Notes under the pieces: model-generated | Told to the model about the DNA's origin: nothing | The model's database searches: none | The model's input: the letters and a program-made list of their open reading frames with translations, nothing else | Shown here: piece after piece, positions 1-64,000 of the stretch | Layout of the letters: every line of letters starts with the position of its first letter | How positions within the stretch are numbered: position 1 is the first letter of the stretch | Translations under genes and position numbers: made by a program | NCBI RefSeq assembly: GCF_037126465.1 | Contig: NC_088204.1 | Span: 76,135,807 to 76,199,806, forward strand | DNA: 64,000 nucleotides | Source of the DNA: Ornithodoros turicata | Taxonomy: Eukaryota; Arthropoda; Arachnida; Ixodida; Argasidae | Reading direction: 5' to 3'

Positions 1-3000
1 TCCATACTGCGTGCACTCCTCCTAACGGCAGTAAATATCAAAAGCGAGGAAAAGAGAAAATCGAAGCCATATAGGCAACCGAAAAAAAAAAAAAGTTCCT
101 TCCGTGCAATTTCCCAATAGGCGCATATTTCGCATCCGCGCTTACTAACGCACATACACACGAAGCAAAAGAACGGGTCGGGGGGAATCCCCTAGTGCAG
201 GTCTGCTTCCTCGCTGCTGCCTTTTATTATTCGCATTTATTACATTTATTACTTCTTTTATTTAGTCGACACGGGGAAGACTGAAACTTTTAGCGAGTGC
301 ACTGTGTTACCTTCTGTCATCCTGCACTTCCCGCAGAATACGGCGGAGTAACGCTTCCAGGGGGCGCTGCTGCTTTCTTCGGAGCGTTTAATCCAATCAG
401 ATGTAAGTTGGCTGGGAAAGAAAAAAACGCTACGCGTGTTCGTGCCTGAAGAAGCCGAAGCCGAAGTCGAAGTCGTGGCTGTTTTGTTATTGCGAGTGCG
501 TTAGAAAGTTGGAGTCTTCACCTGGGAATTATTGCTAGCGCGGAAGTACAGCCTCGCTTACACCACACGCAGTCCGCTTTGACGCATAATTTACTAGCCG
601 GGTGGCGGTTGAGTATTGCACTTTGCGGACGTAAGCATTTAGAGCATAACTGCCGTAACTTTTAAGGTACGTGTATAAGAATGTTGGGGCCTTTAGCATT
701 ACAAGGATGCCGCACAGGTTTAGTTGTGGAAGGATTAGGTATATGCTCTCCAATTTGTGCGCATGGCTATTTCATCTGTGGTTTTTATGCGGAATTACAC
801 ATTATAAGAAGAGATGGAGTCGCTTTGTGTATAATGTGTCACCGAATTTGCGGAGCACGCGAGAAAATGACTGAGTGGTTACATCGCTAACACCGGTAAC
901 ACCTTTTTTTGAAGAGTAGCAAGCCAAATATTGGCTGACCTCTCAACACCGGAGAAAAAATCGCGTGTTTGCCAAAAAGATAAATGAGATGTAGAAAGGG
1001 AAAATATAGTAAAAGAAATCTTCGTAACCTCAGTTGCTTTTCTAAATTTGAGGAAAAAAAACAATATATCACCCCCAATGCGTGAACGCATGTTCCCACT
1101 GTTTTTTTTTCTAATATTATTTTCCCCCTTATTTGTTTTAAAGCGATAGCTTTATAGGGCGCACCAACGTCGACAGTCGTGTACGTCCGTCCGCAACAGT
1201 TGTGGAGAGAGAGAGAGAAGAAACGAGAAGTTGCAATGACACCGAAACGACGCAGGAGATCAGGATCGGATGATGGCCTTACGAAGCTACCGCATAATGT
1301 ACCGCCCAGTATAATGAGAAAAAAGAAACAACTCCTCTTTTTTTGTTTTTTTCTCCCGTGCTCCCCTCAACAAGTCTTCACGTAGCCATTGTGCTCAATT
1401 CCACAGAAGCCGCTTCGCTCACAAACCACACACAAAGAAAGGATTAAGATAACGCGCTGCAACAGAGGAAGCCAAACAATGAAGCCACACATAGACAAAA
1501 AAAAAACGAAGAAAAAAAAAACCTGCGTGTTTGCACCGAATCCCCCGCGCAATCTTATAGCTCCAGTCTGACGCTAAAACTTGGCCATTGAGCCTAACAA
1601 GCGTTTTTTTCCCCCACAACGCAAAATGCCGCAATTCAATGCCCTCTAACTGCATCCCCGAGCGTAGTTCAAACAAAACTCTGTATATATATATATATAT
1701 ATAACATGGGAGTCGCTTTTCTTCCCCCCACCGGTCGGGACTTTTTCGACCGTAGAGTATCAAGTCTGAATCCCTGACAAACGAATTCCCCCACCCAGTC
1801 TTGGAGAAATATAACAAGAAGCAAACAATGCTTCTGGACTTTCCTCCCAAAATCAACACCGCTAACGCTACAAAAAAAAAAAAAAAATAGCGAGACGATA
1901 CAGCGCAAAAATAAAGGACAGGTGGAAAGAGCAAAACGAAAGTAACGATCTTTACGCGGGAGCAGTGAGGAACTGAGTTGCACTCACTGAGTTGCTGTAT
2001 AGTGCACGTTCGACCTCATCTGTGCGGTTAGAACAAGAGCTGAACACTGCACCAATCAAATTAGTTTAGTAGTCAGTTAGTTTAGTATACTACACCAATT
2101 ACTTTTTCTATCCACTTTTATGTCTTTACGCCTTGTTAAGAGGCCCAACAAAGGCTTTGGCACACGAAGTGGTTTTCTTTCCTGTTTTTTCTTTTCTTTA
2201 GAGATCATTGAGAGCAGTACAGATGGCGTTTTCTCGGGCCGATTATGTGGTTATGCGCACATTCTGGAGGAGAGAGTATGTAATTAGATTAATAATTACC
2301 TAAAATACTTTTTCAGTAGTGATTTTCAGGAAAATGTGAGATAAGAGAATTGAAGCCAGTCATATCTTAAAGCCGCTCAAATTTTTAAATCATCCCGAAT
2401 TGGGCACGTACACTGATATGTCCGTCGCGAAATTTTTGTTATACAAATGAGCCAAAATCCGGAACCCAGAGCATCAGGGGCGCGAGAAGGCCACGACCCT
2501 AGGACGCATGGTCTTGTCTGCCAAGCAGATCGGTACCCACGAGGCACTCCGACAGTTCAAACAGGTTTAAGGTGCTCTGAGGGTGCCACAACACTAGCGC
2601 CCCCTGTGACTAGTATTGAAGACACCCTACACAGGTTGTTCACCCATCGCTCGAGACGCGCTTGTTTCGGTTACGGCTCATTCGCATAGCCAACTTTTTG
2701 GACGTACATTCCAACGTTTTTAGAACTTAAAAAAAAAAGTAGGGTGGCTATGAATAACGAATCGCTGCAATTCTGTTATCTTGCATTTCTTGGACAAACT
2801 CTAAAAGCAGTTAATTAGGTAATTCGGTATTAGGTAATTAGGTATCTAGTAAGTAGTTACATACCGTCGTGGACAGCACGTCCGCCTGGTCGTATAATCG
2901 GCTTGCGAAACCGACATCTGCGTTGCTTTTGATCGCTTTCAAATAAAAATTTGTTGGGAATGCAAAAAAAAGCATCCTGTGCATTTGTGGAACCCAGGAG

Positions 3001-3480
3001 CTACTGCACGGGGTCTAAAGACTCCGTGTAATCGAAACCACAGTGCGGGCGACTGCGCAGTCTGCGCGCGGGAAAGAATCGCGGTACGCCCGCTTGCATG
3101 ATGCTAATAAAGCATGTTACACAAGCATCGTTGCCATTGTTTTGTCGCTCGTTATTCAAAGACGTACACCAACTGCCCGTCGGGGCAAGATGCTTTTGTG
3201 CCCTAGCACATCCGTGCTTCCAACACAACGCTGAATTGACATGTCATTCACCATGAACTGTACGCACCATTATCGTGCGTTAAAATGATCGCTTCATTTT
3301 TGCTCCTTTGTAGCTTCAAACTGTGCGGAAGGGTTTCCATGGGAGCATCCCATAGTATTCTCGAATACTCAATCTGCACTTCCGTTGCGGAAAACAGACG
3401 GAAGACTTATCTCCACCTATGCGCAGGCTTCCATTCTTCTTCTGAAGGCTGCAGGATGCCTAACTAGAGGGCTAGGTCAT
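1..3480. other. no gene recognised
   Basis: Short ORFs only, with low-complexity A/T tracts and (TA)n at about 1684-1702. ORFs at 1419-1934 (minus) encode poly-Phe/Arg-Ser runs from homopolymers and are not believed. AATTAGGTA-type short repeats are at 2812-2865. Confidence 0.6.
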
Positions 3481-3518
3481 AACAGTAGGAGCTCTGAAAG
3501 ATGAAAGTCACTGAAAGG

Positions 3519-3620
3519 GTTAGCCAGCTGTATAGGACTCGAACCCACATCTTCTAGATTACCGGTCCAGGGCTCTACCAGTTGAGCTAAGCTAACACGC
3601 CTTCTCAGCGATTTCCAAGG
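3519..3620 (-). mobile_element. tRNA-like SINE head
   Basis: The minus strand has a tRNA-like fold: GTTAGCTTAGCTCAACTGGT (acceptor strand and D arm), an anticodon arm CTGGA/TCTAG with a 7-nt loop, and a T arm with GGGTTCGAGTCC. The partner acceptor strand GGCTAAC is displaced by extra bases, so it is not a functional tRNA. Tail sequence TTTCAGTGACTTTCATC follows. I read it as a SINE or tRNA pseudogene. Confidence 0.5.
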
Positions 3621-3904
3621 GTGCGTCATCTGAAGGGACAAACCAGTTACTCTCTCTCTCTCACTCATCCTCCTTTCACTCTTACATTTTTGCTCACTCA
3701 CACGCACATTCATACGACGGGATGCTCGACTAGCATAGGAGGCGGGCGAGCTGGAGAGAGAAAGCACATGTGTGTGTGTTTTCTTCATTTTCTCCACCAT
3801 ATTCAAGGCACATGTAGCCTACAAGTTGCTGATATTCAGAAAATGTATATATGTGCATGTCATGTTCAGATACGTGTCTGCGTCTTACGTAACTTCTAAC
3901 GACG

Positions 3905-4170
3905 AAAAGAGGGGGTGGAGGATGTAAGGGAAAAGTGTGGTCAGCCTGCTCTGCGGTGGCAGCACGGTGCACGGTGCACAGAGGAGGGGATGCGAAAAGG
4001 GAAGGGAGAAAAACACGATGGTGATACATGAGAGGTAGGAGGGTGTGCAGTCCCTCTTGCTCTGGGATTGGGGTGGTCCCGCAAAACTGCACACCAAAGA
4101 AAACGTGCAAACACCCCTCTGTAGCCTTCATTGGGAAGCTCCCAGTACGTATATATACCTGGTAAACGCC
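3905..4170 (-). repeat. dispersed repeat, copy A (partner at 59985-60262)
   Basis: Read on the minus strand, CCCAATGAAGGCTACAGAGG, then a Cys-coding GCGGGACC block, CCCAGAGCAAGAGGGACTGC and a C/T-rich stretch match 59985-60262 in order. No coding frame is conserved between copies. Confidence 0.65.
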
Positions 4171-4232
4171 TAAGTAACTCCAGGCTTCGCCTATCCACCT
4201 TTCAGTTCCGCGGCCCATGATACCTCAATATT

Positions 4233-4255
4233 GTTGATTGATTGATTGATTGATT
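4233..4255 (+). repeat. (ATTG)n microsatellite
   Basis: Five to six tetranucleotide units. Confidence 0.85.
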
Positions 4256-5118
4256 ATTTAAAAGAAAACCAGGGAGAAATTGAACTTGTCTCCTGACTAG
4301 TTCTGCTACTCCCAAAACAAAACAACAAACAACCAAAAACAAACAAAGTACATTCCCCATCCCCAACAATTAGTGTGTTAGTACACTCAATATTGTATTT
4401 GAAGGTGGACCATGTGCAGCACGTGTTTATCACTCGAAATATATAGTCTTGCAACACCATGGCATTTGAGATGCGCGACAAACCACGGAGTGCTAATTTT
4501 AGACAGCCGTGTGCCTTATACAGTACACCGAGTGCTGCATGCAAAGAATGAAGCTGTCTCGAATTTTAGGTTTCCAGTGAGTTGTGTATACCGTTGTAGC
4601 CGAGTATAGTAGCCGTTGGCAAATAGAAACTTCTTCGCTGACACCGGCTTTGTGCGCGCGCCATCGAGAATACCTTGCTGCTCTCTTTTCTTAGCTGGCA
4701 TGAAACAGGTGATGGTTCTCGCGCAGCTATCTGCCCTTACTACTTCGCGAAGGAATGCTCAGACAAGTCGCTGCATTGATTACCTCAAATCCCGCTGGCG
4801 TTTTCGCAACAGGGGAGAGATTAAGTTTTCACGGCTGCCGTTGGGAACATTCTGTACGCGGGAAAATGAACAGGAAGCTGTTTATCAACTCGTGGCATTT
4901 TGGTTAATTCGGCATGACCTGAACAACTTGAAATGAAGATTTTTAGAAAGAAAGATCTCCCTACGCCTCTGGCCACGAGCGTTACGATCACTGGAATACC
5001 ATTAGCCCTTGCAATTCTCCTCCGGGGGTTTCCCGTGAAGCGTTTCCAGCAGCGCCGAAGTTGCATAACGTTAACTGGACCGAGGAAAGTACAGCCATCC
5101 TGCGATCTTTGCCTCCGC

Positions 5119-5188
5119 GACCTTGGCGCAACAATGGCGGCCGTAGCATACTAACACATGCAGCGGCCGCCATTGTTGCTCCAAGGTC
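5119..5188. repeat. 25-bp near-perfect hairpin with ATGGCGGCCG
   Basis: Arms 5119-5143 and 5164-5188 are inverted copies with one mismatch and a 20-bp spacer. The arm contains CAACAATGGCGGCCG, a YY1-like core. No gene is seen beside it. Confidence 0.7.
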
Positions 5189-6704
5189 AAGGCGGGAAAG
5201 GGAAACCATGGCGTGACTTTCCCCAATCCAGTGACTCTAAAGTTGCAGAGCCCCCAACAGGTACTGCACGGAGGCTATAGGTGCCACCTATCGGAGAACC
5301 TCTATGTTACAGTAGTGGCCCCTAGAAGTGCTACCTCACCTTATCAGGTAGAAGAAATCAGATATACACCATCATCATCATCATGGCTACAATGGTCTGC
5401 GTATGCCGTGTGGTCTACTGCTTGCTATGCACGGGTAGCCTTGTTCGTCGTCGTTGATATCGCCGCGCTTTGGGAAAATCACGTGATGATATATTTCAGA
5501 AAATCACGGATAATCACACTCACCTGATATAGAGTGTGAACTAGCGCCAAATCCCATAACAAAGCTTAGTTGGCTCGCGACGTAAACACCCAATTATTAT
5601 TATTACCATAACAAAGCGGCGACCGCCGTAACTACTTACTACATACACCTAGGTGCTGGGAGCATTACAAATGACCAATGTCCAGGAAAAGTAGAAACTG
5701 CGTAGTGTGTGGCTTTTCGTGCTGGAAACTCCATCTCCACTTTATTTTTACCAAATTTAATGCAATCTAGCCATGCTATAAACTTTGGTGAAAATGATAA
5801 CCATTGCGGCGAATCGTCGACACTGTGACTAACATTCCACGTGGAGGAAGACGTGCCCGGTCACGTGGTACTACTCTACCAGGTTGCTAAGGAACGTCGT
5901 TCTGGAAGGTGCTTGCGGCACGTTGCCTCTTCCTAGTATACCATTTCCAAGCATATTGGCTGCCAAAAAGCTCACGTTGACTCGAAGCAAACTATGCAGC
6001 AGGGGAAACACCCAAGAATTTGAACCGTGTGCAAAAGACTATGGACACAAGTCAAGTAAGACCATGATGCAGGGCATTGCTGGGCTAGAAAAGGCAGGAA
6101 AACGCGGTGCGGTCGCGTGCATTAGTTCCCCTACTCATCGTCAGGGGGATAAAGAGAGGGGGACGTCGTCTGCTGTGAGCTGAAATGGCAACTTTCCGTC
6201 TGACCAATCACCCTTGACCGCGGTTCGATCCCGTGGGCACGAACTTCCGGTCGGCGAGGGAGGTTTCAAAGGAAAAAAGGAAGAGGACCGCTCACGCGTA
6301 AGTACATACCGTATATTTCGGGTTAGAGCCCACTAGGCTTCGTCGTCCGTATCGAGAGAATTTGTTACCACAGGGAAATAATGTTTTTATCGATGAGAGA
6401 TGGGGTCTTAAAGATAAATGAACAGAGGTTAGACTCTTGCAGCGGGGAAAAAAAAAGCTCATGACGTCACACGGGGCTGTATTTGCTACAGAACGGCGAG
6501 GCGCTGTGGCCCCTTTGGTCATCTTTATTGGGCAGTCACCTTCCCTCGTATGCTATGTCGGAATATTATAGCAGAAAAGGAGAAATAAACTACTCAGGTG
6601 CCATAAGTTCCGCCTCGTGCTATGTTGAGCAATCACGTGGTGCCGGAATATGGAGAGTGCGTACTGCCAACACCACGTAGATCGCTCAAACGACCCGAGA
6701 ACTC

Positions 6705-6761
6705 TCAACTCTACCAAATTGGTGGCTCTGTCGAACACTATGACGTCATTTGTTTACAAAC
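6705..6761 (+). repeat. 57-bp dispersed repeat, copy A
   Basis: TCAACTCTACCAAATTGGTG then GCTCTGTCGAACACTATGAC and a TTTACAAAC end. The same block, about 88% alike, is at 37925-37982. It contains a perfect CRE at 6741. Confidence 0.65.
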
Positions 6762-7480
6762 AGTAGACTGAACCTCCTCGAGGAATAGCGTACCGTGCTA
6801 TCGGAGACGTCACGCGGGTTGCAGGGCTCCGCGGGAAGTCGGATAAGTAGAAGAAGAAGACGAGGCAAGCTACGGGAGAAGCAAGGTGGCGGTGCGGACT
6901 CCCGTAGCATTTTTATGCTGCTCAAGGTGATTGCGAGTAACACTTTCGTGGATGCAACGAAATGGATTGCAATAACAGAACTTCTCAAGAGCGTAACATC
7001 GGAAGGCTTCACGGTTCAGGGTTCGAGATGTGCCATGCGGGAGCCCTACGACGGTAATTAACCGTACCGCGTACCGTACCGGGACGTTGCAAAGTGGTTT
7101 TACTAAAACTCACTATTAAGAGTCAGCGATCACGGCCGTGCTTCGCCGGGCGTAGCTATGGGGACCAGCAGCCGTGAGCATTGGGACTGCCAACGCTACC
7201 TAGATGTAGAAGGCCTGCTTAATGCCTCCTCTCACTCCTTCGCACGTAGACATATAAAGTCAGCCAATCGCAGCAGCCAGCCAAGATGTCAGCCAATTAC
7301 CGAACACGATTTTGAATCACAGGCCTTCTATGGGTACCAGTGGCTGCGGTTGGTGGCGGCTCGGTTCCACAGCTATAATGCCGCTGAAAGCAACGTCGCG
7401 ATTGGCGGACTCTTAATCGTTACGTCACGTCGCTCAAGCGATCTGCTCTGTCTCTACAGGTTGTGTCCGTACTGCGCACT

Positions 7481-7507
7481 TAGCAGACGACAACCTGTCG
7501 TCTGCTA
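7481..7507. repeat. perfect 12-bp hairpin of the GCAGACGAC motif
   Basis: TAGCAGACGACA, then a 3-nt loop (ACC), then TGTCGTCTGCTA. Stem identity is complete and goes beyond the 9-mer. Just upstream are an ATTGG box and TTACGTCA. Confidence 0.8.
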
Positions 7508-7522
7508 CGGCATATCTTATGG

Positions 7523-7940
7523 ACACGACCTGCTAGGTTATAACGACCATGTCATAACCGGCAACCCCAACGAGGAGCCCGTCCGCAGGATCCGCTAGGG
7601 GCGCTACTCATCGGCCCGCGAGATCTACATCGTGATTGGACGATAGAAATTTGAATTTTGAACGCGCAGAAGCGGACGTACGACTACCGTAGCAGACGAC
7701 AGCTAGCAACAGCTCCTATGAAAACGTGTAGAATGATGATGATAATCAACTTTAGAAAGAAGCCTCCATCGTGACACATCCACCGCTTGGACAAAAATAC
7801 CAAGGAAAGCTAAAGTACAAAGTGTTGCAGAAATTGAGGAAGCAATAACCGGGCCGATGAGCAGCGCCACCGCTAGCTTCCAAATGCGGCGCTGGGAAGG
7901 GGTGCCTATGACATGGTCGTTATAATCTAGTAGGTCGTGC
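7523..7940. repeat. inverted repeat, about 90-bp arms
   Basis: Left arm 7523-7617 and right arm 7851-7940 share, inverted, TTATAACGACCATGTCATA and CTCATCGGCCCG with similar spacing. The loop is about 230 bp and contains a GCAGACGAC at 7692. It is probably a fold-back transposon remnant. Confidence 0.6.
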
Positions 7941-9230
7941 TCATGGCTGCACCGCCGGGGGGATTGCAGTGCACGAAAAGACATGACGCTGAGCGCTTAC
8001 GTGGCAGCAGTTGCTTCGCGGCGCTAACATGAAGTTAAGAAAAAAATACGTGGCAGCAGAAAGCTAGGACGTCTTCCGCCGCAGTATTCTATAGGGAATA
8101 TCGCACGTGTGAACACACGGTTACGTGGGGAAGTTCCTCCACAACGTGGGCAAGTTCACTCGAATTTACGCCGTTACGTTCAGAACTCGTTAATGCTGAG
8201 CAATAAAAGCGCGATTTATTCATACACTTCACGACACCAGTGCGTCTAGAGCGTACCATTATTATCGAACGATTTTATTTATTTATTTTTCTCGTTCTTC
8301 CCCGCAGGAAAGCGAAAGTAACTCTTTCGACTTGCTCATTTCAATACGTCCATCATGAAAGCGGGGGGGAAAACAAAAAAAAAAAAAAGAGAGGAAAAAG
8401 ATGGCTACACCACAACGCACCGCCCCATCGTCTTACCCTTTTTTTTCTTTTTGTTTAAAAGCGGGCGAGAAAGTTTGGACGACGATCGCCCGGGGAGGTA
8501 TCGATCAAAAATGCAAGGAAGGGGGGGAGAACTCCTTATTTCGCGCTCAATAATAAAGGCAATAACGGCCAACAATATTATGAGAAATATGCGCAGGGAG
8601 GGAAGGCGCCCCCCCCCCCCCCTTTTCTCTTTTGGAAACGTCCGTCGAGTGAATTTTTACAGGCTGTCAATAAAGACCTTATTAACATTCAATTTACCGT
8701 CAGCGTTTCGTCTGACAGTTTCGAATTTCCCTTACGCTTCACCCCTCTATAGTTGGAGGTTCTCATTACGAGTTTGCTGAATGGTACGTGCGCTTTGCAG
8801 GGATCCGTTAACCGAGGGTGTCTTCTTTTTTTTACATTTTTTATTTTTTTTACGGTTCGACTTACGTTGTCGGATGGTTTTCTCGTTATTCGAATTTTTA
8901 TTTAGCGTTCGAATTATCCGTGCGCGTTAGTGCGTCGCAATACGCTTTGCAGCCCTAGCTATATTGGCGGCGCGTCGATACGGAGTCCGCTCTGTATAGA
9001 GGCGGCGTTGGAGCTCGGCGAAAACCGGGCGTTTGTGTTTCCGCGCGTTACTTTACACCTCGTGTTTCCATGGAAAAACGCAGATTTTCAGGGAAAGATC
9101 TTCCCGGGAACAGCACCACAAAGGATACCTGTCCCGTCGACCGTTTGACGACCGAAGAGCTCAAGCGGGATTTTTAGAAAAAATCCTACCGGAAACAGCA
9201 CCGCAAAGGGCAATGGCAAGTAAGAGATTT

Positions 9231-9364
9231 TAAAGTAACTGTAACTTCTTTCAATCATCATCATCATTAAGGTAACTGTAAAGTGAATTTAGTGACTTTA
9301 AAGTAACAGTAACTGTAACTTCCTTCAATCATCATCATCATTAAAGTAACTGTAAAGTGAATTT
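9231..9364 (+). repeat. two-copy tandem repeat, 60 bp
   Basis: 9231-9290 and 9305-9364 are near-identical (AGTAACTGTAACTT, a TCAATCATCATCATCATTAA block, GTAACTGTAAAGTGAATTT), with a 14-bp linker. Just left of the P2X7-ballast-like pseudogene. Confidence 0.75.
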
Positions 9365-9578
9365 CACCTCGGGTTTTTATGAAAGCCTAGGAAGAGTACG
9401 TCTCAGTTGCGGAATAATGCTTTTTGGAATCCCTTTATTCTTTGAGTAATTGAATTTCAAAGATTGCATTCGAGAACAAGGCTGTGTACTCCCTACGAAA
9501 CAACACTGGGTTGGCTCGTGTCGGCTATATGGCTGGTCTCGCCTTTTCTCATCCGCGTCCCGGTCTGGCGAAACCGTA

Positions 9579-10350
9579 ATGGCGGAAAAGTTTTCGGGGT
9601 ACACGCCGTGTGATGTCGAATTTACCAAACCTGAATGCCCTCGAGCTTCGGATAGTCTTGCAGTCAAAGCTTTTGTTCTTACGAGGACACGCCGGAGACA
9701 CAGCATGACACGATGTCATCCGCATAATCGTCGACGGAGGATGAATTGTCGTCATCGCCGTCACCTGGCCGCGTGGGAAACAGTCTTCGTGTGTAATGAA
9801 AATGTTGAGAACCTCACAGCGGAAATATGGTAATTGCTCCTTCAGTCCAGGTGTCCTTGCGGCAAATGCGTGCCGATGCCGACGGCAGAGGAATTCCTTT
9901 GTTGACGCGAAATGAGACGTTACCGAAGCAGCGCAGCGGTTGCATTTCAGGAAATCAATACTTTGAAATACTGTGGCTGGACACTGATGTGCTCCAGGTG
10001 TCCTACTGCTACGTGAGCGAAAGCGACGACTATACGCCCTTATCAGGAACAGCGAAGTGAACAAGTGAGTTCATTCACGTATGCCTTCAGTTTGTTATCA
10101 GTAAAGTTACATATCATAATTTTACGCTGCCCATGGTGCATGCAGGAAGTTTCGGTACCTTGCCTACAAGCCGTCCACTAGGTGGCTTTGGGGACCATTA
10201 GGAAAGCACTGCAGAAAAGTCGTCAAAGCATGTGCTGTGCATTCCATAAGGGAAAACTTTCCTTCTGAAGCTTACAAAGGTTTTTGCCTTTTTGACGTGC
10301 GATGCAGTAGGTGCTGTCTGACCATGTGTATGTTTATTCGCTTTCACTGA
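9579..10350 (+). pseudogene. P2X7-intracellular-domain-like (ballast-type) gene, broken
   Basis: Three blocks of one family domain lie in order. First is a Cys motif, CPCGKCVPMPTAEEFLC, from 9852, which in relatives continues CCRE; here a TGA at 9903 falls where the second Cys should be. Next, in a shifted frame, comes CISGNQYFEILWLDTDVLQV (about 9941-10000). After an intron (donor after 10056, acceptor at 10145, phases agree) follows WLWGPLGKHCRKVVKACAVH then SIRENFPSEAYKGF, ending at TGA 10348-10350. This matches the pattern (tryptophan, then SC or AC..IR..FP..Y.GF) of the cytoplasmic domain of P2X7 and its many tick relatives. Upstream, an ATG at 9579 opens MAEKFSGYTPCDVEF, and a Ser/acidic segment sits in another frame near 9707-9770. 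The premature stop and frame changes suggest a pseudogene. A missed small intron is the alternative. A possible poly(A) signal is at 10477. Confidence 0.65.
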
Positions 10351-11285
10351 GGTGAAGCTCTCACTTTTCTTTCAGGTTCTTGTGGGCAACATTGAATGCC
10401 TGCCATCTTGGCAGAGGTACACTGGATGGTGTGGTCATGAACACTGCAAGGTCACAACAGTATCCCTTTCATGCATAATAAAGGTCTGCCATATACCCCC
10501 CTGGAGTAATCGGACAGCCAATACACAGTAAAATACATTCTACAGACATCAAAGCTTGTAAATATTGCTTTATTGGTCACTGTGTTTATGAATGAACGTA
10601 CGAGTGATAGCAGTAAACAAACAAACAAACAAGGAAGGAAGGAGAACATCCCCGTTCTGTGTCCATATCTAATTTGCAAGTACTTTACCTCCGACCAACC
10701 AGTAACGCAATGTATGCATGCTTTTTTTTTTTTTCTTTTATGTGCGCAGCTGCTTGCTACAAACACGTTCCTGTCCATAAGCTCTAAGAGGACATAGGCT
10801 ATCACATTGCCTGTCAAACATCACATGAGTTCATGACTTCATCAGTATAAGAAAGGTCTCAGGTGGGGACATGCCCATTGTCTTCAACAGAGGCTTCTCT
10901 TCAGAGGCATCCCTATCATTGACTCCACAAGCATGTGAAGAAAAATTTTAGACCTTTTCTGTGCACATCCATCTTTGAAACCTTTTCTCAATTTATCATT
11001 ATAAATTGGTCCGGCCTGGCCGGCCTTCCCTTGATTTACCCACCCGGCCCCGGCCCAACGGCTCCATTATACCTAGCCCGGGCCAGGCCCAAGCTCGAAG
11101 AAATTCGAGGTTTTCCGGCCCAGGCCCGGCCCGAGCCTGAAAAATTTATTGGCTACCCTAATCAGGCCCAGTGAAGCGGGCTGTAAAAGTTGACCGTAAC
11201 AGTGAGGTAATCTAGGCTCGAGCCCTACCTAGGCTCGGGAATGTACGAGCCCGTGTCCGTCCCGCGCCCATACTGGTCAAACCCA

Positions 11286-11610
11286 CACTCTAAGAAAAAA
11301 AAAAGGTATTATTTTCTACCCGTTTCGGTAGAGCTGCATTGCAACCACATTTCTACTCCAACCAGCTTTACCTTTTGGGTATAACTACAGAGTAGAAACA
11401 AACTACAGAGTAGAATCTGTCGTTCTACCAGCTTGGGTAGGAAATTCTACCATTTTCTCTTAGAGCAAACGTGAGAGAGAGGAGGAAGGGAAAGGGACGC
11501 CGACGCTTATACCCGCCGCTAGGAGTCGCGTGTGGATTGGCGCGAAATGGTAGAAGTACCGTCCTGCTGCAACTTTGGGTACGAAATTCTACCTTTTTTT
11601 TCTTAGAGTG
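11286..11610. mobile_element. MITE with CACTCTAAG termini
   Basis: A 325-bp element beginning CACTCTAAGAAAAAAAAAAG and ending in the inverse, CTTTTTTTTCTTAGAGTG. Internal motifs of the type GGTAGAA and TTCTACC recur in both orientations. No ORF and no unambiguous target duplication; a 2-bp CA flanks both ends. Confidence 0.7.
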
Positions 11611-12667
11611 CACTGCACTACTGCACTGCTCTACTCTCTACCTCCGTAGGTTTAGCTCTCCTGCCTGACCACAATTGCACTCTTCTTTAAACTAAATGTT
11701 TCAGCGAAATTACGTCCGCATAATTTATTGCATTTACGGATTACGACTCCGTTAGTCTGCGGTAACGCAGACGCAATCTCATTATACGTTCCTCTCCAAC
11801 AAGCCTCCTCAAACACTCAAGGTACAAACACCGAAAACGCCCACAAGCAATCCAATCAACAACAAAGTACCCAAAGTACCCGATGCACGTGGTGAGCACC
11901 CTATTACGTACGCGCTTATCGCCCCTCAAATCACGCCTTACTCCATTTCCCTCCTCTAATTTAAAGCGAAGCCATCGTCATCGCCAACGAACGAAAAAAT
12001 AAAAATAAGAACAGAAGAAGGCAAGCAGACGACACGCCACTCCATAATGCATGGAAGCGGCGCTTCAAAAAGAATAACTTTCCTTTCATATCAAAACAGG
12101 CACGAGGGTATTCTGGCACTTTGGTGGCGTTCATTTAGTTAGTGAAAAGAGGACGGGAGAAATGAGGGGGCGCCACCAATTAGTCTAATTGATGCTCTGC
12201 TTTATACCTCGTCTTTTGAGCATTTCTGTCTGACTTTGCGTCCGTGCAAAACCATTTCCTCTCCACGCGAAACAGGAGGTTATGTCTGTGCAGAAACTCC
12301 TGTGTCTGCACATGGTCCAGTACTGTGCAAGTATACATATATGCGTGTTTTTTTTTTTTTAATGCTGGGAGGGCAGTGGTTACAAGGGAAATGAACCTTT
12401 CAGGTGTTATCGATAATCATGTTTGGGCATTTCGACAAGCGACTCAGGCACGAAACAATGCAAGGAGGATTTCACATCAGAGGTAATTTTATTGCCATTG
12501 TGTAAATTTGTATTTGTATTTGTATTTTGTTTGTATAAATAGAAATTAAAGACATAGATGTAAAAGGCGTGGCCCCGACGAGGCCCTTGTACCGGGTCAT
12601 GATGCATTAATCAAATTAATGAAGTGATAGTAACGGTCATTTTTGTTCGAATACGTACTTTGTGGAC

Positions 12668-12795
12668 ATGACTATGGCAACTGTGGCTATGAGTTGTATA
12701 TAGACGAACGGATGGAGGGAGGACAGCAGGAAGGAGTGAGAGGTGATTAGTATGCCTCCTGGGCCGACTTCAGATGGAACTGTGTCGAAATTCCT
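12668..12795 (-). mobile_element. diverged SINE fragment, AAGCAACTG-tail subfamily
   Basis: Plus-strand reading has CAACTGTGGCTATGAG, AGGAAGGAGTGAG and CTCCTGGGCCGACTTCAGA in the same order and spacing as 40630-40765. Head absent. Confidence 0.55.
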
Positions 12796-13121
12796 CTGGA
12801 ATTTGTTTGTTTGTTTGTGTATGCGTGCGTGTGTGTGTGTGGATGGAGGAAACGAGGAGTTGAACCGCGAGGAGATGCTACCCGTTCATAACATTGCGCA
12901 CATGTAAGATAACATATACACGATAACATAATATTTTTAATTGTGACATCAATTTACCTGCAAGTTCATCGACCAATAATACGTGGATCGAGTATCTTAC
13001 ATCACAGTCCGCACAAGAAACACAAAGCATTTATTTATTTTTTTTTTCTATCAGCGCAATCCACTACGCAGTTGTGAAAACATATTCATTTCCGCACAAC
13101 AATTCCCGTGTGTGTGTAGCA

Positions 13122-13260
13122 CAGGGATGAATGGGAATAATGAATGTCCCCTATTGTGGTCGCTTTCTGCATATGATCGGAAAAGCAGACTCTCCAAACT
13201 GCTCCATGTGTGGTGTTGTGGAGGATGTCGAACACATTATAATTAGAGCCAGAAGCTTTC
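13122..13260 (+). mobile_element. LINE ORF2 C-terminal fragment (Cys-His tail)
   Basis: The frame encodes VPYCGRFLHMIGKADSPNCS, then MCGVVEDVEHIIIRARSF. This matches the terminal CxxC...VEH motif after the RNase H domain of many LINEs. Only about 40 residues remain. Confidence 0.55.
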
Positions 13261-13575
13261 GGGAAATATTTTTTCCTACATTCGGGGGGTAAAAATCGGG
13301 TAAATAAACGTGTGCACTAAATTCATGCAAATTCGGGTGAAAAAACTTCCAGTACGCTAAATTCGGGGAGAAATCGGGCTGAGTCACTCAAACTAACTGT
13401 AGTGGTTTGGTACAAATGGTGATGTAACTGTATCTGCTACGAAACAAATTAAGTTAGTGGCTTCCTACAGACGTCCCAGTGAGGGCAGTTTGCCGGGTAA
13501 AAATCGGGTTTCACCCTAAAGAGGCAACCTTCAATTCGGGGTGCAAATTCGGGGAAGAATCGGGTAAAACCCTAA
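13256..13575 (+). repeat. degenerate repeat of ATTCGGGG and AAATCGGGT motifs
   Basis: The motifs TTCGGGG and AAATCGGG or AAAATCGGGT recur at least nine times with irregular spacing, ending near GGGTAAAACCCTAAAAC. It looks like the subterminal part of a DNA-transposon family. Confidence 0.5.
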
Positions 13576-15050
13576 AACTTCAGTCTCTAATTATAATGAC
13601 CTGTTTACGGTACACCGAAGTTGGTCGCCTTCTACAGTCACGGCTGACTGTAGTGCTGGACGGCCGCACGTTCAGTGTGTCAAAAGTACTCTGGCACTGG
13701 CACCACAGTGTAAGGCATCGGCCGTTCTCTGCCGTGGTGAAATTTTTCCATAAGACATTGGTGCAGAGACACAGAGTTTTGAAACTTTGGGTGTTCGTGG
13801 ATTTTGCTATTGAAGTATTTGTGTGTTTTGGTGTCAATACTATGAGGAGTTTACCGTAAGAACACGTTTTCTTCGGAACCATCACCACCACCATCATCAT
13901 CATCGTTAAAAGAGTTTTTCACCAATGTAACTGGCGCAAGTGATGTGCAGTTACTGGCTTCACACTAGTGAAGCCGAAATCTCCATTTTATTTTTTTCTT
14001 TAAAAAAAATCAAATCAATTCTAGAGATGACGTCGAAGAATGAGTTAGGAGTTCGATCCCCACAACGTTGCACTCGGGCAATGAAAATCGGCTTTTTGCC
14101 AAAGCTAATCACGATGCCAAATGGCGGAAATATCCCCAAAACATGCGCACGCGCAGATTCCCCTCTCTCCTATGCCTCAAATTATCTGACGGGAGACCTT
14201 TAAAAAAATGTCATCGTGAAGTTCTAAAAATCGCCACCCTCGAAGTAGGGCGTTATAAAACAAGCAGTACATATATCAGACCTACAATCAAAAGCTGCCT
14301 AATGTTTCCAATAATGCTTCCAGTGACAATAAGTAATGACGATAACTACATTTACATATTATGTCAAGGAAGTGCATTAATGCCACGACGGCCGCTACTC
14401 CACTTCGTCTCGTGATCTTTTTCGAGGTATGAATCTCAGTTGCGGGTCCCCAAAATAACCTTGGCGTTTCCGCGAGGGCTACCCGAATTGAAGCTCCGTC
14501 TGCTGCAGAGCATTCCTGCGTGGCAATGATTCCGCCGACTTCGATATAAGCTAACTGGGTCGTGCGGACAGTGCCAGTGTCAGTGATTGGGCGACTGAGC
14601 TCCTACGAATCCCATATCGTCTGCAAGTTTCTGAAGGAGTTATGTGGACGACGCTGAGGTAAGTGACAGCGTTCTTAGTTGGAGTATAGGGTAATTAACG
14701 TGCGCTGAAATGATGTGGACTAGGAAAAGGTAAATACTATAATATACAGACGGCTCATTAGCTGGTTTCTAATTAAGATTTTGCAGCGAACCCGGATCAT
14801 TAGTAATCCGCAACAAAATTTGTTGAAACGTAACGTTGAAAAAAAAAAAGCGTAGTATTATTTGGCAAGGATGCAGTATCGGCATCATAATCTCCGGCGT
14901 ACATATGCCGTGTATACATACGAGCGACGGAATATTTTAGTGGACGGAAAAGCAAAAAAAAAAATGGTCTACGGGGCGGAAGTTTCGTCGGGTCTGATGT
15001 TGAACATTCGTACAGCGCACGAATATCCGGTGTGGCGTATAGTGAATACG

Positions 15051-15515
15051 TAGCAGACGACACCATCGGCCCCGCTGTCTGCCAATTAACAACTTGTAGT
15101 AACCTGTAATAACTTGTCATGCATCGGCCGACGCAGTCATCGTGATTGATACATAGCAGACGACACCATCGGCCCCGTTGTCTGCCAATTAATAACTTGT
15201 AGTAACCTGTAATAAATTGTCATGCATCGGCCGACGGAGTCATCGTGATTGATACATAGCAGACGTGAATACATAGCAGACGACACCATCGGCCCTAAAA
15301 GCATAGCATGCGTGAATACATAACAGACGATACCATCGGCCCTGCATACATAGCAGACGTGAATACACAGCAGACGACACCATCGGCCTTGCATACATAG
15401 CAGACGTGAATACATAGCAGACGACACCATCGGCTCTGTCGTCATCCAATTAATAACTTGTAGTAACCTGTAATAACTTGTCATGCATCGGCCAACGGAG
15501 TCATCCTGATTGAAC
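15051..15515. repeat. composite tandem array of 103-bp and 47-bp GCAGACGAC-containing units
   Basis: Two head-to-tail 103-bp units begin TAGCAGACGACACCATCGG (15051-15153 and 15154-15256). Next come three 47-bp units (15257-15397), each made of a 17-bp TAGCAGACGTGAATACA part and a 30-bp TAGCAGACGAC part. Then come another 17-bp part (15398-15414) and a last long unit from 15415. Units differ by scattered point changes. Flanks at 15520-15580 resemble 7625-7665 (TTTGAATTTTGAACGC). Confidence 0.85.
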
Positions 15516-16430
15516 AGTGGACATTTGAATTTTAATGTTCAGAACGCGGACACACAGCGGTAACCAATCACAGAAGCGGAGCAGGATATTCTCTGAAGAG
15601 CGTTTTGCGCATCTGCCGCTGGATGAATACTTCCGTGTTCTAATGCAATCGCCGCTATTATTTTCTTTTCATCCGAACGAACTCGCAAATCCTTCCGTAT
15701 CTGTCGTGTTGTTTGCTTTTTTTGTATTTGTTATTCTGTTTGTGCATTAAATGTTTGTAGAAATTATGACACTATCTATATCTATGACACTATCTGTATG
15801 TCGTGACTTCGTGCGTTAATTTGGTGCACCATTTTTACGGGCATGCTCATGTGTCAAAACAACAAAAAATAAAAACTGGATTAGGTTGTATTTTGGATAA
15901 TAAAGTGGAAACATAGGTAAAGAGTTTGGCGACCGCGCTCTTGCTTCGTTAGCCGCAAGTTCACAAATCGCTTACTTGCTCCAAATGCGTCTCATGCACT
16001 AAACGTGATTTTAATAGGTTCGAATAAAGCCACTTAACAACGCATCAAACCGGATGCAACACATTTCCTCGAACAGCCCTCGCCACTTCACCCTCCCTGA
16101 CTCCCGACCCCATGAAAGACATCAGTCCCCTCAATCTTTCTTCAGGCTAACATTCACTGACAAACAACTTTCGCCGACACAGCGGCCTCTACGACTACAC
16201 CCGCCACCATCCTCTCGAAGCAAGAGGAGATACTGCGTCCGCACAGCCTCGACCCCAGATCGCCAATCAATCTAGCCCGTCTGTTACGCTAACGATACTC
16301 TCCACTCCCTTCTCGTCTCTATAAAGTACGTCAAAATGTTACCAGCACCGAACCCCCAAGGGCTCTTCCCTCTTTTTCTTTCCCTTCGAACGCCAGGTGG
16401 TGCCGCGAGCGAACGTATCAGAAACGGAAA

Positions 16431-16462
16431 GCAGACGACACACAGCCGCCGCGTCGTCTGCT
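16431..16462. repeat. inverted pair of GCAGACGAC motifs
   Basis: GCAGACGAC at 16431 and GTCGTCTGC at 16453, with a 13-bp spacer. The stem is 10 bp including flanking bases. Confidence 0.7.
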
Positions 16463-17280
16463 AGAAAAGACGAAGGTTTCGGTTTCCCTCCGACGGCAGC
16501 TTGAAACGCGATCGATGTTAAGGAGATTAACTGCGGGAAAACCGGTTGCTCTGTCTTCTGTTTCGGTTTCTTTGTTCTTCACGGACTTATTTCGGTGTTC
16601 GTCCATCATGAGAGAATATCGTGTGTCCCCGCTGTTCGATCGGAGGCGGTTTCCGGTGTCTTCCGTTCTATTGCGGGACGGGAACAAGTGACGGGTTTAG
16701 AAAAGGCCATCGATACGTGACACTCACTTTGATTTGGTGCAACGTAGGGTTATCTGAGTTTGACACGTCATCTAATGGAAGTAGCGACATTTGCATGTGC
16801 TGCCGGAACAGGATCTGTTGACGAGAGTTAAGAATGTGTACCACGCGAAGCTAAAACTGTCAAATGAATACCTGACCAACGCGTGTTACCTGAAAATGTT
16901 ACAGAAATTAGCGCTGTGGTGTGCATGTTGATCTCGTATTATATAGGTATTATATTACATTAACAAAGCATTTTAGTGTGGGATAAAATCAAAAGAAGGA
17001 AAAGATAACTGACAGAACGTTTCATACATAGCGCAACATCGTGGTTTACACCTCTTGCTTTAAATCGTCTGCGCAATTTTTTATATATGTTTTCAATTAA
17101 GCTATCTAGCTCTACTACCCCAGCACATACAAAAAGTCCCAAAAGAAAGCACTTCAGCAGCTACAACCAACTTCACCTTAAGGATTGTTTGTTGCTACGT
17201 ATTTCCAACACAACGCTCCTATTACAGTCTAGAAAACCTTACACCACTCAAAAAGAAAACCTCATACATCCATCACGCCC

Positions 17281-18685
17281 AAAAAGTAGTTGAAATTCTC
17301 CTTATCCTATCTACCCCTGTCATACGAGCAGTGTTCAGTGTTCATTGAAATCAATAACCATTGAACCAGTGCCGTGTATGCCAAAGGGAGTCTGGCCATT
17401 AGGAGGAGCCTAAAAAAGGGGCTCGACCTGTCAATCAAATTGAGCGTTTTTCATTGGCTGCTGTTTTCTTTGCGGGCCGCCATCACACCAAAATTTTCCC
17501 GAAAATGGCGGCGTAGCTTGGAACGGCGAAGCGAGGATTTCATGACAATGTTTTTTCCACAAATTACGTCAATTTTATTCCGTAAGTGTACATTCTGTTA
17601 CAATTATCTTGCAAATCACCTTTAAATTACGCTCCAGTGTCGATGTTTACCTGAAAATAATATGTTTCGTCGTCCTTGTTAGGCCTAGTAACGACAGCGA
17701 TCACATTCAAATAGCGAGAAAAACGCTACAAATGGCCAAAAATTTTCATTTTATGACATACTTTTATTCATATACACACCTTTGCCCGTTCTTGGTTCAG
17801 TCTTGTTATGTTTTATAGTTGAAATACGTATAATACCGGCAGTCTGTTCCAACTAGCGGTTCTGCCGGCCAATCAGTTCTGCTACTTCTGCCTTCTGCTA
17901 TTCTACGTCTTCCCGGCGTGCCCCTCACCATCCAGATGGCGCCGTTAAAAGTGGACGCAAAATCCATTATGTTGTTAGGTCGTCAGGGAATATCCTATTC
18001 AATCTAATCCAATCCAGTTTCCCGAAAATGTCGGCACCCAATTAATACAGGTAATATATAGCTTGGATAGCCTGGGGTTAATAGCGAACTGTATTTTGGC
18101 TCGTGATTGGCCAGAGAGCTCAAAAAGTGGGTGGAGCTCCAGGTATAGGCATGTTCCATTAATGGCCAGACTCCCTTTGGCATACACGGCTCTGCATTGA
18201 ACATGCTCGAAGCGCCACAAAGTGTGCAACATGCCAACCTGTCATGGAGCATTAGATCCAATGCTGTTTGAGAAGTTGACACGTCATACGCTTGGTGACG
18301 CTTCGAGCATGTTCAATGTAGGGTGCCTCAATACTAACTCCGTCTGCATGGGGTGAAGACAACCGCGTCGTCTGCTACGAATTTCCGCCATATTGACTCC
18401 CACGCACACTTCGCGATACGCTCACAAAAGTGTAGCGACACACTGCATGTTACAGTTGAGTAAATTCGTAGCAAAGTAGGTTTGAAAAAGTTGGCGATAT
18501 CCGTACACAACGTCCATGCGTGGTAAGCGTGGGGGTCAATATGGCGGCATTCGCTTCTACAAAGGGTGACTCCACGCTACACAGAGTGAGCACCCTAGTT
18601 CAATGGCGATTGATTTCAATGAGCGTTCAACACTGCCCGTACGACAGGGGCAGTAGAGGATATAGGAAGAATTTCACTATTTTTT
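17281..18685. mobile_element. nested inverted-repeat (fold-back) element, 1.4 kb
   Basis: Outer arms 17281-17366 and 18598-18685 are inverted copies, about 80% alike by eye. Inside them, 17370-17405 pairs with 18155-18192 (both contain GGGAGTCTGGCCATTA or its inverse), 18186-18206 pairs with 18299-18318 (CATTGAACATGCTCGAAGCG), and 18378-18402 pairs with 18527-18551 (CCGCCATATTGAC). No transposase ORF. A GTCGTCTGC motif is at 18367. Confidence 0.65.
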
Positions 18686-19229
18686 GAGCGCAAACATTGA
18701 GAAAGTCTCATTAGCTGTAATTCAATTTCACCAGTGACGACCCCATCTTTCAACTGCCGTGCATTCCTTTCTTTCTTACTTTTCTCTCTCTTCGTCCTTT
18801 ACGCACGAAGCCTTTTAAGAAAATGATCCTCTCCTATCAGATACTATACATTCTTCGTGCACGTTTTTCTTGTCGCCTCGGGTTTTTCTTATGGATCTTT
18901 GGCGCCCAACTTCGCATGCTTTTTAACTATTCTTTCATCCTTATGTATCGTATTACATTTGCCGGATAAACACATTCTTGTCCTTCTCGCTCTCGTTGTC
19001 AGGGTTCCTTGTTGATTTTGGCACGTACCTTCTTGTTCGTTATCGTCTGTTCTTATTCTGCTCCTTCGGCGTAACAGTTAGCAGACATCGATTCTCGATG
19101 GGAGACACGGATGGGAAGCGGAATACGACGCATCTGTTGCGTCAGGCGACACGGATACCGACACAGAGTTTGCACACTTCCTTCCTTCTTTATTGCTCAA
19201 TCACGCTTTGCTCCCGACTGATGTCGACA

Positions 19230-19283
19230 AAGCAGACGACAGCTCCGTCGTCTGCTTCAGGCAATGTTCGAAATGTCGTCTGC
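19230..19283. repeat. inverted pair plus third copy of GCAGACGAC
   Basis: AAGCAGACGAC and GTCGTCTGCTT form an 11-bp stem with a 6-nt loop (19231-19256). Another GTCGTCTGC is at 19275. Confidence 0.75.
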
Positions 19284-21033
19284 TTTGAATATGGCGTGGA
19301 CGGAGTCCTCTTGCGCTAGTACTAAGCAACAAAAGAAAAAACTGAAAAGAAATTTCTACGATTCTATGGCTGGAAGTTAACAATAATGGCCTCAAGAATA
19401 GCTGCAGGTAAGAAGAAATGGAAGAAAAAACAGGTCAGAAATTAGGCTGCATCTAATGCTTTACGACAACATGAAATCGCACCCGTTGTCGAAGCAGAAA
19501 AGAAAAACGACTTGGCTCTTTGCAGAGTTTCAGACACTCTGTAAATTCTGCGCCAAAGTTCAACTTCAATGTTAATCCCCCACTGGATGAACGTTGTAGC
19601 ATCAAGTCAACAACTACATGGGGAATCCCCTGGAATTTCACGCAGCCGTGGAATCAATCTACCAATATTGGCGTCCAGTCAGAATATTCCAACTATCTGC
19701 TGCAAAGCTGTGAATTATCTGGCATTGTTTCCTTGTGCAGCCATTTCCGGCTTACCCGTAACTGCATTCCCCGCAAGACTCCTTGTCCCGTCTACGTCGT
19801 CGTGAACCAGCTTGCGATCATTGGTTGTGTGTTCACTTGAAACTGAACTTGTTATCCGTATCCACAAATGGAGTTCGGGAAACAAAGTTCCAGTATACTA
19901 GTGTCATTCTGATTCACTTATCCGGAAAAATGTCATGTTGTCCGTGCTGGGCGTTTGCTGGGCATTGTCCCGGTGCAGCGTCAGCTCCCCGGGAACCTTC
20001 TGCTTTAGTCTTTGATCCCCTTTTGCTCAGAAGTCTCTTACTGGATACTGGTGATTACGGACAGTAGTAATGGCTCCGTTGACGCGCAAGATGTGCCCGA
20101 TTTCCACAGGGCACAAGAGGTCGATATGCGAGCGTCGGATAGACAAGCCCAATGAAAGTATATCTTGCGTTCAAGCCCCGTATAAAGCAAACACCTTCTA
20201 GATAACAAAAGGCTTCTGTACTCTTTCTATTTACGTCACGCCATTATGGTCCTGCTGTGGCTGTTGGGGAGATGTGACGTCACCGAATGAGCGAAGGAGA
20301 GAAAAGCTGACTCACTGAAAATGCATGGCGGCCGGACCAGATGCGTGACGTTTTTGAGAGTGTGCCGAGGCATCACCACCTATATAGATAGAGAAAGCCC
20401 GCTCACTCGTCGACGTGACGTAACAACTAAGAGTCAGCCAATCAGGATCGTGTTTTCAACGGCCGTAGCCAATCACGAACGTGCTCTCAACGGTCGTAAC
20501 CACGGAGACGAACTACCGTCGTCTGCGAGTAGTGCTTGAACTTCTTCGCGTACTAAATGGGAAAAAACTTCAAAATAAAGCGCAAAACGGACCCATATAT
20601 CCTTCTCAAAAGCGTGTTACACGAGTTATCTACATATTCTAGTCTACAGGTTATAAGTTAGGTGCAATCGTTGCGAACTCTTGAATTCGCAGAACGGCGA
20701 GTCGCAGCAGTAGCAGACGAATTCTGACCTCATATGTCCACGTAGTGAAGAAGGGAGAGGAGGCAATAAGCAGGCCTTATGTATCGAGGTGGGCGTTGGC
20801 CGAGGCCTTCTGTTATCGGGAAGGGGTTGATAAAGTGCGCTGGATGTTGATAACGGAACGTCGACGATCTGTGACAAACTGTAGGAAAAAGAGAAGTGGC
20901 GATCCAGTGATCCAGCAGATTGTCAGGCACACTTCTGTCACACGTCTCAGAAACGCCCAACGACTTGGAACGGTCCACTTTCGAAGGCGTTCTAAGACAA
21001 CGTGTCCCAGAACACAAGCTTGTTCTCTTTCTC

Positions 21034-21056
21034 TTCCTCTCTCTCTCTCTCTCTTT
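21034..21056 (+). repeat. (CT)n microsatellite
   Basis: Pure CT run. A matching (GA)n run is at 22019-22047. Confidence 0.9.
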
Positions 21057-22609
21057 CTGAGCAATTAACATATTTAATGAAATCGTCCGCCTCCTCTCGC
21101 TTGATTCGCTTATCCAAGAATTCGTTATCCAGACGATATGTGGCGACAACCGAGGTGTCCGGATAAAGAACGCATTTAGGCTCGACGTGGTAGCGGGCAC
21201 GTCAACAAAAATCAAAGAATGAACAAATACGAGGAATATCCGTGCACTATTTTTCGGTGAACTTTCCGCGAGCGTGTCAAAAACGCAGGGGAAAAAAAAA
21301 GAACCTCGTAGCCCTTGTAGACAACTGTAATGAACAGCGGGGATAAGGACGTAGAGGGCGCCACCAGGGGACAACCTTTTTTTGTGTTTGCGAAGCGAGT
21401 GCCGTACGTCGTTACCTTTCCTTTCCCCGTTTGTCTTTCCCTCTCTCTTTAAAATTCCGACCGCGTAGTCCGAGACAAAGTCCGCTACGAGGAAATGTAT
21501 CCTGCGACAACTTTCTAGCCAAGACAAGACGGATCACCGGGGCGCACTCCAACTCAAACAAAGGCTAGCACTCAGGCACGCACAAAGCCGGTCACTAGCG
21601 AGCGAACAAAAAACACTTCCAGCGAGGCAAACAAAAAAAAAAAAAAAAGGCGGCCAGTAGCAAAAAAGTAAAGAAAGAGCCAAAACTTTAAGAAATGCTG
21701 ATCCAAGGCGTCTCGACGGAGACACTTCAAGATGATTGGTTCGTCGGGGTTCCCACGGAGGCACTGGCGCATCGCCTCTGCGCACAGCCTAAACCGCGAG
21801 TTTATTTTCCTCCGGAATAAAATTGATGCATTTTGAGTGCGAAAGATATAGTGGCCACCGACCTCGGCTCTCCGAAACTTCTCCACCTAACGCAACCAAA
21901 ACCAATCGTGGAAAAGAACAATACATCAAGGCGAGATAGGAAGGTCGTACTAAAACAGAGCCCATATAAAAAAAGGATGCACCGAGAAATATCTAGCACT
22001 GCCGAGCCTACGGGGTAAAGAGAGAGAGAGAGATAGAGAGAGAGAGGGTGGGTGGAGGGAAAGGAGGCACGAAGAGGATGGCGGGAGGCATCATCTATCT
22101 TAGAGCTGACAACTCCGTTCAACGACCATAATGCGGAAAAGTAGGAAAAGAACCCTTAGAAGAACGCCACACAATGTTACGCTCTGCGTGATATTATGAG
22201 GTGCTTTAAAGGGGTTGTGATGCTTCGATAATTATGGGGCATTACATCCCGAAAGAATTGCACTGCACGCCAGGAGTAGCTATATTCTTTTTCTACACGT
22301 CGTAGTTTGCGATATAAAACCCCTGGAACAAACTTCGCTCTCCAGCTCTGGCATCGGAGGAGCGCGGGCCTCGCCCATTCCTACTGGTTCCCGTAAGCAC
22401 GTGATCTCTCCCACAGACGCCTCACTAGCCGAAGAATGACGTCACATTGGGATATAAATATCGGAATCGTTCCCGCTTAACTCCGGAACAGAAACTCCGG
22501 GGTCTTCCAATGACCGATACAGGCACAGATGTCAATTTGTCCGCGGCGTAAAACATTGTTTTGTGGCTAGGACTTCAATATTTCGCAAAACATTCATAAG
22601 CTACAAATA

Positions 22610-22780
22610 TCACACAACAGAATACTGCTGACAGTCGATGAGAATCTGCTGGACGGTACTTGGGGTATTACAGAAAGGGCATTGCATTGTGTTACTGTAA
22701 CCCAGCTTGTGGAGGAACGTGACCGAGAACTCTTGGAAAGCAAGGGTGGTGCATGCAGCGTACGGCCTCGTGAACTTCTC
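22610..22780 (-). mobile_element. LINE RNase H/C-terminal fragment
   Basis: The minus-strand frame encodes FLHKLGYSNTMQCPFCNTPS, then TVQQILIDCQQYS, the HRxG...CPxC...HxLxxCxxY tail of a LINE pol. The rest of the element is not present. Confidence 0.6.
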
Positions 22781-23192
22781 CCACTTCCAGTTTTCTTTCT
22801 TTCTTTTTTTTTTCGCGAACACCAACACTACTTCTGTTTTCCGGGACCGATTGCCACTCACTTAGGAGTGCTAACTCCTGCGCTTTTCAAAACTAGGGCA
22901 ACTCGGAATTGAGCTCCTACTCGCAAAGCGGAATTTGCACTGCAGAGCGGCAAGAATGAGAGGAAGATGCGAAGTCAGGGGTTTCCAAGGTCTGTAGAAA
23001 ACAAACAAGGTCTGTTCAAACAAACTTTGAAAGTGTGTCAAGGACAGTGTGAACCATGGTCGGTGTATTATTTGCCGTGCCCATTTTCCACGCGCCCGTT
23101 GCAACTTTGATGCAAAACTTGGAATTTAGGCGCACACCGATGCAAATTTCGCTTACATTTACGTACGGAAGTAACCACGACTTCGGAATGCG

Positions 23193-23287
23193 ACTTACGC
23201 ATACTAACCCCCTCATCCATCTCCATCTGTCCAGATCTGTACGCCGCTCATAGGCACAGTTGCTTCGCGGCGCTAACACGAAATAAA
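23193..23287 (+). mobile_element. 5'-truncated SINE, AAGCAACTG-tail subfamily
   Basis: Matches the 3' part of the inverse of 40620-40862, ending AGTTGCTTCGCGGCGCTAAC then ACGAAATAAAAAA. The head is missing. Confidence 0.65.
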
Positions 23288-24108
23288 AAACTTTTTCATT
23301 GAAACGACAAGAAAAAAAAACGCTTTTAACATTTCCTTTTCCTAGCTTCTGCTGATAAGGGCAGTATGGTTGCGTTGCCGCGCAAAGTTATCCGAAAAAA
23401 GAGCGAGAAGGAAACAGGAAGGGCTGGAAGACCGTTTTTCTTCCGCCGCATCTTGTATTTACTTCCCGGAAAACTTAGCTCGGTCGACAATTCGCGCGCC
23501 TCGAAACCACGTTTTTCGGTATTTCAGCTACTAACAAAGCTGTATGGAATGCATTTTACGATGCAATTGGGTAAATTCGACGTGCGCTTTCTGTTTCTGT
23601 AAAAAATAAAGCGTGAGGTCGACTTTGCGAATTTCGAAGCCCAATTGGGAAAATTCAATTTCTCGAAGAATTAAATTTGACAAAAGTGCTCAGAAGTAAT
23701 GGCAAAATCTCCTCCGATATAATTAGAGTTAACGCCATAATGTTCAGAAAAATAGATTTTTTAACAGGTTTCTTTTTTCTTTTTTTACGTTCGGTAAAAC
23801 ACCCTGTACGTACACCCAGCGAAATGAGGGAGAGAAGGTCTAGGAGGCATTGGCAGTACGAGGATCATCTACATAAAATGGCTACCGCTCCTAGAGACGT
23901 CAATGCCCACCTCGCTTTGGAGCATTTTCTAACGCCTGGAGGCATGTTTCACCGCTATACCAGGTTATGATGCAGCCAAAGCACGCTTTACAGGACACGT
24001 ATTTCATCCACACCTACGGCATGTATGTATCGGCATCCCCGTTGAGACTGGGTGGTGACCCCTGTTTTAACTGCACCCGCTATACCGTCTTGGTGGTCTC
24101 GTTGTCGT

Positions 24109-24250
24109 TTTATGGCAAATGTGGCCACATCTGCCCTGTGAAGTCGGCCCAGGCGATCCTATCCCTCCGAGCAACATGCCGCAATATCGGCAGGCAGACG
24201 GCTCGGCCGATGACGCGCCAGCAGCCAACCGCTCCAGCGCATTCGCTACC
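24109..24250 (+). mobile_element. diverged SINE fragment
   Basis: CCCTGTGAAGTCGGCCCAGG at 24135 is shared with 29955-30078. The rest has diverged. A similar short block (CCTGTGAAGTCGGCCTATGA) is at 51811-51830 in chaoptin intron 1. Confidence 0.4.
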
Positions 24251-27200
24251 ATTCAATAACGAGATGCGTGCAATAAGTCCTGGTTCCAAGCTCATTTCCC
24301 GAACAGTACAGCCTCCAGCCATACCTTCCTCCTTCTCAACAATTCGACATCAACCGCGACGTTTCGGCCCAGCTATCGGCGAGCAGTTTGCCAACACCAA
24401 CGTCACGTGGCATCAACATTCAACAACATACAATAGCTAAACTATATTTGGGAGAGCTTTACGCTTTTATGCGGCGACCACTGCACAAGAACAGCGCAAA
24501 ATGCTCACGCACACGGACACATGCGTAGATATTTTTTAGTCTTTTTTTTTTTCGATAGAGTGCGCCACCATACAACTTTAAATGTGGGTGAACAATGAAA
24601 AATCCCTCTGTCAGCACTTTTATGAATCTAAATCGCCACTCCCGCCAACACACTGCTTAAAATTAAGCCGGTGATCCCGAAACTGTCGTTCCGCGTTTTC
24701 TTTTTTACCTTCTTGTTCGACAAACTTCCCGAAAAGCCTTCTTCGCCGAAACCTTACAAGAAAAGTCGACGCGCAACAAAAAAAAAAAAAAAAAAAAAAA
24801 CAAGAGAGGTCGTGGCATCTCACGGTGAAACATCCGGGAAAGTCGCAGAATCAAAAATTGAACACTTAAAAAAAACACACAACACAAGAGGGTGTTTTGA
24901 AGCTCCATTAAAGCCTGTAAACAGTAAGCTCCTCGCACACACAAAAGACACGCTGCTCGGTGCTTCGATGTCAGAAGCGGGAAGACTTACGAAAACTGCC
25001 GTCGCAGCGAAATTTTTTTTAAAGTTCCGTCGTCAGAGGCAGTTCAGAAGAGGCTCGCAATACGGACGGGATGAGTGCGAAACGGGAAGGTCATTTGTGA
25101 GGCTTCACGAACGAATTTATTTGCAATTAGAGCGTGTACTGACATGAAAGGGCCCAGAAAAAAAAAAAAAGAAGAAGACGAAGAAGAGGAAAACAAAAGA
25201 CGAGTTGTCAAATGGGCGTTAGCACAAATGGTGCCTCTCTGGAAAATAAACTCGAGAGAAAGTGAGAAAGTTAAGCCCGCTCTCTCTCTTCGGAACAGAG
25301 TCATACGATCGGACGTGACGAACGCCACCTAGATATAGGAAGCTCGGCCGCTTGAATGACGTGACCTGTTATGGCAAAATTCTGCGTGGTCATTTCGTGG
25401 CAACCTTTTTTTCTTCTTTCTTTATTTTTTGCCAGATCCCGAACAGTCATGTTCGCTTGGTCGAAGCGAAGCAATCTCGCATGTTCGCGCGGCGACACCG
25501 GATATATAGTAGTATCCGGTGACGTCACATCCGCACTGCAAGGGTGGCGAGGGACAGCATTGGCCCGCACGTCCAAAAGTTCGCGTGGGTTAGCAGACGA
25601 CGAGACCCGAAGACGAACGACTGCGATGCCCCTAGCGGATAAAGTCGCTAGATTCCTGGCACTCATTTCAAAACACATCGTCAACAAACACGCATAAACA
25701 TATCACACACACAGAAAAATAAAACATACATTAAAAGCCATAAAAAAAGTCATAAGCACGGCTACGGAGCTGCATCCGAAAACATATATGTACATTGAGC
25801 ATGAATCAAAAACAACATTCAGAAATAGAGCCGTGAACGATAGGAAACAACGCTATATCACAATAGATGGTCATCAGGAGTATTGTTTCTAGCATATAAT
25901 TACATAGAATTGAGATCATACCAAGCGAGAGCTGGAGCTATACCACTGGAGGTGGACAAAAGGTGACAAGACGAAGAAAGTGAGTTTAACAGAATTTCAC
26001 AACGAGTAATAGGATCAGATGGTCAAATTTTTTTCGACGTAAAATGATGGGCACCCGACAATGATTTGTTGCTCCCGATGGCTACCTAGCCGAATTCTTT
26101 TTCTTTCTAGACCCAGTGTTCTATGCGCATGCAATGTAGTTTTCGCCACCGTACTCCTCGAGCAATGCGAATTTGGTGGCAACTTCGACGCAGTGCTGCC
26201 CGTAGTTTTCCATTTCAATTCTCTAAAATTCAATTCTCTTCTAATCTTCAATTCTCCGATTTCCAATCCGGTTGGTGACGTAAGAATAGTCAGAGGGTTA
26301 AGAGTACTCATGCTATCGAAAAGATAAATTGGTTCGAATCAGTGTCTCGAGTAACTTCTCTTCCTCGCTCTGTGCGTAGAGCAGAAAGAGGGACAATTAT
26401 TGTCACTAGACTTCCTTCCTGTCCTCATCTAACATCAGCCACGTTGCACGGCACGAAATACAATCGGATGAGAAGAACAGAAGCAGCGCGAAAATACCCT
26501 CTTCTTAGACTTCTTTACGCAAGAGGTAAGGGAAGACCGAGATGGAGAAAAAAAAATCCACGCTTTTTATTTTTTTTCTCTTGCCTCTCTTTCCCTCTGG
26601 AGTCAACCCACTGGGAGTACATCTACCGTGCTAATTAATTGCATAATTGACTGCTCTCGCTGATCGTGCTCCAATTGGCTTCGTTACGGCTCCTCTTTAT
26701 CATTGCTCTAGTGGTGCTGAAACATGACGCCTGCTATTTCCAGCCAGTGACGAGTTGCCCATTGTTTTTAGCGTCGCCAACTCTATCTCACGTGACTACG
26801 TCGTCGTGTCACCGCCTGACAAATTCATGGTGTATCAATTTTCCTTCGCTAATTTATTGTGTAAAAGGAAAAACAGAGTACAGCTGTCGCAGACATCTTC
26901 GAATGCAACGCGTGTAAGTCCATACACAACGTAGGAGGGTTTCGGTTCGTAAGGTTAAAACTCGAATAGTACAGGTACCTGTACTATTGTACGCTGCTTG
27001 CCCATTTCTTTTTAAGCCTTTTGCCGCTGTTGTTGCTTCGTTTATGGAGGGAACTTTTCCCTTACGTGTGAACACCACAGAAACAAAATAAATAAATAAA
27101 TAAATGAAAGAAATATACAGTATATGATTCTTCTATACCGCGTGTTATGACATCCTACCTTCAGGGGCTGTCACGGAAAATATTTCTTTTGGGAAGCGCG

Positions 27201-29954
27201 TATTTCCCGAGAAAATTAGTTTGCAAGGGTACGGCTGCGATCTCCCCCAGTCACTTCTTTGGCCTTGTGACGTCAGATCAGCGCAGCACTTTTATTGGCG
27301 CGGAAGGAAGCAAAGCGACTGCTCGACCTCGGGATGCGGAAAAATCGTCCCCGGTGGGAAACTAGGCTAGAACCGGGTCCTAGGTTAGCTTAGGCTTGTT
27401 TTTGACAGTTCACCATCAGGTTAGGGGCTCCACACAGCTGGGCACCCGCGCAACGCTGCGCTACTATACTTGCTACTATACTATACTTTTCTTGCGGGGA
27501 CGATTTCTCCAGGGGACACTTTTTCCTGGGGACGATTTTTCTTACATCCCTCTACCTCAGACGCGGGATGGGCAGCGCCAAATACAACCGCAAAAAGATC
27601 TTTCCCCTTCTTTTCTCGGTGGGATTCATATGCAATAAGGTGCACAGTTAATTCGGGGACAGAATGCGTTTAACCCGCCTCAGATCAAAATCTGTTCAAT
27701 GGGTGATGAACGCGTGCAATCGGAATCTACTTATCCTAAACGTGCGACGTTGCTCATATATATATATTGTTAAGCAGCACAGTATAGCGAGGCCCTCTAT
27801 GTGCATAGACCACCTGCGCCCCTACGTCATTGATGACGTAACGCCGCCGCACTATACCGCCGCTCCATATCTGTACTGTCATTCATGAGTTCCTAATTTC
27901 TCTTCGATTATTTACCCATGTTGGTCATACACTGAACACAAATGTCAAGCTTTATATCCAAGTTCAGAAACTTAACTCATATAGCCTTATAAACACAACG
28001 CTCAAAACAAATACACTGTAATAACACCCACATGATTAATTCTTTACTCAAACCTGGCCATGGCAGCTCATGGTATAGAGGTATTATGCTGAAACATCCT
28101 TTCATCGTACTTGTGAAACAGATTCAGAACCACACCTGTTTAGGTCAGAGCAGTGCACTGTTACCGCCACACGTCAATACAGGAAAGCACCACACCGACA
28201 CTTTCGCGAAAAATCATCGTGGACAACGGGGCAGAAACGCCGCGCACTCAGTGCATACGAATCATCCGTCCGCAAAACCTATTTGCTGGTCCATTTCCAC
28301 CGTTGCCGTCCACAGAAAATGGCCGCGCTCCTAACCAACCGGAACACACAACACAAGCAATCGGAAACGGACGCAGACGACGCTTTCCTTTCCGAGCAGA
28401 CGATGAAACAACATGTCGTCTGCTTCACGCAAAAATCGCCTGCGGGAAAACGAGTAAGTGCTTCACTTCCTCCCCTTTTCTTTCTTTTCGTTTTCAGACA
28501 CTGACCGAAAGCACACGTCCGTTAACGTCAACGACAACGACACCTAGCAAGTTGAGTGAGCCCGCCAAATGCGATTACGTCATGCAGCGTCACGCGGAAT
28601 ATCAGACGACATGCTGGAAGTAGCAGACGACGGGATACGAAACGGGCTGTCATATTAGCGCGGCTACATCAGCATACAGAACGAAACGAATAATGCGTTT
28701 CAGGAAATCAATGACAAAAACGGAAAAAAGATGAGGTAAAGAACGGACAAAAATATAAAATTTCCAATTTAGAAAATTTGCGGTTGGATAGGTGAAAGTG
28801 TTTAGTTCGACGAGGTTCTCGACAAAATTGCTCCCTGTGGGCTCTGCGCGTCACAGCCGTCTTCCGCACATAGTGAACGTAAAATGAGCTCTGAATTCGG
28901 CGCAGACTCCCCATTGGCTCGTTAAAAATGTTACGCAGTTTGCGATTGGTTATTCCCATCCCTACTTATTTTTTTTCGCTCACGTGAGAGAAAAAATGTG
29001 GATGAGATATATTTCCACACGAGGATAAAGGATGCATTCCGTCTTTCGCCGACGGCATTGTGCGGCGTTACGAGTCGTATGGGGACTTTGCGTGCTCAGC
29101 TTTACAAGCGGCAATAACCGTACTTATTTACGACGGACGCGCAGTATTCATCCGCGGTGCATTCATCCAACTGAAGATAAAAATCGGATTTTTATGGGAG
29201 GATGCGATCGTGACATGGAGTTTCGTGCGCAACAGAAATTCTTTCTTTGCGGTATGGCCGTTGTCATGCAAATTGTGGTTCAAGACGCCGTCAACATCCC
29301 GGAGCTAACTCCATAAACATCGCGACGGATTTCGTCTGCAGAGGGTGAGCAAGATTGGATTGGCTGCAGTACGGGAGAAGATAGACAGAGACGAAATCAA
29401 CACAGCGAGAAAATTAGCACGCTGCCAGGGCCAGCCTTCTTCGACAATCGAGAGCAGCAGTTTTATCTATTTATCTACCCCTTAACAGCTGGATGCGCGC
29501 TCATTTACTTGCGCTTAATTTTGATTACGTCACTCATTACCCTCTCTCATATCGCAGCCTGTCAAATATGCTTTATCTCATGAAGACGTGTTTGTCCTCG
29601 GAGTTTAAGGAGGAGTTTCCTTCATCTTTAAGCAACAGTCGGACGTTTATCCAAGGAAAAATGTCTTCGAAAAGCAACTTTACTACAAGCGATCGCTTAA
29701 CAGATAAAAATTGCCACGAATTTATCATCTAGTTAATTCCAATATGTAATCACCCGCGCTGGTTACGATTCAATCACTCACCAAAGTTGAGTTGCAATCT
29801 TCTTCTGCACCTGACGTGACTGTTGTTGTCCACGTGGAAGAATTGGAAGAAGCGGTTCTATCATCCAGTCCACGATATTCCTTCCGTTTCTTGTTATCCG
29901 TGCGCCAGCTGTTCTGTCTATGTGTTTTCCCTAAGTTTTTCTCAGACGCTATCA

Positions 29955-30078
29955 GACAAGTGTCGACACAGTTCCCTGTGAAGTCGGCCCAGGACGAACG
30001 ATCTCCCCCTGCGATAGTCGCGACGTTGCCAGCATGAGCGTGGTAGAGTACGGCAAGCAGTTCCACCACCACCCATTC
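29955..30078 (+). mobile_element. SINE fragment, same family, + orientation
   Basis: Contains TGAAGTCGGCCCAGGACG and GTCGCGACGTTGCC, and ends in CCACCACCACCC. The tRNA-like head is lost. Confidence 0.6.
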
Positions 30079-31879
30079 CATATCTTCGTTCTTTTTATGA
30101 AAAACGACAGAAAAAAAAATATTGTGTTCGAAGTCACGAATTTTTTAAATGAATAAATAATGAATATAGTCACGAAAGTGAACATTTTTCAATCGGACCA
30201 ATCATTCACACTCTCACACAAGCAGAGCAACTCTTCCGTTGAGTCAGGGTTCGGTTGGGTATTGGTTCGCCACCCAAATAAGAGTACGTGGCCCCTCTTC
30301 GACATGTACCACCACCGATGCCTCAATGTAAACACATATTTCGAATTCGATGTACATCATCGACGATCACAGCAACCAGAAAGAGAGAGAGGGAGAGAGA
30401 GTGGGGGGGGGGGCAAAGACTGCGACTTACGACCCTTGAGAGAACATCTCCCCTCAGGGGAAACATAGCCTCGGGAAAGGGAAAAAGAAAGATGAACGAC
30501 CCGTAAGGGAAAAAGACAACACAACACTAACTCTAAATAAATAAAAAGAGTAAAATCGAGGGGGGGAAAAAATACTCTGGTTGGAAAGTGTGCGCATCGA
30601 GGCCTCCCATTCTGCAAACGAAATTTATCCCGGGTCACAGAAGCGAACACCCTGTTGTTGTGTCCTTTCTTTTGGACTTCTCGTACTTTCGTTTTCTGTG
30701 CGCACACGACGGCTTTCAGCGCCCTCTGTGCGAGGCAGATTTGTCATGCGTCTCCGTCTTTTCTTTTACTTCGCTGTCGCGTACAATTGCGTATGTGCAT
30801 GTGTATTGTTGGCTGCGGGAATAAGAAATGGTGAAGTTCGAAAGGCGGAAAAGTCGCGAGGCTAACCTCATGACGGACGACACGAGGTGGAATAGAAGAC
30901 GAAGGAAGTCGCACGTTCGCAAGACTTCTACAATTCCTTTTTTTTATAAAAGAACAACAGGAACGAAGACGGGTAGAAAACACAATTTTTCCACCTACTT
31001 CTTCTTTTCGCAAGATTACAGCCCTATATGTTTTGCAGGAGGAACAGCGAGTTACAACTTGGTGCTTCTGCGGTTGGTGGCGTCCTATTTCCCAGCGATT
31101 CTGCCTGCTGGGACTGTAAGAAGTTTGACAGGCACGTGTAAACGTAATTATCCGTGACCCAGTTTTGAGTATAGGGCATAAACGGGCAGTTTAACAAAAT
31201 TCTAGAAGCGACATTAAGTGTCGGAAATCTTGTGGCGCTACACCGACAATCCATAGCTCGAGCCCATCGTGGAAATGTTACGCGACATCTCATCAAAAAA
31301 GACCCCAAAAATGAACGGTGCAGCCTGTTTTTTTTTTTTTTACGGGGCTTTTTTTACCGGAATGCCGTCACATACATCCCTAGATACTACATTCAAACTG
31401 CATGTTCGCAAGCTTATTCAAAAAGACAACGTGCCCTCTCTTCGTAGTAACTGTACGACGACGACAACGTCAGCTTTCAGCCTCTTTCCATTTTACTGTT
31501 CTTACAATGTTTCCGGCCTCCCGTTCCATTAAACCAGACCACAAAACTTTTATTTTCGCCTTCTCCTAACGGAGGCTGCCTCTCGAAGGGCGCGAAACTA
31601 AAGAAGTAACAAGCTCTCGAAAGAACCTCTCGCGGCCACTTCTGAAAACGACTCTTTCGCCGGACGCACGTACAAAGGCGGTATAAAGCAAAGCAAACTT
31701 ACAAGCACCCTATTAGCCACCGTACAGCCAGAAGGGCGCCCTACATCGAAGCACACAATCGGAAACGAATGAAAGAAACAGAAACCCAAAGGGTATCGTT
31801 CGTCGTCACGAGTGGAAGAATGGCCGCCACCTTTAACAGCAGACGACAGCAACACGCCTTCACTTACCGCGCCAGCACA

Positions 31880-31980
31880 AAAGAACCAATCAGCAAAACG
31901 AAACCCAACGAAAGCAGACGACAACGTCGCGTATAAAAGAGACTTCCCCGTCCTCCCCCTCTCTCTCTCTCTCTCTCTCG
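31880..31980 (+). promoter_or_regulatory. promoter-like cluster: CCAAT, GCAGACGAC, TATA
   Basis: CCAAT at 31886, GCAGACGAC at 31914 and GTATAAAAG at 31931 are spaced like a core promoter on the + strand. A (CT)n tract follows at 31958-31979. Further GCAGACGAC copies are at 31839 and 32041. No ORF of note lies downstream, so the transcript, if any, is unknown. Confidence 0.3.
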
Positions 31981-32639
31981 AACGCACACACAAACGTTCA
32001 CGATCCAAATAAATCAGTCCAGAAACCGAAACAACGAGTAGCAGACGACTGCTCGCTGTCGTTGCAGAAACAAGGGGGCCAGCGGACACATGGTTGTCGA
32101 CGCACTTTGCCTTTCACGCTGAAACGAGCGGGGAGAACGAACGTCGCTGTATTTCACGCGAGCGACACATAACTGGGAGGTTGTGTGCATTTTTTGCTTT
32201 GGTTTCGGTTTCACGATATTGAGGGAGGTTGTGACATGTACCAAAGAAAGAAGGAGTGTGTGCATCAATAGAGGGGCGCGGTAGAAATCTTTATTCTGAG
32301 CAGGCACGGGTGTGTAGCGCGTGGACCCGGCGTCTTTAGGTGGGGGGACATAAATGGGGCATTTAGGGGGATGCAGAGGTGCGCTTTCGGAGGGTAACGA
32401 CAATCAAGAAGAAATGAGAAAATAAATGAGAGTGAAGTGCGGCTGAAAGGAGACAGGTTTGAATGGACACGTGCTGTTCAGCGGAATGAAAGCAAACCTT
32501 GGAGCGAGAGTAATGAGATAGAACGGGATTGAAAAGAGAGCCGCTGGATGCGAGGGTGCCCAAAGGTGAAGCCTATACTGAAAGAGCCACAGAAAGATGT
32601 CGCTTTAGGACTCTTTTTGGCAGAGCTGTAGAGAGTCTC

Positions 32640-32915
32640 TGGAGAGTTTGGCCATGGGGAGGAGCCTGACCCAAAGCGCGCCATTTGACGTCACACTATG
32701 GGCGGCGCCAAGGCCAGTGGCGCCATTTTGGATCAGAGCTACCGCCTTGAAATCTACCATTCCGCCATTTTGGAGCAGAGGCACAGCCCTGAAATCATCC
32801 CCGTGTCGCCGCGGCTCGCTTTTCATCCCGGTCGAGTGGGCGGAGCATTGACGGCTCTGACATCACAGCGGCTCCCCATCCCCGTGCGGCAAAAGATCAA
32901 AGAATGACCAAACTC
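32640..32915. repeat. possible MITE with GGAGAGTTTGG ends
   Basis: The left end GGAGAGTTTGGCCAT and the right end ATGACCAAACTCTCC are inverted copies over 15 bp with one mismatch. The interior is GC-rich, with CRE TGACGTCA at 32686 and two CGCCATTTTGGA(T/G)CAGAG repeats (32731 and 32763 regions). No clear target duplication. Confidence 0.45.
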
Positions 32916-34452
32916 TCCCCATAAACGGCTCTGCTTTTTGGCGTTTGCGTTGTTGTGGTACTACACTCGTCTTGCTGGACGCACTGGCAAAAAAAAAAAA
33001 GTGACAAGAACATCGTGTAAGCTGCAACATAAATCGGCGAGAGAAATGGGGGCACATTGAAGCACGGGGTACACTGAAACAGTCAACTTTTCTGGTCCTT
33101 GTCTGGCGCAAGCAGCTCCACCTTTCGACGGTAACGTCGTTCCATACACTTCTGCTCCATTCAGAAAAGCGTCACGGTGCTACGTAGAGCGGATCGCCCC
33201 CGAGACAACAAAAAGTGGTTCCTGGCATCAAAAGCAAATTTTCTCTGACTACACTTATTGTCTGTGTGCTCGAGAATGCTTGCACAAGAAGCACGAAAGA
33301 TGGGACGTACTTGTAGGTCCCTCTTTTGCAGTATATTAACTTCCCAAACTCTAGTAACTTATGGCGTCTCGCTCGAGGGCAAAATGGCGTTTACCGGTGC
33401 CATGCCGCTATGGGGCAAATTGCAAGACACAGCAAACATTGAGCAGAGCAAAGCCTATAGGACGTCCCAGGAATAAACGGCGCCCAAATACTGTTTGTAA
33501 AGTTGCAACCTGCTGTGCGACTGAAATGGTTGGTTCCTCTTATATTTTTACTTCTATGTTTCCCCGCGCTTTCGGAGAACACGGCCGGACACTTTGAAGA
33601 TGCCACCCTCGTTCCTAGCATTTATAGGGTCTGGATATTGCTTCTACAGTTTGGCGCAGAAACACGGGAGATCAAGTTACAGTGAGGGGTTCTCCCAATG
33701 GTTCTGTGTAGCAAACAGGACGCTATAAATCTCCGGGTTCGAGGTTGGTTTGGTCAGCCGAGGTAACGTTTGTACGGGGTGTATTGTTTTTGTCAAGCGT
33801 GTAACATAGGCCATGCGAAGGGAAGGCCATCAATGGGCGCGTTAAGCAGGCTCCCCAGCGCCATAACCCGGGTTTTCAGGGGAACATACCCTTGGTGCCT
33901 CTACTTAATGGTGTTTGTGAGCCTATCCGGAAGCCGAGCGCCAGAGCCGCTGAGCGCGCGCCGCCTATCGAGCTTTCTTTTGTCGTCTGCTTTTAAGTAA
34001 ACATAGCAGTAGACCATAGCAGTCCTCTATAATCGTATAACTATTTACCGCTGACATCCGATGATTCCGGAAACACAAAGAGCATGGACGGTTGCAACGT
34101 GTTCCAACGGTTGCGCCATTTCGAAAGGCAGTACACCGGAAATGCGTCACGCTCCGGAACTGGCCTCGCTCTTCCCCAGCGTTCTCCGGCTCCCCGGCTC
34201 CGAAGAAGGGGTGCGCAGGGTGCACCCGGGAACGTGCACCGGAAGTCACTTTGGATGTGTTAAGTGATCCCCTGAAAGAGGGAATGTTCCCGGAGCACGA
34301 ACCTAACGCGCCCATTGGGGACCAAAAAACAACGCCATGAGCGGGAAAGTGGGAACAGGATGAGACTTGGCTAACGGATTCCGAGGCGAACGGACGTCTC
34401 AGGATGAACGTCTTGACTGTCAATATCATCGTGTAAATAAATCTATCGTGGA

Positions 34453-34728
34453 GTGACCAAGAAGTTGCCCAATTTCATCGTCGAACACCACGGAGACAAC
34501 TGGCAACGGCAAGCAGTGGGATCAGCAGAAAGAAGAAAACAACGAACCAACATACTTTTTTACTCTGTTGTGGATGACTTCATAGAATATTACAGTCTAG
34601 TGTGACATGAGAAGTACGAACCGAACCAGGACTGGGTTCAATGCAAGGTTTGCAAAGGCTGGTCACATTGGGATTCTAGTAACAAAGACCTATTATACGC
34701 TTGCCGCGACTGCACAGCAAATCCCTGA
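34453..34728 (+). pseudogene. remnant encoding a PHD-like zinc finger tail
   Basis: Reading from GTG 34453 in one frame to TGA 34726-34728 gives about 90 codons with a single internal TGA (just before HEKYEPNQDWVQC). The C-terminal part has DWVQC, then CKGW, SHWD and YACRDC. That is the Cys/Trp/His spacing of the PHD-like finger that often closes pogo- or piggyBac-type transposase ORFs and some host proteins. Upstream residues such as YSVVDDFIEYYSL fit no family I know. I infer an old transposase or gene tail; no catalytic part was found nearby. Confidence 0.4.
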
Positions 34729-35659
34729 TTCCTGCTTTATGCAATACCCAATTGTATGAACATACCCGTAGCCTGTTGCTACGTGCCCCAAGATTGGGGC
34801 CTTTGGAAACACACTGCCTCCGGTTGCGTATTAAAAGTTTTGGCCATACTGTCACGAAATATTCGCGTCATTTTTATTCCACAGTATCCAAAGGGATCAA
34901 CAGTGCAGCTAGTGCACTGAAACGCCTACACCCCCAAGTACGTTTCGAATTAGGACGGTTTTCTAAAAAAAAATGTTTCAACTTGCCCCCCTTCCCCTAA
35001 CCCAACTTACGAAATCTAACTTTTAAACACACACACACACACGATAGAGGAGTACGCACACAGTGCGGCGATTCTCGTAGCTTTTTAGTTATTTATTTTG
35101 ATTTTATGCGCCCTTGCAAAGGAAACTGAAGCCCCGTCGAGGCAGAGATACATTACATTTCTGCCAATGACTGGTGCATGACTGGTGATGACAGTCAGCT
35201 TGTTTCAGTGCATGTCTTGAAAAATACAAATTTGAGAAACGTTCCACCTATATTCTGGTTTACACGGCAGCTTCCACTCTAACCATTTCGAAGAGTGCGA
35301 GTTACAGAGACAGTGAGTGAGAGAGTCACAATTCTCTACGAAAATATACTCGAAAAGCCGGGAGATGAAGGCATAATGTAAAATACTTTACTACTCTGGC
35401 TTACATAACAATATAAAACAACAAAACAGTAGACGTTTCGCCATCTATACAGGCGGCATCATGGCGACGTCAACCTATTTATCCAGGAGGGCGCTGTACA
35501 CTTTCGGTAGGGGGCGCCGGTTTGTGTTACAGGCTGATACATCACGTCTAATAATAAACAAGGATTCTAACAACTTTCTTGGGCCCCATCGTGTCTCCCG
35601 TGCCAAGGTTTTTGCGTTATAAAAATTAAACACGTGTCCGCAAACCCCAACAGTGATCA

Positions 35660-35812
35660 CCCAAGCAGCACAATGTACTGAAAGTCGAGTGCAATAGGGG
35701 TGGACGGTATGTGTCTTATCAATGTTCCTTAGTTTCAAGAGTCTGTTCAAGGTCTTCCACCTACCCGTCCACCCCCATTGCACTCGACTTTCAGTACATT
35801 GTGCTGCCTGGG
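35660..35812. mobile_element. fold-back MITE 'CCCAAGCAGCAC', copy 1
   Basis: A 153-bp near-palindrome. The left arm begins CCCAAGCAGCACAATGTACT and the right arm is its inverse over about 47 bp, with a loop of about 55 bp. No clear target duplication. It shares both arms and loop with 43956-44108. Confidence 0.85.
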
Positions 35813-37636
35813 CAACCAGTTCGGTCTTCATTCGTGTGGCATTCGTGGCCTTGGCAACGTCCCTTCTACGTTCTTTAAAACGTGTTACTCGTTACACGCT
35901 TTTTAACGTGTTACTCGCTGCGGCGGGGTGCGGTCTTTAGGCTTTCCTGCATATAGGTGTCGAAACGTCTACTGTTTTGTTTTATATTGTTACGTAAGCC
36001 GGAGTAGTAAAGTATTTTACATGATGACAATTCTCTATTTAACGCATCAACTACGATACTGAGATATAACGCACAGAGAATGCTCCCTAACACCGACATA
36101 AACCTTTCCTCCTCCCCCCACACTCTACAAGAGCCGCCTCTCAAAGTATTTTCGACAGATTTACAATAAAGAGAGAGTACGGTAGCTGTCCACTCGGAAA
36201 TTGACAACGAAATCCCGCATTAGGACACTGCTCTCTCTCTTGACCCGGGGCACAGTCGAGCCTCTCAATCCACTTAGTATAGAGAAATCTAAGCCGAGAA
36301 AACGAAGAGGGTCCCCCTCAGTAAGCAAACTGCTCTCCGATAGCCGTTGGGATAGCTCCTAGAGAAAATCGCTCACCGAGCGAAAAAAGAGACGCTTTAA
36401 AATTTAACACCATCAGGCGAGGAAGATAGGATTGGTATTTTTATTTTTTGCTACCCATTCGCTCTATCGTGTCTTCTCTTCGTATCATCGTCACGCCTTT
36501 TCTCTGTCCGAAATGTTTTTTTTTTCTTCCCCGTATCGCGTTACGTTTACTTGCGTGGAAGTCGTTCTTCTTTTTAGTCTTTGTGACGTCACTCGATCTT
36601 TTTTCTCAACTAACTGTCTCCCCCCCCCCCCCCTCAAGAAAAAAAAAGAAAAATTTTGCCGACACAGCATAAGCTGTTGCTGCTCGGGTAACGAAAAATA
36701 AAATAGAAGAGCCGCACTTACTTTGCGACGTGACAACCTATATCGAATATCTGTGTATACTATATAGCGCATTAACCGAAGTGTGTCCCTATAGTGTCTC
36801 TTATTTTATTGCTGACTCCAGTCTCGTTTTTCTTTCTTTCTTTCTTTTTTTGTCTATTTCTCGTCGCTTTACGAAATCCAATAAAGGTAAATGTCAACTG
36901 GCGAAATAAGTGCTTATGATGAATGCGATCAAAATGTTGGAGCAAGGGAAGTCACCCGCATATGCAGTAAATCGCATCACATCACACACACATATCACGT
37001 CACATCTCCATATTTTTTCATTTACCATCATCATCATCATCATCATCTTGCAGTCAATGTTTCTTTCATTCGGATTTTCATTTGTATACGCGTTCGATAC
37101 ACCGGTATTCTTTGTGGCCGGCCTGGCTTTTTCTTTTTTTTTTTTTTTGTCAACTGTAGACAACTTATATCAATCCACTGGGATTGCAGGATTCCGAAGC
37201 TTCCGTTACCCGTTCCTTTGCAGCGCATATGTGGGGGCAAATATTTAAGTATCCCGTACATGTCTAAGCACTTTACGTTGTCACCACTCATATTAGACCC
37301 CTAGCTATGGGGTAGCGTTCCACTCCTAGAGTGGAAAACCTCCCCACTTCATCATCACAATATATATGTTGTTGTTGTTTACGTTGCGTGACAGCACAAC
37401 ACGAATGTGTCGAACTGTATCGACCAAAGCTGTACAGCACTGTACTGAAAACGACATCCCGATGCACATCCTGCAGGACAGTACCAGATGTCGTCGGAGA
37501 CTTGTGGGGGATCCTCCTCCGCCCGCAACGCCATGTGGCTCTACGCTGTACCACGACAGACGGCAGCACTCATCCGCAGTCACGTGCCCGGCTGAGACGA
37601 ATGATAACCCTTGCGCTTCGTTGGCACGTCAATAGA

Positions 37637-37792
37637 CCTCTGCCAGAGAAACATCATCGTGACGTTGGTAGACAGACTGAAACCGAAACAAATCGGAAGG
37701 AGAGGGCTGGGTTCCACGAATAAACCTCTACCTGAGAAACGTTCTCATGACGTTGGTAGACAGATCGGAAGGGAGAGCTGGGTTCTACGAAT
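37637..37792 (+). repeat. two-copy tandem duplication
   Basis: 37637-37723 and 37725-37792 share CCTCTRCCWGAGAAAC, TGACGTTGGTAGACAGA and GAGCTGGGTTCYACGAAT. The first copy has about 16 extra bases (CTGAAACCGAAACAA). Confidence 0.7.
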
Positions 37793-37924
37793 GGGCACTT
37801 GTTCGCTGCCTCCTATTGAAAGAAAAGTAGGACCGAAGGTCGCGTCCCTTTCAGGGATCATCGTAATCCCCTCAAGACCGTGACTTTCGGGCGCGACCTT
37901 GTTCGCCGCTAGCTTCGAGCGTAG

Positions 37925-37982
37925 TTCAACTCTACCAAATTGGTGGCGCTGTCGGACGCTATGACATCATTTGTTCACAAAC
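37925..37982 (+). repeat. 57-bp dispersed repeat, copy B
   Basis: Same block as 6705-6761. The CRE has changed to TGACATCA. Confidence 0.65.
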
Positions 37983-38346
37983 ACCTTAGGCGTAGTTGTT
38001 TCCTCGCTTTTGTTGGCACCAGAGGAACGTACTGGATTGTAACGATGGCTGTCTATTAAACTCGCTATGCTTAACCTGTCCTTCCGCTCGCATTATCTTT
38101 TGTTGTATCTTGGACGAAATCAACTAACTAATAAGACAGTGCACAGATCTGCTACATTTGGGACATAACCTCGTATTTTTCTAAAGGAATTAATTTCGTA
38201 TGCAAAGTGACTGCATCCTGACGGTACTGCAAGCCCAAGACGCTTGTGTTTCCCGTTACCGGTGGGCAAACGTATATCTTATAAAGTTGATTTCCTACGC
38301 TAAAATGGCACCTCTTATTCAGCGCCATCTCATCATCGTATCTTTA

Positions 38347-38366
38347 TGTGTGTGTGTGTGTGTGTG
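38347..38366 (+). repeat. (GT)n microsatellite
   Basis: Ten GT units. A (GAT)n run follows at 38560-38584. Confidence 0.9.
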
Positions 38367-38691
38367 CACCTCTTATTCTAAAACTCTCTAGTTATGCATT
38401 CTTCTCTGGCGACATGCCACGGCACACGGCAAGAATACGCACTGTCGATCCGGCATGGGAAGAAAGAAACGTCCCCATAAAAACGTTAAGAAACGTTGCA
38501 TGGTTCCGAAAGAGTCTCCGCAATATTGGTCCGTTCTTTTCCGCGTCTCTCGGCAGTTAGATGATGATGATGATGATGATGATGTGAAGAAGAGAAAAAA
38601 TGCGGCTGTCTTGCATCCATCGAATGTCGTTTTCTGGTAACGAATCCCACTTCTGTCGGTATATTTATATTACTTGAAAATCTCGTCTTCG

Positions 38692-40000
38692 CAGGTTGAT
38701 TCAGTCTATCTTAACTTTTCGGAGGCATTTGACTCAATCGCCCACACGCTGCTCCTGAGTAAAATGTCACATTACGGTATATCTGATACAGTTTGCTCAT
38801 GGTTTGCATCTTACCTTTGTATGAGGCTAAACTATATGTACGAATAGGCAGTCACTATTCTAATCCATACAGATCTTTGTCAGGCGTGCCGCGGGGCTCA
38901 AATTTTGGTCCTTTGTTGTTTAACGTTTTTGTGAATGACCTATCCTCCTGTATTAAGCACTCTTACCTTCTTCAATACGCAGATGATCTGAAAGTTTACC
39001 GCGAGATCTCCTGTACAAATGATTGTTCTCTCCTCCAAGATGACATTACTGCTGCACACCAGTGGTCTGCAGACAACTTGCTTATGCTGAATGCAGCTAA
39101 AACAATTACGATATCTTTTTGCAAAAAAAGCTCAAAGGTGTGATTACACGTACACCCTTCAATCTTCGCCAATAAGGCGAGAAAGTGTCGTTCGCGACCT
39201 CGGCGTCTTTTTGGATTCATCTTTGTCTTTTAATTCACACGTGGAAAAGATAACATCTGATGCCATGAGAAAGCTCGGCCTCATTGCGCGTATTACGAAG
39301 CCATTTTGGAATCCATCTTGTTTTCTCCGCCTACCTCACTTAGAATTTGCCTCTGTTTCATGGAACCCAGTTAACGCCTCACGACAGCAAATGATCGAAA
39401 ATGTTCAGCGGCGTTTCATTCGAATATTTTACGATAGGTACGTCGGAATCAGCACGTACTACGGTTATTATCATTTGCTTAATAAACTTAAACTTAGAAC
39501 ACTGTCACTTCGTCGTAGGTGTCACGATTTTGTTTTTCTATATAATGTAATCCATTCTAGATTTGATTGCCCAGCACTTCTCTCCCTCGTCCATTTTAAC
39601 GCCCCTGCTAAGGTGCTTAGATATGCACACGCATTTCGTGTCGATAGGCATTGTGGTAGCTGTCCTTTATCACGTGTTATGGCTACTTTTAATAATATCT
39701 CTCGTGAGTGCGATTTGGACATTTTTGCGAACTTTAAATCTTTCATCTCTACAATTGCAACTCCAGTGTGATTTTCTGTTGACTTTGATATGTTGTGAGC
39801 GCACATTTACCTCTGTTCCAGACCCTGTATTTCTGTACTTGAGTATTTTCCCATTTTTAGACGTGCCACTATTACCTTTACTAGTTTCTATTATGTTGTT
39901 GACTGTGTTCGTATTTGGGGTGCGCCATCACCTAGGCAACTGCTGTTCATGGGCACCATAAAAATGCCAACAAATAAATAAAACAAATAAATAAATAAAA
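38692..40000 (+). mobile_element. non-LTR (LINE) retrotransposon pol fragment, decayed
   Basis: Reverse-transcriptase motifs occur in order across shifted frames: VYLNFSEAFDSIAH (38707; canonical YLDFSKAFD), SGVPRGSNFGPLLFNVFVND (38880), the catalytic YADDLKVYR (38977), then RESVVRDLGVFLDSSLSFN and HLEFASVSWNPVNASR of the C-terminal region, ending at TGA about 39769. A 3' UTR and an (AAATA)n tail at 39971-40000 follow. It is 5'-truncated and has stops or frameshifts near 38850 and 39140. Jockey/CR1-like by motif style; the clade is not certain. Confidence 0.85.
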
Positions 40001-40619
40001 TCGTAGATGCCCTTTAGGCGCTTACATAGCTCACCCGAGCGATACAGGTCTCATGAGCAGCTTGTGAACTCTAGTCGTGCCGTCTCATTCTTCGGTGCCC
40101 CACTCTCACCCTCAACGCATTAACCTTCATGTTTCTTTTTTTTTTAATTCTTCTTCATTCATTCATTTCTTTTCTAATTTCTTTTTCTGTAATCCATCTC
40201 ATCCTTCTTTCACCGTTTGTTAGTCATCTTTTTCTTTGCCATTTTTATTTATTTTATTCTTCTTCCGTTTATTTTTCTTTGGTGAGTAGCAAGCCGGCGT
40301 CCCGTTTGGCTGACTTTCCCCCCATCTTTTGTCCATTCCTAATAAATATATCCCCCACCACCACCTCCGAAACCGGATTTTTCCGGCGCTTGATTGCCGG
40401 AGCTACACAAACTCTGTTCATGCAGGTTGCAATACAAGCAGGAGGTGGTTGCCCTCTGTCAACGTTTAACAACTCTGACAACGTATCTAGGAGGTGCTTA
40501 AGTGTCGCCATGCACCGGGATGTGTATCGATTTTAAGCAGAAAAGATGCGACCGAGCAAATTTCTCTTTGCACCGGCCAAATTTCGTGGATTTTTCGTAG
40601 CAGTAGTTTCTTTTTTATT

Positions 40620-40862
40620 TCGTGTTAGCGCCGCGAAGCAACTGTGGCGATGAGCCGTCTTCGTACAGATGTGGACATATCGAGAGACGACATCAGGAAG
40701 GAGTAGGGGACAGGGGGGGGGGTTAGTATGCGTCCTGGGCTAACTTCAGGGGGAACTGTGCCGACATATTCGTCTGGAAAGTCTTCGAAAAACCGAGGGA
40801 AAACCTCAGACAGCACATCCGGTGGCAGGAATCGAACCCACTACCTGCACACCTGATGTATA
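40620..40862 (-). mobile_element. tRNA-derived SINE, second subfamily (AAGCAACTG tail)
   Basis: On the minus strand the head has a B-box-like GGGTTCGATTCCTGCC. The body reads GACAGCACATCCGG and GTCCTGGGCTAACTTC (as seen on the plus strand), and it ends in GTTGCTTCGCGGCGCTAACA. The same 3' end recurs at 8008-8033 and 23252-23278, which defines a family. Confidence 0.7.
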
Positions 40863-40864
40863 CA

Positions 40865-42027
40865 AAGTGAAAACTATATGCGCCAATAGCGAAGGTGCTA
40901 ACTCAAAATGTGCGGACGCAAGAGGACGTATCCTTCTCATCAACAGCAAGATCAATCATAATATCGCGCACGACTTTATTTGTGCTGAAATCTGTGGCGC
41001 AATGTTGAAAAATTATAGGAAATCTTTGGTGACATAGAATATGGCATAAATGCAGGCAAGCAGGATGACATATCCACGAAGCCTGAGCTTGGGCCACGTG
41101 GCTTGGGCACATAAAATATAGGACCACGACACGACTCCAACAGTTCAACTTGAGCCCAAGTTCAGGCTTCCTCAATCGTGAAATCCTTGGTGACAATATA
41201 AGAGACAGGCTTATCACAAACTAGGATGACGCGGTTTTTTTTTTTTTTGGACGGCGAAACGCTACAACGGGTAACGTCAGCAGAAACAAAAAGGCGCCGC
41301 CTCTAAATGTCAGAGGTTCAATGAAAAATTGCTAAATCTCCTAGAGTAGTTTCTTGACGCGGAACAGCCCCAACCTACGTGAACTGCTTTAAATTCGCTC
41401 GCGGCTAATCCAATTAGTAGTGTAGGCTCTCCGTATGTGTCGGCACCTTATAAGAGAGCAACACAATCATGATCCGAGCATTACGTAGATACATCACTTG
41501 CCGGATCATTAACGCTTCATACCCTTTCTTTCATTTTTCTCGCTTTTTCTTTCGCACTTCTTCTTCCTTTCTTTTTTTTTGCGTAACAATCGATAACTCT
41601 TTCGAATTTCCATCTTCTCTCTCTCTCCATTTTTCCTAAGAACTTAATGACCAGACCTCCAAAGTTAATTCGCTCGCAACTATAGCGTTGCTTCAAAGAT
41701 AACGAAGGAGTAACTCCGAGTAACATGGTTGCCAAACGGCTGGTATAATACGCGAGCTTTTTGAACGTCTCAGCTCGCTCTAAATAATTAGTAACAATCC
41801 ACTAGTGAATCTTCTTTCTCTTTGTTATTATCGCTTCTTTCTTGTTTTTTTTTTATGGAGTAACAAGTCGACCTTGCGTTTGACTGACCTTTCCGTTTGG
41901 CATGTTTCACTTCCGAATAAACACTCCCTTTTTTCCCTCTCTCTATCTCTCTTTTTTCGTGAGACTTAATATGATGTGCATGGTTCAGTCGCGGAGATAC
42001 AGCGAGGCTTTCTGTAGTAATTTCTAC
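40865..42027. other. nothing recognised
   Basis: T-rich and mixed sequence with no ORF over 105 codons, ending at the hAT MITE target duplication. Confidence 0.55.
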
Positions 42028-42035
42028 GTTCTAAA

Positions 42036-42323
42036 CAGAGCCGTAGCGAGGCAAGTTTGCGCCCAGGGCAGGGTAAATCTGTAGCGCCCCCCCCCCCACC
42101 CCACCCCACCCTCCCACTGCCGTCAGAAGCCCCGTAAACAAAGAAATGAAAACGCTTATTTACACTGCCGAGATCGTTAATTCAAATTCTCTTCGTTGCC
42201 GTTTTATCCTGTCCAACCAACAACCAGCCAGGGCCTGCCGCTCTTGAGCCCTCCCTTGCGAGGGTGCCCAGGGCGGCTGCCCCCCCCCCCCTCTCGCCCC
42301 CACCCCCCGTCGCTACGGCTCTG
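42036..42323. mobile_element. hAT-type MITE with 8-bp target duplication
   Basis: Termini are CAGAGCCGTAGCGAGG and the inverse of CGTCGCTACGGCTCTG. The 8-bp GTTCTAAA is repeated exactly at 42028-42035 and 42324-42331. At 288 bp with no ORF, it is a non-autonomous element. Two long C tracts lie inside each end. It sits 90 bp left of the LTR element. Confidence 0.88.
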
Positions 42324-42412
42324 GTTCTAAAGAGCCGTTCAAAGTTGAAATCTTTAAATATAGGTGAAAACAGTAGCAAGTTAGTGAGGAATATGATGAA
42401 ACGCTGTGGAGC

Positions 42413-42560
42413 TGTAGTGCTAGAGGCACAAGACAGTACACAGACGTGAGGAAAGGCCGGCCAGCCGAACAACGGCCCGAGCTGGCTGTGCAGTCGTGTT
42501 TTATTACCCGCGCGCCTTGATCATTGGTGCGCGGGGGATGATGATGACGATGCTGCTACA
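42413..42560 (-). repeat. 3' LTR of the gypsy element
   Basis: 148 bp, TG...CA ended, identical by eye to 43291-43438. It contains a minus-strand AATAAA signal beside an inverted GC-rich hairpin (CCCGCGC...GCGCGGG) and a short GATGAT run at its right edge. Confidence 0.9.
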
Positions 42561-42571
42561 GGGCTCCCCCC

Positions 42572-43249
42572 CTAGCGAGTGGCCGGAAGGTAATGAGCGA
42601 TGTGGAGGTGTGGTGCCCAGGAAACTCGGGGGCGAGGGTGCATTTGCGGTTGTTGCGGCGGGCAGCAGGACTGGAGGGGGGGTCGATGGGGAGGGCTAGT
42701 GGGATTGCCAAGTTCCAGGTCCGGAGAAACACCGATGGAGCAAGCGTTGGATGTTTCTTGAGGGGCCTCGAGGAAAGCTGGCTTGAGACGTTCCAGCGCG
42801 ACAGTTTGTTCTCGGCCGCTGACCAGGATGGTGTAGTGGGTGGAGGCTCTGTGCTGTACGGCGTGAGGACCAGAGTAGGGTTGTTGCAAGGGTTTCCTCA
42901 CGGCGTCGCACCGAAGGAAAACATGCGAGCATGTTTCGAGGGCGGGGTGCTGGAAACCGGTGGCAATGCGTGGTGTGCGGGTGGGGCTGGGACGAAGAGC
43001 ATTCATCGTGTCTCGTAGGCGGGACACATAGCCGGCTGGTGGTACGGCTGCGGGGTTCGCTGCGGCAGAGATGAGGTCGCCGGGGAGTCGCAATGAGGTT
43101 CCATAGACCAACTCGGCTGTTGAGCAACCCAAGTCGGGTTTGAAAGCCGATCGGATCCCGAGAAGGACAATGGGGAGAACTTCGGTCCACGGGACTTGAG
43201 GCGACGCCCGGAGGGCGGCTTTTAGCTGACGGTGAAGCCGCTCCACCAT
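42572..43249 (-). pseudogene. Ty3/gypsy integrase C-terminal fragment
   Basis: The 225-codon minus-strand ORF starts MVERLHRQLKAALRASPQVP and continues VLLGIRSAFKPDLGCSTAEL and VYGTSLRLPGDL, which is the end of the gypsy integrase core and the region after it. The later segment YTILVSGREQTVALERLKPA matches the tail that follows the GPY/F module. The catalytic DDE residues lie upstream in intact elements and are absent. The frame stays open to about 30 bp from the primer-binding site, so the deletion joined the leader to the integrase end. The stop overlaps the polypurine tract. Confidence 0.85.
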
Positions 43250-43290
43250 GCCAGGGTTGGGATTGTTCGAGAAATTGTTCGGGTCACCAA

Positions 43291-43438
43291 TGTAGTGCTA
43301 GAGGCACAAGACAGTACACAGACGTGAGGAAAGGCCGGCCAGCCGAACAACGGCCCGAGCTGGCTGTGCAGTCGTGTTTTATTACCCGCGCGCCTTGATC
43401 ATTGGTGCGCGGGGGATGATGATGACGATGCTGCTACA
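43291..43438 (-). repeat. 5' LTR of the gypsy element
   Basis: Second 148-bp LTR copy, abutting the primer-binding site on its inner side and the GAGC target duplication on its outer side. LTR identity implies a young insertion, or gene conversion between the ends. Confidence 0.9.
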
Positions 43439-43955
43439 GAGCGAGACACACCACATCACACGCTGTCGGAGATGCACTTCCGTTTATTCGAACCTAATTG
43501 ACGCGAACGATTCAAATTCGACGATACCGTCCGCTAAAAAGCGCTCGAGATTTATGAACGGCTGTGAACGGCATCAAAAGCTTGACGGGTAGCATTAACT
43601 GTCTTAAAGAGACAAACATATTCAAATGTTTACGTACAGTGTACAAACTACAGGGGAACACTGTTGTCTTTTAATACGTAATAACAACAACAACGACAAC
43701 AAAAAAAGCGTCTGGTTCCTACGCCCACCTGGCGTTTCCGAAACACATTAACGTTGACGCCGCTTTTCATCGCGGCGACACTTCCACGGCTAAAACCCTT
43801 TTCACTTTTTTTTATAGCTACTTATATTTATGGGCTAAATAAGCTTGTACTTGTACAGAAGCGGCGGTAATTAACGGAATACGAAAACTTGGAAGACACA
43901 GATTGGACGACACCAGCCGTATCTTTCAACCAGACTTCACTTGCTGAAACACAGA

Positions 43956-44108
43956 CCCAAGCAGCACAATGTACTGAAAGTCGAGTGCAATAGGAGTGGA
44001 CGGTATGTGTCTTATCAATGTTCCTTAGTTTCAAGAGTCTGTTCAAGGTCTTCCACCTACCCGTCCACCCCTATTGCACTCGACTTTCAGTACATTGTGC
44101 CGCTCGGG
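43956..44108. mobile_element. fold-back MITE 'CCCAAGCAGCAC', copy 2 (upstream of chaoptin)
   Basis: A 153-bp copy almost identical to 35660-35812, about 650 bp upstream of the chaoptin start codon. The right terminus has decayed to GTGCCGCTCGGG. Confidence 0.85.
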
Positions 44109-44752
44109 GACACACTATGATACAACGAGACAACCTTCAAGAAAGGCGGCGGACATCACTCGCCCTATTGGCTGCAATTATCAAAATGATAAAGCACTTT
44201 ATGAACGAGCGAGCGAGTGAGTGAGTGAGTGAATAACGATATATATGTACCGACCCGCCCATTTGTTAACAAGTAGCTAAGTAAGCTTTAACTATCAACT
44301 AATTACTCACATCCCTCACAAATCGGCCACATGCAATGCAACATTACTAGAAGTGTTAGAAGAATAGGGGGCAAAAACGTGAGCTCTATGACGCGCGCGG
44401 CGACCTCTCCCGGCACGTAATAAAAGAAGGTTTTCATAACGCATTCTGCCTACTAGCCCGCTTGCACAGTCCCTTTATGCTCAACATAATAACGTGTTAC
44501 TAGTGCTTGGATCGTTAAATGTGAAAAAGCTCATCTGGGCGCAATGCATTTCGACATCGGAGTTGTCGGAGTTGTGGAGTTTCCCCTGTTGGGGAAAATC
44601 TGGCTTTTCATGGCCCCTTCACTCATCTACAATTACTTCGTGATCGCTACTTATCATTGCTATTGTGGAACACCACCCACAACACAGATTCTTCATTATC
44701 AAATTCTGCTTTTTTTTTCTACTTATCAACAACTTCCTGCTTTCTGTTTCAG
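44109..44752 (+). other. upstream region of the chaoptin-like gene, read as intron or 5' region
   Basis: It ends in a strong 3' splice site (pyrimidine tract and TTTCTGTTTCAG). It contains a (GAGT)n run at 44210-44231. No 5' exon or core promoter could be assigned; the first exon may be further left. Confidence 0.5.
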
Positions 44753-44759
44753 ATTCACG

Positions 44760-47758
44760 ATGTCCAACCTCGCTTACAGCACCGTCCTCGTCTTCTTCCT
44801 CTTCCCCCCCTTCGCCAGCAGTGAGTCCGTGCCATGCCCCTTCAACCCTCTCTGCACGTGCAGACACGACATCACCAGCGAAGCCACCTGCGTCTCCATT
44901 CCGTACACCACCCTTCCCCAATTACCAGCTGGCATCAGCCGCTTCACTCTCACCCGTACACCATCCCTCCTAGCCCTGCGCAACGCCACCACGTCTCCGT
45001 CACCAGACCTCACTAACCTTCGCATCACGAGCACCTCACTCTCCCGAATCGAATCGTGCGCTTTCTGCTCGTACGACCTCACCTCCCTCGACCTTAGCAA
45101 CAACAAGTTGAGGACCTTCCCTGGACGAGCAGTCCAAAGTCTCGGAAAGCTCCAATGGTTGAACCTCAGGGGGAATCTCATAGAGAACCTCACCGATATA
45201 GATAAGGTGTCAGATACGTTAAGGAGTCTTCACTTATCGAGAAACGCCCTTCGCCGTATAGCCGACCGCAAGTTCAATACCTTGAGGTACCTCACTGTCC
45301 TGGACCTCAATGAGAACAACATTTTCAAAATCGTTGGCAAACCTTTTCCTCTATCTCTGCTCCGCGTGAATCTGTCGGGTAATCTTCTCGAAAGCGTTCC
45401 CAGACGCGCTTTGTCCGGGTTGTCTTCTCTCGCCTACCTCATCTTAAGCGACAACCACATCAAGGAACTTCCGTCCAACTGGAGCCTCCCGACTCCCCGC
45501 TTAGAGACGTTAGACCTGAGCCGAAACCTAATATCACTGTTGCCAGAGAGACTTCTAAACTCCGCCATTTTTGTACGCAAACTTGATCTCGGAGCCAACT
45601 TCATTCAGCAGCTTCCTTCGAGCGTCCTTCGGGGAATAAAACTCCAGGCACTTTCCCTCGCCTTGAACCACCTCAAGGCCCTGCCAGATGGATGCTTCGA
45701 GGGACTTGAGACCACCCTTAACGAAGTGGACCTCAGTCAGAATTACATTGAAAGCTTCCCGCCAGCGCTGAAGGCACTGCGTAAGTTAAAGACACTCAAT
45801 TTAAGCGGCAACCGGCTTGCTGCACTCGATGAATACGACTTGTTCACTGCACGCGATACTTTGGAAGCGGTAGACCTCTCGAGCAACATTTTTGAAGACG
45901 TACCAAAGACCGCCATCAAGTTTCTCCTCAGACTCTCTCGTCTCAACTTGAAAGACAACTGGATCAACCACATTGAAGTGGACGATTTCCGACAGGGGTG
46001 CGAACGCTTAACGGACCTAGAGCTGTCCTTCAACAAGATCCAGACGCTCCCTTCGGACGCTTTCATAAAACTCACCTCCCTAAAAGCGCTTCATCTAGCG
46101 TTCAACCCTTTAACTACTCTCGACGCCAGCGTGTTTATCCCTTTGCGTCACACCCTAGAAACTCTCGACGTATCCTCAAGCTTCAACGATCCTGCAAACT
46201 TTCAAAACATTCTGTCGGCAGAACTTCGACGGTTGCACGTAGTACACGCGTCCTACAACCATATCCAATCCATACCAAAGCACAGTGACCTTTTAGACCT
46301 GGCTACATTGAACCTCAACGACAACGCAGTCACGGAAGTCTCACCTGGTACGTTGAACCCGGATGTCTACCTAAAGCTAAAGACGATCCATCTAGCTAAC
46401 AACCTCATTAAAAGCCTCCCACCGGAGACATTCTACAATCTGTCCAACCTGGACAGCATTGCTTTGTCCTCAAACTCAATCAGATCTATCTCCAGCAATT
46501 CTTTTAGACATCTTCCTCGCCTTCAGGAGATCCTGCTAGACCATAACGTCATCACCTCCCTTTCTCCTAGCTCATTTGATGACCTTCCTCTCCTCGCTCA
46601 CGTCTCTTTCACTCGCAACAAATTGGAGGAACTGGACCTCAAGGTCTTCCATCGTGTGGGAAACTTCTCCCACACCTTAGCCCTCGACTTCTCGCACAAC
46701 TCAATCGGTCGCCTGTTGTCGCCGACGTCAGCTTTCCTTTCTGACGACTTTACACTCCACGTGTCCGACCTCAACCTCAGCCACAACAAAATCTCTTCCA
46801 TTCCTGCCGGGTTCTTCTGGTCGATCCGACGTCGCCTCTTCAAGGTCGACCTCTCGCACAACCGCCTGGCGTCCCTCTCTGTCGAGACAGTGTCGGAACT
46901 TCCGCGAATTCAAGTCCTCTACCTCAACGACAACAAGATAGCGAAACTGTCTCCAAGAGCCTTCCAGGCCGCGTCTCAGCTTCAGGTCTTGAACCTTTCC
47001 GGAAACTCGTTGAACACAGTGCCGTCCGAGGCCTTCGCGAAACTTGTTCACTTGACCACAGTCGACTTGAGCCGCAACGTAATCGTGTCCTTACCAGAGG
47101 ACGCATTCGACGGCACCGCCTTACAACAACTGGACTTGTCCGGAAACAAACTTGTCCGTCCATTCACGAAGACTTACTTGCCAATACGAAGCACATTTCA
47201 ACAGCTCGACCTATCTTTCAACCGAATTGTCGTCGTGGCGGCCTTCGAATTCGGTTCCCTGTACAACGTCGAAAGCCTGAACTTGTCTTCCAACAAGATC
47301 GTCGTCTTGCCAGAAAACGCCTTCGCAAACCTAACACGTCTTCAGGTTCTTGACCTCTCCAGCAACCCGTTATGGAGGGTCGAGCCAGCGTCCCTCACAC
47401 CGTTGACGTCGCTGGAAGCCCTCTACCTCAACAACGCCAGTTTGACCCACGTCCCGCAGATCTTCACCCCGGAGCTGACCTTGTTATCGCTGAGGTCTAA
47501 CGCCATCCTGAACTTGTCTGACGATTCGTTTGTCGGTGTCCCGCGTCTGAGGGAAGTGGACCTTGCCGAGAACAAGATACAAGACTTCACTGGAGAAGTG
47601 TGGAAACCCGTGGGTGGCATACGGAGGCTGGACATCTCGATGAATCCCATTCAGATCCTGGGGTTCAGGAACTTAAGGTTTCTCGAGAACATGCAAGAGC
47701 TGGACATACGGGGACTGGACTTGAGGTTTCTGGACGCCAGGGCACTGGACGATCTCAA
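44760..47758 (+). CDS. chp: chaoptin-like gene, coding exon 1 (signal peptide and most LRRs)
   Basis: A single 2,999-nt exon encodes residues 1-999 plus two bases of codon 1000. It starts just after a good acceptor (pyrimidine tract ending TTTCTGTTTCAG at 44752), and the first ATG is at 44760. The reading frame is open further upstream to 44544, but that part lies across the acceptor and reads as intron. The N-terminus MSNLAYSTVLVFFLFPPF is a clear signal peptide. The rest is nearly continuous LRRs of about 24 residues with the LxxLxLxxNxI pattern, for example LTSLDLSNNKLRTFP and LQVLNLSGNSLNTVP, and many N-glycosylation sequons of the type NLS. The donor is GTAAGA at 47759. Confidence 0.88.
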
Positions 47759-50700
47759 GTAAGAATTGTTAGTTTGTTCATACGGCATGTTGTAGTGTGC
47801 GTCACGTTGTACGGCATGTTGTACTTTGCGTGACGTTGTACTACACAAAATTTTGACCACTTTGGCCAGTTATTTATTATTATTGACCACATAATTTTTG
47901 ACCACTCCAATTTGGTACACGGCCTCATTATCATGACCATCCCCTTCGTAGCAGAGTTGCCAGATGGCAAAAGCTGCACGTAGTCAATCTGGTACGCCGT
48001 GTAGTTAAAATGTAGCAAGCTCATGACAGAATCCGATTTATTGTCACCAAACAAAGTTTCGTTCCTGACAAGTAACACGCGTGTGAGGCGTCACTGTATA
48101 CAGCAAAAACATAAGACGCAAGCAAGATGGTGTAATGAACTTGTAGGTCCTTAAGTATAAGCAGTGTCTCTTTGTCTTCGTGTCTTCTGCACATGCTCGA
48201 GGAAATGTTACCCACAAGGTGTCACCGCTCGTGATGTGAAAGTAATATTATTCAATGAACGGAGAAATTTTGTTTCGCCATAATATACACGCCATCACAC
48301 ATGCGGTAAAAGATTACACACGCTATAACGCCGAAACACGACGAAACGCTTCATGGTCCTTTGCATTACCACCGTCTTCGCTCGTCAAGAGCTCCCTGCC
48401 TTCCCCTGTTCCGTGCCGCTGTTGAAAACAGCTGAGAAAAAACGAAGGCATGTTTTGAAAAATCGTGCATCTCTTTGAATGAAGTGTACGCTATAGAGTA
48501 TCCAGGCGTGCCAATTACGGGCGTCTAGTATACCGGTAATAACAGAAACTTGGGGGGCGAGTTGGTGACGCATACAAGAAGCAGGGGGTGCAACCTATAG
48601 GACATACGTCGACGAAACAAGCCTTGCTTTTGTGCTTGCACAAGTGCTTGTTTTGTTCACGTCTGTCCTCTGTTGCACCCCCTAATTCTGGTATTATTCC
48701 AGTAGTACACGTGTTCTTTTGTTATAGCAATCCCCCATTTTATACTTTTTAACGGTTATTCCCTTTTTATCTCGTATCCCCTATCCGGTATACGGTACGT
48801 CACACTTACGTCCTTACGTCACATCTTCACGATTCTCGGAAGATTCTGTCCGCTCGCCACCGAAAACTTATTCCTTCCGCTGCTTCTCATCTGCTTGGGG
48901 CATCCCTTACAGCCCCCCCCCCCCCCCCAACAGCTTCGCGTCTTCTACCAAATTTTCCATCCTTTCTTCCAACACCGTTCGCATGTTCTTGCCATTTCTT
49001 TCGCGATATCTTCTTGACGTGTGCGCTCCTACTCGCTCTCTCCCGCCGACGACAACTCACCCGATAAAGTCGATCGTGCGAATACGAAACGACGACGGTG
49101 CCCAGAGCCCAGTGCAACTTTGCTGGACACGAACGCATTATTTGCTTCGCAAAAGTAGCTGTGTGTGACATTCCACGTTCCAATCAAAATTCTCCTATTC
49201 GTCTGTACTTCCGGACGAAGTCAACTCCTACAGGTCAACTCCGCACACAGATCTAAAGACGTCTGTGGTTATAGAGCTTCGACGGGGGTACGACGCCCCC
49301 GAGAAGCACAAACTGTTGGTGGTACCAACCCCCTCCCTTTTACTTGTTTTCTTTAAACATTATTGTTATTTTATTTTATTTTAAAAAAAATTAGATTTTT
49401 TTCTTCACTAGTGTGAGGCCCGCAACTCTACATCACTTGCACCAGTTACTTTGCGACACTTTGGTGGAAAACTCCTGGAATATATGATGCCAATCAGGGT
49501 GTCGGAGCGAACCGAAAACCGAAAAGAACCGCTATTTTGGTGCGAACCGGAACGGAATCGAAACCGTATACTTGTTTTTCGCTCAGGAGGGAAACCGAAA
49601 AATATATTTAACGGTTTTCGGTCCAAGAAAAAACTTCGCCGGTTTGGACTACGGATAGGCGAATGAAACAGACGTCGTGTGCTCTGAAGTCATGTCATGG
49701 ATACTGTACGAGGGTTACGGATGTCGGTATACTATGACCCTTAGGATCCCTTTGTAATGGTTTATCGTTCGCGCACGAACACAGACATAGAGGTACATGT
49801 CACTCTCTAGCAATGTGCCGTACTGTTCGCTTTAATTTGACCCCCCAAACTCTCCTCAGCGACCTAAGGGGGCTGTATAACGGCTTCTCTATCGGTAATG
49901 TCGCGCAACGCGTCCCTTGTTTGAGAGCAGCTAAGTTGAATACATTTACGTATACGCGAGGGCAAGCTCGTGCGAAGTGGCAACTCTTTTGTGGACAGGA
50001 CACGAAGAAAATAAAACGGAGCCGTCGAGCGCGTTTGTGAGTGAAGGTGTTCCTTGATTTGCGTCGTACTCGTGCGGTGGTGCTTGCTAGCTATACACAG
50101 TAGCAACATACATTCGGATGGGACGTGATCGCTCCAACCCAGCAAGAAAGTACTTTACGTATGACATCACGACAAACAAGTCCGTTTGTAGCATGTGCTT
50201 CAAGAAAGGAAAAAGCCTATTTGAACAGACAGTAACCTACAGGAACCAGGAGCTACCAATTTCACAGCTGTCTACTAATATTAAATACCATGTATGCGGA
50301 ATAAACGGGTTTACGTTTTGTAACATTGACTTTTTTTCTGGGGATGAATATGCCCAGCAGAAGCGGAACCGGTTAAAACCGGTATGAACCGTTATTTTTT
50401 GGCTCCGGAGCAGAACCGGTACCGGATCGTTTATGATGTAACCGGAACGAAAAACGTTTCGGTTCGACACCCTGATGCCAATGAAGAGGATGATGATGGA
50501 GATGATGATGATTAGTGGTGGTGTTGATTCTGACAGAAAACACACACCGACTTGTCACGCAAACACGCAACACGAAAACAGTCGAGCAGCAAAACACACA
50601 AAACACTCTTGTATAGCTCGATCATGTTGCGAAAACACCCGTCGGACACGACGTACTCGGAGCACATTTGCGTGCTTCTGTAGCTCACATGCACTTTCGG

Positions 50701-53700
50701 AGTACAACAACTGTCACGTGGTTCACGCTATACCGATTTTACTCTGCACTCCGACTGTACTCTGAACTGGGCATTGTGAAGCCTGTGTTGTAGGTGTTCG
50801 TCCGTTTATGTTTAATTGCCTCATCTGCCAGTACGCTCAGGAACTTCGACTTCTTTGATCGACAGGTTGCTATACGCTCCTATACTAATTCATAATCCCC
50901 TCTACCTGCACAAAGCCATCGAGAGGAAACGCTCGACCTTTTCAAATGCGAGTACGATCCAAAAAAAAAAAAAAAAACTAACACTGCGAGACGAATGGGA
51001 GGAGTCGTACCTGACGTTGATAAAACTGAAAGGGGACACACAAACACGGGGGCCCTAATTAACTGGGCCCGCGGCGACAGCGCGACGCTTAACCCTTTTC
51101 AGCCGCAGCATTAGGCCTTTAATCCCGGAATGGTAATTAAACGGCTTGGATCTCGCCAAGCTCCACGCGACAGACACTATTAAATACCAGGGAGCAGAAA
51201 ACGCAAAGTTTACGCCGGAGATCATCCCTGTCACGGGAAGGAGATCTGCTAATTCGCCCCGCTGTCTTTGCGGCCATCGCGGAGCGAAATATTCGAAGAA
51301 GGGAGAGGGTATGGGGGGTGTTGCGTAATGGAGAACGCTATCACTTTACGGATTTAAAGGAGTTCAGAAACCATCTCTCACCGCACGTGCATAATGCGCT
51401 GTTTGTAAGAGATGAGAGATGTAAGGTAACGAGATCCTCCCCAAGAGACAAAACTAGGACGTTTTATTCTCCCCTCTTCTTCCTCTTACATTGTAGCCCG
51501 CACATTCAATACCTGTCTCCGCAGCACGCTGCTTTTGTAACAACATTTACAAAAATACGTTTTCCAAAAGCACAATCGACAGCGCGCGACGCCAAACAGG
51601 AAATTTTCCTGCGGAGGAGCAGACAGTTACCATGGGAACGGGTAGACCTCGCATCTTCCCACAGAGAGGCGCGCGCGCGCGTCGTGTTTTACGGCCATCC
51701 GCGCAGAGACTGACAGGCGATGCGGGTTACAATCCCGGTACAGATTATGCTAAAGCGGGTCATTTCACTGTGTTTTCTTCAGACACGCAAATGCCGCCAC
51801 TACAGTTTCCTGTGAAGTCGGCCTATGACGCGCGGCTATTGCCAAGGGTGATGGAAAGCACAGTGGAGTCAGACCTTCGTGGAACAGTTCGTCCGCCAGT
51901 ACCTGTTCCCTTAGTCATCTCTGTTTTCTCGCTAATATCGCTTGGTATGAGCAGAGTCATTGGCTGAGTTACCAGCTACCCAAACATACGTATGTTTTAG
52001 CGCACCATGTCATTTTTATTTCATTTCATTTTATTTTTTCACCCCCCCCCCCCCCCACACACACAGAGTGCTTCGGACGGTGAAGGCCAACACCTATTCG
52101 GAAGTGCGAGCTTTCAGGCTCCAGGAACTGCTTTCCAGAAGCAAGTCCCTGAGGAACATCGTCATCGAAATTCTGGAAGCCACCCTCTCCTACCAGATCC
52201 AATGGTCCTTCACCGAAAAGGTTCGTACACGCACTACGAATTTAAAGGTTCGCTAACGAGCCTTTAGCAGTGCTTCGGGCTTGTTCACGTTCCACGCCCT
52301 TCCAGTTGCTTCAGGGAGTTAAAGGGCTTGAGAAACCATATGCATCCGCTCCGCTTCATACGCAAAGTCCGACATTCCTCACACGAACGCTTTTTTGGGT
52401 TTATAAAACTGTGTTAAAATTTCTTTTCGGTGGCGCCTAACAGCGCTGAGAGACGTCGGCAGACAAACGGGAAGTGACGTTTTGTCCGTGCGCGCTTGCC
52501 CGATGTACCCGAAGGTCACCATACGGAAGGCCGTTTTCCAGTAGCTAGCTCCCTCTTTACAACCGCCTGCGTCGTCATGGAAACGGAAAACTGTGCACTT
52601 CCTTTCTCCGCGATAAAACGTCACTCCACTCCGAAAACGGCCAAGGAGGTGCTCACCCAGCGCGCGACCGTCGGAGTCGGTTTCTTTGTTTAAGCGCTTA
52701 GTGGGTGAGGGGACAGAGGGAAATCCAATGTGTAAACTGACGTTTTGGGGGGATCGCCCCCCCCCCCTTCCTGGATCCGCCACTGTTCGGAGTGCAATCG
52801 ATTAGTAACGCGGGATCGCAGAAACACGACGTTTTGATGTGCATGATGAGTGCACATAAATCTATATTTACAACGTTTTTCGTCAAAAGTTTTGAAATTG
52901 TTTCACAGCCCCTTTAAGACCGCTTTACGAATAACCCCAGACGCCGTTCCTCCGTATGAAAAAGCGCGGGAAATTGGTTCTTCGGCAGAAGCTTATGGAT
53001 AGCGTTGTCCTACCCCATCTTTGTAGGCTTGTGCAAATATTCTAATTTTTCGAATACCGAAACGAATAATTCAAAAATCGATTCGATTTCCAAATCGAGC
53101 ACTGAATTCTATATTCGAATTTCGAATCGATATTTCTTCCAAACCGAATATATTCGAATAGTTGCGAAGCTGTAAACGTGAGGCCGAAAATGGCATAAGA
53201 GGGGGCATGAAACAAAGTGAGTGCTATACCTCATATTCTGATCCTTATGAATATATCGCGTATACATACTGTACACACGTTTATATCCGTACATGTGTTG
53301 CGTGTGTATGCGGTTCGGTTATAGAAGTATTCGCTTCGGTTTTAAAATAATTGTTCGCACATACCTATACATCTTTGTAATTAACCAATCACTACTCGCA
53401 CAGTCGACCTCAAAGACTTATAGCCAGCTGAATGAGTTGCTCACATCCAGGACAGGTATCGAACCTACGACCACTGATGTATTGTAATCAAGAACAGCGC
53501 AGAGATAAATCCCCAGTCGATTGCTTCTATGTCAGACTCTGTTGTTTTTCGTCACAAACTGTGTGTATATCTTGTATCTTGTGTGTGTCTTGTATAGTCA
53601 TTATGATTTGTATTTGTATAGAGGCTGCAAATAAAATAAATAAATCAGTTCCTCACTCATGCAACACACCCATGTGGGCATTTCAGGTATCGACATAAAT

Positions 53701-56700
53701 AAATAAATAGACTTATGAGCTCTTCGTCTTGTGACTGATGAACCTCGTGGCGAACTCAACCTGGAGCGAGCAACACCGGCAGGCACGGAGGGACAGAATC
53801 CCAGCGAAAATAATAATAGTAATAGTTATTTGATCACACGAGTGATTGGAAGCAGATACAAAAAGTCACCTTTCGTGACATGACGAGGCATCTGCTCCCA
53901 TACAGTAGCAGCACACTCAAACTCGTATCAAGATAACAACAAACCATTTTTAAAGATACATAGCACATCGGCAAGGCAGTAGAAAACAATTTTAGTTTTA
54001 ATTGGAGAAGTATTTTCTAACCAATCTTTTGGAGGGCTTTAGCGGATCAACATTGTTGAGCAAAGTATGGAGTGTATCAGTCTTTGTTCACCATATGTTG
54101 TTCTACGCTTTGGAGTAATCCAGGTTAGTTAGCGGGTGGCGATGAAAATATGTGTAAGCAGATCGTGACAGATTGGCTATCTCAAAGAAGGTTGTGTTAG
54201 TTTCAAAAGTTGCTTTTCTATAGGTCAGTGACAATCTATATTGGTACATGCGATGGAAAAACAACGACGTTTCGGCTAAAGGCTTGGCGGAAGTCGTCGC
54301 CCACATCCATCAGCAAACTGAACTCGCTGTTGCTCGGCCTCGCAAGTAACCCGGAAGTGACGAGAGTAATCCGAGCTCTCTCTCTCGGCAAAGCAAGAAA
54401 GAGAGCACCGTCGCGGAGCGACTTCATATCAAACGACTATCGAAACAATCCAATCCGGATCGACTAGTTAGAAGTGGAGTAGCTGTGTAGTAACCCTGGA
54501 GTAGCCAGTCCCGAATGGCTCGAGACTACCATCTCCATTTTTTCTTTTAAAATCAATCAATCAGTAAGAAAGAAAAAAAAAAGTCGCTCCAGATAGATCA
54601 TTTGAATTCGCCACCGTGTCTGCAATGGAGGACAGAGAGCATCCAGAATGGGGAAGCTCTGAATATGAAAAAAAAAAGAAAGAAAAGTGCTTCCGTTAGT
54701 CACCGAAGAACCCCCGAATAACGCTTTTTTTTTCTTTTTTCTTTTTTGTAGGAGAACACGTATTCTTACAATGAGCATGTCTCTTATACGCGTAATAAAC
54801 GCAGATCCAGCACATACACATCTACGGCTCCAAGCTCAATCACCTGACAGCGGATACCCTGACGGGATTACATCCTCACGGACCGTTCACCTTACGGCTC
54901 GGTCCAACGGGTCTGAAGAATCTACCCACGGCCCTGGTGCACCAACTGTACGGCCTGCCTTGGCTTACGCTGGACCTGACCGACAACGAGCATCTCAGTA
55001 CCGTGCAAGACGAAGAGGAAAGCGAAGAGAACGATGAAACAGCGGGAGATAAGGAACAGGAAGAAGATAAGAAACGTTGGAAACGACTGCCGGGGCACAG
55101 GCTACTGGGTGAGAGCAGTCATTCATTTTACGTATCTTTTATCGCTGTCGATCGTAATGACTGGCCACGTTTGTCTAAAAGAGATGTCCTATAGTCGAAG
55201 GATATCGGGAAATGAGCGCCTATCGTTTTTTTTTTTCTTAAAAAAAGAAAGTGACATTTGCAGAAATACGCTACGACAGTAAGTCTCTGCGCACGAGAGA
55301 AAGAAAAGGTTGGTGGTGGCGGTGGTAGTGATCGTGAAAGGGTTCACCGTTGTCGGCCTCGCAGAGGTGGGCAACGTCACGACTGACGCCCTGGGGGAAT
55401 GTGCGTCCTGGGCCGACTTCTAAGGGAATTGTGCCCCGACATATGTTTGAAAGCGTCTGAGGAAAAACCCAGGAAAAGGTTGGGGTGGGGGGAGAGGAGT
55501 AATGGCAGGATTGGCTCGCCGTTGTTGGCCACACAGACGTGAGCGTCGTCACGACGATAGCAAAAAAAAAAAAAAAACGGATGGAGGATAGAGGATGAAG
55601 GGTGGAGATGCGTAGAGGGTGCATGAGTTCGTCGGGGAGAGCAAAGTGTTAGAGGGGTCGTTGAGCACGTGACAAAGCGTCTGTCCACTCATAAAACAGC
55701 AATCAGGGGCCATTCGCAGACAGGCCACAGCACTATGCTGAAAAGGGTGAAGCAATGTGGTGGTGGAGCTTCTGAAAGCGCTCGCCGTTGTCGGTCTCAC
55801 AGAGGTGGGCAACGTCACGACTAACGCTCTAGGGCCGACTTCTAAGGGAACTGTGCCGACACACCTGAGGAAAACCCCCAGACAGCACAGCCGGCACCGG
55901 GATTCGAACCCGGGTACCTCCCGGTCTCGACGCGACATGGCCAGCACACTAACCACTTGGTCACGCGAGCTGGTGAAGCAATGCGGACCTCGCTTGCGGT
56001 TGCTGTACCTTATTTGAGAGCGGTCCAATGAGACCGTTCTACGTGCACGAGGGGAAAGGGGGAAAGCTGAGAGGACACATCGCCTTGGAAAATTGCACCA
56101 ATACGCGAAAAGAAACACCTTAGGGAGAAAATTCCCGTAAATCACAGCGTACCAAAATACATTATCATGAATGTGGAGACTTTATTTATCTGCACTGTGT
56201 CACGTGGTTTTGCTTTTCCGTGATAAAAAAAATACAAACGACTGCATGAATGGTCCTGTGAGCCTTGTTCCAAACCACGTATAGCTGTTGAACCTCCCTA
56301 CAACCACGGTTTCTACGCATCCTGAATGTCACGAGCATATAACAATTTCCCCCTACTGCGTGCCTGGGGTGCCTATCCCCTGCCAGAAGCAGAACTGAAA
56401 CTCCCCCTCCCCCAAAACTTCCCCAGGCAACAACCCAACATCCCATTATAAAAGGGGGGCGAGAAAATATAATAGGAAAGACCCAATCGGATGCGAAAGT
56501 GAAGTCTCGCAGAAAGCTTGAACGCCGTTAATCGCAACGTAATACGAAGCAGACGACAGGAAGGAAAGTGGGGGCGCTGCGAGCGCGTGACCGTGCATAT
56601 CGTTAGTGCTCAGACGACGCTTGATTTACAGTGTCTCAAAGGCTTTTTGCGCGACACAATTTCCCCCCCACCTGATCAACATGCAAGAAAAGCGGCGCCT

Positions 56701-59022
56701 TATATAGGCTATGGAATAGGGAGACGTTAAGACACAGGTTTGGCAACACGAGTTCGCAAATTAGGCGAACGCAGGGGAGGTACACAGGGCGCGGAGGGGG
56801 GCTTGGATTAATGCTAGCACGTGTGTGCAGGCAGTGTTTGCAGACGCTAAGGAAATGTGTACGACAGATGAAACATATTTCTGGGGAAGTATTGAATTTC
56901 AGCATTGCTTCTCGTTCTGCGCTTTCAGAAACGAAATGTTTAATACCGTCAACATCTAGAGCCCTCACGCGGACATTTTTTTTTTTTTTACTTAATGCGC
57001 GCAAGGGCGAATGTTCTAGGCATGTGTGTAAGGTAATGTCATTTTAGCTTTGGCTGTCTCCACCATATTGATCCTTCAACATTGCTTCGACTTGGTTTAG
57101 ATGTCTGATCAACTATACATGCCAATTAATGGATATGGCGTAATTTAGTGCGCAGTTGACCATCAGTATCATTGAACAAGGTGGGTCATTCGCAACAAAT
57201 TTGGAAAATTGCTTCCTTTAAGGGGCAGGAATTACGTGAAAGTAGATCACTACAAAAGAATGTATGAAGCCGATCATATCCCACTTACCCCTTCTTGAAC
57301 TGCATGTGTAGCTCCCTATACGGAGTGAAAATTTTTATTTCCCAAAACATGAGGCCCTTAGTAAATACATTGTGTGCTTCCACGAGTTTTCGAAAGAACC
57401 CACAAAACTTCGTAGCTGCATTCTCCAGGAGGACGCGACGTCACCGACACCACTGACGTCTGTCTCCTAGCAGTGGAATGTTGCCAGACGCGTGGCAGAT
57501 CGCGCGCCCTATGACGTCTTCTCAGAGCTAGAAATTAATTTTACGATACTTCCGTTTCACGTAGAGGAACAATGCTTTGGGAGAATACTGACAGGGTTCG
57601 TACAAATAATTCGTTTTTTTTTTGTTTTTTTTTTTCAAGGGTTTTCAAGAACCTACACGCGCCTTTAGGGCAATATCTGTAGGCGCAGAATATCTATGAT
57701 CGAAATCACCGTTGCAAAATGAACTACTGCAAATAAATGTAATCCGACTATAAAATGCACAGTTGCGCGCGGGAAACTGCCAACAGCGAACTTAGAGACT
57801 AACTTGGACATCAAAATGCAAACACCGAACATGGACTAACCTAATAATAAACTAACCAATGTGCTGTTCCGTCGTGTGTCCGCTCTGCTTTGCCTAACGG
57901 CCGCTAAAATGTGGCTTCCGTTCGCTACAACGACTTGGACAGACATCGAAAACCCGCGAATTTGAGTGGTTAAATAGTGATGTCGCGTTTTTAAACACGG
58001 CGTATCATCTTACGAATCAATCGAGCACTCTCCTTGATTTTCCTTGTTTCGAGAACGGGAATTTCGAGATCGGGGATTTCGCAACCGGGAATATCGAGGC
58101 ACTCCCAAAGCGCATGGTGAACATGCGGACGCAGGCGGGGCCGCTAGGCTTAGCTGGACAGACGCGACGGAACACCACGTTGGTTAGTTTATTAATAGGT
58201 TAGTCCAAGTTTGGTATTTGCATTTTTCTCTGTCCAGGTTAGTCTAAGTTCGCTGTTTACAGTTTCCTGCGCGCGACTGTGCATTTTATAGTCAAATAAT
58301 GTTTATTTCCAGTAGTTTATTTTGCAGCGGGGATGTCAATCACTTCATTTCGAGGTACACCCTTCAAGGGTGGCTCCAAATTCAAGGGCTTACAAGGCCT
58401 TGAAATACAGACTTTCATGTTCAAGGCTTCTCATGGTCTTCAAGGCACTGCGGGAGCCCTGATACAGTGACAGACGCGTGGACTGCAACAGTATGAATTC
58501 GGTAGAATATTGAAGACACGAGATTTAGTCCCTAATGGGTCTTCGAACATTTTCCATGTTGTGATTGATTCCATTCATGATTGGGATGAAACGCTTTTGA
58601 TAACTTTGCTAGCATGTAACAACGAGCGCCACAAGCTGACAACGACAGAGGCGTTGTTCACATTCCCATTCTCTCTCGCTCTCTATCTTTCAGGATCCCT
58701 ACACATCGGGGGTGTGCCTTGGGTCTGCGACTGCCGTCTCCTCTGGATAAAGCGGTGGCTGCAGCGGCAACGCATCACCGGTGTGGACGGCCGCTTTCGA
58801 ACGGTTCACACGGACGGCGACGAGCCGCAATGCGTCGCGGCGCCCAGCCAAACTCGAGTTCCCATCATTGATCTGAAACCTGGCACGTCGAACTGCGCGC
58901 TCCACCTGACGTCTGGCGGAAACCCCATTCTACGTGATCACTCTAATACTGTTTGGCCCTCCATCATTGGCTGCGCGATTACTTTGACTACCATGCTCAG
59001 TCACGTGTTTGCGGTCACGTGA
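44760..59022 (+). CDS. chp: chaoptin-like LRR cell-surface protein (whole gene, 4 coding exons)
   Basis: Joined exons 44760-47758, 52067-52220, 54805-55108 and 58694-59022 give 3,786 nt, or 1,261 codons plus TGA, with matching phases at every junction (2, 0, 1). In order the product has a signal peptide (about residues 1-21), a cysteine-rich N-cap (CPFNPLCTC), a leucine-rich-repeat array through roughly residue 1120, an acidic linker, an LRR C-terminal cap (CDC at 1164-1166, further Cys at 1199 and 1220) and a hydrophobic tail (about 1239-1260) ending at the stop, as expected for a GPI-anchor signal. Chaoptin is a GPI-linked homophilic adhesion protein of arthropod photoreceptor microvilli, and its length of about 1,300 residues fits. 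The symbol rests on architecture plus the conserved region after the long exon. Another chaoptin-family paralogue is possible. Any 5' non-coding exon lies upstream and was not found. Confidence 0.8.
47781..47838 (+). repeat. two 29-bp tandem units just after the exon 1 donor
   Basis: Two units, TACGGCATGTTGTAGTGTGC and so on, differ at 3 positions and lie 22 bp inside chaoptin intron 1. Confidence 0.75.
49495..50474 (+). mobile_element. hAT-superfamily element with BED-finger remnant, in chaoptin intron 1
   Basis: This 980-bp element has inverted ends CAGGGTGTCGGAGCGAACCG and TTTCGGTTCGACACCCTG. The exact 8-bp duplication ATGCCAAT is at 49487-49494 and 50475-50482. The subterminal regions are full of AACCGGAAC-type motifs in both orientations. 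The CAGGG ends, 8-bp target duplication and internal BED-like ORF all say hAT. The DDE core is missing. Confidence 0.92.
50118..50387 (+). pseudogene. BED-type zinc finger fragment of a hAT transposase
   Basis: The 89-codon ORF starts MGRDRSNPARKYFTYDITTN, then KSVCSMC, as in the N-terminal DNA-binding BED finger of hAT transposases (aromatic pair, then CxxC). The expected HxxxH half is degraded, and the ORF runs out into the terminal AACCGG-rich sequence. It lies inside the hAT element 49495-50474. Confidence 0.6.
52067..52220 (+). CDS. chp: chaoptin-like gene, coding exon 2
   Basis: This 154-nt exon runs from the acceptor ACACACAG at 52066 to the donor GTTCGT at 52221. Its first base completes the Lys codon left open by exon 1. 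It encodes residues 1000-1051, including VLRTVKANTYSEVRAFRLQE and ending WSFTEK. No stop interrupts it and its ends are in phase with both neighbours. The donor deviates from the GTRAGT consensus. Confidence 0.8.
53024..53369. mobile_element. hAT-type MITE in chaoptin intron 2
   Basis: A 346-bp element starting TAGGCTTGTGCAAATATT and ending in the imperfect inverse TTGTTCGCACATACCTATA. CATCTTTG is repeated exactly at 53016-53023 and 53370-53377. Internal sequence is dominated by TTCGAAT/ATTCGAA motifs. No coding potential. Confidence 0.8.
53425..53485 (-). repeat. tRNA-like B-box fragment
   Basis: The minus strand contains GGTTCGATACCTGTCCTGGA, an RNA polymerase III B-box-like site, just right of the hAT MITE in chaoptin intron 2. 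Probably a decayed SINE head. Confidence 0.35.
54805..55108 (+). CDS. chp: chaoptin-like gene, coding exon 3 with acidic linker
   Basis: This 304-nt exon encodes residues 1052-1152. The acceptor is AACGCAG ending at 54804 and the donor is GTGAGA at 55109. It begins IQHIHIYGSKLNHLTADTLT and carries LRR-like segments (LPWLTLDLTDNEHLSTV), then an acidic low-complexity run of about 20 residues near 1120-1139, then KKRWKRLPGHRLL. An alternative acceptor at 54751 (TTTTTGTAG) has the better pyrimidine tract, but using it puts stops in every usable frame, so 54805 is preferred. Confidence 0.72.
55308..55480 (-). mobile_element. older partial copy of the same SINE family
   Basis: Contains GTCACGACTGACGCCC and GTCCTGGGCCGACTTC with GGTGGTGGCGGTGG tail sequence, and a degraded head side. 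A further partial copy follows at about 55495-55558 (GCTCGCCGTTGTTGGCC). Confidence 0.7.
55758..55972 (-). mobile_element. tRNA-derived SINE, full length, 11-bp TSD (chaoptin intron 3)
   Basis: On the minus strand the head reads as a tRNA, with an A-box region (TGGTTAGTGTGCTGG) and a B box (GGTTCGAATCC). The conserved body follows (inverse of GGGCCGACTTCTAAGGGAAC and of GTCACGACTAACGCTC), then a CCACCA tail. GTGAAGCAATG is duplicated exactly at 55747-55757 and 55973-55983, so this is a real and fairly recent retroposition. The family looks like the tick Ruka-type SINEs (from memory). Confidence 0.85.
57592..58461. mobile_element. hAT-like fold-back element in chaoptin intron 3
   Basis: The ends are CAGGGTTCGTAC on the left and the inverse of CAGGGCTCCCGCAG on the right. 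Within them, long inverted arms (about 57700-57903 against 58143-58335) agree at roughly four bases in five by eye. Flanking bases AATACTGA and ATACAGTG are similar but not an exact duplication. No ORF. The superfamily is inferred from the CAGGG ends. Confidence 0.65.
58694..59022 (+). CDS. chp: chaoptin-like gene, last coding exon (LRR C-cap and GPI signal)
   Basis: The acceptor CTATCTTTCAG ends at 58693, and the first two bases complete a Gly codon from exon 3. Residues 1153-1261 contain the LRRCT signature PWVCDCRLLWIKRWLQ, with its partner cysteines at 1199 (PQC) and 1220 (SNC). A small-residue segment (SGGN, 1226-1229, or HSNT) could carry the GPI attachment site. The hydrophobic tail VWPSIIGCAITLTTMLSHVF is followed directly by TGA. 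The lack of basic residues after the tail fits GPI cleavage better than a transmembrane anchor. Confidence 0.82.
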
Positions 59023-59984
59023 TGAAACACAAGATGGTGCCGTGTTGTGATTTCTTCCATATGGACCAAGTTGAGTTTCATACAGACGGCTGTCAGCATC
59101 GTGGACGATACTTGGGACGTTGCCAGACGAGAACTCGTTCGTTCCAGCAACAAGAAAACGTTGGGTGTACATCGCTAACGCCTTGTCTGAAAAGCTTCGA
59201 TGCAGCTTTGTGAACCTTACCGTGCATTCACACGGAGGACATCCTCACGGAAGATTCTAGTGGAAGGAAAAGCGAAAACACTGCTCACAGAGCCCAAGTT
59301 CCGTTCCGTCCCATCCCATGTTATGTCCAGCATTCACACGGTGCCATTCATATAGCAGACGACACCGTCAATTCATATAGCAGACGACACCGTCAGCGTC
59401 CTTTCCTGTCGTCTGCTACGAAATATCTTGTGGCTGTGTCGCAGGATATTCCCCACGGTTAGCAGTGTACGTGAAGACACGACGCTGAGTGCTCGCGCTC
59501 ACGTGATAGCAGAAAGCTATGACGTGTTCTTTTTTTCCTTTTCTTTTTTTTTTTTTGCATTTTCCGCTGTATTCTGGGGAGTGTCCTTCGTGTGAATACA
59601 CGGTTACTGAAAGGTGACGAGAAATCTCGCGTGTTACTTACGAAAGTGAAGCTATGTATCGCACGTGCGACAGATGCGCTGAAGTCGTATACTAGTGAAC
59701 GCGGCGAACGCCTTCGCTATCGTGGAGAATGTGTTATTTTGTGGAGAATTCAACCTAAGAACCGCATCTCGGGTGCCGAAGGAGAACTTTATGACAAGTT
59801 CTTATTACATTTAAGTATGAAAATAACTTCGCTGTACGTAAATATGACTGAATAATGCGCTAGAGAGCTACACAACGTTGTATGCAAATAGACATTTTTA
59901 AGTACGTACTTCTTATCAAGCTCTATTGTAAGTTGTTGGCTTGATGATGATGGGGCAACTTCGCCAATCATCCTGACGGTCACC
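59023..59984. other. 3' flank of the chaoptin-like gene
   Basis: Holds the three GCAGACGAC motifs at 59355-59416. No AATAAA is apparent in the first 700 bp after the stop, so the 3' end is not placed. Confidence 0.5.
59353..59418. repeat. three GCAGACGAC motifs, two direct and one inverted
   Basis: Copies at 59355 and 59380 are direct 25-bp repeats (TATAGCAGACGACACCGTCA), and GTCGTCTGCTA at 59408 is inverted. They lie about 330 bp after the chaoptin stop codon. Confidence 0.75.
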
Positions 59985-60262
59985 GCGGTACAGGGAGCGT
60001 CCCAATGAAGGCTACTGAGGGAGGCTGGCATGTTTTCGGTGGTGTGTACTTCTGCGGGACTGTCCGAATCCCTGAGCAAGAAGGACCGCACACCCCTCCC
60101 TCTCCATCGTCTTCTCCTCCCTCTTTTACCCTTCCCTTTTCCCCACCCCCTGGAGCACCGAGCCGCCTCCCACCTGAGCAGGCTAACCGAACGCCTGCCG
60201 ATGGGATCGTCCCTCCTGGGACAACTTTACGGGGACTTGTGCGGACAGCTGTCCTATACAGC
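59985..60262 (+). repeat. dispersed repeat, copy B (partner at 3905-4170)
   Basis: Starts near CCCAATGAAGGCTACTGAGG and continues CCTGAGCAAGAAGGACCGCA, a C/T-rich block and GAGCAGGCTAACCG. All have counterparts in the minus strand of 3905-4170. It is probably an SINE-like or MITE family of about 260 bp. Confidence 0.65.
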
Positions 60263-60803
60263 GTCTGAGAGAGTTCCTGTATGACAAAAACTAGTAGCCA
60301 AAACGGAATTTTAGCATAGTGGCTACCATGAGCTTCAATGAGGGATTTTCGCATGATTTTCATCTCAGGGGGCTTCGTATCCCGCAGGGGGAGGAGACAT
60401 CCATCACATCTGTTGGCTTTTCGAGCATTTTTTGGCCTTTCTTGCAACTACTTTGGGGAGTTAGTTGGGGAGTGTCTGTGTGTGGGGGTGAGAGGGGGGA
60501 ATCCCTGCGTTCCCCTCTTACTACGGCTGTTCGATATAGCGGATTCTCCGTATGGCTGCTCGAAGATTCAGTGAAGTATCCCAGAATGAACACTTCATGA
60601 ACAATTGAAACGTGGCAGTCGCCGAGAAAGCCAGACAGCGGCGGGAACACTCGTCGTGAACATTTTATTGCTGACTGACTGATCGAAACGCAACAAAAAA
60701 CTGAGATAAAGAACACTTAATAATGTGGCTCCTTCATAGCTCACTTTCTAAATTCTGCGTCCAAAACACAAAGAACCAAGAGACTGAAAGAACGAACGTA
60801 CAG

Positions 60804-61525
60804 TAGTGATGCAAACCTATCGATAGTACTATCGATAACCGACTGTCGATAGTAAGAAAACTATCGTACCGATAGTCGGTTATCGAAAAACTATCGGGGA
60901 GCAGATAAAGATAGAAAACGCCTCACTCCTACAAGGTTTTACAATACAACTGAAGCAGGTTTCCCTCTGACGCTGACACTGAGCTTCTCATGCGCTCAAA
61001 CCAACCGCAGGGTCACGTGATACTCTCCGCAGTGGATTGACCGGCATTGTAGTCTCATGAGTGCGTCCCATTTTATGATGAGCATCTTCTTTCGCTGCCT
61101 GCAGTGTATCATTCATCCATTAGAGCTAAACGGAAAGAACTTGTGCCGCACGTGATTCTGTTTTCATTGTAACCCAAGCAGCACAATGTACTGAATGTCG
61201 AGTGCAATAGAGGTGGACGGTATGTGTCCTATCAATGTTACACCTACCCGTCCACCCCTATTGCACTCGACTTTCGGTACATTGTGCTGCTTGGGATGCC
61301 AGTGGGAAAACGAAGACGGGAAGGAAAACATCGATAGTGGCAACCAAATCTAGCTGTCGATACTAAAGAAAATCGAAATAACAGTCATCGATAAACATAT
61401 CGTTTTTCAACACTACCGATAGTTAACAATCGATGATTTTTATACTATCGAAGTCGGCAATCGGTGGTTTTGAAAAAACCATCGACAGTATCGGTAGTCA
61501 ATTAATCGACAGTTTCGCATCACCA
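60804..61525. mobile_element. hAT-like element rich in TATCGATA motifs, with a nested MITE
   Basis: Ends are TAGTGATGCAAACC and the inverse of GGTGATGCGAAACTGTCGAT. Flanks ACGTACAG and ATCTACAG match at 6 of 8 bases, so an aged 8-bp duplication is likely. CTATCGATAGT-like motifs fill both subterminal regions. A separate fold-back MITE at 61173-61295 has inserted into it. Confidence 0.6.
61173..61295. mobile_element. fold-back MITE 'CCCAAGCAGCAC', copy 3, short loop
   Basis: A 123-bp copy with the same arms and a loop deletion of about 30 bp relative to the other two. It is nested in the hAT-like element 60804-61525. Confidence 0.85.
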
Positions 61526-62122
61526 ATCTACAGCCACTATCACGCAACGCAACGCTTTGCGTGTCAGCGAACCTAAAGAATGGTGGCGCCGCCGCGTAGA
61601 AGTTACTGGCGACGGTGACTGAACAGTTAGCTGATCCACAGTCAGATGGCGCGCGGTGTCCGGGCCTTTGCGCCCTCCGCGCCTTCCAGGCTGCATGGCA
61701 TACGCGCTCTCGTCCTAACCGAAACTGATTGTGCGCAAGAAGAGCCTGTAACGCAACATACGTTCCCCAGAAACGCTTGGTTATCTGCCATGTACCCTTG
61801 ACCGAAACATATACGTGCGTGTCTCTTTCAACATGCTGTTCCCGATATTCGTGTTTGTTATATCTGCATGAGTCGATGCACATTGTTAGGTTTATAACAA
61901 AAAGCGTGGAATACTTATTTTTTTATATTCACGTGCAATCCCAAAGCTATACTTACTAGATCACATTTATTACTACAGTGGATGCAAGCTAAAAAAAAAA
62001 TCACACTTTTCAAAAACTATCGCCCGACCTTGAAGTCCTTGAACATACGTACATAGCGTACAAACACTTAGTATAGTTTCTGCAGCAATCTCACGTTTTC
62101 TTTTTTTCTTTTTTTTACTTTA
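61526..62122. other. nothing recognised
   Basis: Mixed sequence between the hAT-like element and the LINE. ORFs of 76 and 147 codons lack known motifs. Confidence 0.55.
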
Positions 62123-63490
62123 GAACAGCGTGGCTTCGCAAAATTGCATCGTTTAAACAGTCTTGTGGCAACCATTAATTCATGTTGGCAACCTGACATG
62201 ATATTTCTATAGACCTTTCGAAAGCATTTGACAGAGTGCCAGGTGGTAAATTAATCCTGAAACTGCCTGCCATACCGTAATAATGATAACCTGGTTGCAT
62301 GGCTTTACGATTATCTTTCTGTTTCAGCTGGCGCAGATAGGGGAAGATATCTCGAGGATAGTTTCCCCCGAAATCGACCTCTGAGGGAGGGGGGGCTGAG
62401 CTGTACTGGACATCTCAGAAATTTCGGGGGATGGGGGTGTAGGGCTCGCAGTCGGGGGTCAGTAACGGGACCACTGCTCTTTTTAATTTATATAAATCAC
62501 ATCACAAATGACATCCCGGTGCCAATTCCATATCGCAAGTTTTGCCGATGACTGCATGTTTGATCAACATGTGCTGCATGACAAATTGTATTGAACTTTG
62601 ATATGTGTGTGTGTGTATATATATATATATATCACGCGGGGGGGGGGGGGGGGGAATCGGCGCAGAGGTATCAGTACTCAGCTGATTGTTAGACTCCGTA
62701 AACTCTTACAAATATATCGGCGTGTCTTTGTGTAGCAATCTAAAGTGGAATACTCATTTCGACAATCTTGTGTGAGGAAGGATACAGGAAGGCTGTACTA
62801 TCTAAAGCGTAAGAAGGCTAATTCTGTTACAAAGTTAACGGCATATATAAAACTTACACCCTTCCCATACTAGAATGTTCAAGCACTGTTTGGGGCCCTC
62901 ATACGGTGACGAACGCTGATAAAGTCGAAGTTATATACGGAAAAAAGGGCTCTTAGGTCTATTTTTAACAGCCACAAAGGAACCGACTTAGTTTACAGAT
63001 TATGTGAGAGTGCTGAATTGGAATCTCGTCGAACGTTATATCGGCTGAAGTTTTTGTATCTTGCTGGATATCGAAAGCCAAAGATAGATGTTTCGGCTTA
63101 CCTGCGGCCTTTCAGCGGTATAGAGACAAACGGCATTCTCACTCACGGCAGTTAAAAGGATTTAATATAACAAGTGGTCGCTTTATTTATTTTTTCTTAT
63201 CTTTTTCATTTCTTTTCTTTTTTTTTTTTTTTTCGCGAACGATATATCTCAGTGGAACACACTCCCTCAGAATGTGGTTGATTCTCCAACGGTGGAATTA
63301 TTCGTGTCTAATAAGTTATTAGCAGAAGCATATTACATAGCCGAGGCCATAAGATGGAACCATATGTAATTGGGTACACTTTTTATTTTTAATTACGTTT
63401 ATCTTTTCCATCTTGTCGCCCTGTACGCCCACTCCCTGTAGGCCTTTATAGGCCAGCATTATGACCAAAGAAATAAAAAAATAAAATAAA
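62123..63490 (+). mobile_element. second LINE pol fragment, heavily decayed
   Basis: It begins EQRGFAKLHRLNSLVATINS (the QRGF motif region), then the remains of DLSKAFDRVP across a TAG. Later come GSVTGPLLFLIYINHI, YKYIGVSLCSNLKWNTHFDN and SAELESRRTLYRLKFLYLAG, in changing frames. A (GT)n(AT)n-poly(G) tract interrupts it at 62604-62654. An A-rich tail ends about 63490. No single ORF survives. Confidence 0.75.
62604..62654 (+). repeat. microsatellite (GT)n(AT)n followed by poly(G)
   Basis: Simple-sequence run with about 18 consecutive G. It interrupts the LINE at 62123-63490. Confidence 0.9.
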
Positions 63491-63652
63491 AACATATAAC
63501 GTTAAGAAAAGTAACATCGAGGCACAACGTAAATGGGTGCGCTTTATTACATTGAAAGCTTCGGACTCGTTTAATTACACTGAAAGCTTCCAATACTCAG
63601 TGAAACTGACATCGACACTATTTCGCCGGCGTACCAATCCCACTCTCTAAAT

Positions 63653-63815
63653 GGTGGTGGTGGTGATGGTGATAATAATAATAATAACTTTATTTTTGTT
63701 AAGGTGATGGTGAAAGGCGTCGCCGTTGTCGGCCTCACAGAGGTGGCTAACGTCACGACTAACGCCCTTTGCGAATGTGCGTCCTGGGCCGACTTCTAAG
63801 GGAACAGTGCCGACT
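63653..63815 (-). mobile_element. 5'-truncated copy of the same SINE family, 12-bp TSD
   Basis: Body motifs GTCACGACTAACGCCC and GTCCTGGGCCGACTTC match 55758-55972. The tRNA head is missing. The tail carries GGTGGT and (ATA)n on the plus strand. CACTCTCTAAAT is duplicated exactly at 63641-63652 and 63816-63827. Confidence 0.85.
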
Positions 63816-64000
63816 CACTCTCTAAATATCTATCAGCAAGAAAAGCGCTCGACACGTGTAAGCAGCGCGCAGCGAGTTACCTCACAAGGCGGGACAATGG
63901 CCGGGCAACTGACAACAACATTCATTCGCAGGCGCCTTCTTAGCCGGAAACCCACTTCGTGCGTTCGCACGAAATGACAGTACACAGATCGGTAGCCTTC

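Follow-up and report, generated by a model that had tools for sequence, protein, structure and literature searches.

The nine-base word GCAGACGAC occurs 29 times on the two strands of a 64-kb stretch of Ornithodoros turicata DNA (64,000 nucleotides, referred to below as the window), where 0.43 copies are expected by chance. The real unit is 12 bp long, W-A-GCAGACGAC-R or 5'-WAGCAGACGACR-3', and has sharp edges. We give an even chance to the reading that these units are strict recognition sites of a putative DNA-binding protein, which tandem duplication and the movement of an old MITE family have helped to disperse.

Copy number, consensus and near-copies of the word

Each of the 29 positions listed in the first-pass annotation proved to be an exact match, with 19 sites on the plus strand and 10 on the minus strand (0.45 copies per kb). 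The chance level was taken from 100 dinucleotide shuffles (mean 0.43, standard deviation 0.71, maximum 3). The decamer AGCAGACGAC is present in 27 copies against 0.18 expected under a third-order Markov model; once a low-complexity filter is applied, no other 10-mer of the window is more strongly over-represented. Such over-representation of both words is what a sequence-specific protein-binding site would display. The two bases that precede GCAGACGAC are TA in 15 of the 29 cases, AA in nine, CA in three and others in two, in line with the earlier remark that a flanking TA is common. When the sites are grouped into clusters, 12 of the 14 fall in the first 34.5 kb (p=0.014, for a boundary that was set after the data had been inspected). 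This grouping into 14 was used for the tests of homology, CpG content, inverted repeats, and consensus and position, and a grouping into 16 (150 bp) for the co-localisation tests.

The consensus was determined on 23 of the 29 sites, leaving out tandem or homologous copies: four of the five copies of an array at 15 kb (15156, 15276, 15370 and 15417), one member of the tandem pair at 59 kb (59380) and the site at 59408, which is homologous to that at 7497. The remaining 23 are still partly dependent, as 15053 and 59355 were both kept despite their related flanks. Of the 23 sites, 21 have an A at position 0 (p 1.3e-10), and 19 of these 21 carry A or T immediately before it, at position -1 (p 3e-4); a purine occupies position +10 in 22 of the 23 (p 3e-6). 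Elsewhere within 30 bp on either side p did not fall below 0.02, with a value of 0.038 at position -2. The 23 sites thus combine a sharp consensus with unrelated flanks, apart from the pair 15053/59355, as would be expected of a protein-binding site.

Near-copies of the word are few. The 30 one-mismatch neighbours of AGCAGACGAC together account for six copies in the 64-kb window against 4.6 expected, and the changed position is 1 in two of them, 2 in one, 5 in one and 10 in two; changes at positions 3, 4, 6, 7, 8 or 9, CpG transitions included, were not found. Five of the six (20518, 20712, 28372, 28395 and 28601) lie beside exact sites or beside each other, and two of these decamers, 20518 and 28372, are also counted among the 29 exact nine-mers. 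Neutral decay of 10% would have left about 35 neighbours around 27 copies (p=2.6e-9 for six or fewer) or 28 around 21 copies (p=5.9e-7), and decay of 5% would have left 19 around 27 copies (p=5.8e-4). A decay of 2%, with 10.2 neighbours expected, is compatible with the observed six (p=0.12). The count of two-mismatch copies is 57, where at least 53 are expected, and four of them (15258, 15322, 15352 and 15399) are located in the 15-kb array. The missing halo of near-copies implies that the word is constrained, or else that the copies are young despite their unlike flanks; we know of no mechanism that places bare 12-bp units. The missing halo alone is no proof of selection, because a halo is likewise absent around other 10-mers that are over-represented in the window. 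Those words may stem from young repeats, one candidate being a 150-bp element with copies at 35.7, 44.0 and 61.2 kb.

Arrangement of the sites

The sites and their immediate context are as follows.

6164..6174, minus strand: single site (cacAGCAGACGACg), exact match
7481..7507: convergent pair of 10-mers at 7482 (plus) and 7497 (minus), spacer 5, exact matches
7691..7701, plus strand: single site within a second inverted-repeat element (arms 7519-7556 / 7907-7944)
12024..12034, plus strand: single site whose surroundings (300 bp) show no homology to the rest of the window
14908..15513, plus strand: five exact sites (15053-15425) in the tandem array of a MITE relative
16430..16462: convergent pair with a spacer of 13, without homology to the rest of the window
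18367..18376, minus strand: single site adjoining a 30-nt inverted repeat (18385-18414 / 18518-18547)
19231..19285: three sites, a convergent pair (spacer 6) and a third
20518..20721: site with C at position 0 at 20518 (minus) and one-mismatch site at 20712 (plus), in a region related to 7.2-7.4 kb
25592..25602, plus strand: single site without homology to the rest of the window
28372..28632: three exact nine-mers (28373, 28415, 28623) and two more decamers with one mismatch (28395, 28601), without homology to the rest of the window
31838..32050, plus strand: three sites in the same orientation, the middle one between CCAAT and TATAAA
33982..33991, minus strand: single site in a candidate element bounded by 14-nt inverted arms (33831 / 34317), for which the script scored no target-site duplication
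56548..56558, plus strand: single site in a later intron of a chaoptin-like gene
59220..59603: sites at 59355 (plus), 59380 (plus) and 59408 (minus) inside a MITE-like element

Exact neighbours of opposite orientation that are at most 50 bp apart face each other in all five cases, with spacers between the nine-mers of 5, 13, 6, 33 and 19. The exact opposite pairs that are 195 and 208 bp apart are divergent, as is the pair 20518/20712 (194 bp, the second being a one-mismatch site); these wide pairs are too few to interpret. Five convergent pairs are predicted to fold as hairpins of 10-12 bp (-15.9 to -19.0 kcal/mol), where one of the five stems is formed by the one-mismatch decamer 28395 and the site at 28415. 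Since the pairing stops at the edge of the word or one base beyond it, with the exception of one isolated inner pair at 16.4 kb, the convergent pairs are not long inverted arms. A perfect 14-nt inverted repeat at 19228-19287 likewise consists mostly of the word itself. A pattern scan also found a convergent pair of decamers in six viral contigs, which we take as chance or phage palindromes.

Position relative to a chaoptin-like gene

The long ORF at 44.5-47.8 kb is 100% identical, over 96% of the query, to an Ornithodoros turicata protein named chaoptin-like. The gene was mapped from protein matches and splice letters only, rather than from transcripts, and starts as follows.

14642..14658, plus strand: first coding exon (MWTTL, 17 bases, donor GTAAGT), placed by protein match and splice letters
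14659..44752, plus strand: first intron, about 30 kb, with 20 of the 29 sites, all in its first 19.4 kb

The second exon begins at 44753, and later exons are located near 52.07, 54.9-55.1 and 58.69-59.02 kb. Besides the 20 sites in the first intron (15053-33982), five are found upstream of the first coding exon and one in a later intron, and three follow the stop codon at a distance of 333-394 bp. The absence of copies between 34 and 56 kb, which had been reported before, was confirmed, and the "long exon" described there is the chaoptin-like exon at 44.75-47.76 kb.

The site-free second part of intron 1 contains a reverse-transcriptase fragment (RVT_1 in ORF 38787-39140, E 4.8e-10) and a minus-strand ORF, 42575-43297, that resembles a Gypsy integrase by eye; neither this ORF nor ORF 39091-39768 matched a Pfam family. 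The Pfam search covered the 107 ORFs of at least 100 aa, drawn from 473 ORFs of at least 60 aa minus those starting at 44493-47762, and returned one RVT_1 and one marginal RPA43_OB (E 0.0087), with neither a transposase nor a neighbouring gene among them. The Gypsy-integrase-like ORF is flanked by a 152-base direct repeat (42413-42564 / 43291-43442, 99%), which may represent a pair of short LTRs or have arisen by tandem duplication. A 208-base inverted repeat (57697-57902 / 58139-58342, 82% identical) is located in the last intron of the gene, and a tRNA match (Rfam RF00005, 36.8 bits) is found on the minus strand at 3531-3590.

A MITE-like element and its relatives

Part of the sites are carried by an element at 59 kb and by its relatives.

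59220..59603, plus strand: MITE-like element, arms 59219-59241 / 59582-59604 (23 nt, 91% complementary)
7944..8124, plus strand: right-hand portion of a copy related to the 59-kb element (83% identity over aligned bases, 86 gap columns excluded)
14908..15513, plus strand: MITE relative with left end at 14908 and a tandem array (periods 103 and 47)

MITEs of the PIF/Harbinger-like type are characterized by terminal inverted repeats and a 3-bp target-site duplication, TWA. The 59-kb element possesses such inverted ends and is bordered on both sides, directly outside CCGTG...CACGG, by TTA (seen by eye), features that suggest a PIF/Harbinger-like MITE. TTA also follows the right end of the relative at 7.9-8.1 kb, which reads ...CACACGG up to 8120. 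Immediately before the left end at 14908 the sequence is ATG, so that no duplication is seen there. Our script scored no target-site duplication for any inverted-repeat candidate that holds a site, in the case of the 59-kb element because its ends had been set one base further out.

The element is dispersed within the window. An nhmmer search with the 59-kb copy, the word being left in the query, returned relatives at 14926-15099 (E 8.3e-9), 7944-8124 (E 7.7e-7) and 6557-6734 (E 2.8e-4), the last of which lacks the word. The relatives are 75-83% identical over aligned bases, with 60-86 gap columns per pair excluded. Three sites belong to the 59-kb element, where in this one complete copy they are interior and away from the ends; five lie in or adjoin the 15-kb relative, and one or two lie in the 7-kb relative. 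The latter is interrupted by the second inverted-repeat element (7519-7944, 38-nt arms, 89%) that holds the site at 7692, and the right site of the 7.5-kb pair with its flank has 26 of 29 bases in common with the site at 59408. The two sites that can be aligned between MITE copies are exact, in stretches that were met via the word and hence do not constitute a blind test. In the 15-kb array, with its five exact sites and four two-mismatch copies, the word appears by eye to be kept no better than the bases that follow it.

Self-BLAST of the window with the word masked revealed colinear homology of 7966-8124 with 59462-59607 and of 14927-14958 with 59247-59278, as well as homology of 7628-7677 with 15502-15551 and, on the opposite strand, of 7189-7432 with 20800-20411. 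A global alignment of 7.4-8.1 kb with 59.3-59.7 kb left the sites unaligned and was replaced by piecewise alignment. The plain claim that all flanks are unrelated was therefore rejected, given the MITE relatives that the masked search brought out. The view of the first-pass annotation that the surroundings differ holds for most sites, with the exceptions of the homology of 59.2-59.6 kb with 14.9-15.1, 7.5 and 7.9-8.1 kb and of 7.2-7.4 kb with 20.4-20.8 kb. For nine of the 14 clusters no homology elsewhere in the window was detected within 300 bp, in a search that sees only repeats with a second copy in the 64 kb; at this scope a single transposon consensus would not account for all copies. The near-total collapse of the flanks into one transposon, which had been named as the outcome that would speak against a regulatory role, was not observed within the window. 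Repeat coverage within the window is 10.9% near the sites and 7.7% elsewhere. Nine of the 29 sites, in four of the 14 clusters, start inside an inverted-repeat candidate, and such candidates make up 9.5% of the bases (the script's tally of three of 14 counts only the first site of each cluster).

No protein relatives were found for the translated 15-kb array, a 20-mer of that array had no match in the viral and genome contigs searched, and two translated ORFs from transposon-like regions yielded no matching locus. The element of about 150 bp mentioned above has three copies (35659-35820, 43955-44108 and 61172-61303) that match each other on both strands at 71-98%, and it probably represents another palindromic MITE family.

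A putative binding protein and the signals near its sites

We propose that a putative sequence-specific protein of the tick recognises WAGCAGACGACR and would tolerate almost no change of the inner bases. Its sites would occur alone or in small groups in non-coding DNA before the chaoptin-like gene, inside it (mainly in the first intron) and just after it, with close opposite sites facing each other, as in the five pairs described above. Part of the set would have been carried by the old PIF/Harbinger-like MITE family and then multiplied by tandem duplication, whereas for most remaining clusters nothing homologous was detected in the rest of the window. The first-pass annotation had suggested a binding site for an abundant protein; binding by a putative protein of this kind is favoured by the sharp 12-bp consensus and the missing halo. 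The nine clusters without homology in the window and the exactness of the two alignable MITE sites also speak for it, as do the uncorrected CpG and TGACGT results given below. Against it stand the two-mismatch copies of the 15-kb array, the relative at 6.5 kb that lacks the word, and the want of a clear co-localisation with promoter signals. The word contains three GNN triplets, GCA-GAC-GAC, which we assume would suit a C2H2 zinc-finger array, and the candidate protein is perhaps a zinc-finger protein. The effect is likely to be regulatory or architectural, i.e. that of an enhancer, silencer or insulator, and what is observed comprises the enrichment, the consensus, the missing halo, the MITE copies and the gene map, whereas the binding protein, selection on the word and any influence on transcription are inferred.

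With the word masked, the observed/expected ratio of CpG is 1.26 near the sites versus 1.09 (p=0.009, uncorrected), and the GC fraction is 0.487 versus 0.464 (p 0.054). Co-localisation with 21 motifs at three distances (63 uncorrected tests, 400 shifts each) gave p<0.05 in six tests, where about three are expected by chance: TGACGT at 150 and 300 bp, GCCATNTT at 60, CATCGGCC at 150 and 300, and GGGCGC at 150. The lowest value was obtained for TGACGT, which is found within 150 bp of eight of the 16 clusters versus 3.7 expected (p=0.007); CATCGGCC is part of the 15-kb array. For CCAAT, TATAAA, TCAGTY, CACGTG, the full CRE and ATTGGCTG co-localisation with the sites gave p>0.1 throughout, and for GAAAC p=0.073. 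The TATA and CCAAT motifs that bracket the site at 31914 do not recur in that order in a fixed way. With six of 63 uncorrected tests against about three by chance, the case for a promoter element, which had also been suggested, is weak. Two words are over-represented window-wide, GTGACGTCA (10 copies versus 0.9) and ATTGGCTG (11 versus 1.9); these are CRE-like/CCAAT-like words with no clear tie to the sites.

Alternative explanations

As the examination covered one window, the main rival is a word that is intrinsic to the mobile elements, where it would serve the transposase or the promoter of the element as an internal or subterminal motif common to several MITE families, with solitary copies residing in elements too decayed or too diverse to be recognised within a single window. 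We consider this quite possible. The inverted ends and bordering TTA of the 59-kb element agree with it, as do the word-bearing relatives at 14.9-15.5 and 7.5-8.1 kb, the further inverted-repeat structures around 7692 and beside 18367, the share of sites that start in inverted-repeat candidates, and the arms at 7495 and 19228, which are largely the word itself; a divergence as low as 2% would fit the halo count. Elements that are 17-25% apart should nevertheless have left many one-mismatch copies, of which there are almost none, the relative at 6.5 kb is devoid of the word, nine of the 14 clusters lack homology in the window, and the script scored no target-site duplication on site-enclosing candidates, the TTA at 59 kb having been read by eye with the end placed at CCGTG. 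In CACTA elements such as En/Spm, unrelated sequence separates the direct and inverted copies of a short subterminal transposase-binding motif, and the direct arrays and convergent pairs of the tick word are of a similar kind. Unlike those motifs, the tick word is interior in one complete element and is also found where no element was detected. The earlier suggestion of a conserved end of a decayed transposon is thus supported in part: some sites lie in copies of the MITE family, but in the one complete element they are interior rather than terminal.

Two further explanations concern the scale and the level at which the word would act. A density of 0.45 copies per kb and the location of 12 of the 14 clusters in the first 34.5 kb (with its boundary chosen post hoc) could point to a recruitment element confined to one region or chromosome and bound by a zinc-finger protein, comparable to the pairing centres of C. 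elegans or to a site of X recruitment; a similarly strict 12-bp motif has been described for HIM-8 and the ZIM proteins (PMC7140621). Nothing at the locus provides a link to meiosis or to a sex chromosome, and we regard such an element as unlikely. In a related form, which we consider rather unlikely, WAGCAGACGACR would be the recruitment word of a putative architectural protein of the soft tick, one that labels either part of a chromosome or the entire chromosome (of the pairing-centre, dosage-compensation or insulator type), seeded by MITEs and kept near-exact by selection. It is very improbable that the sites act in RNA, with the convergent pairs forming their 10-12 bp hairpins in the primary transcript: the predicted folding energies and the 20 intronic sites would suit such a role, but several clusters consist of a single site, both orientations are present (19 plus, 10 minus), and five sites precede the first coding exon, in DNA whose transcription would have to be assumed.

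Comparison with known systems

If the units are indeed recognition sites of a binding protein, they have a close parallel in the Brassicaceae, where E2F sites have been amplified by MITEs; about 85% of those sites lie in TEs, and the protein is known (PMC12595863). As in the tick, a site of about 10 bp occurs many times over, and some of its copies reside within PIF/Harbinger-like MITEs, whereas nine of the 14 tick clusters lack homology in the window and the tick protein is putative. The pairing-centre motifs of C. elegans offer a second parallel, since a specific 12-bp motif is repeated regionally and is bound by the C2H2 zinc-finger proteins HIM-8 and ZIM (PMC7140621); the tick word, also a 12-bp motif repeated in a region, is known from one 64-kb window. 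The literature matches listed contained no description of the word as a motif, and a search that combined Ixodes scapularis, ATAC-seq, motif and enhancer gave no match. If the word is found genome-wide and is constrained, it would provide a handle on a major DNA-binding protein of ticks; if it travels with MITEs, it would be an arthropod case of transposons that spread binding sites.

SMAD sites contain CAGAC, and the silencer element bound by Mad, Medea and Schnurri in Drosophila has a fixed 5-bp spacing. Such a fixed spacing was not seen by eye in the tick pairs. The tick word shares CAGAC with the SMAD sites and also contains GACGAC, and over its 10-12 bp it seems to be stricter than SMAD sites.
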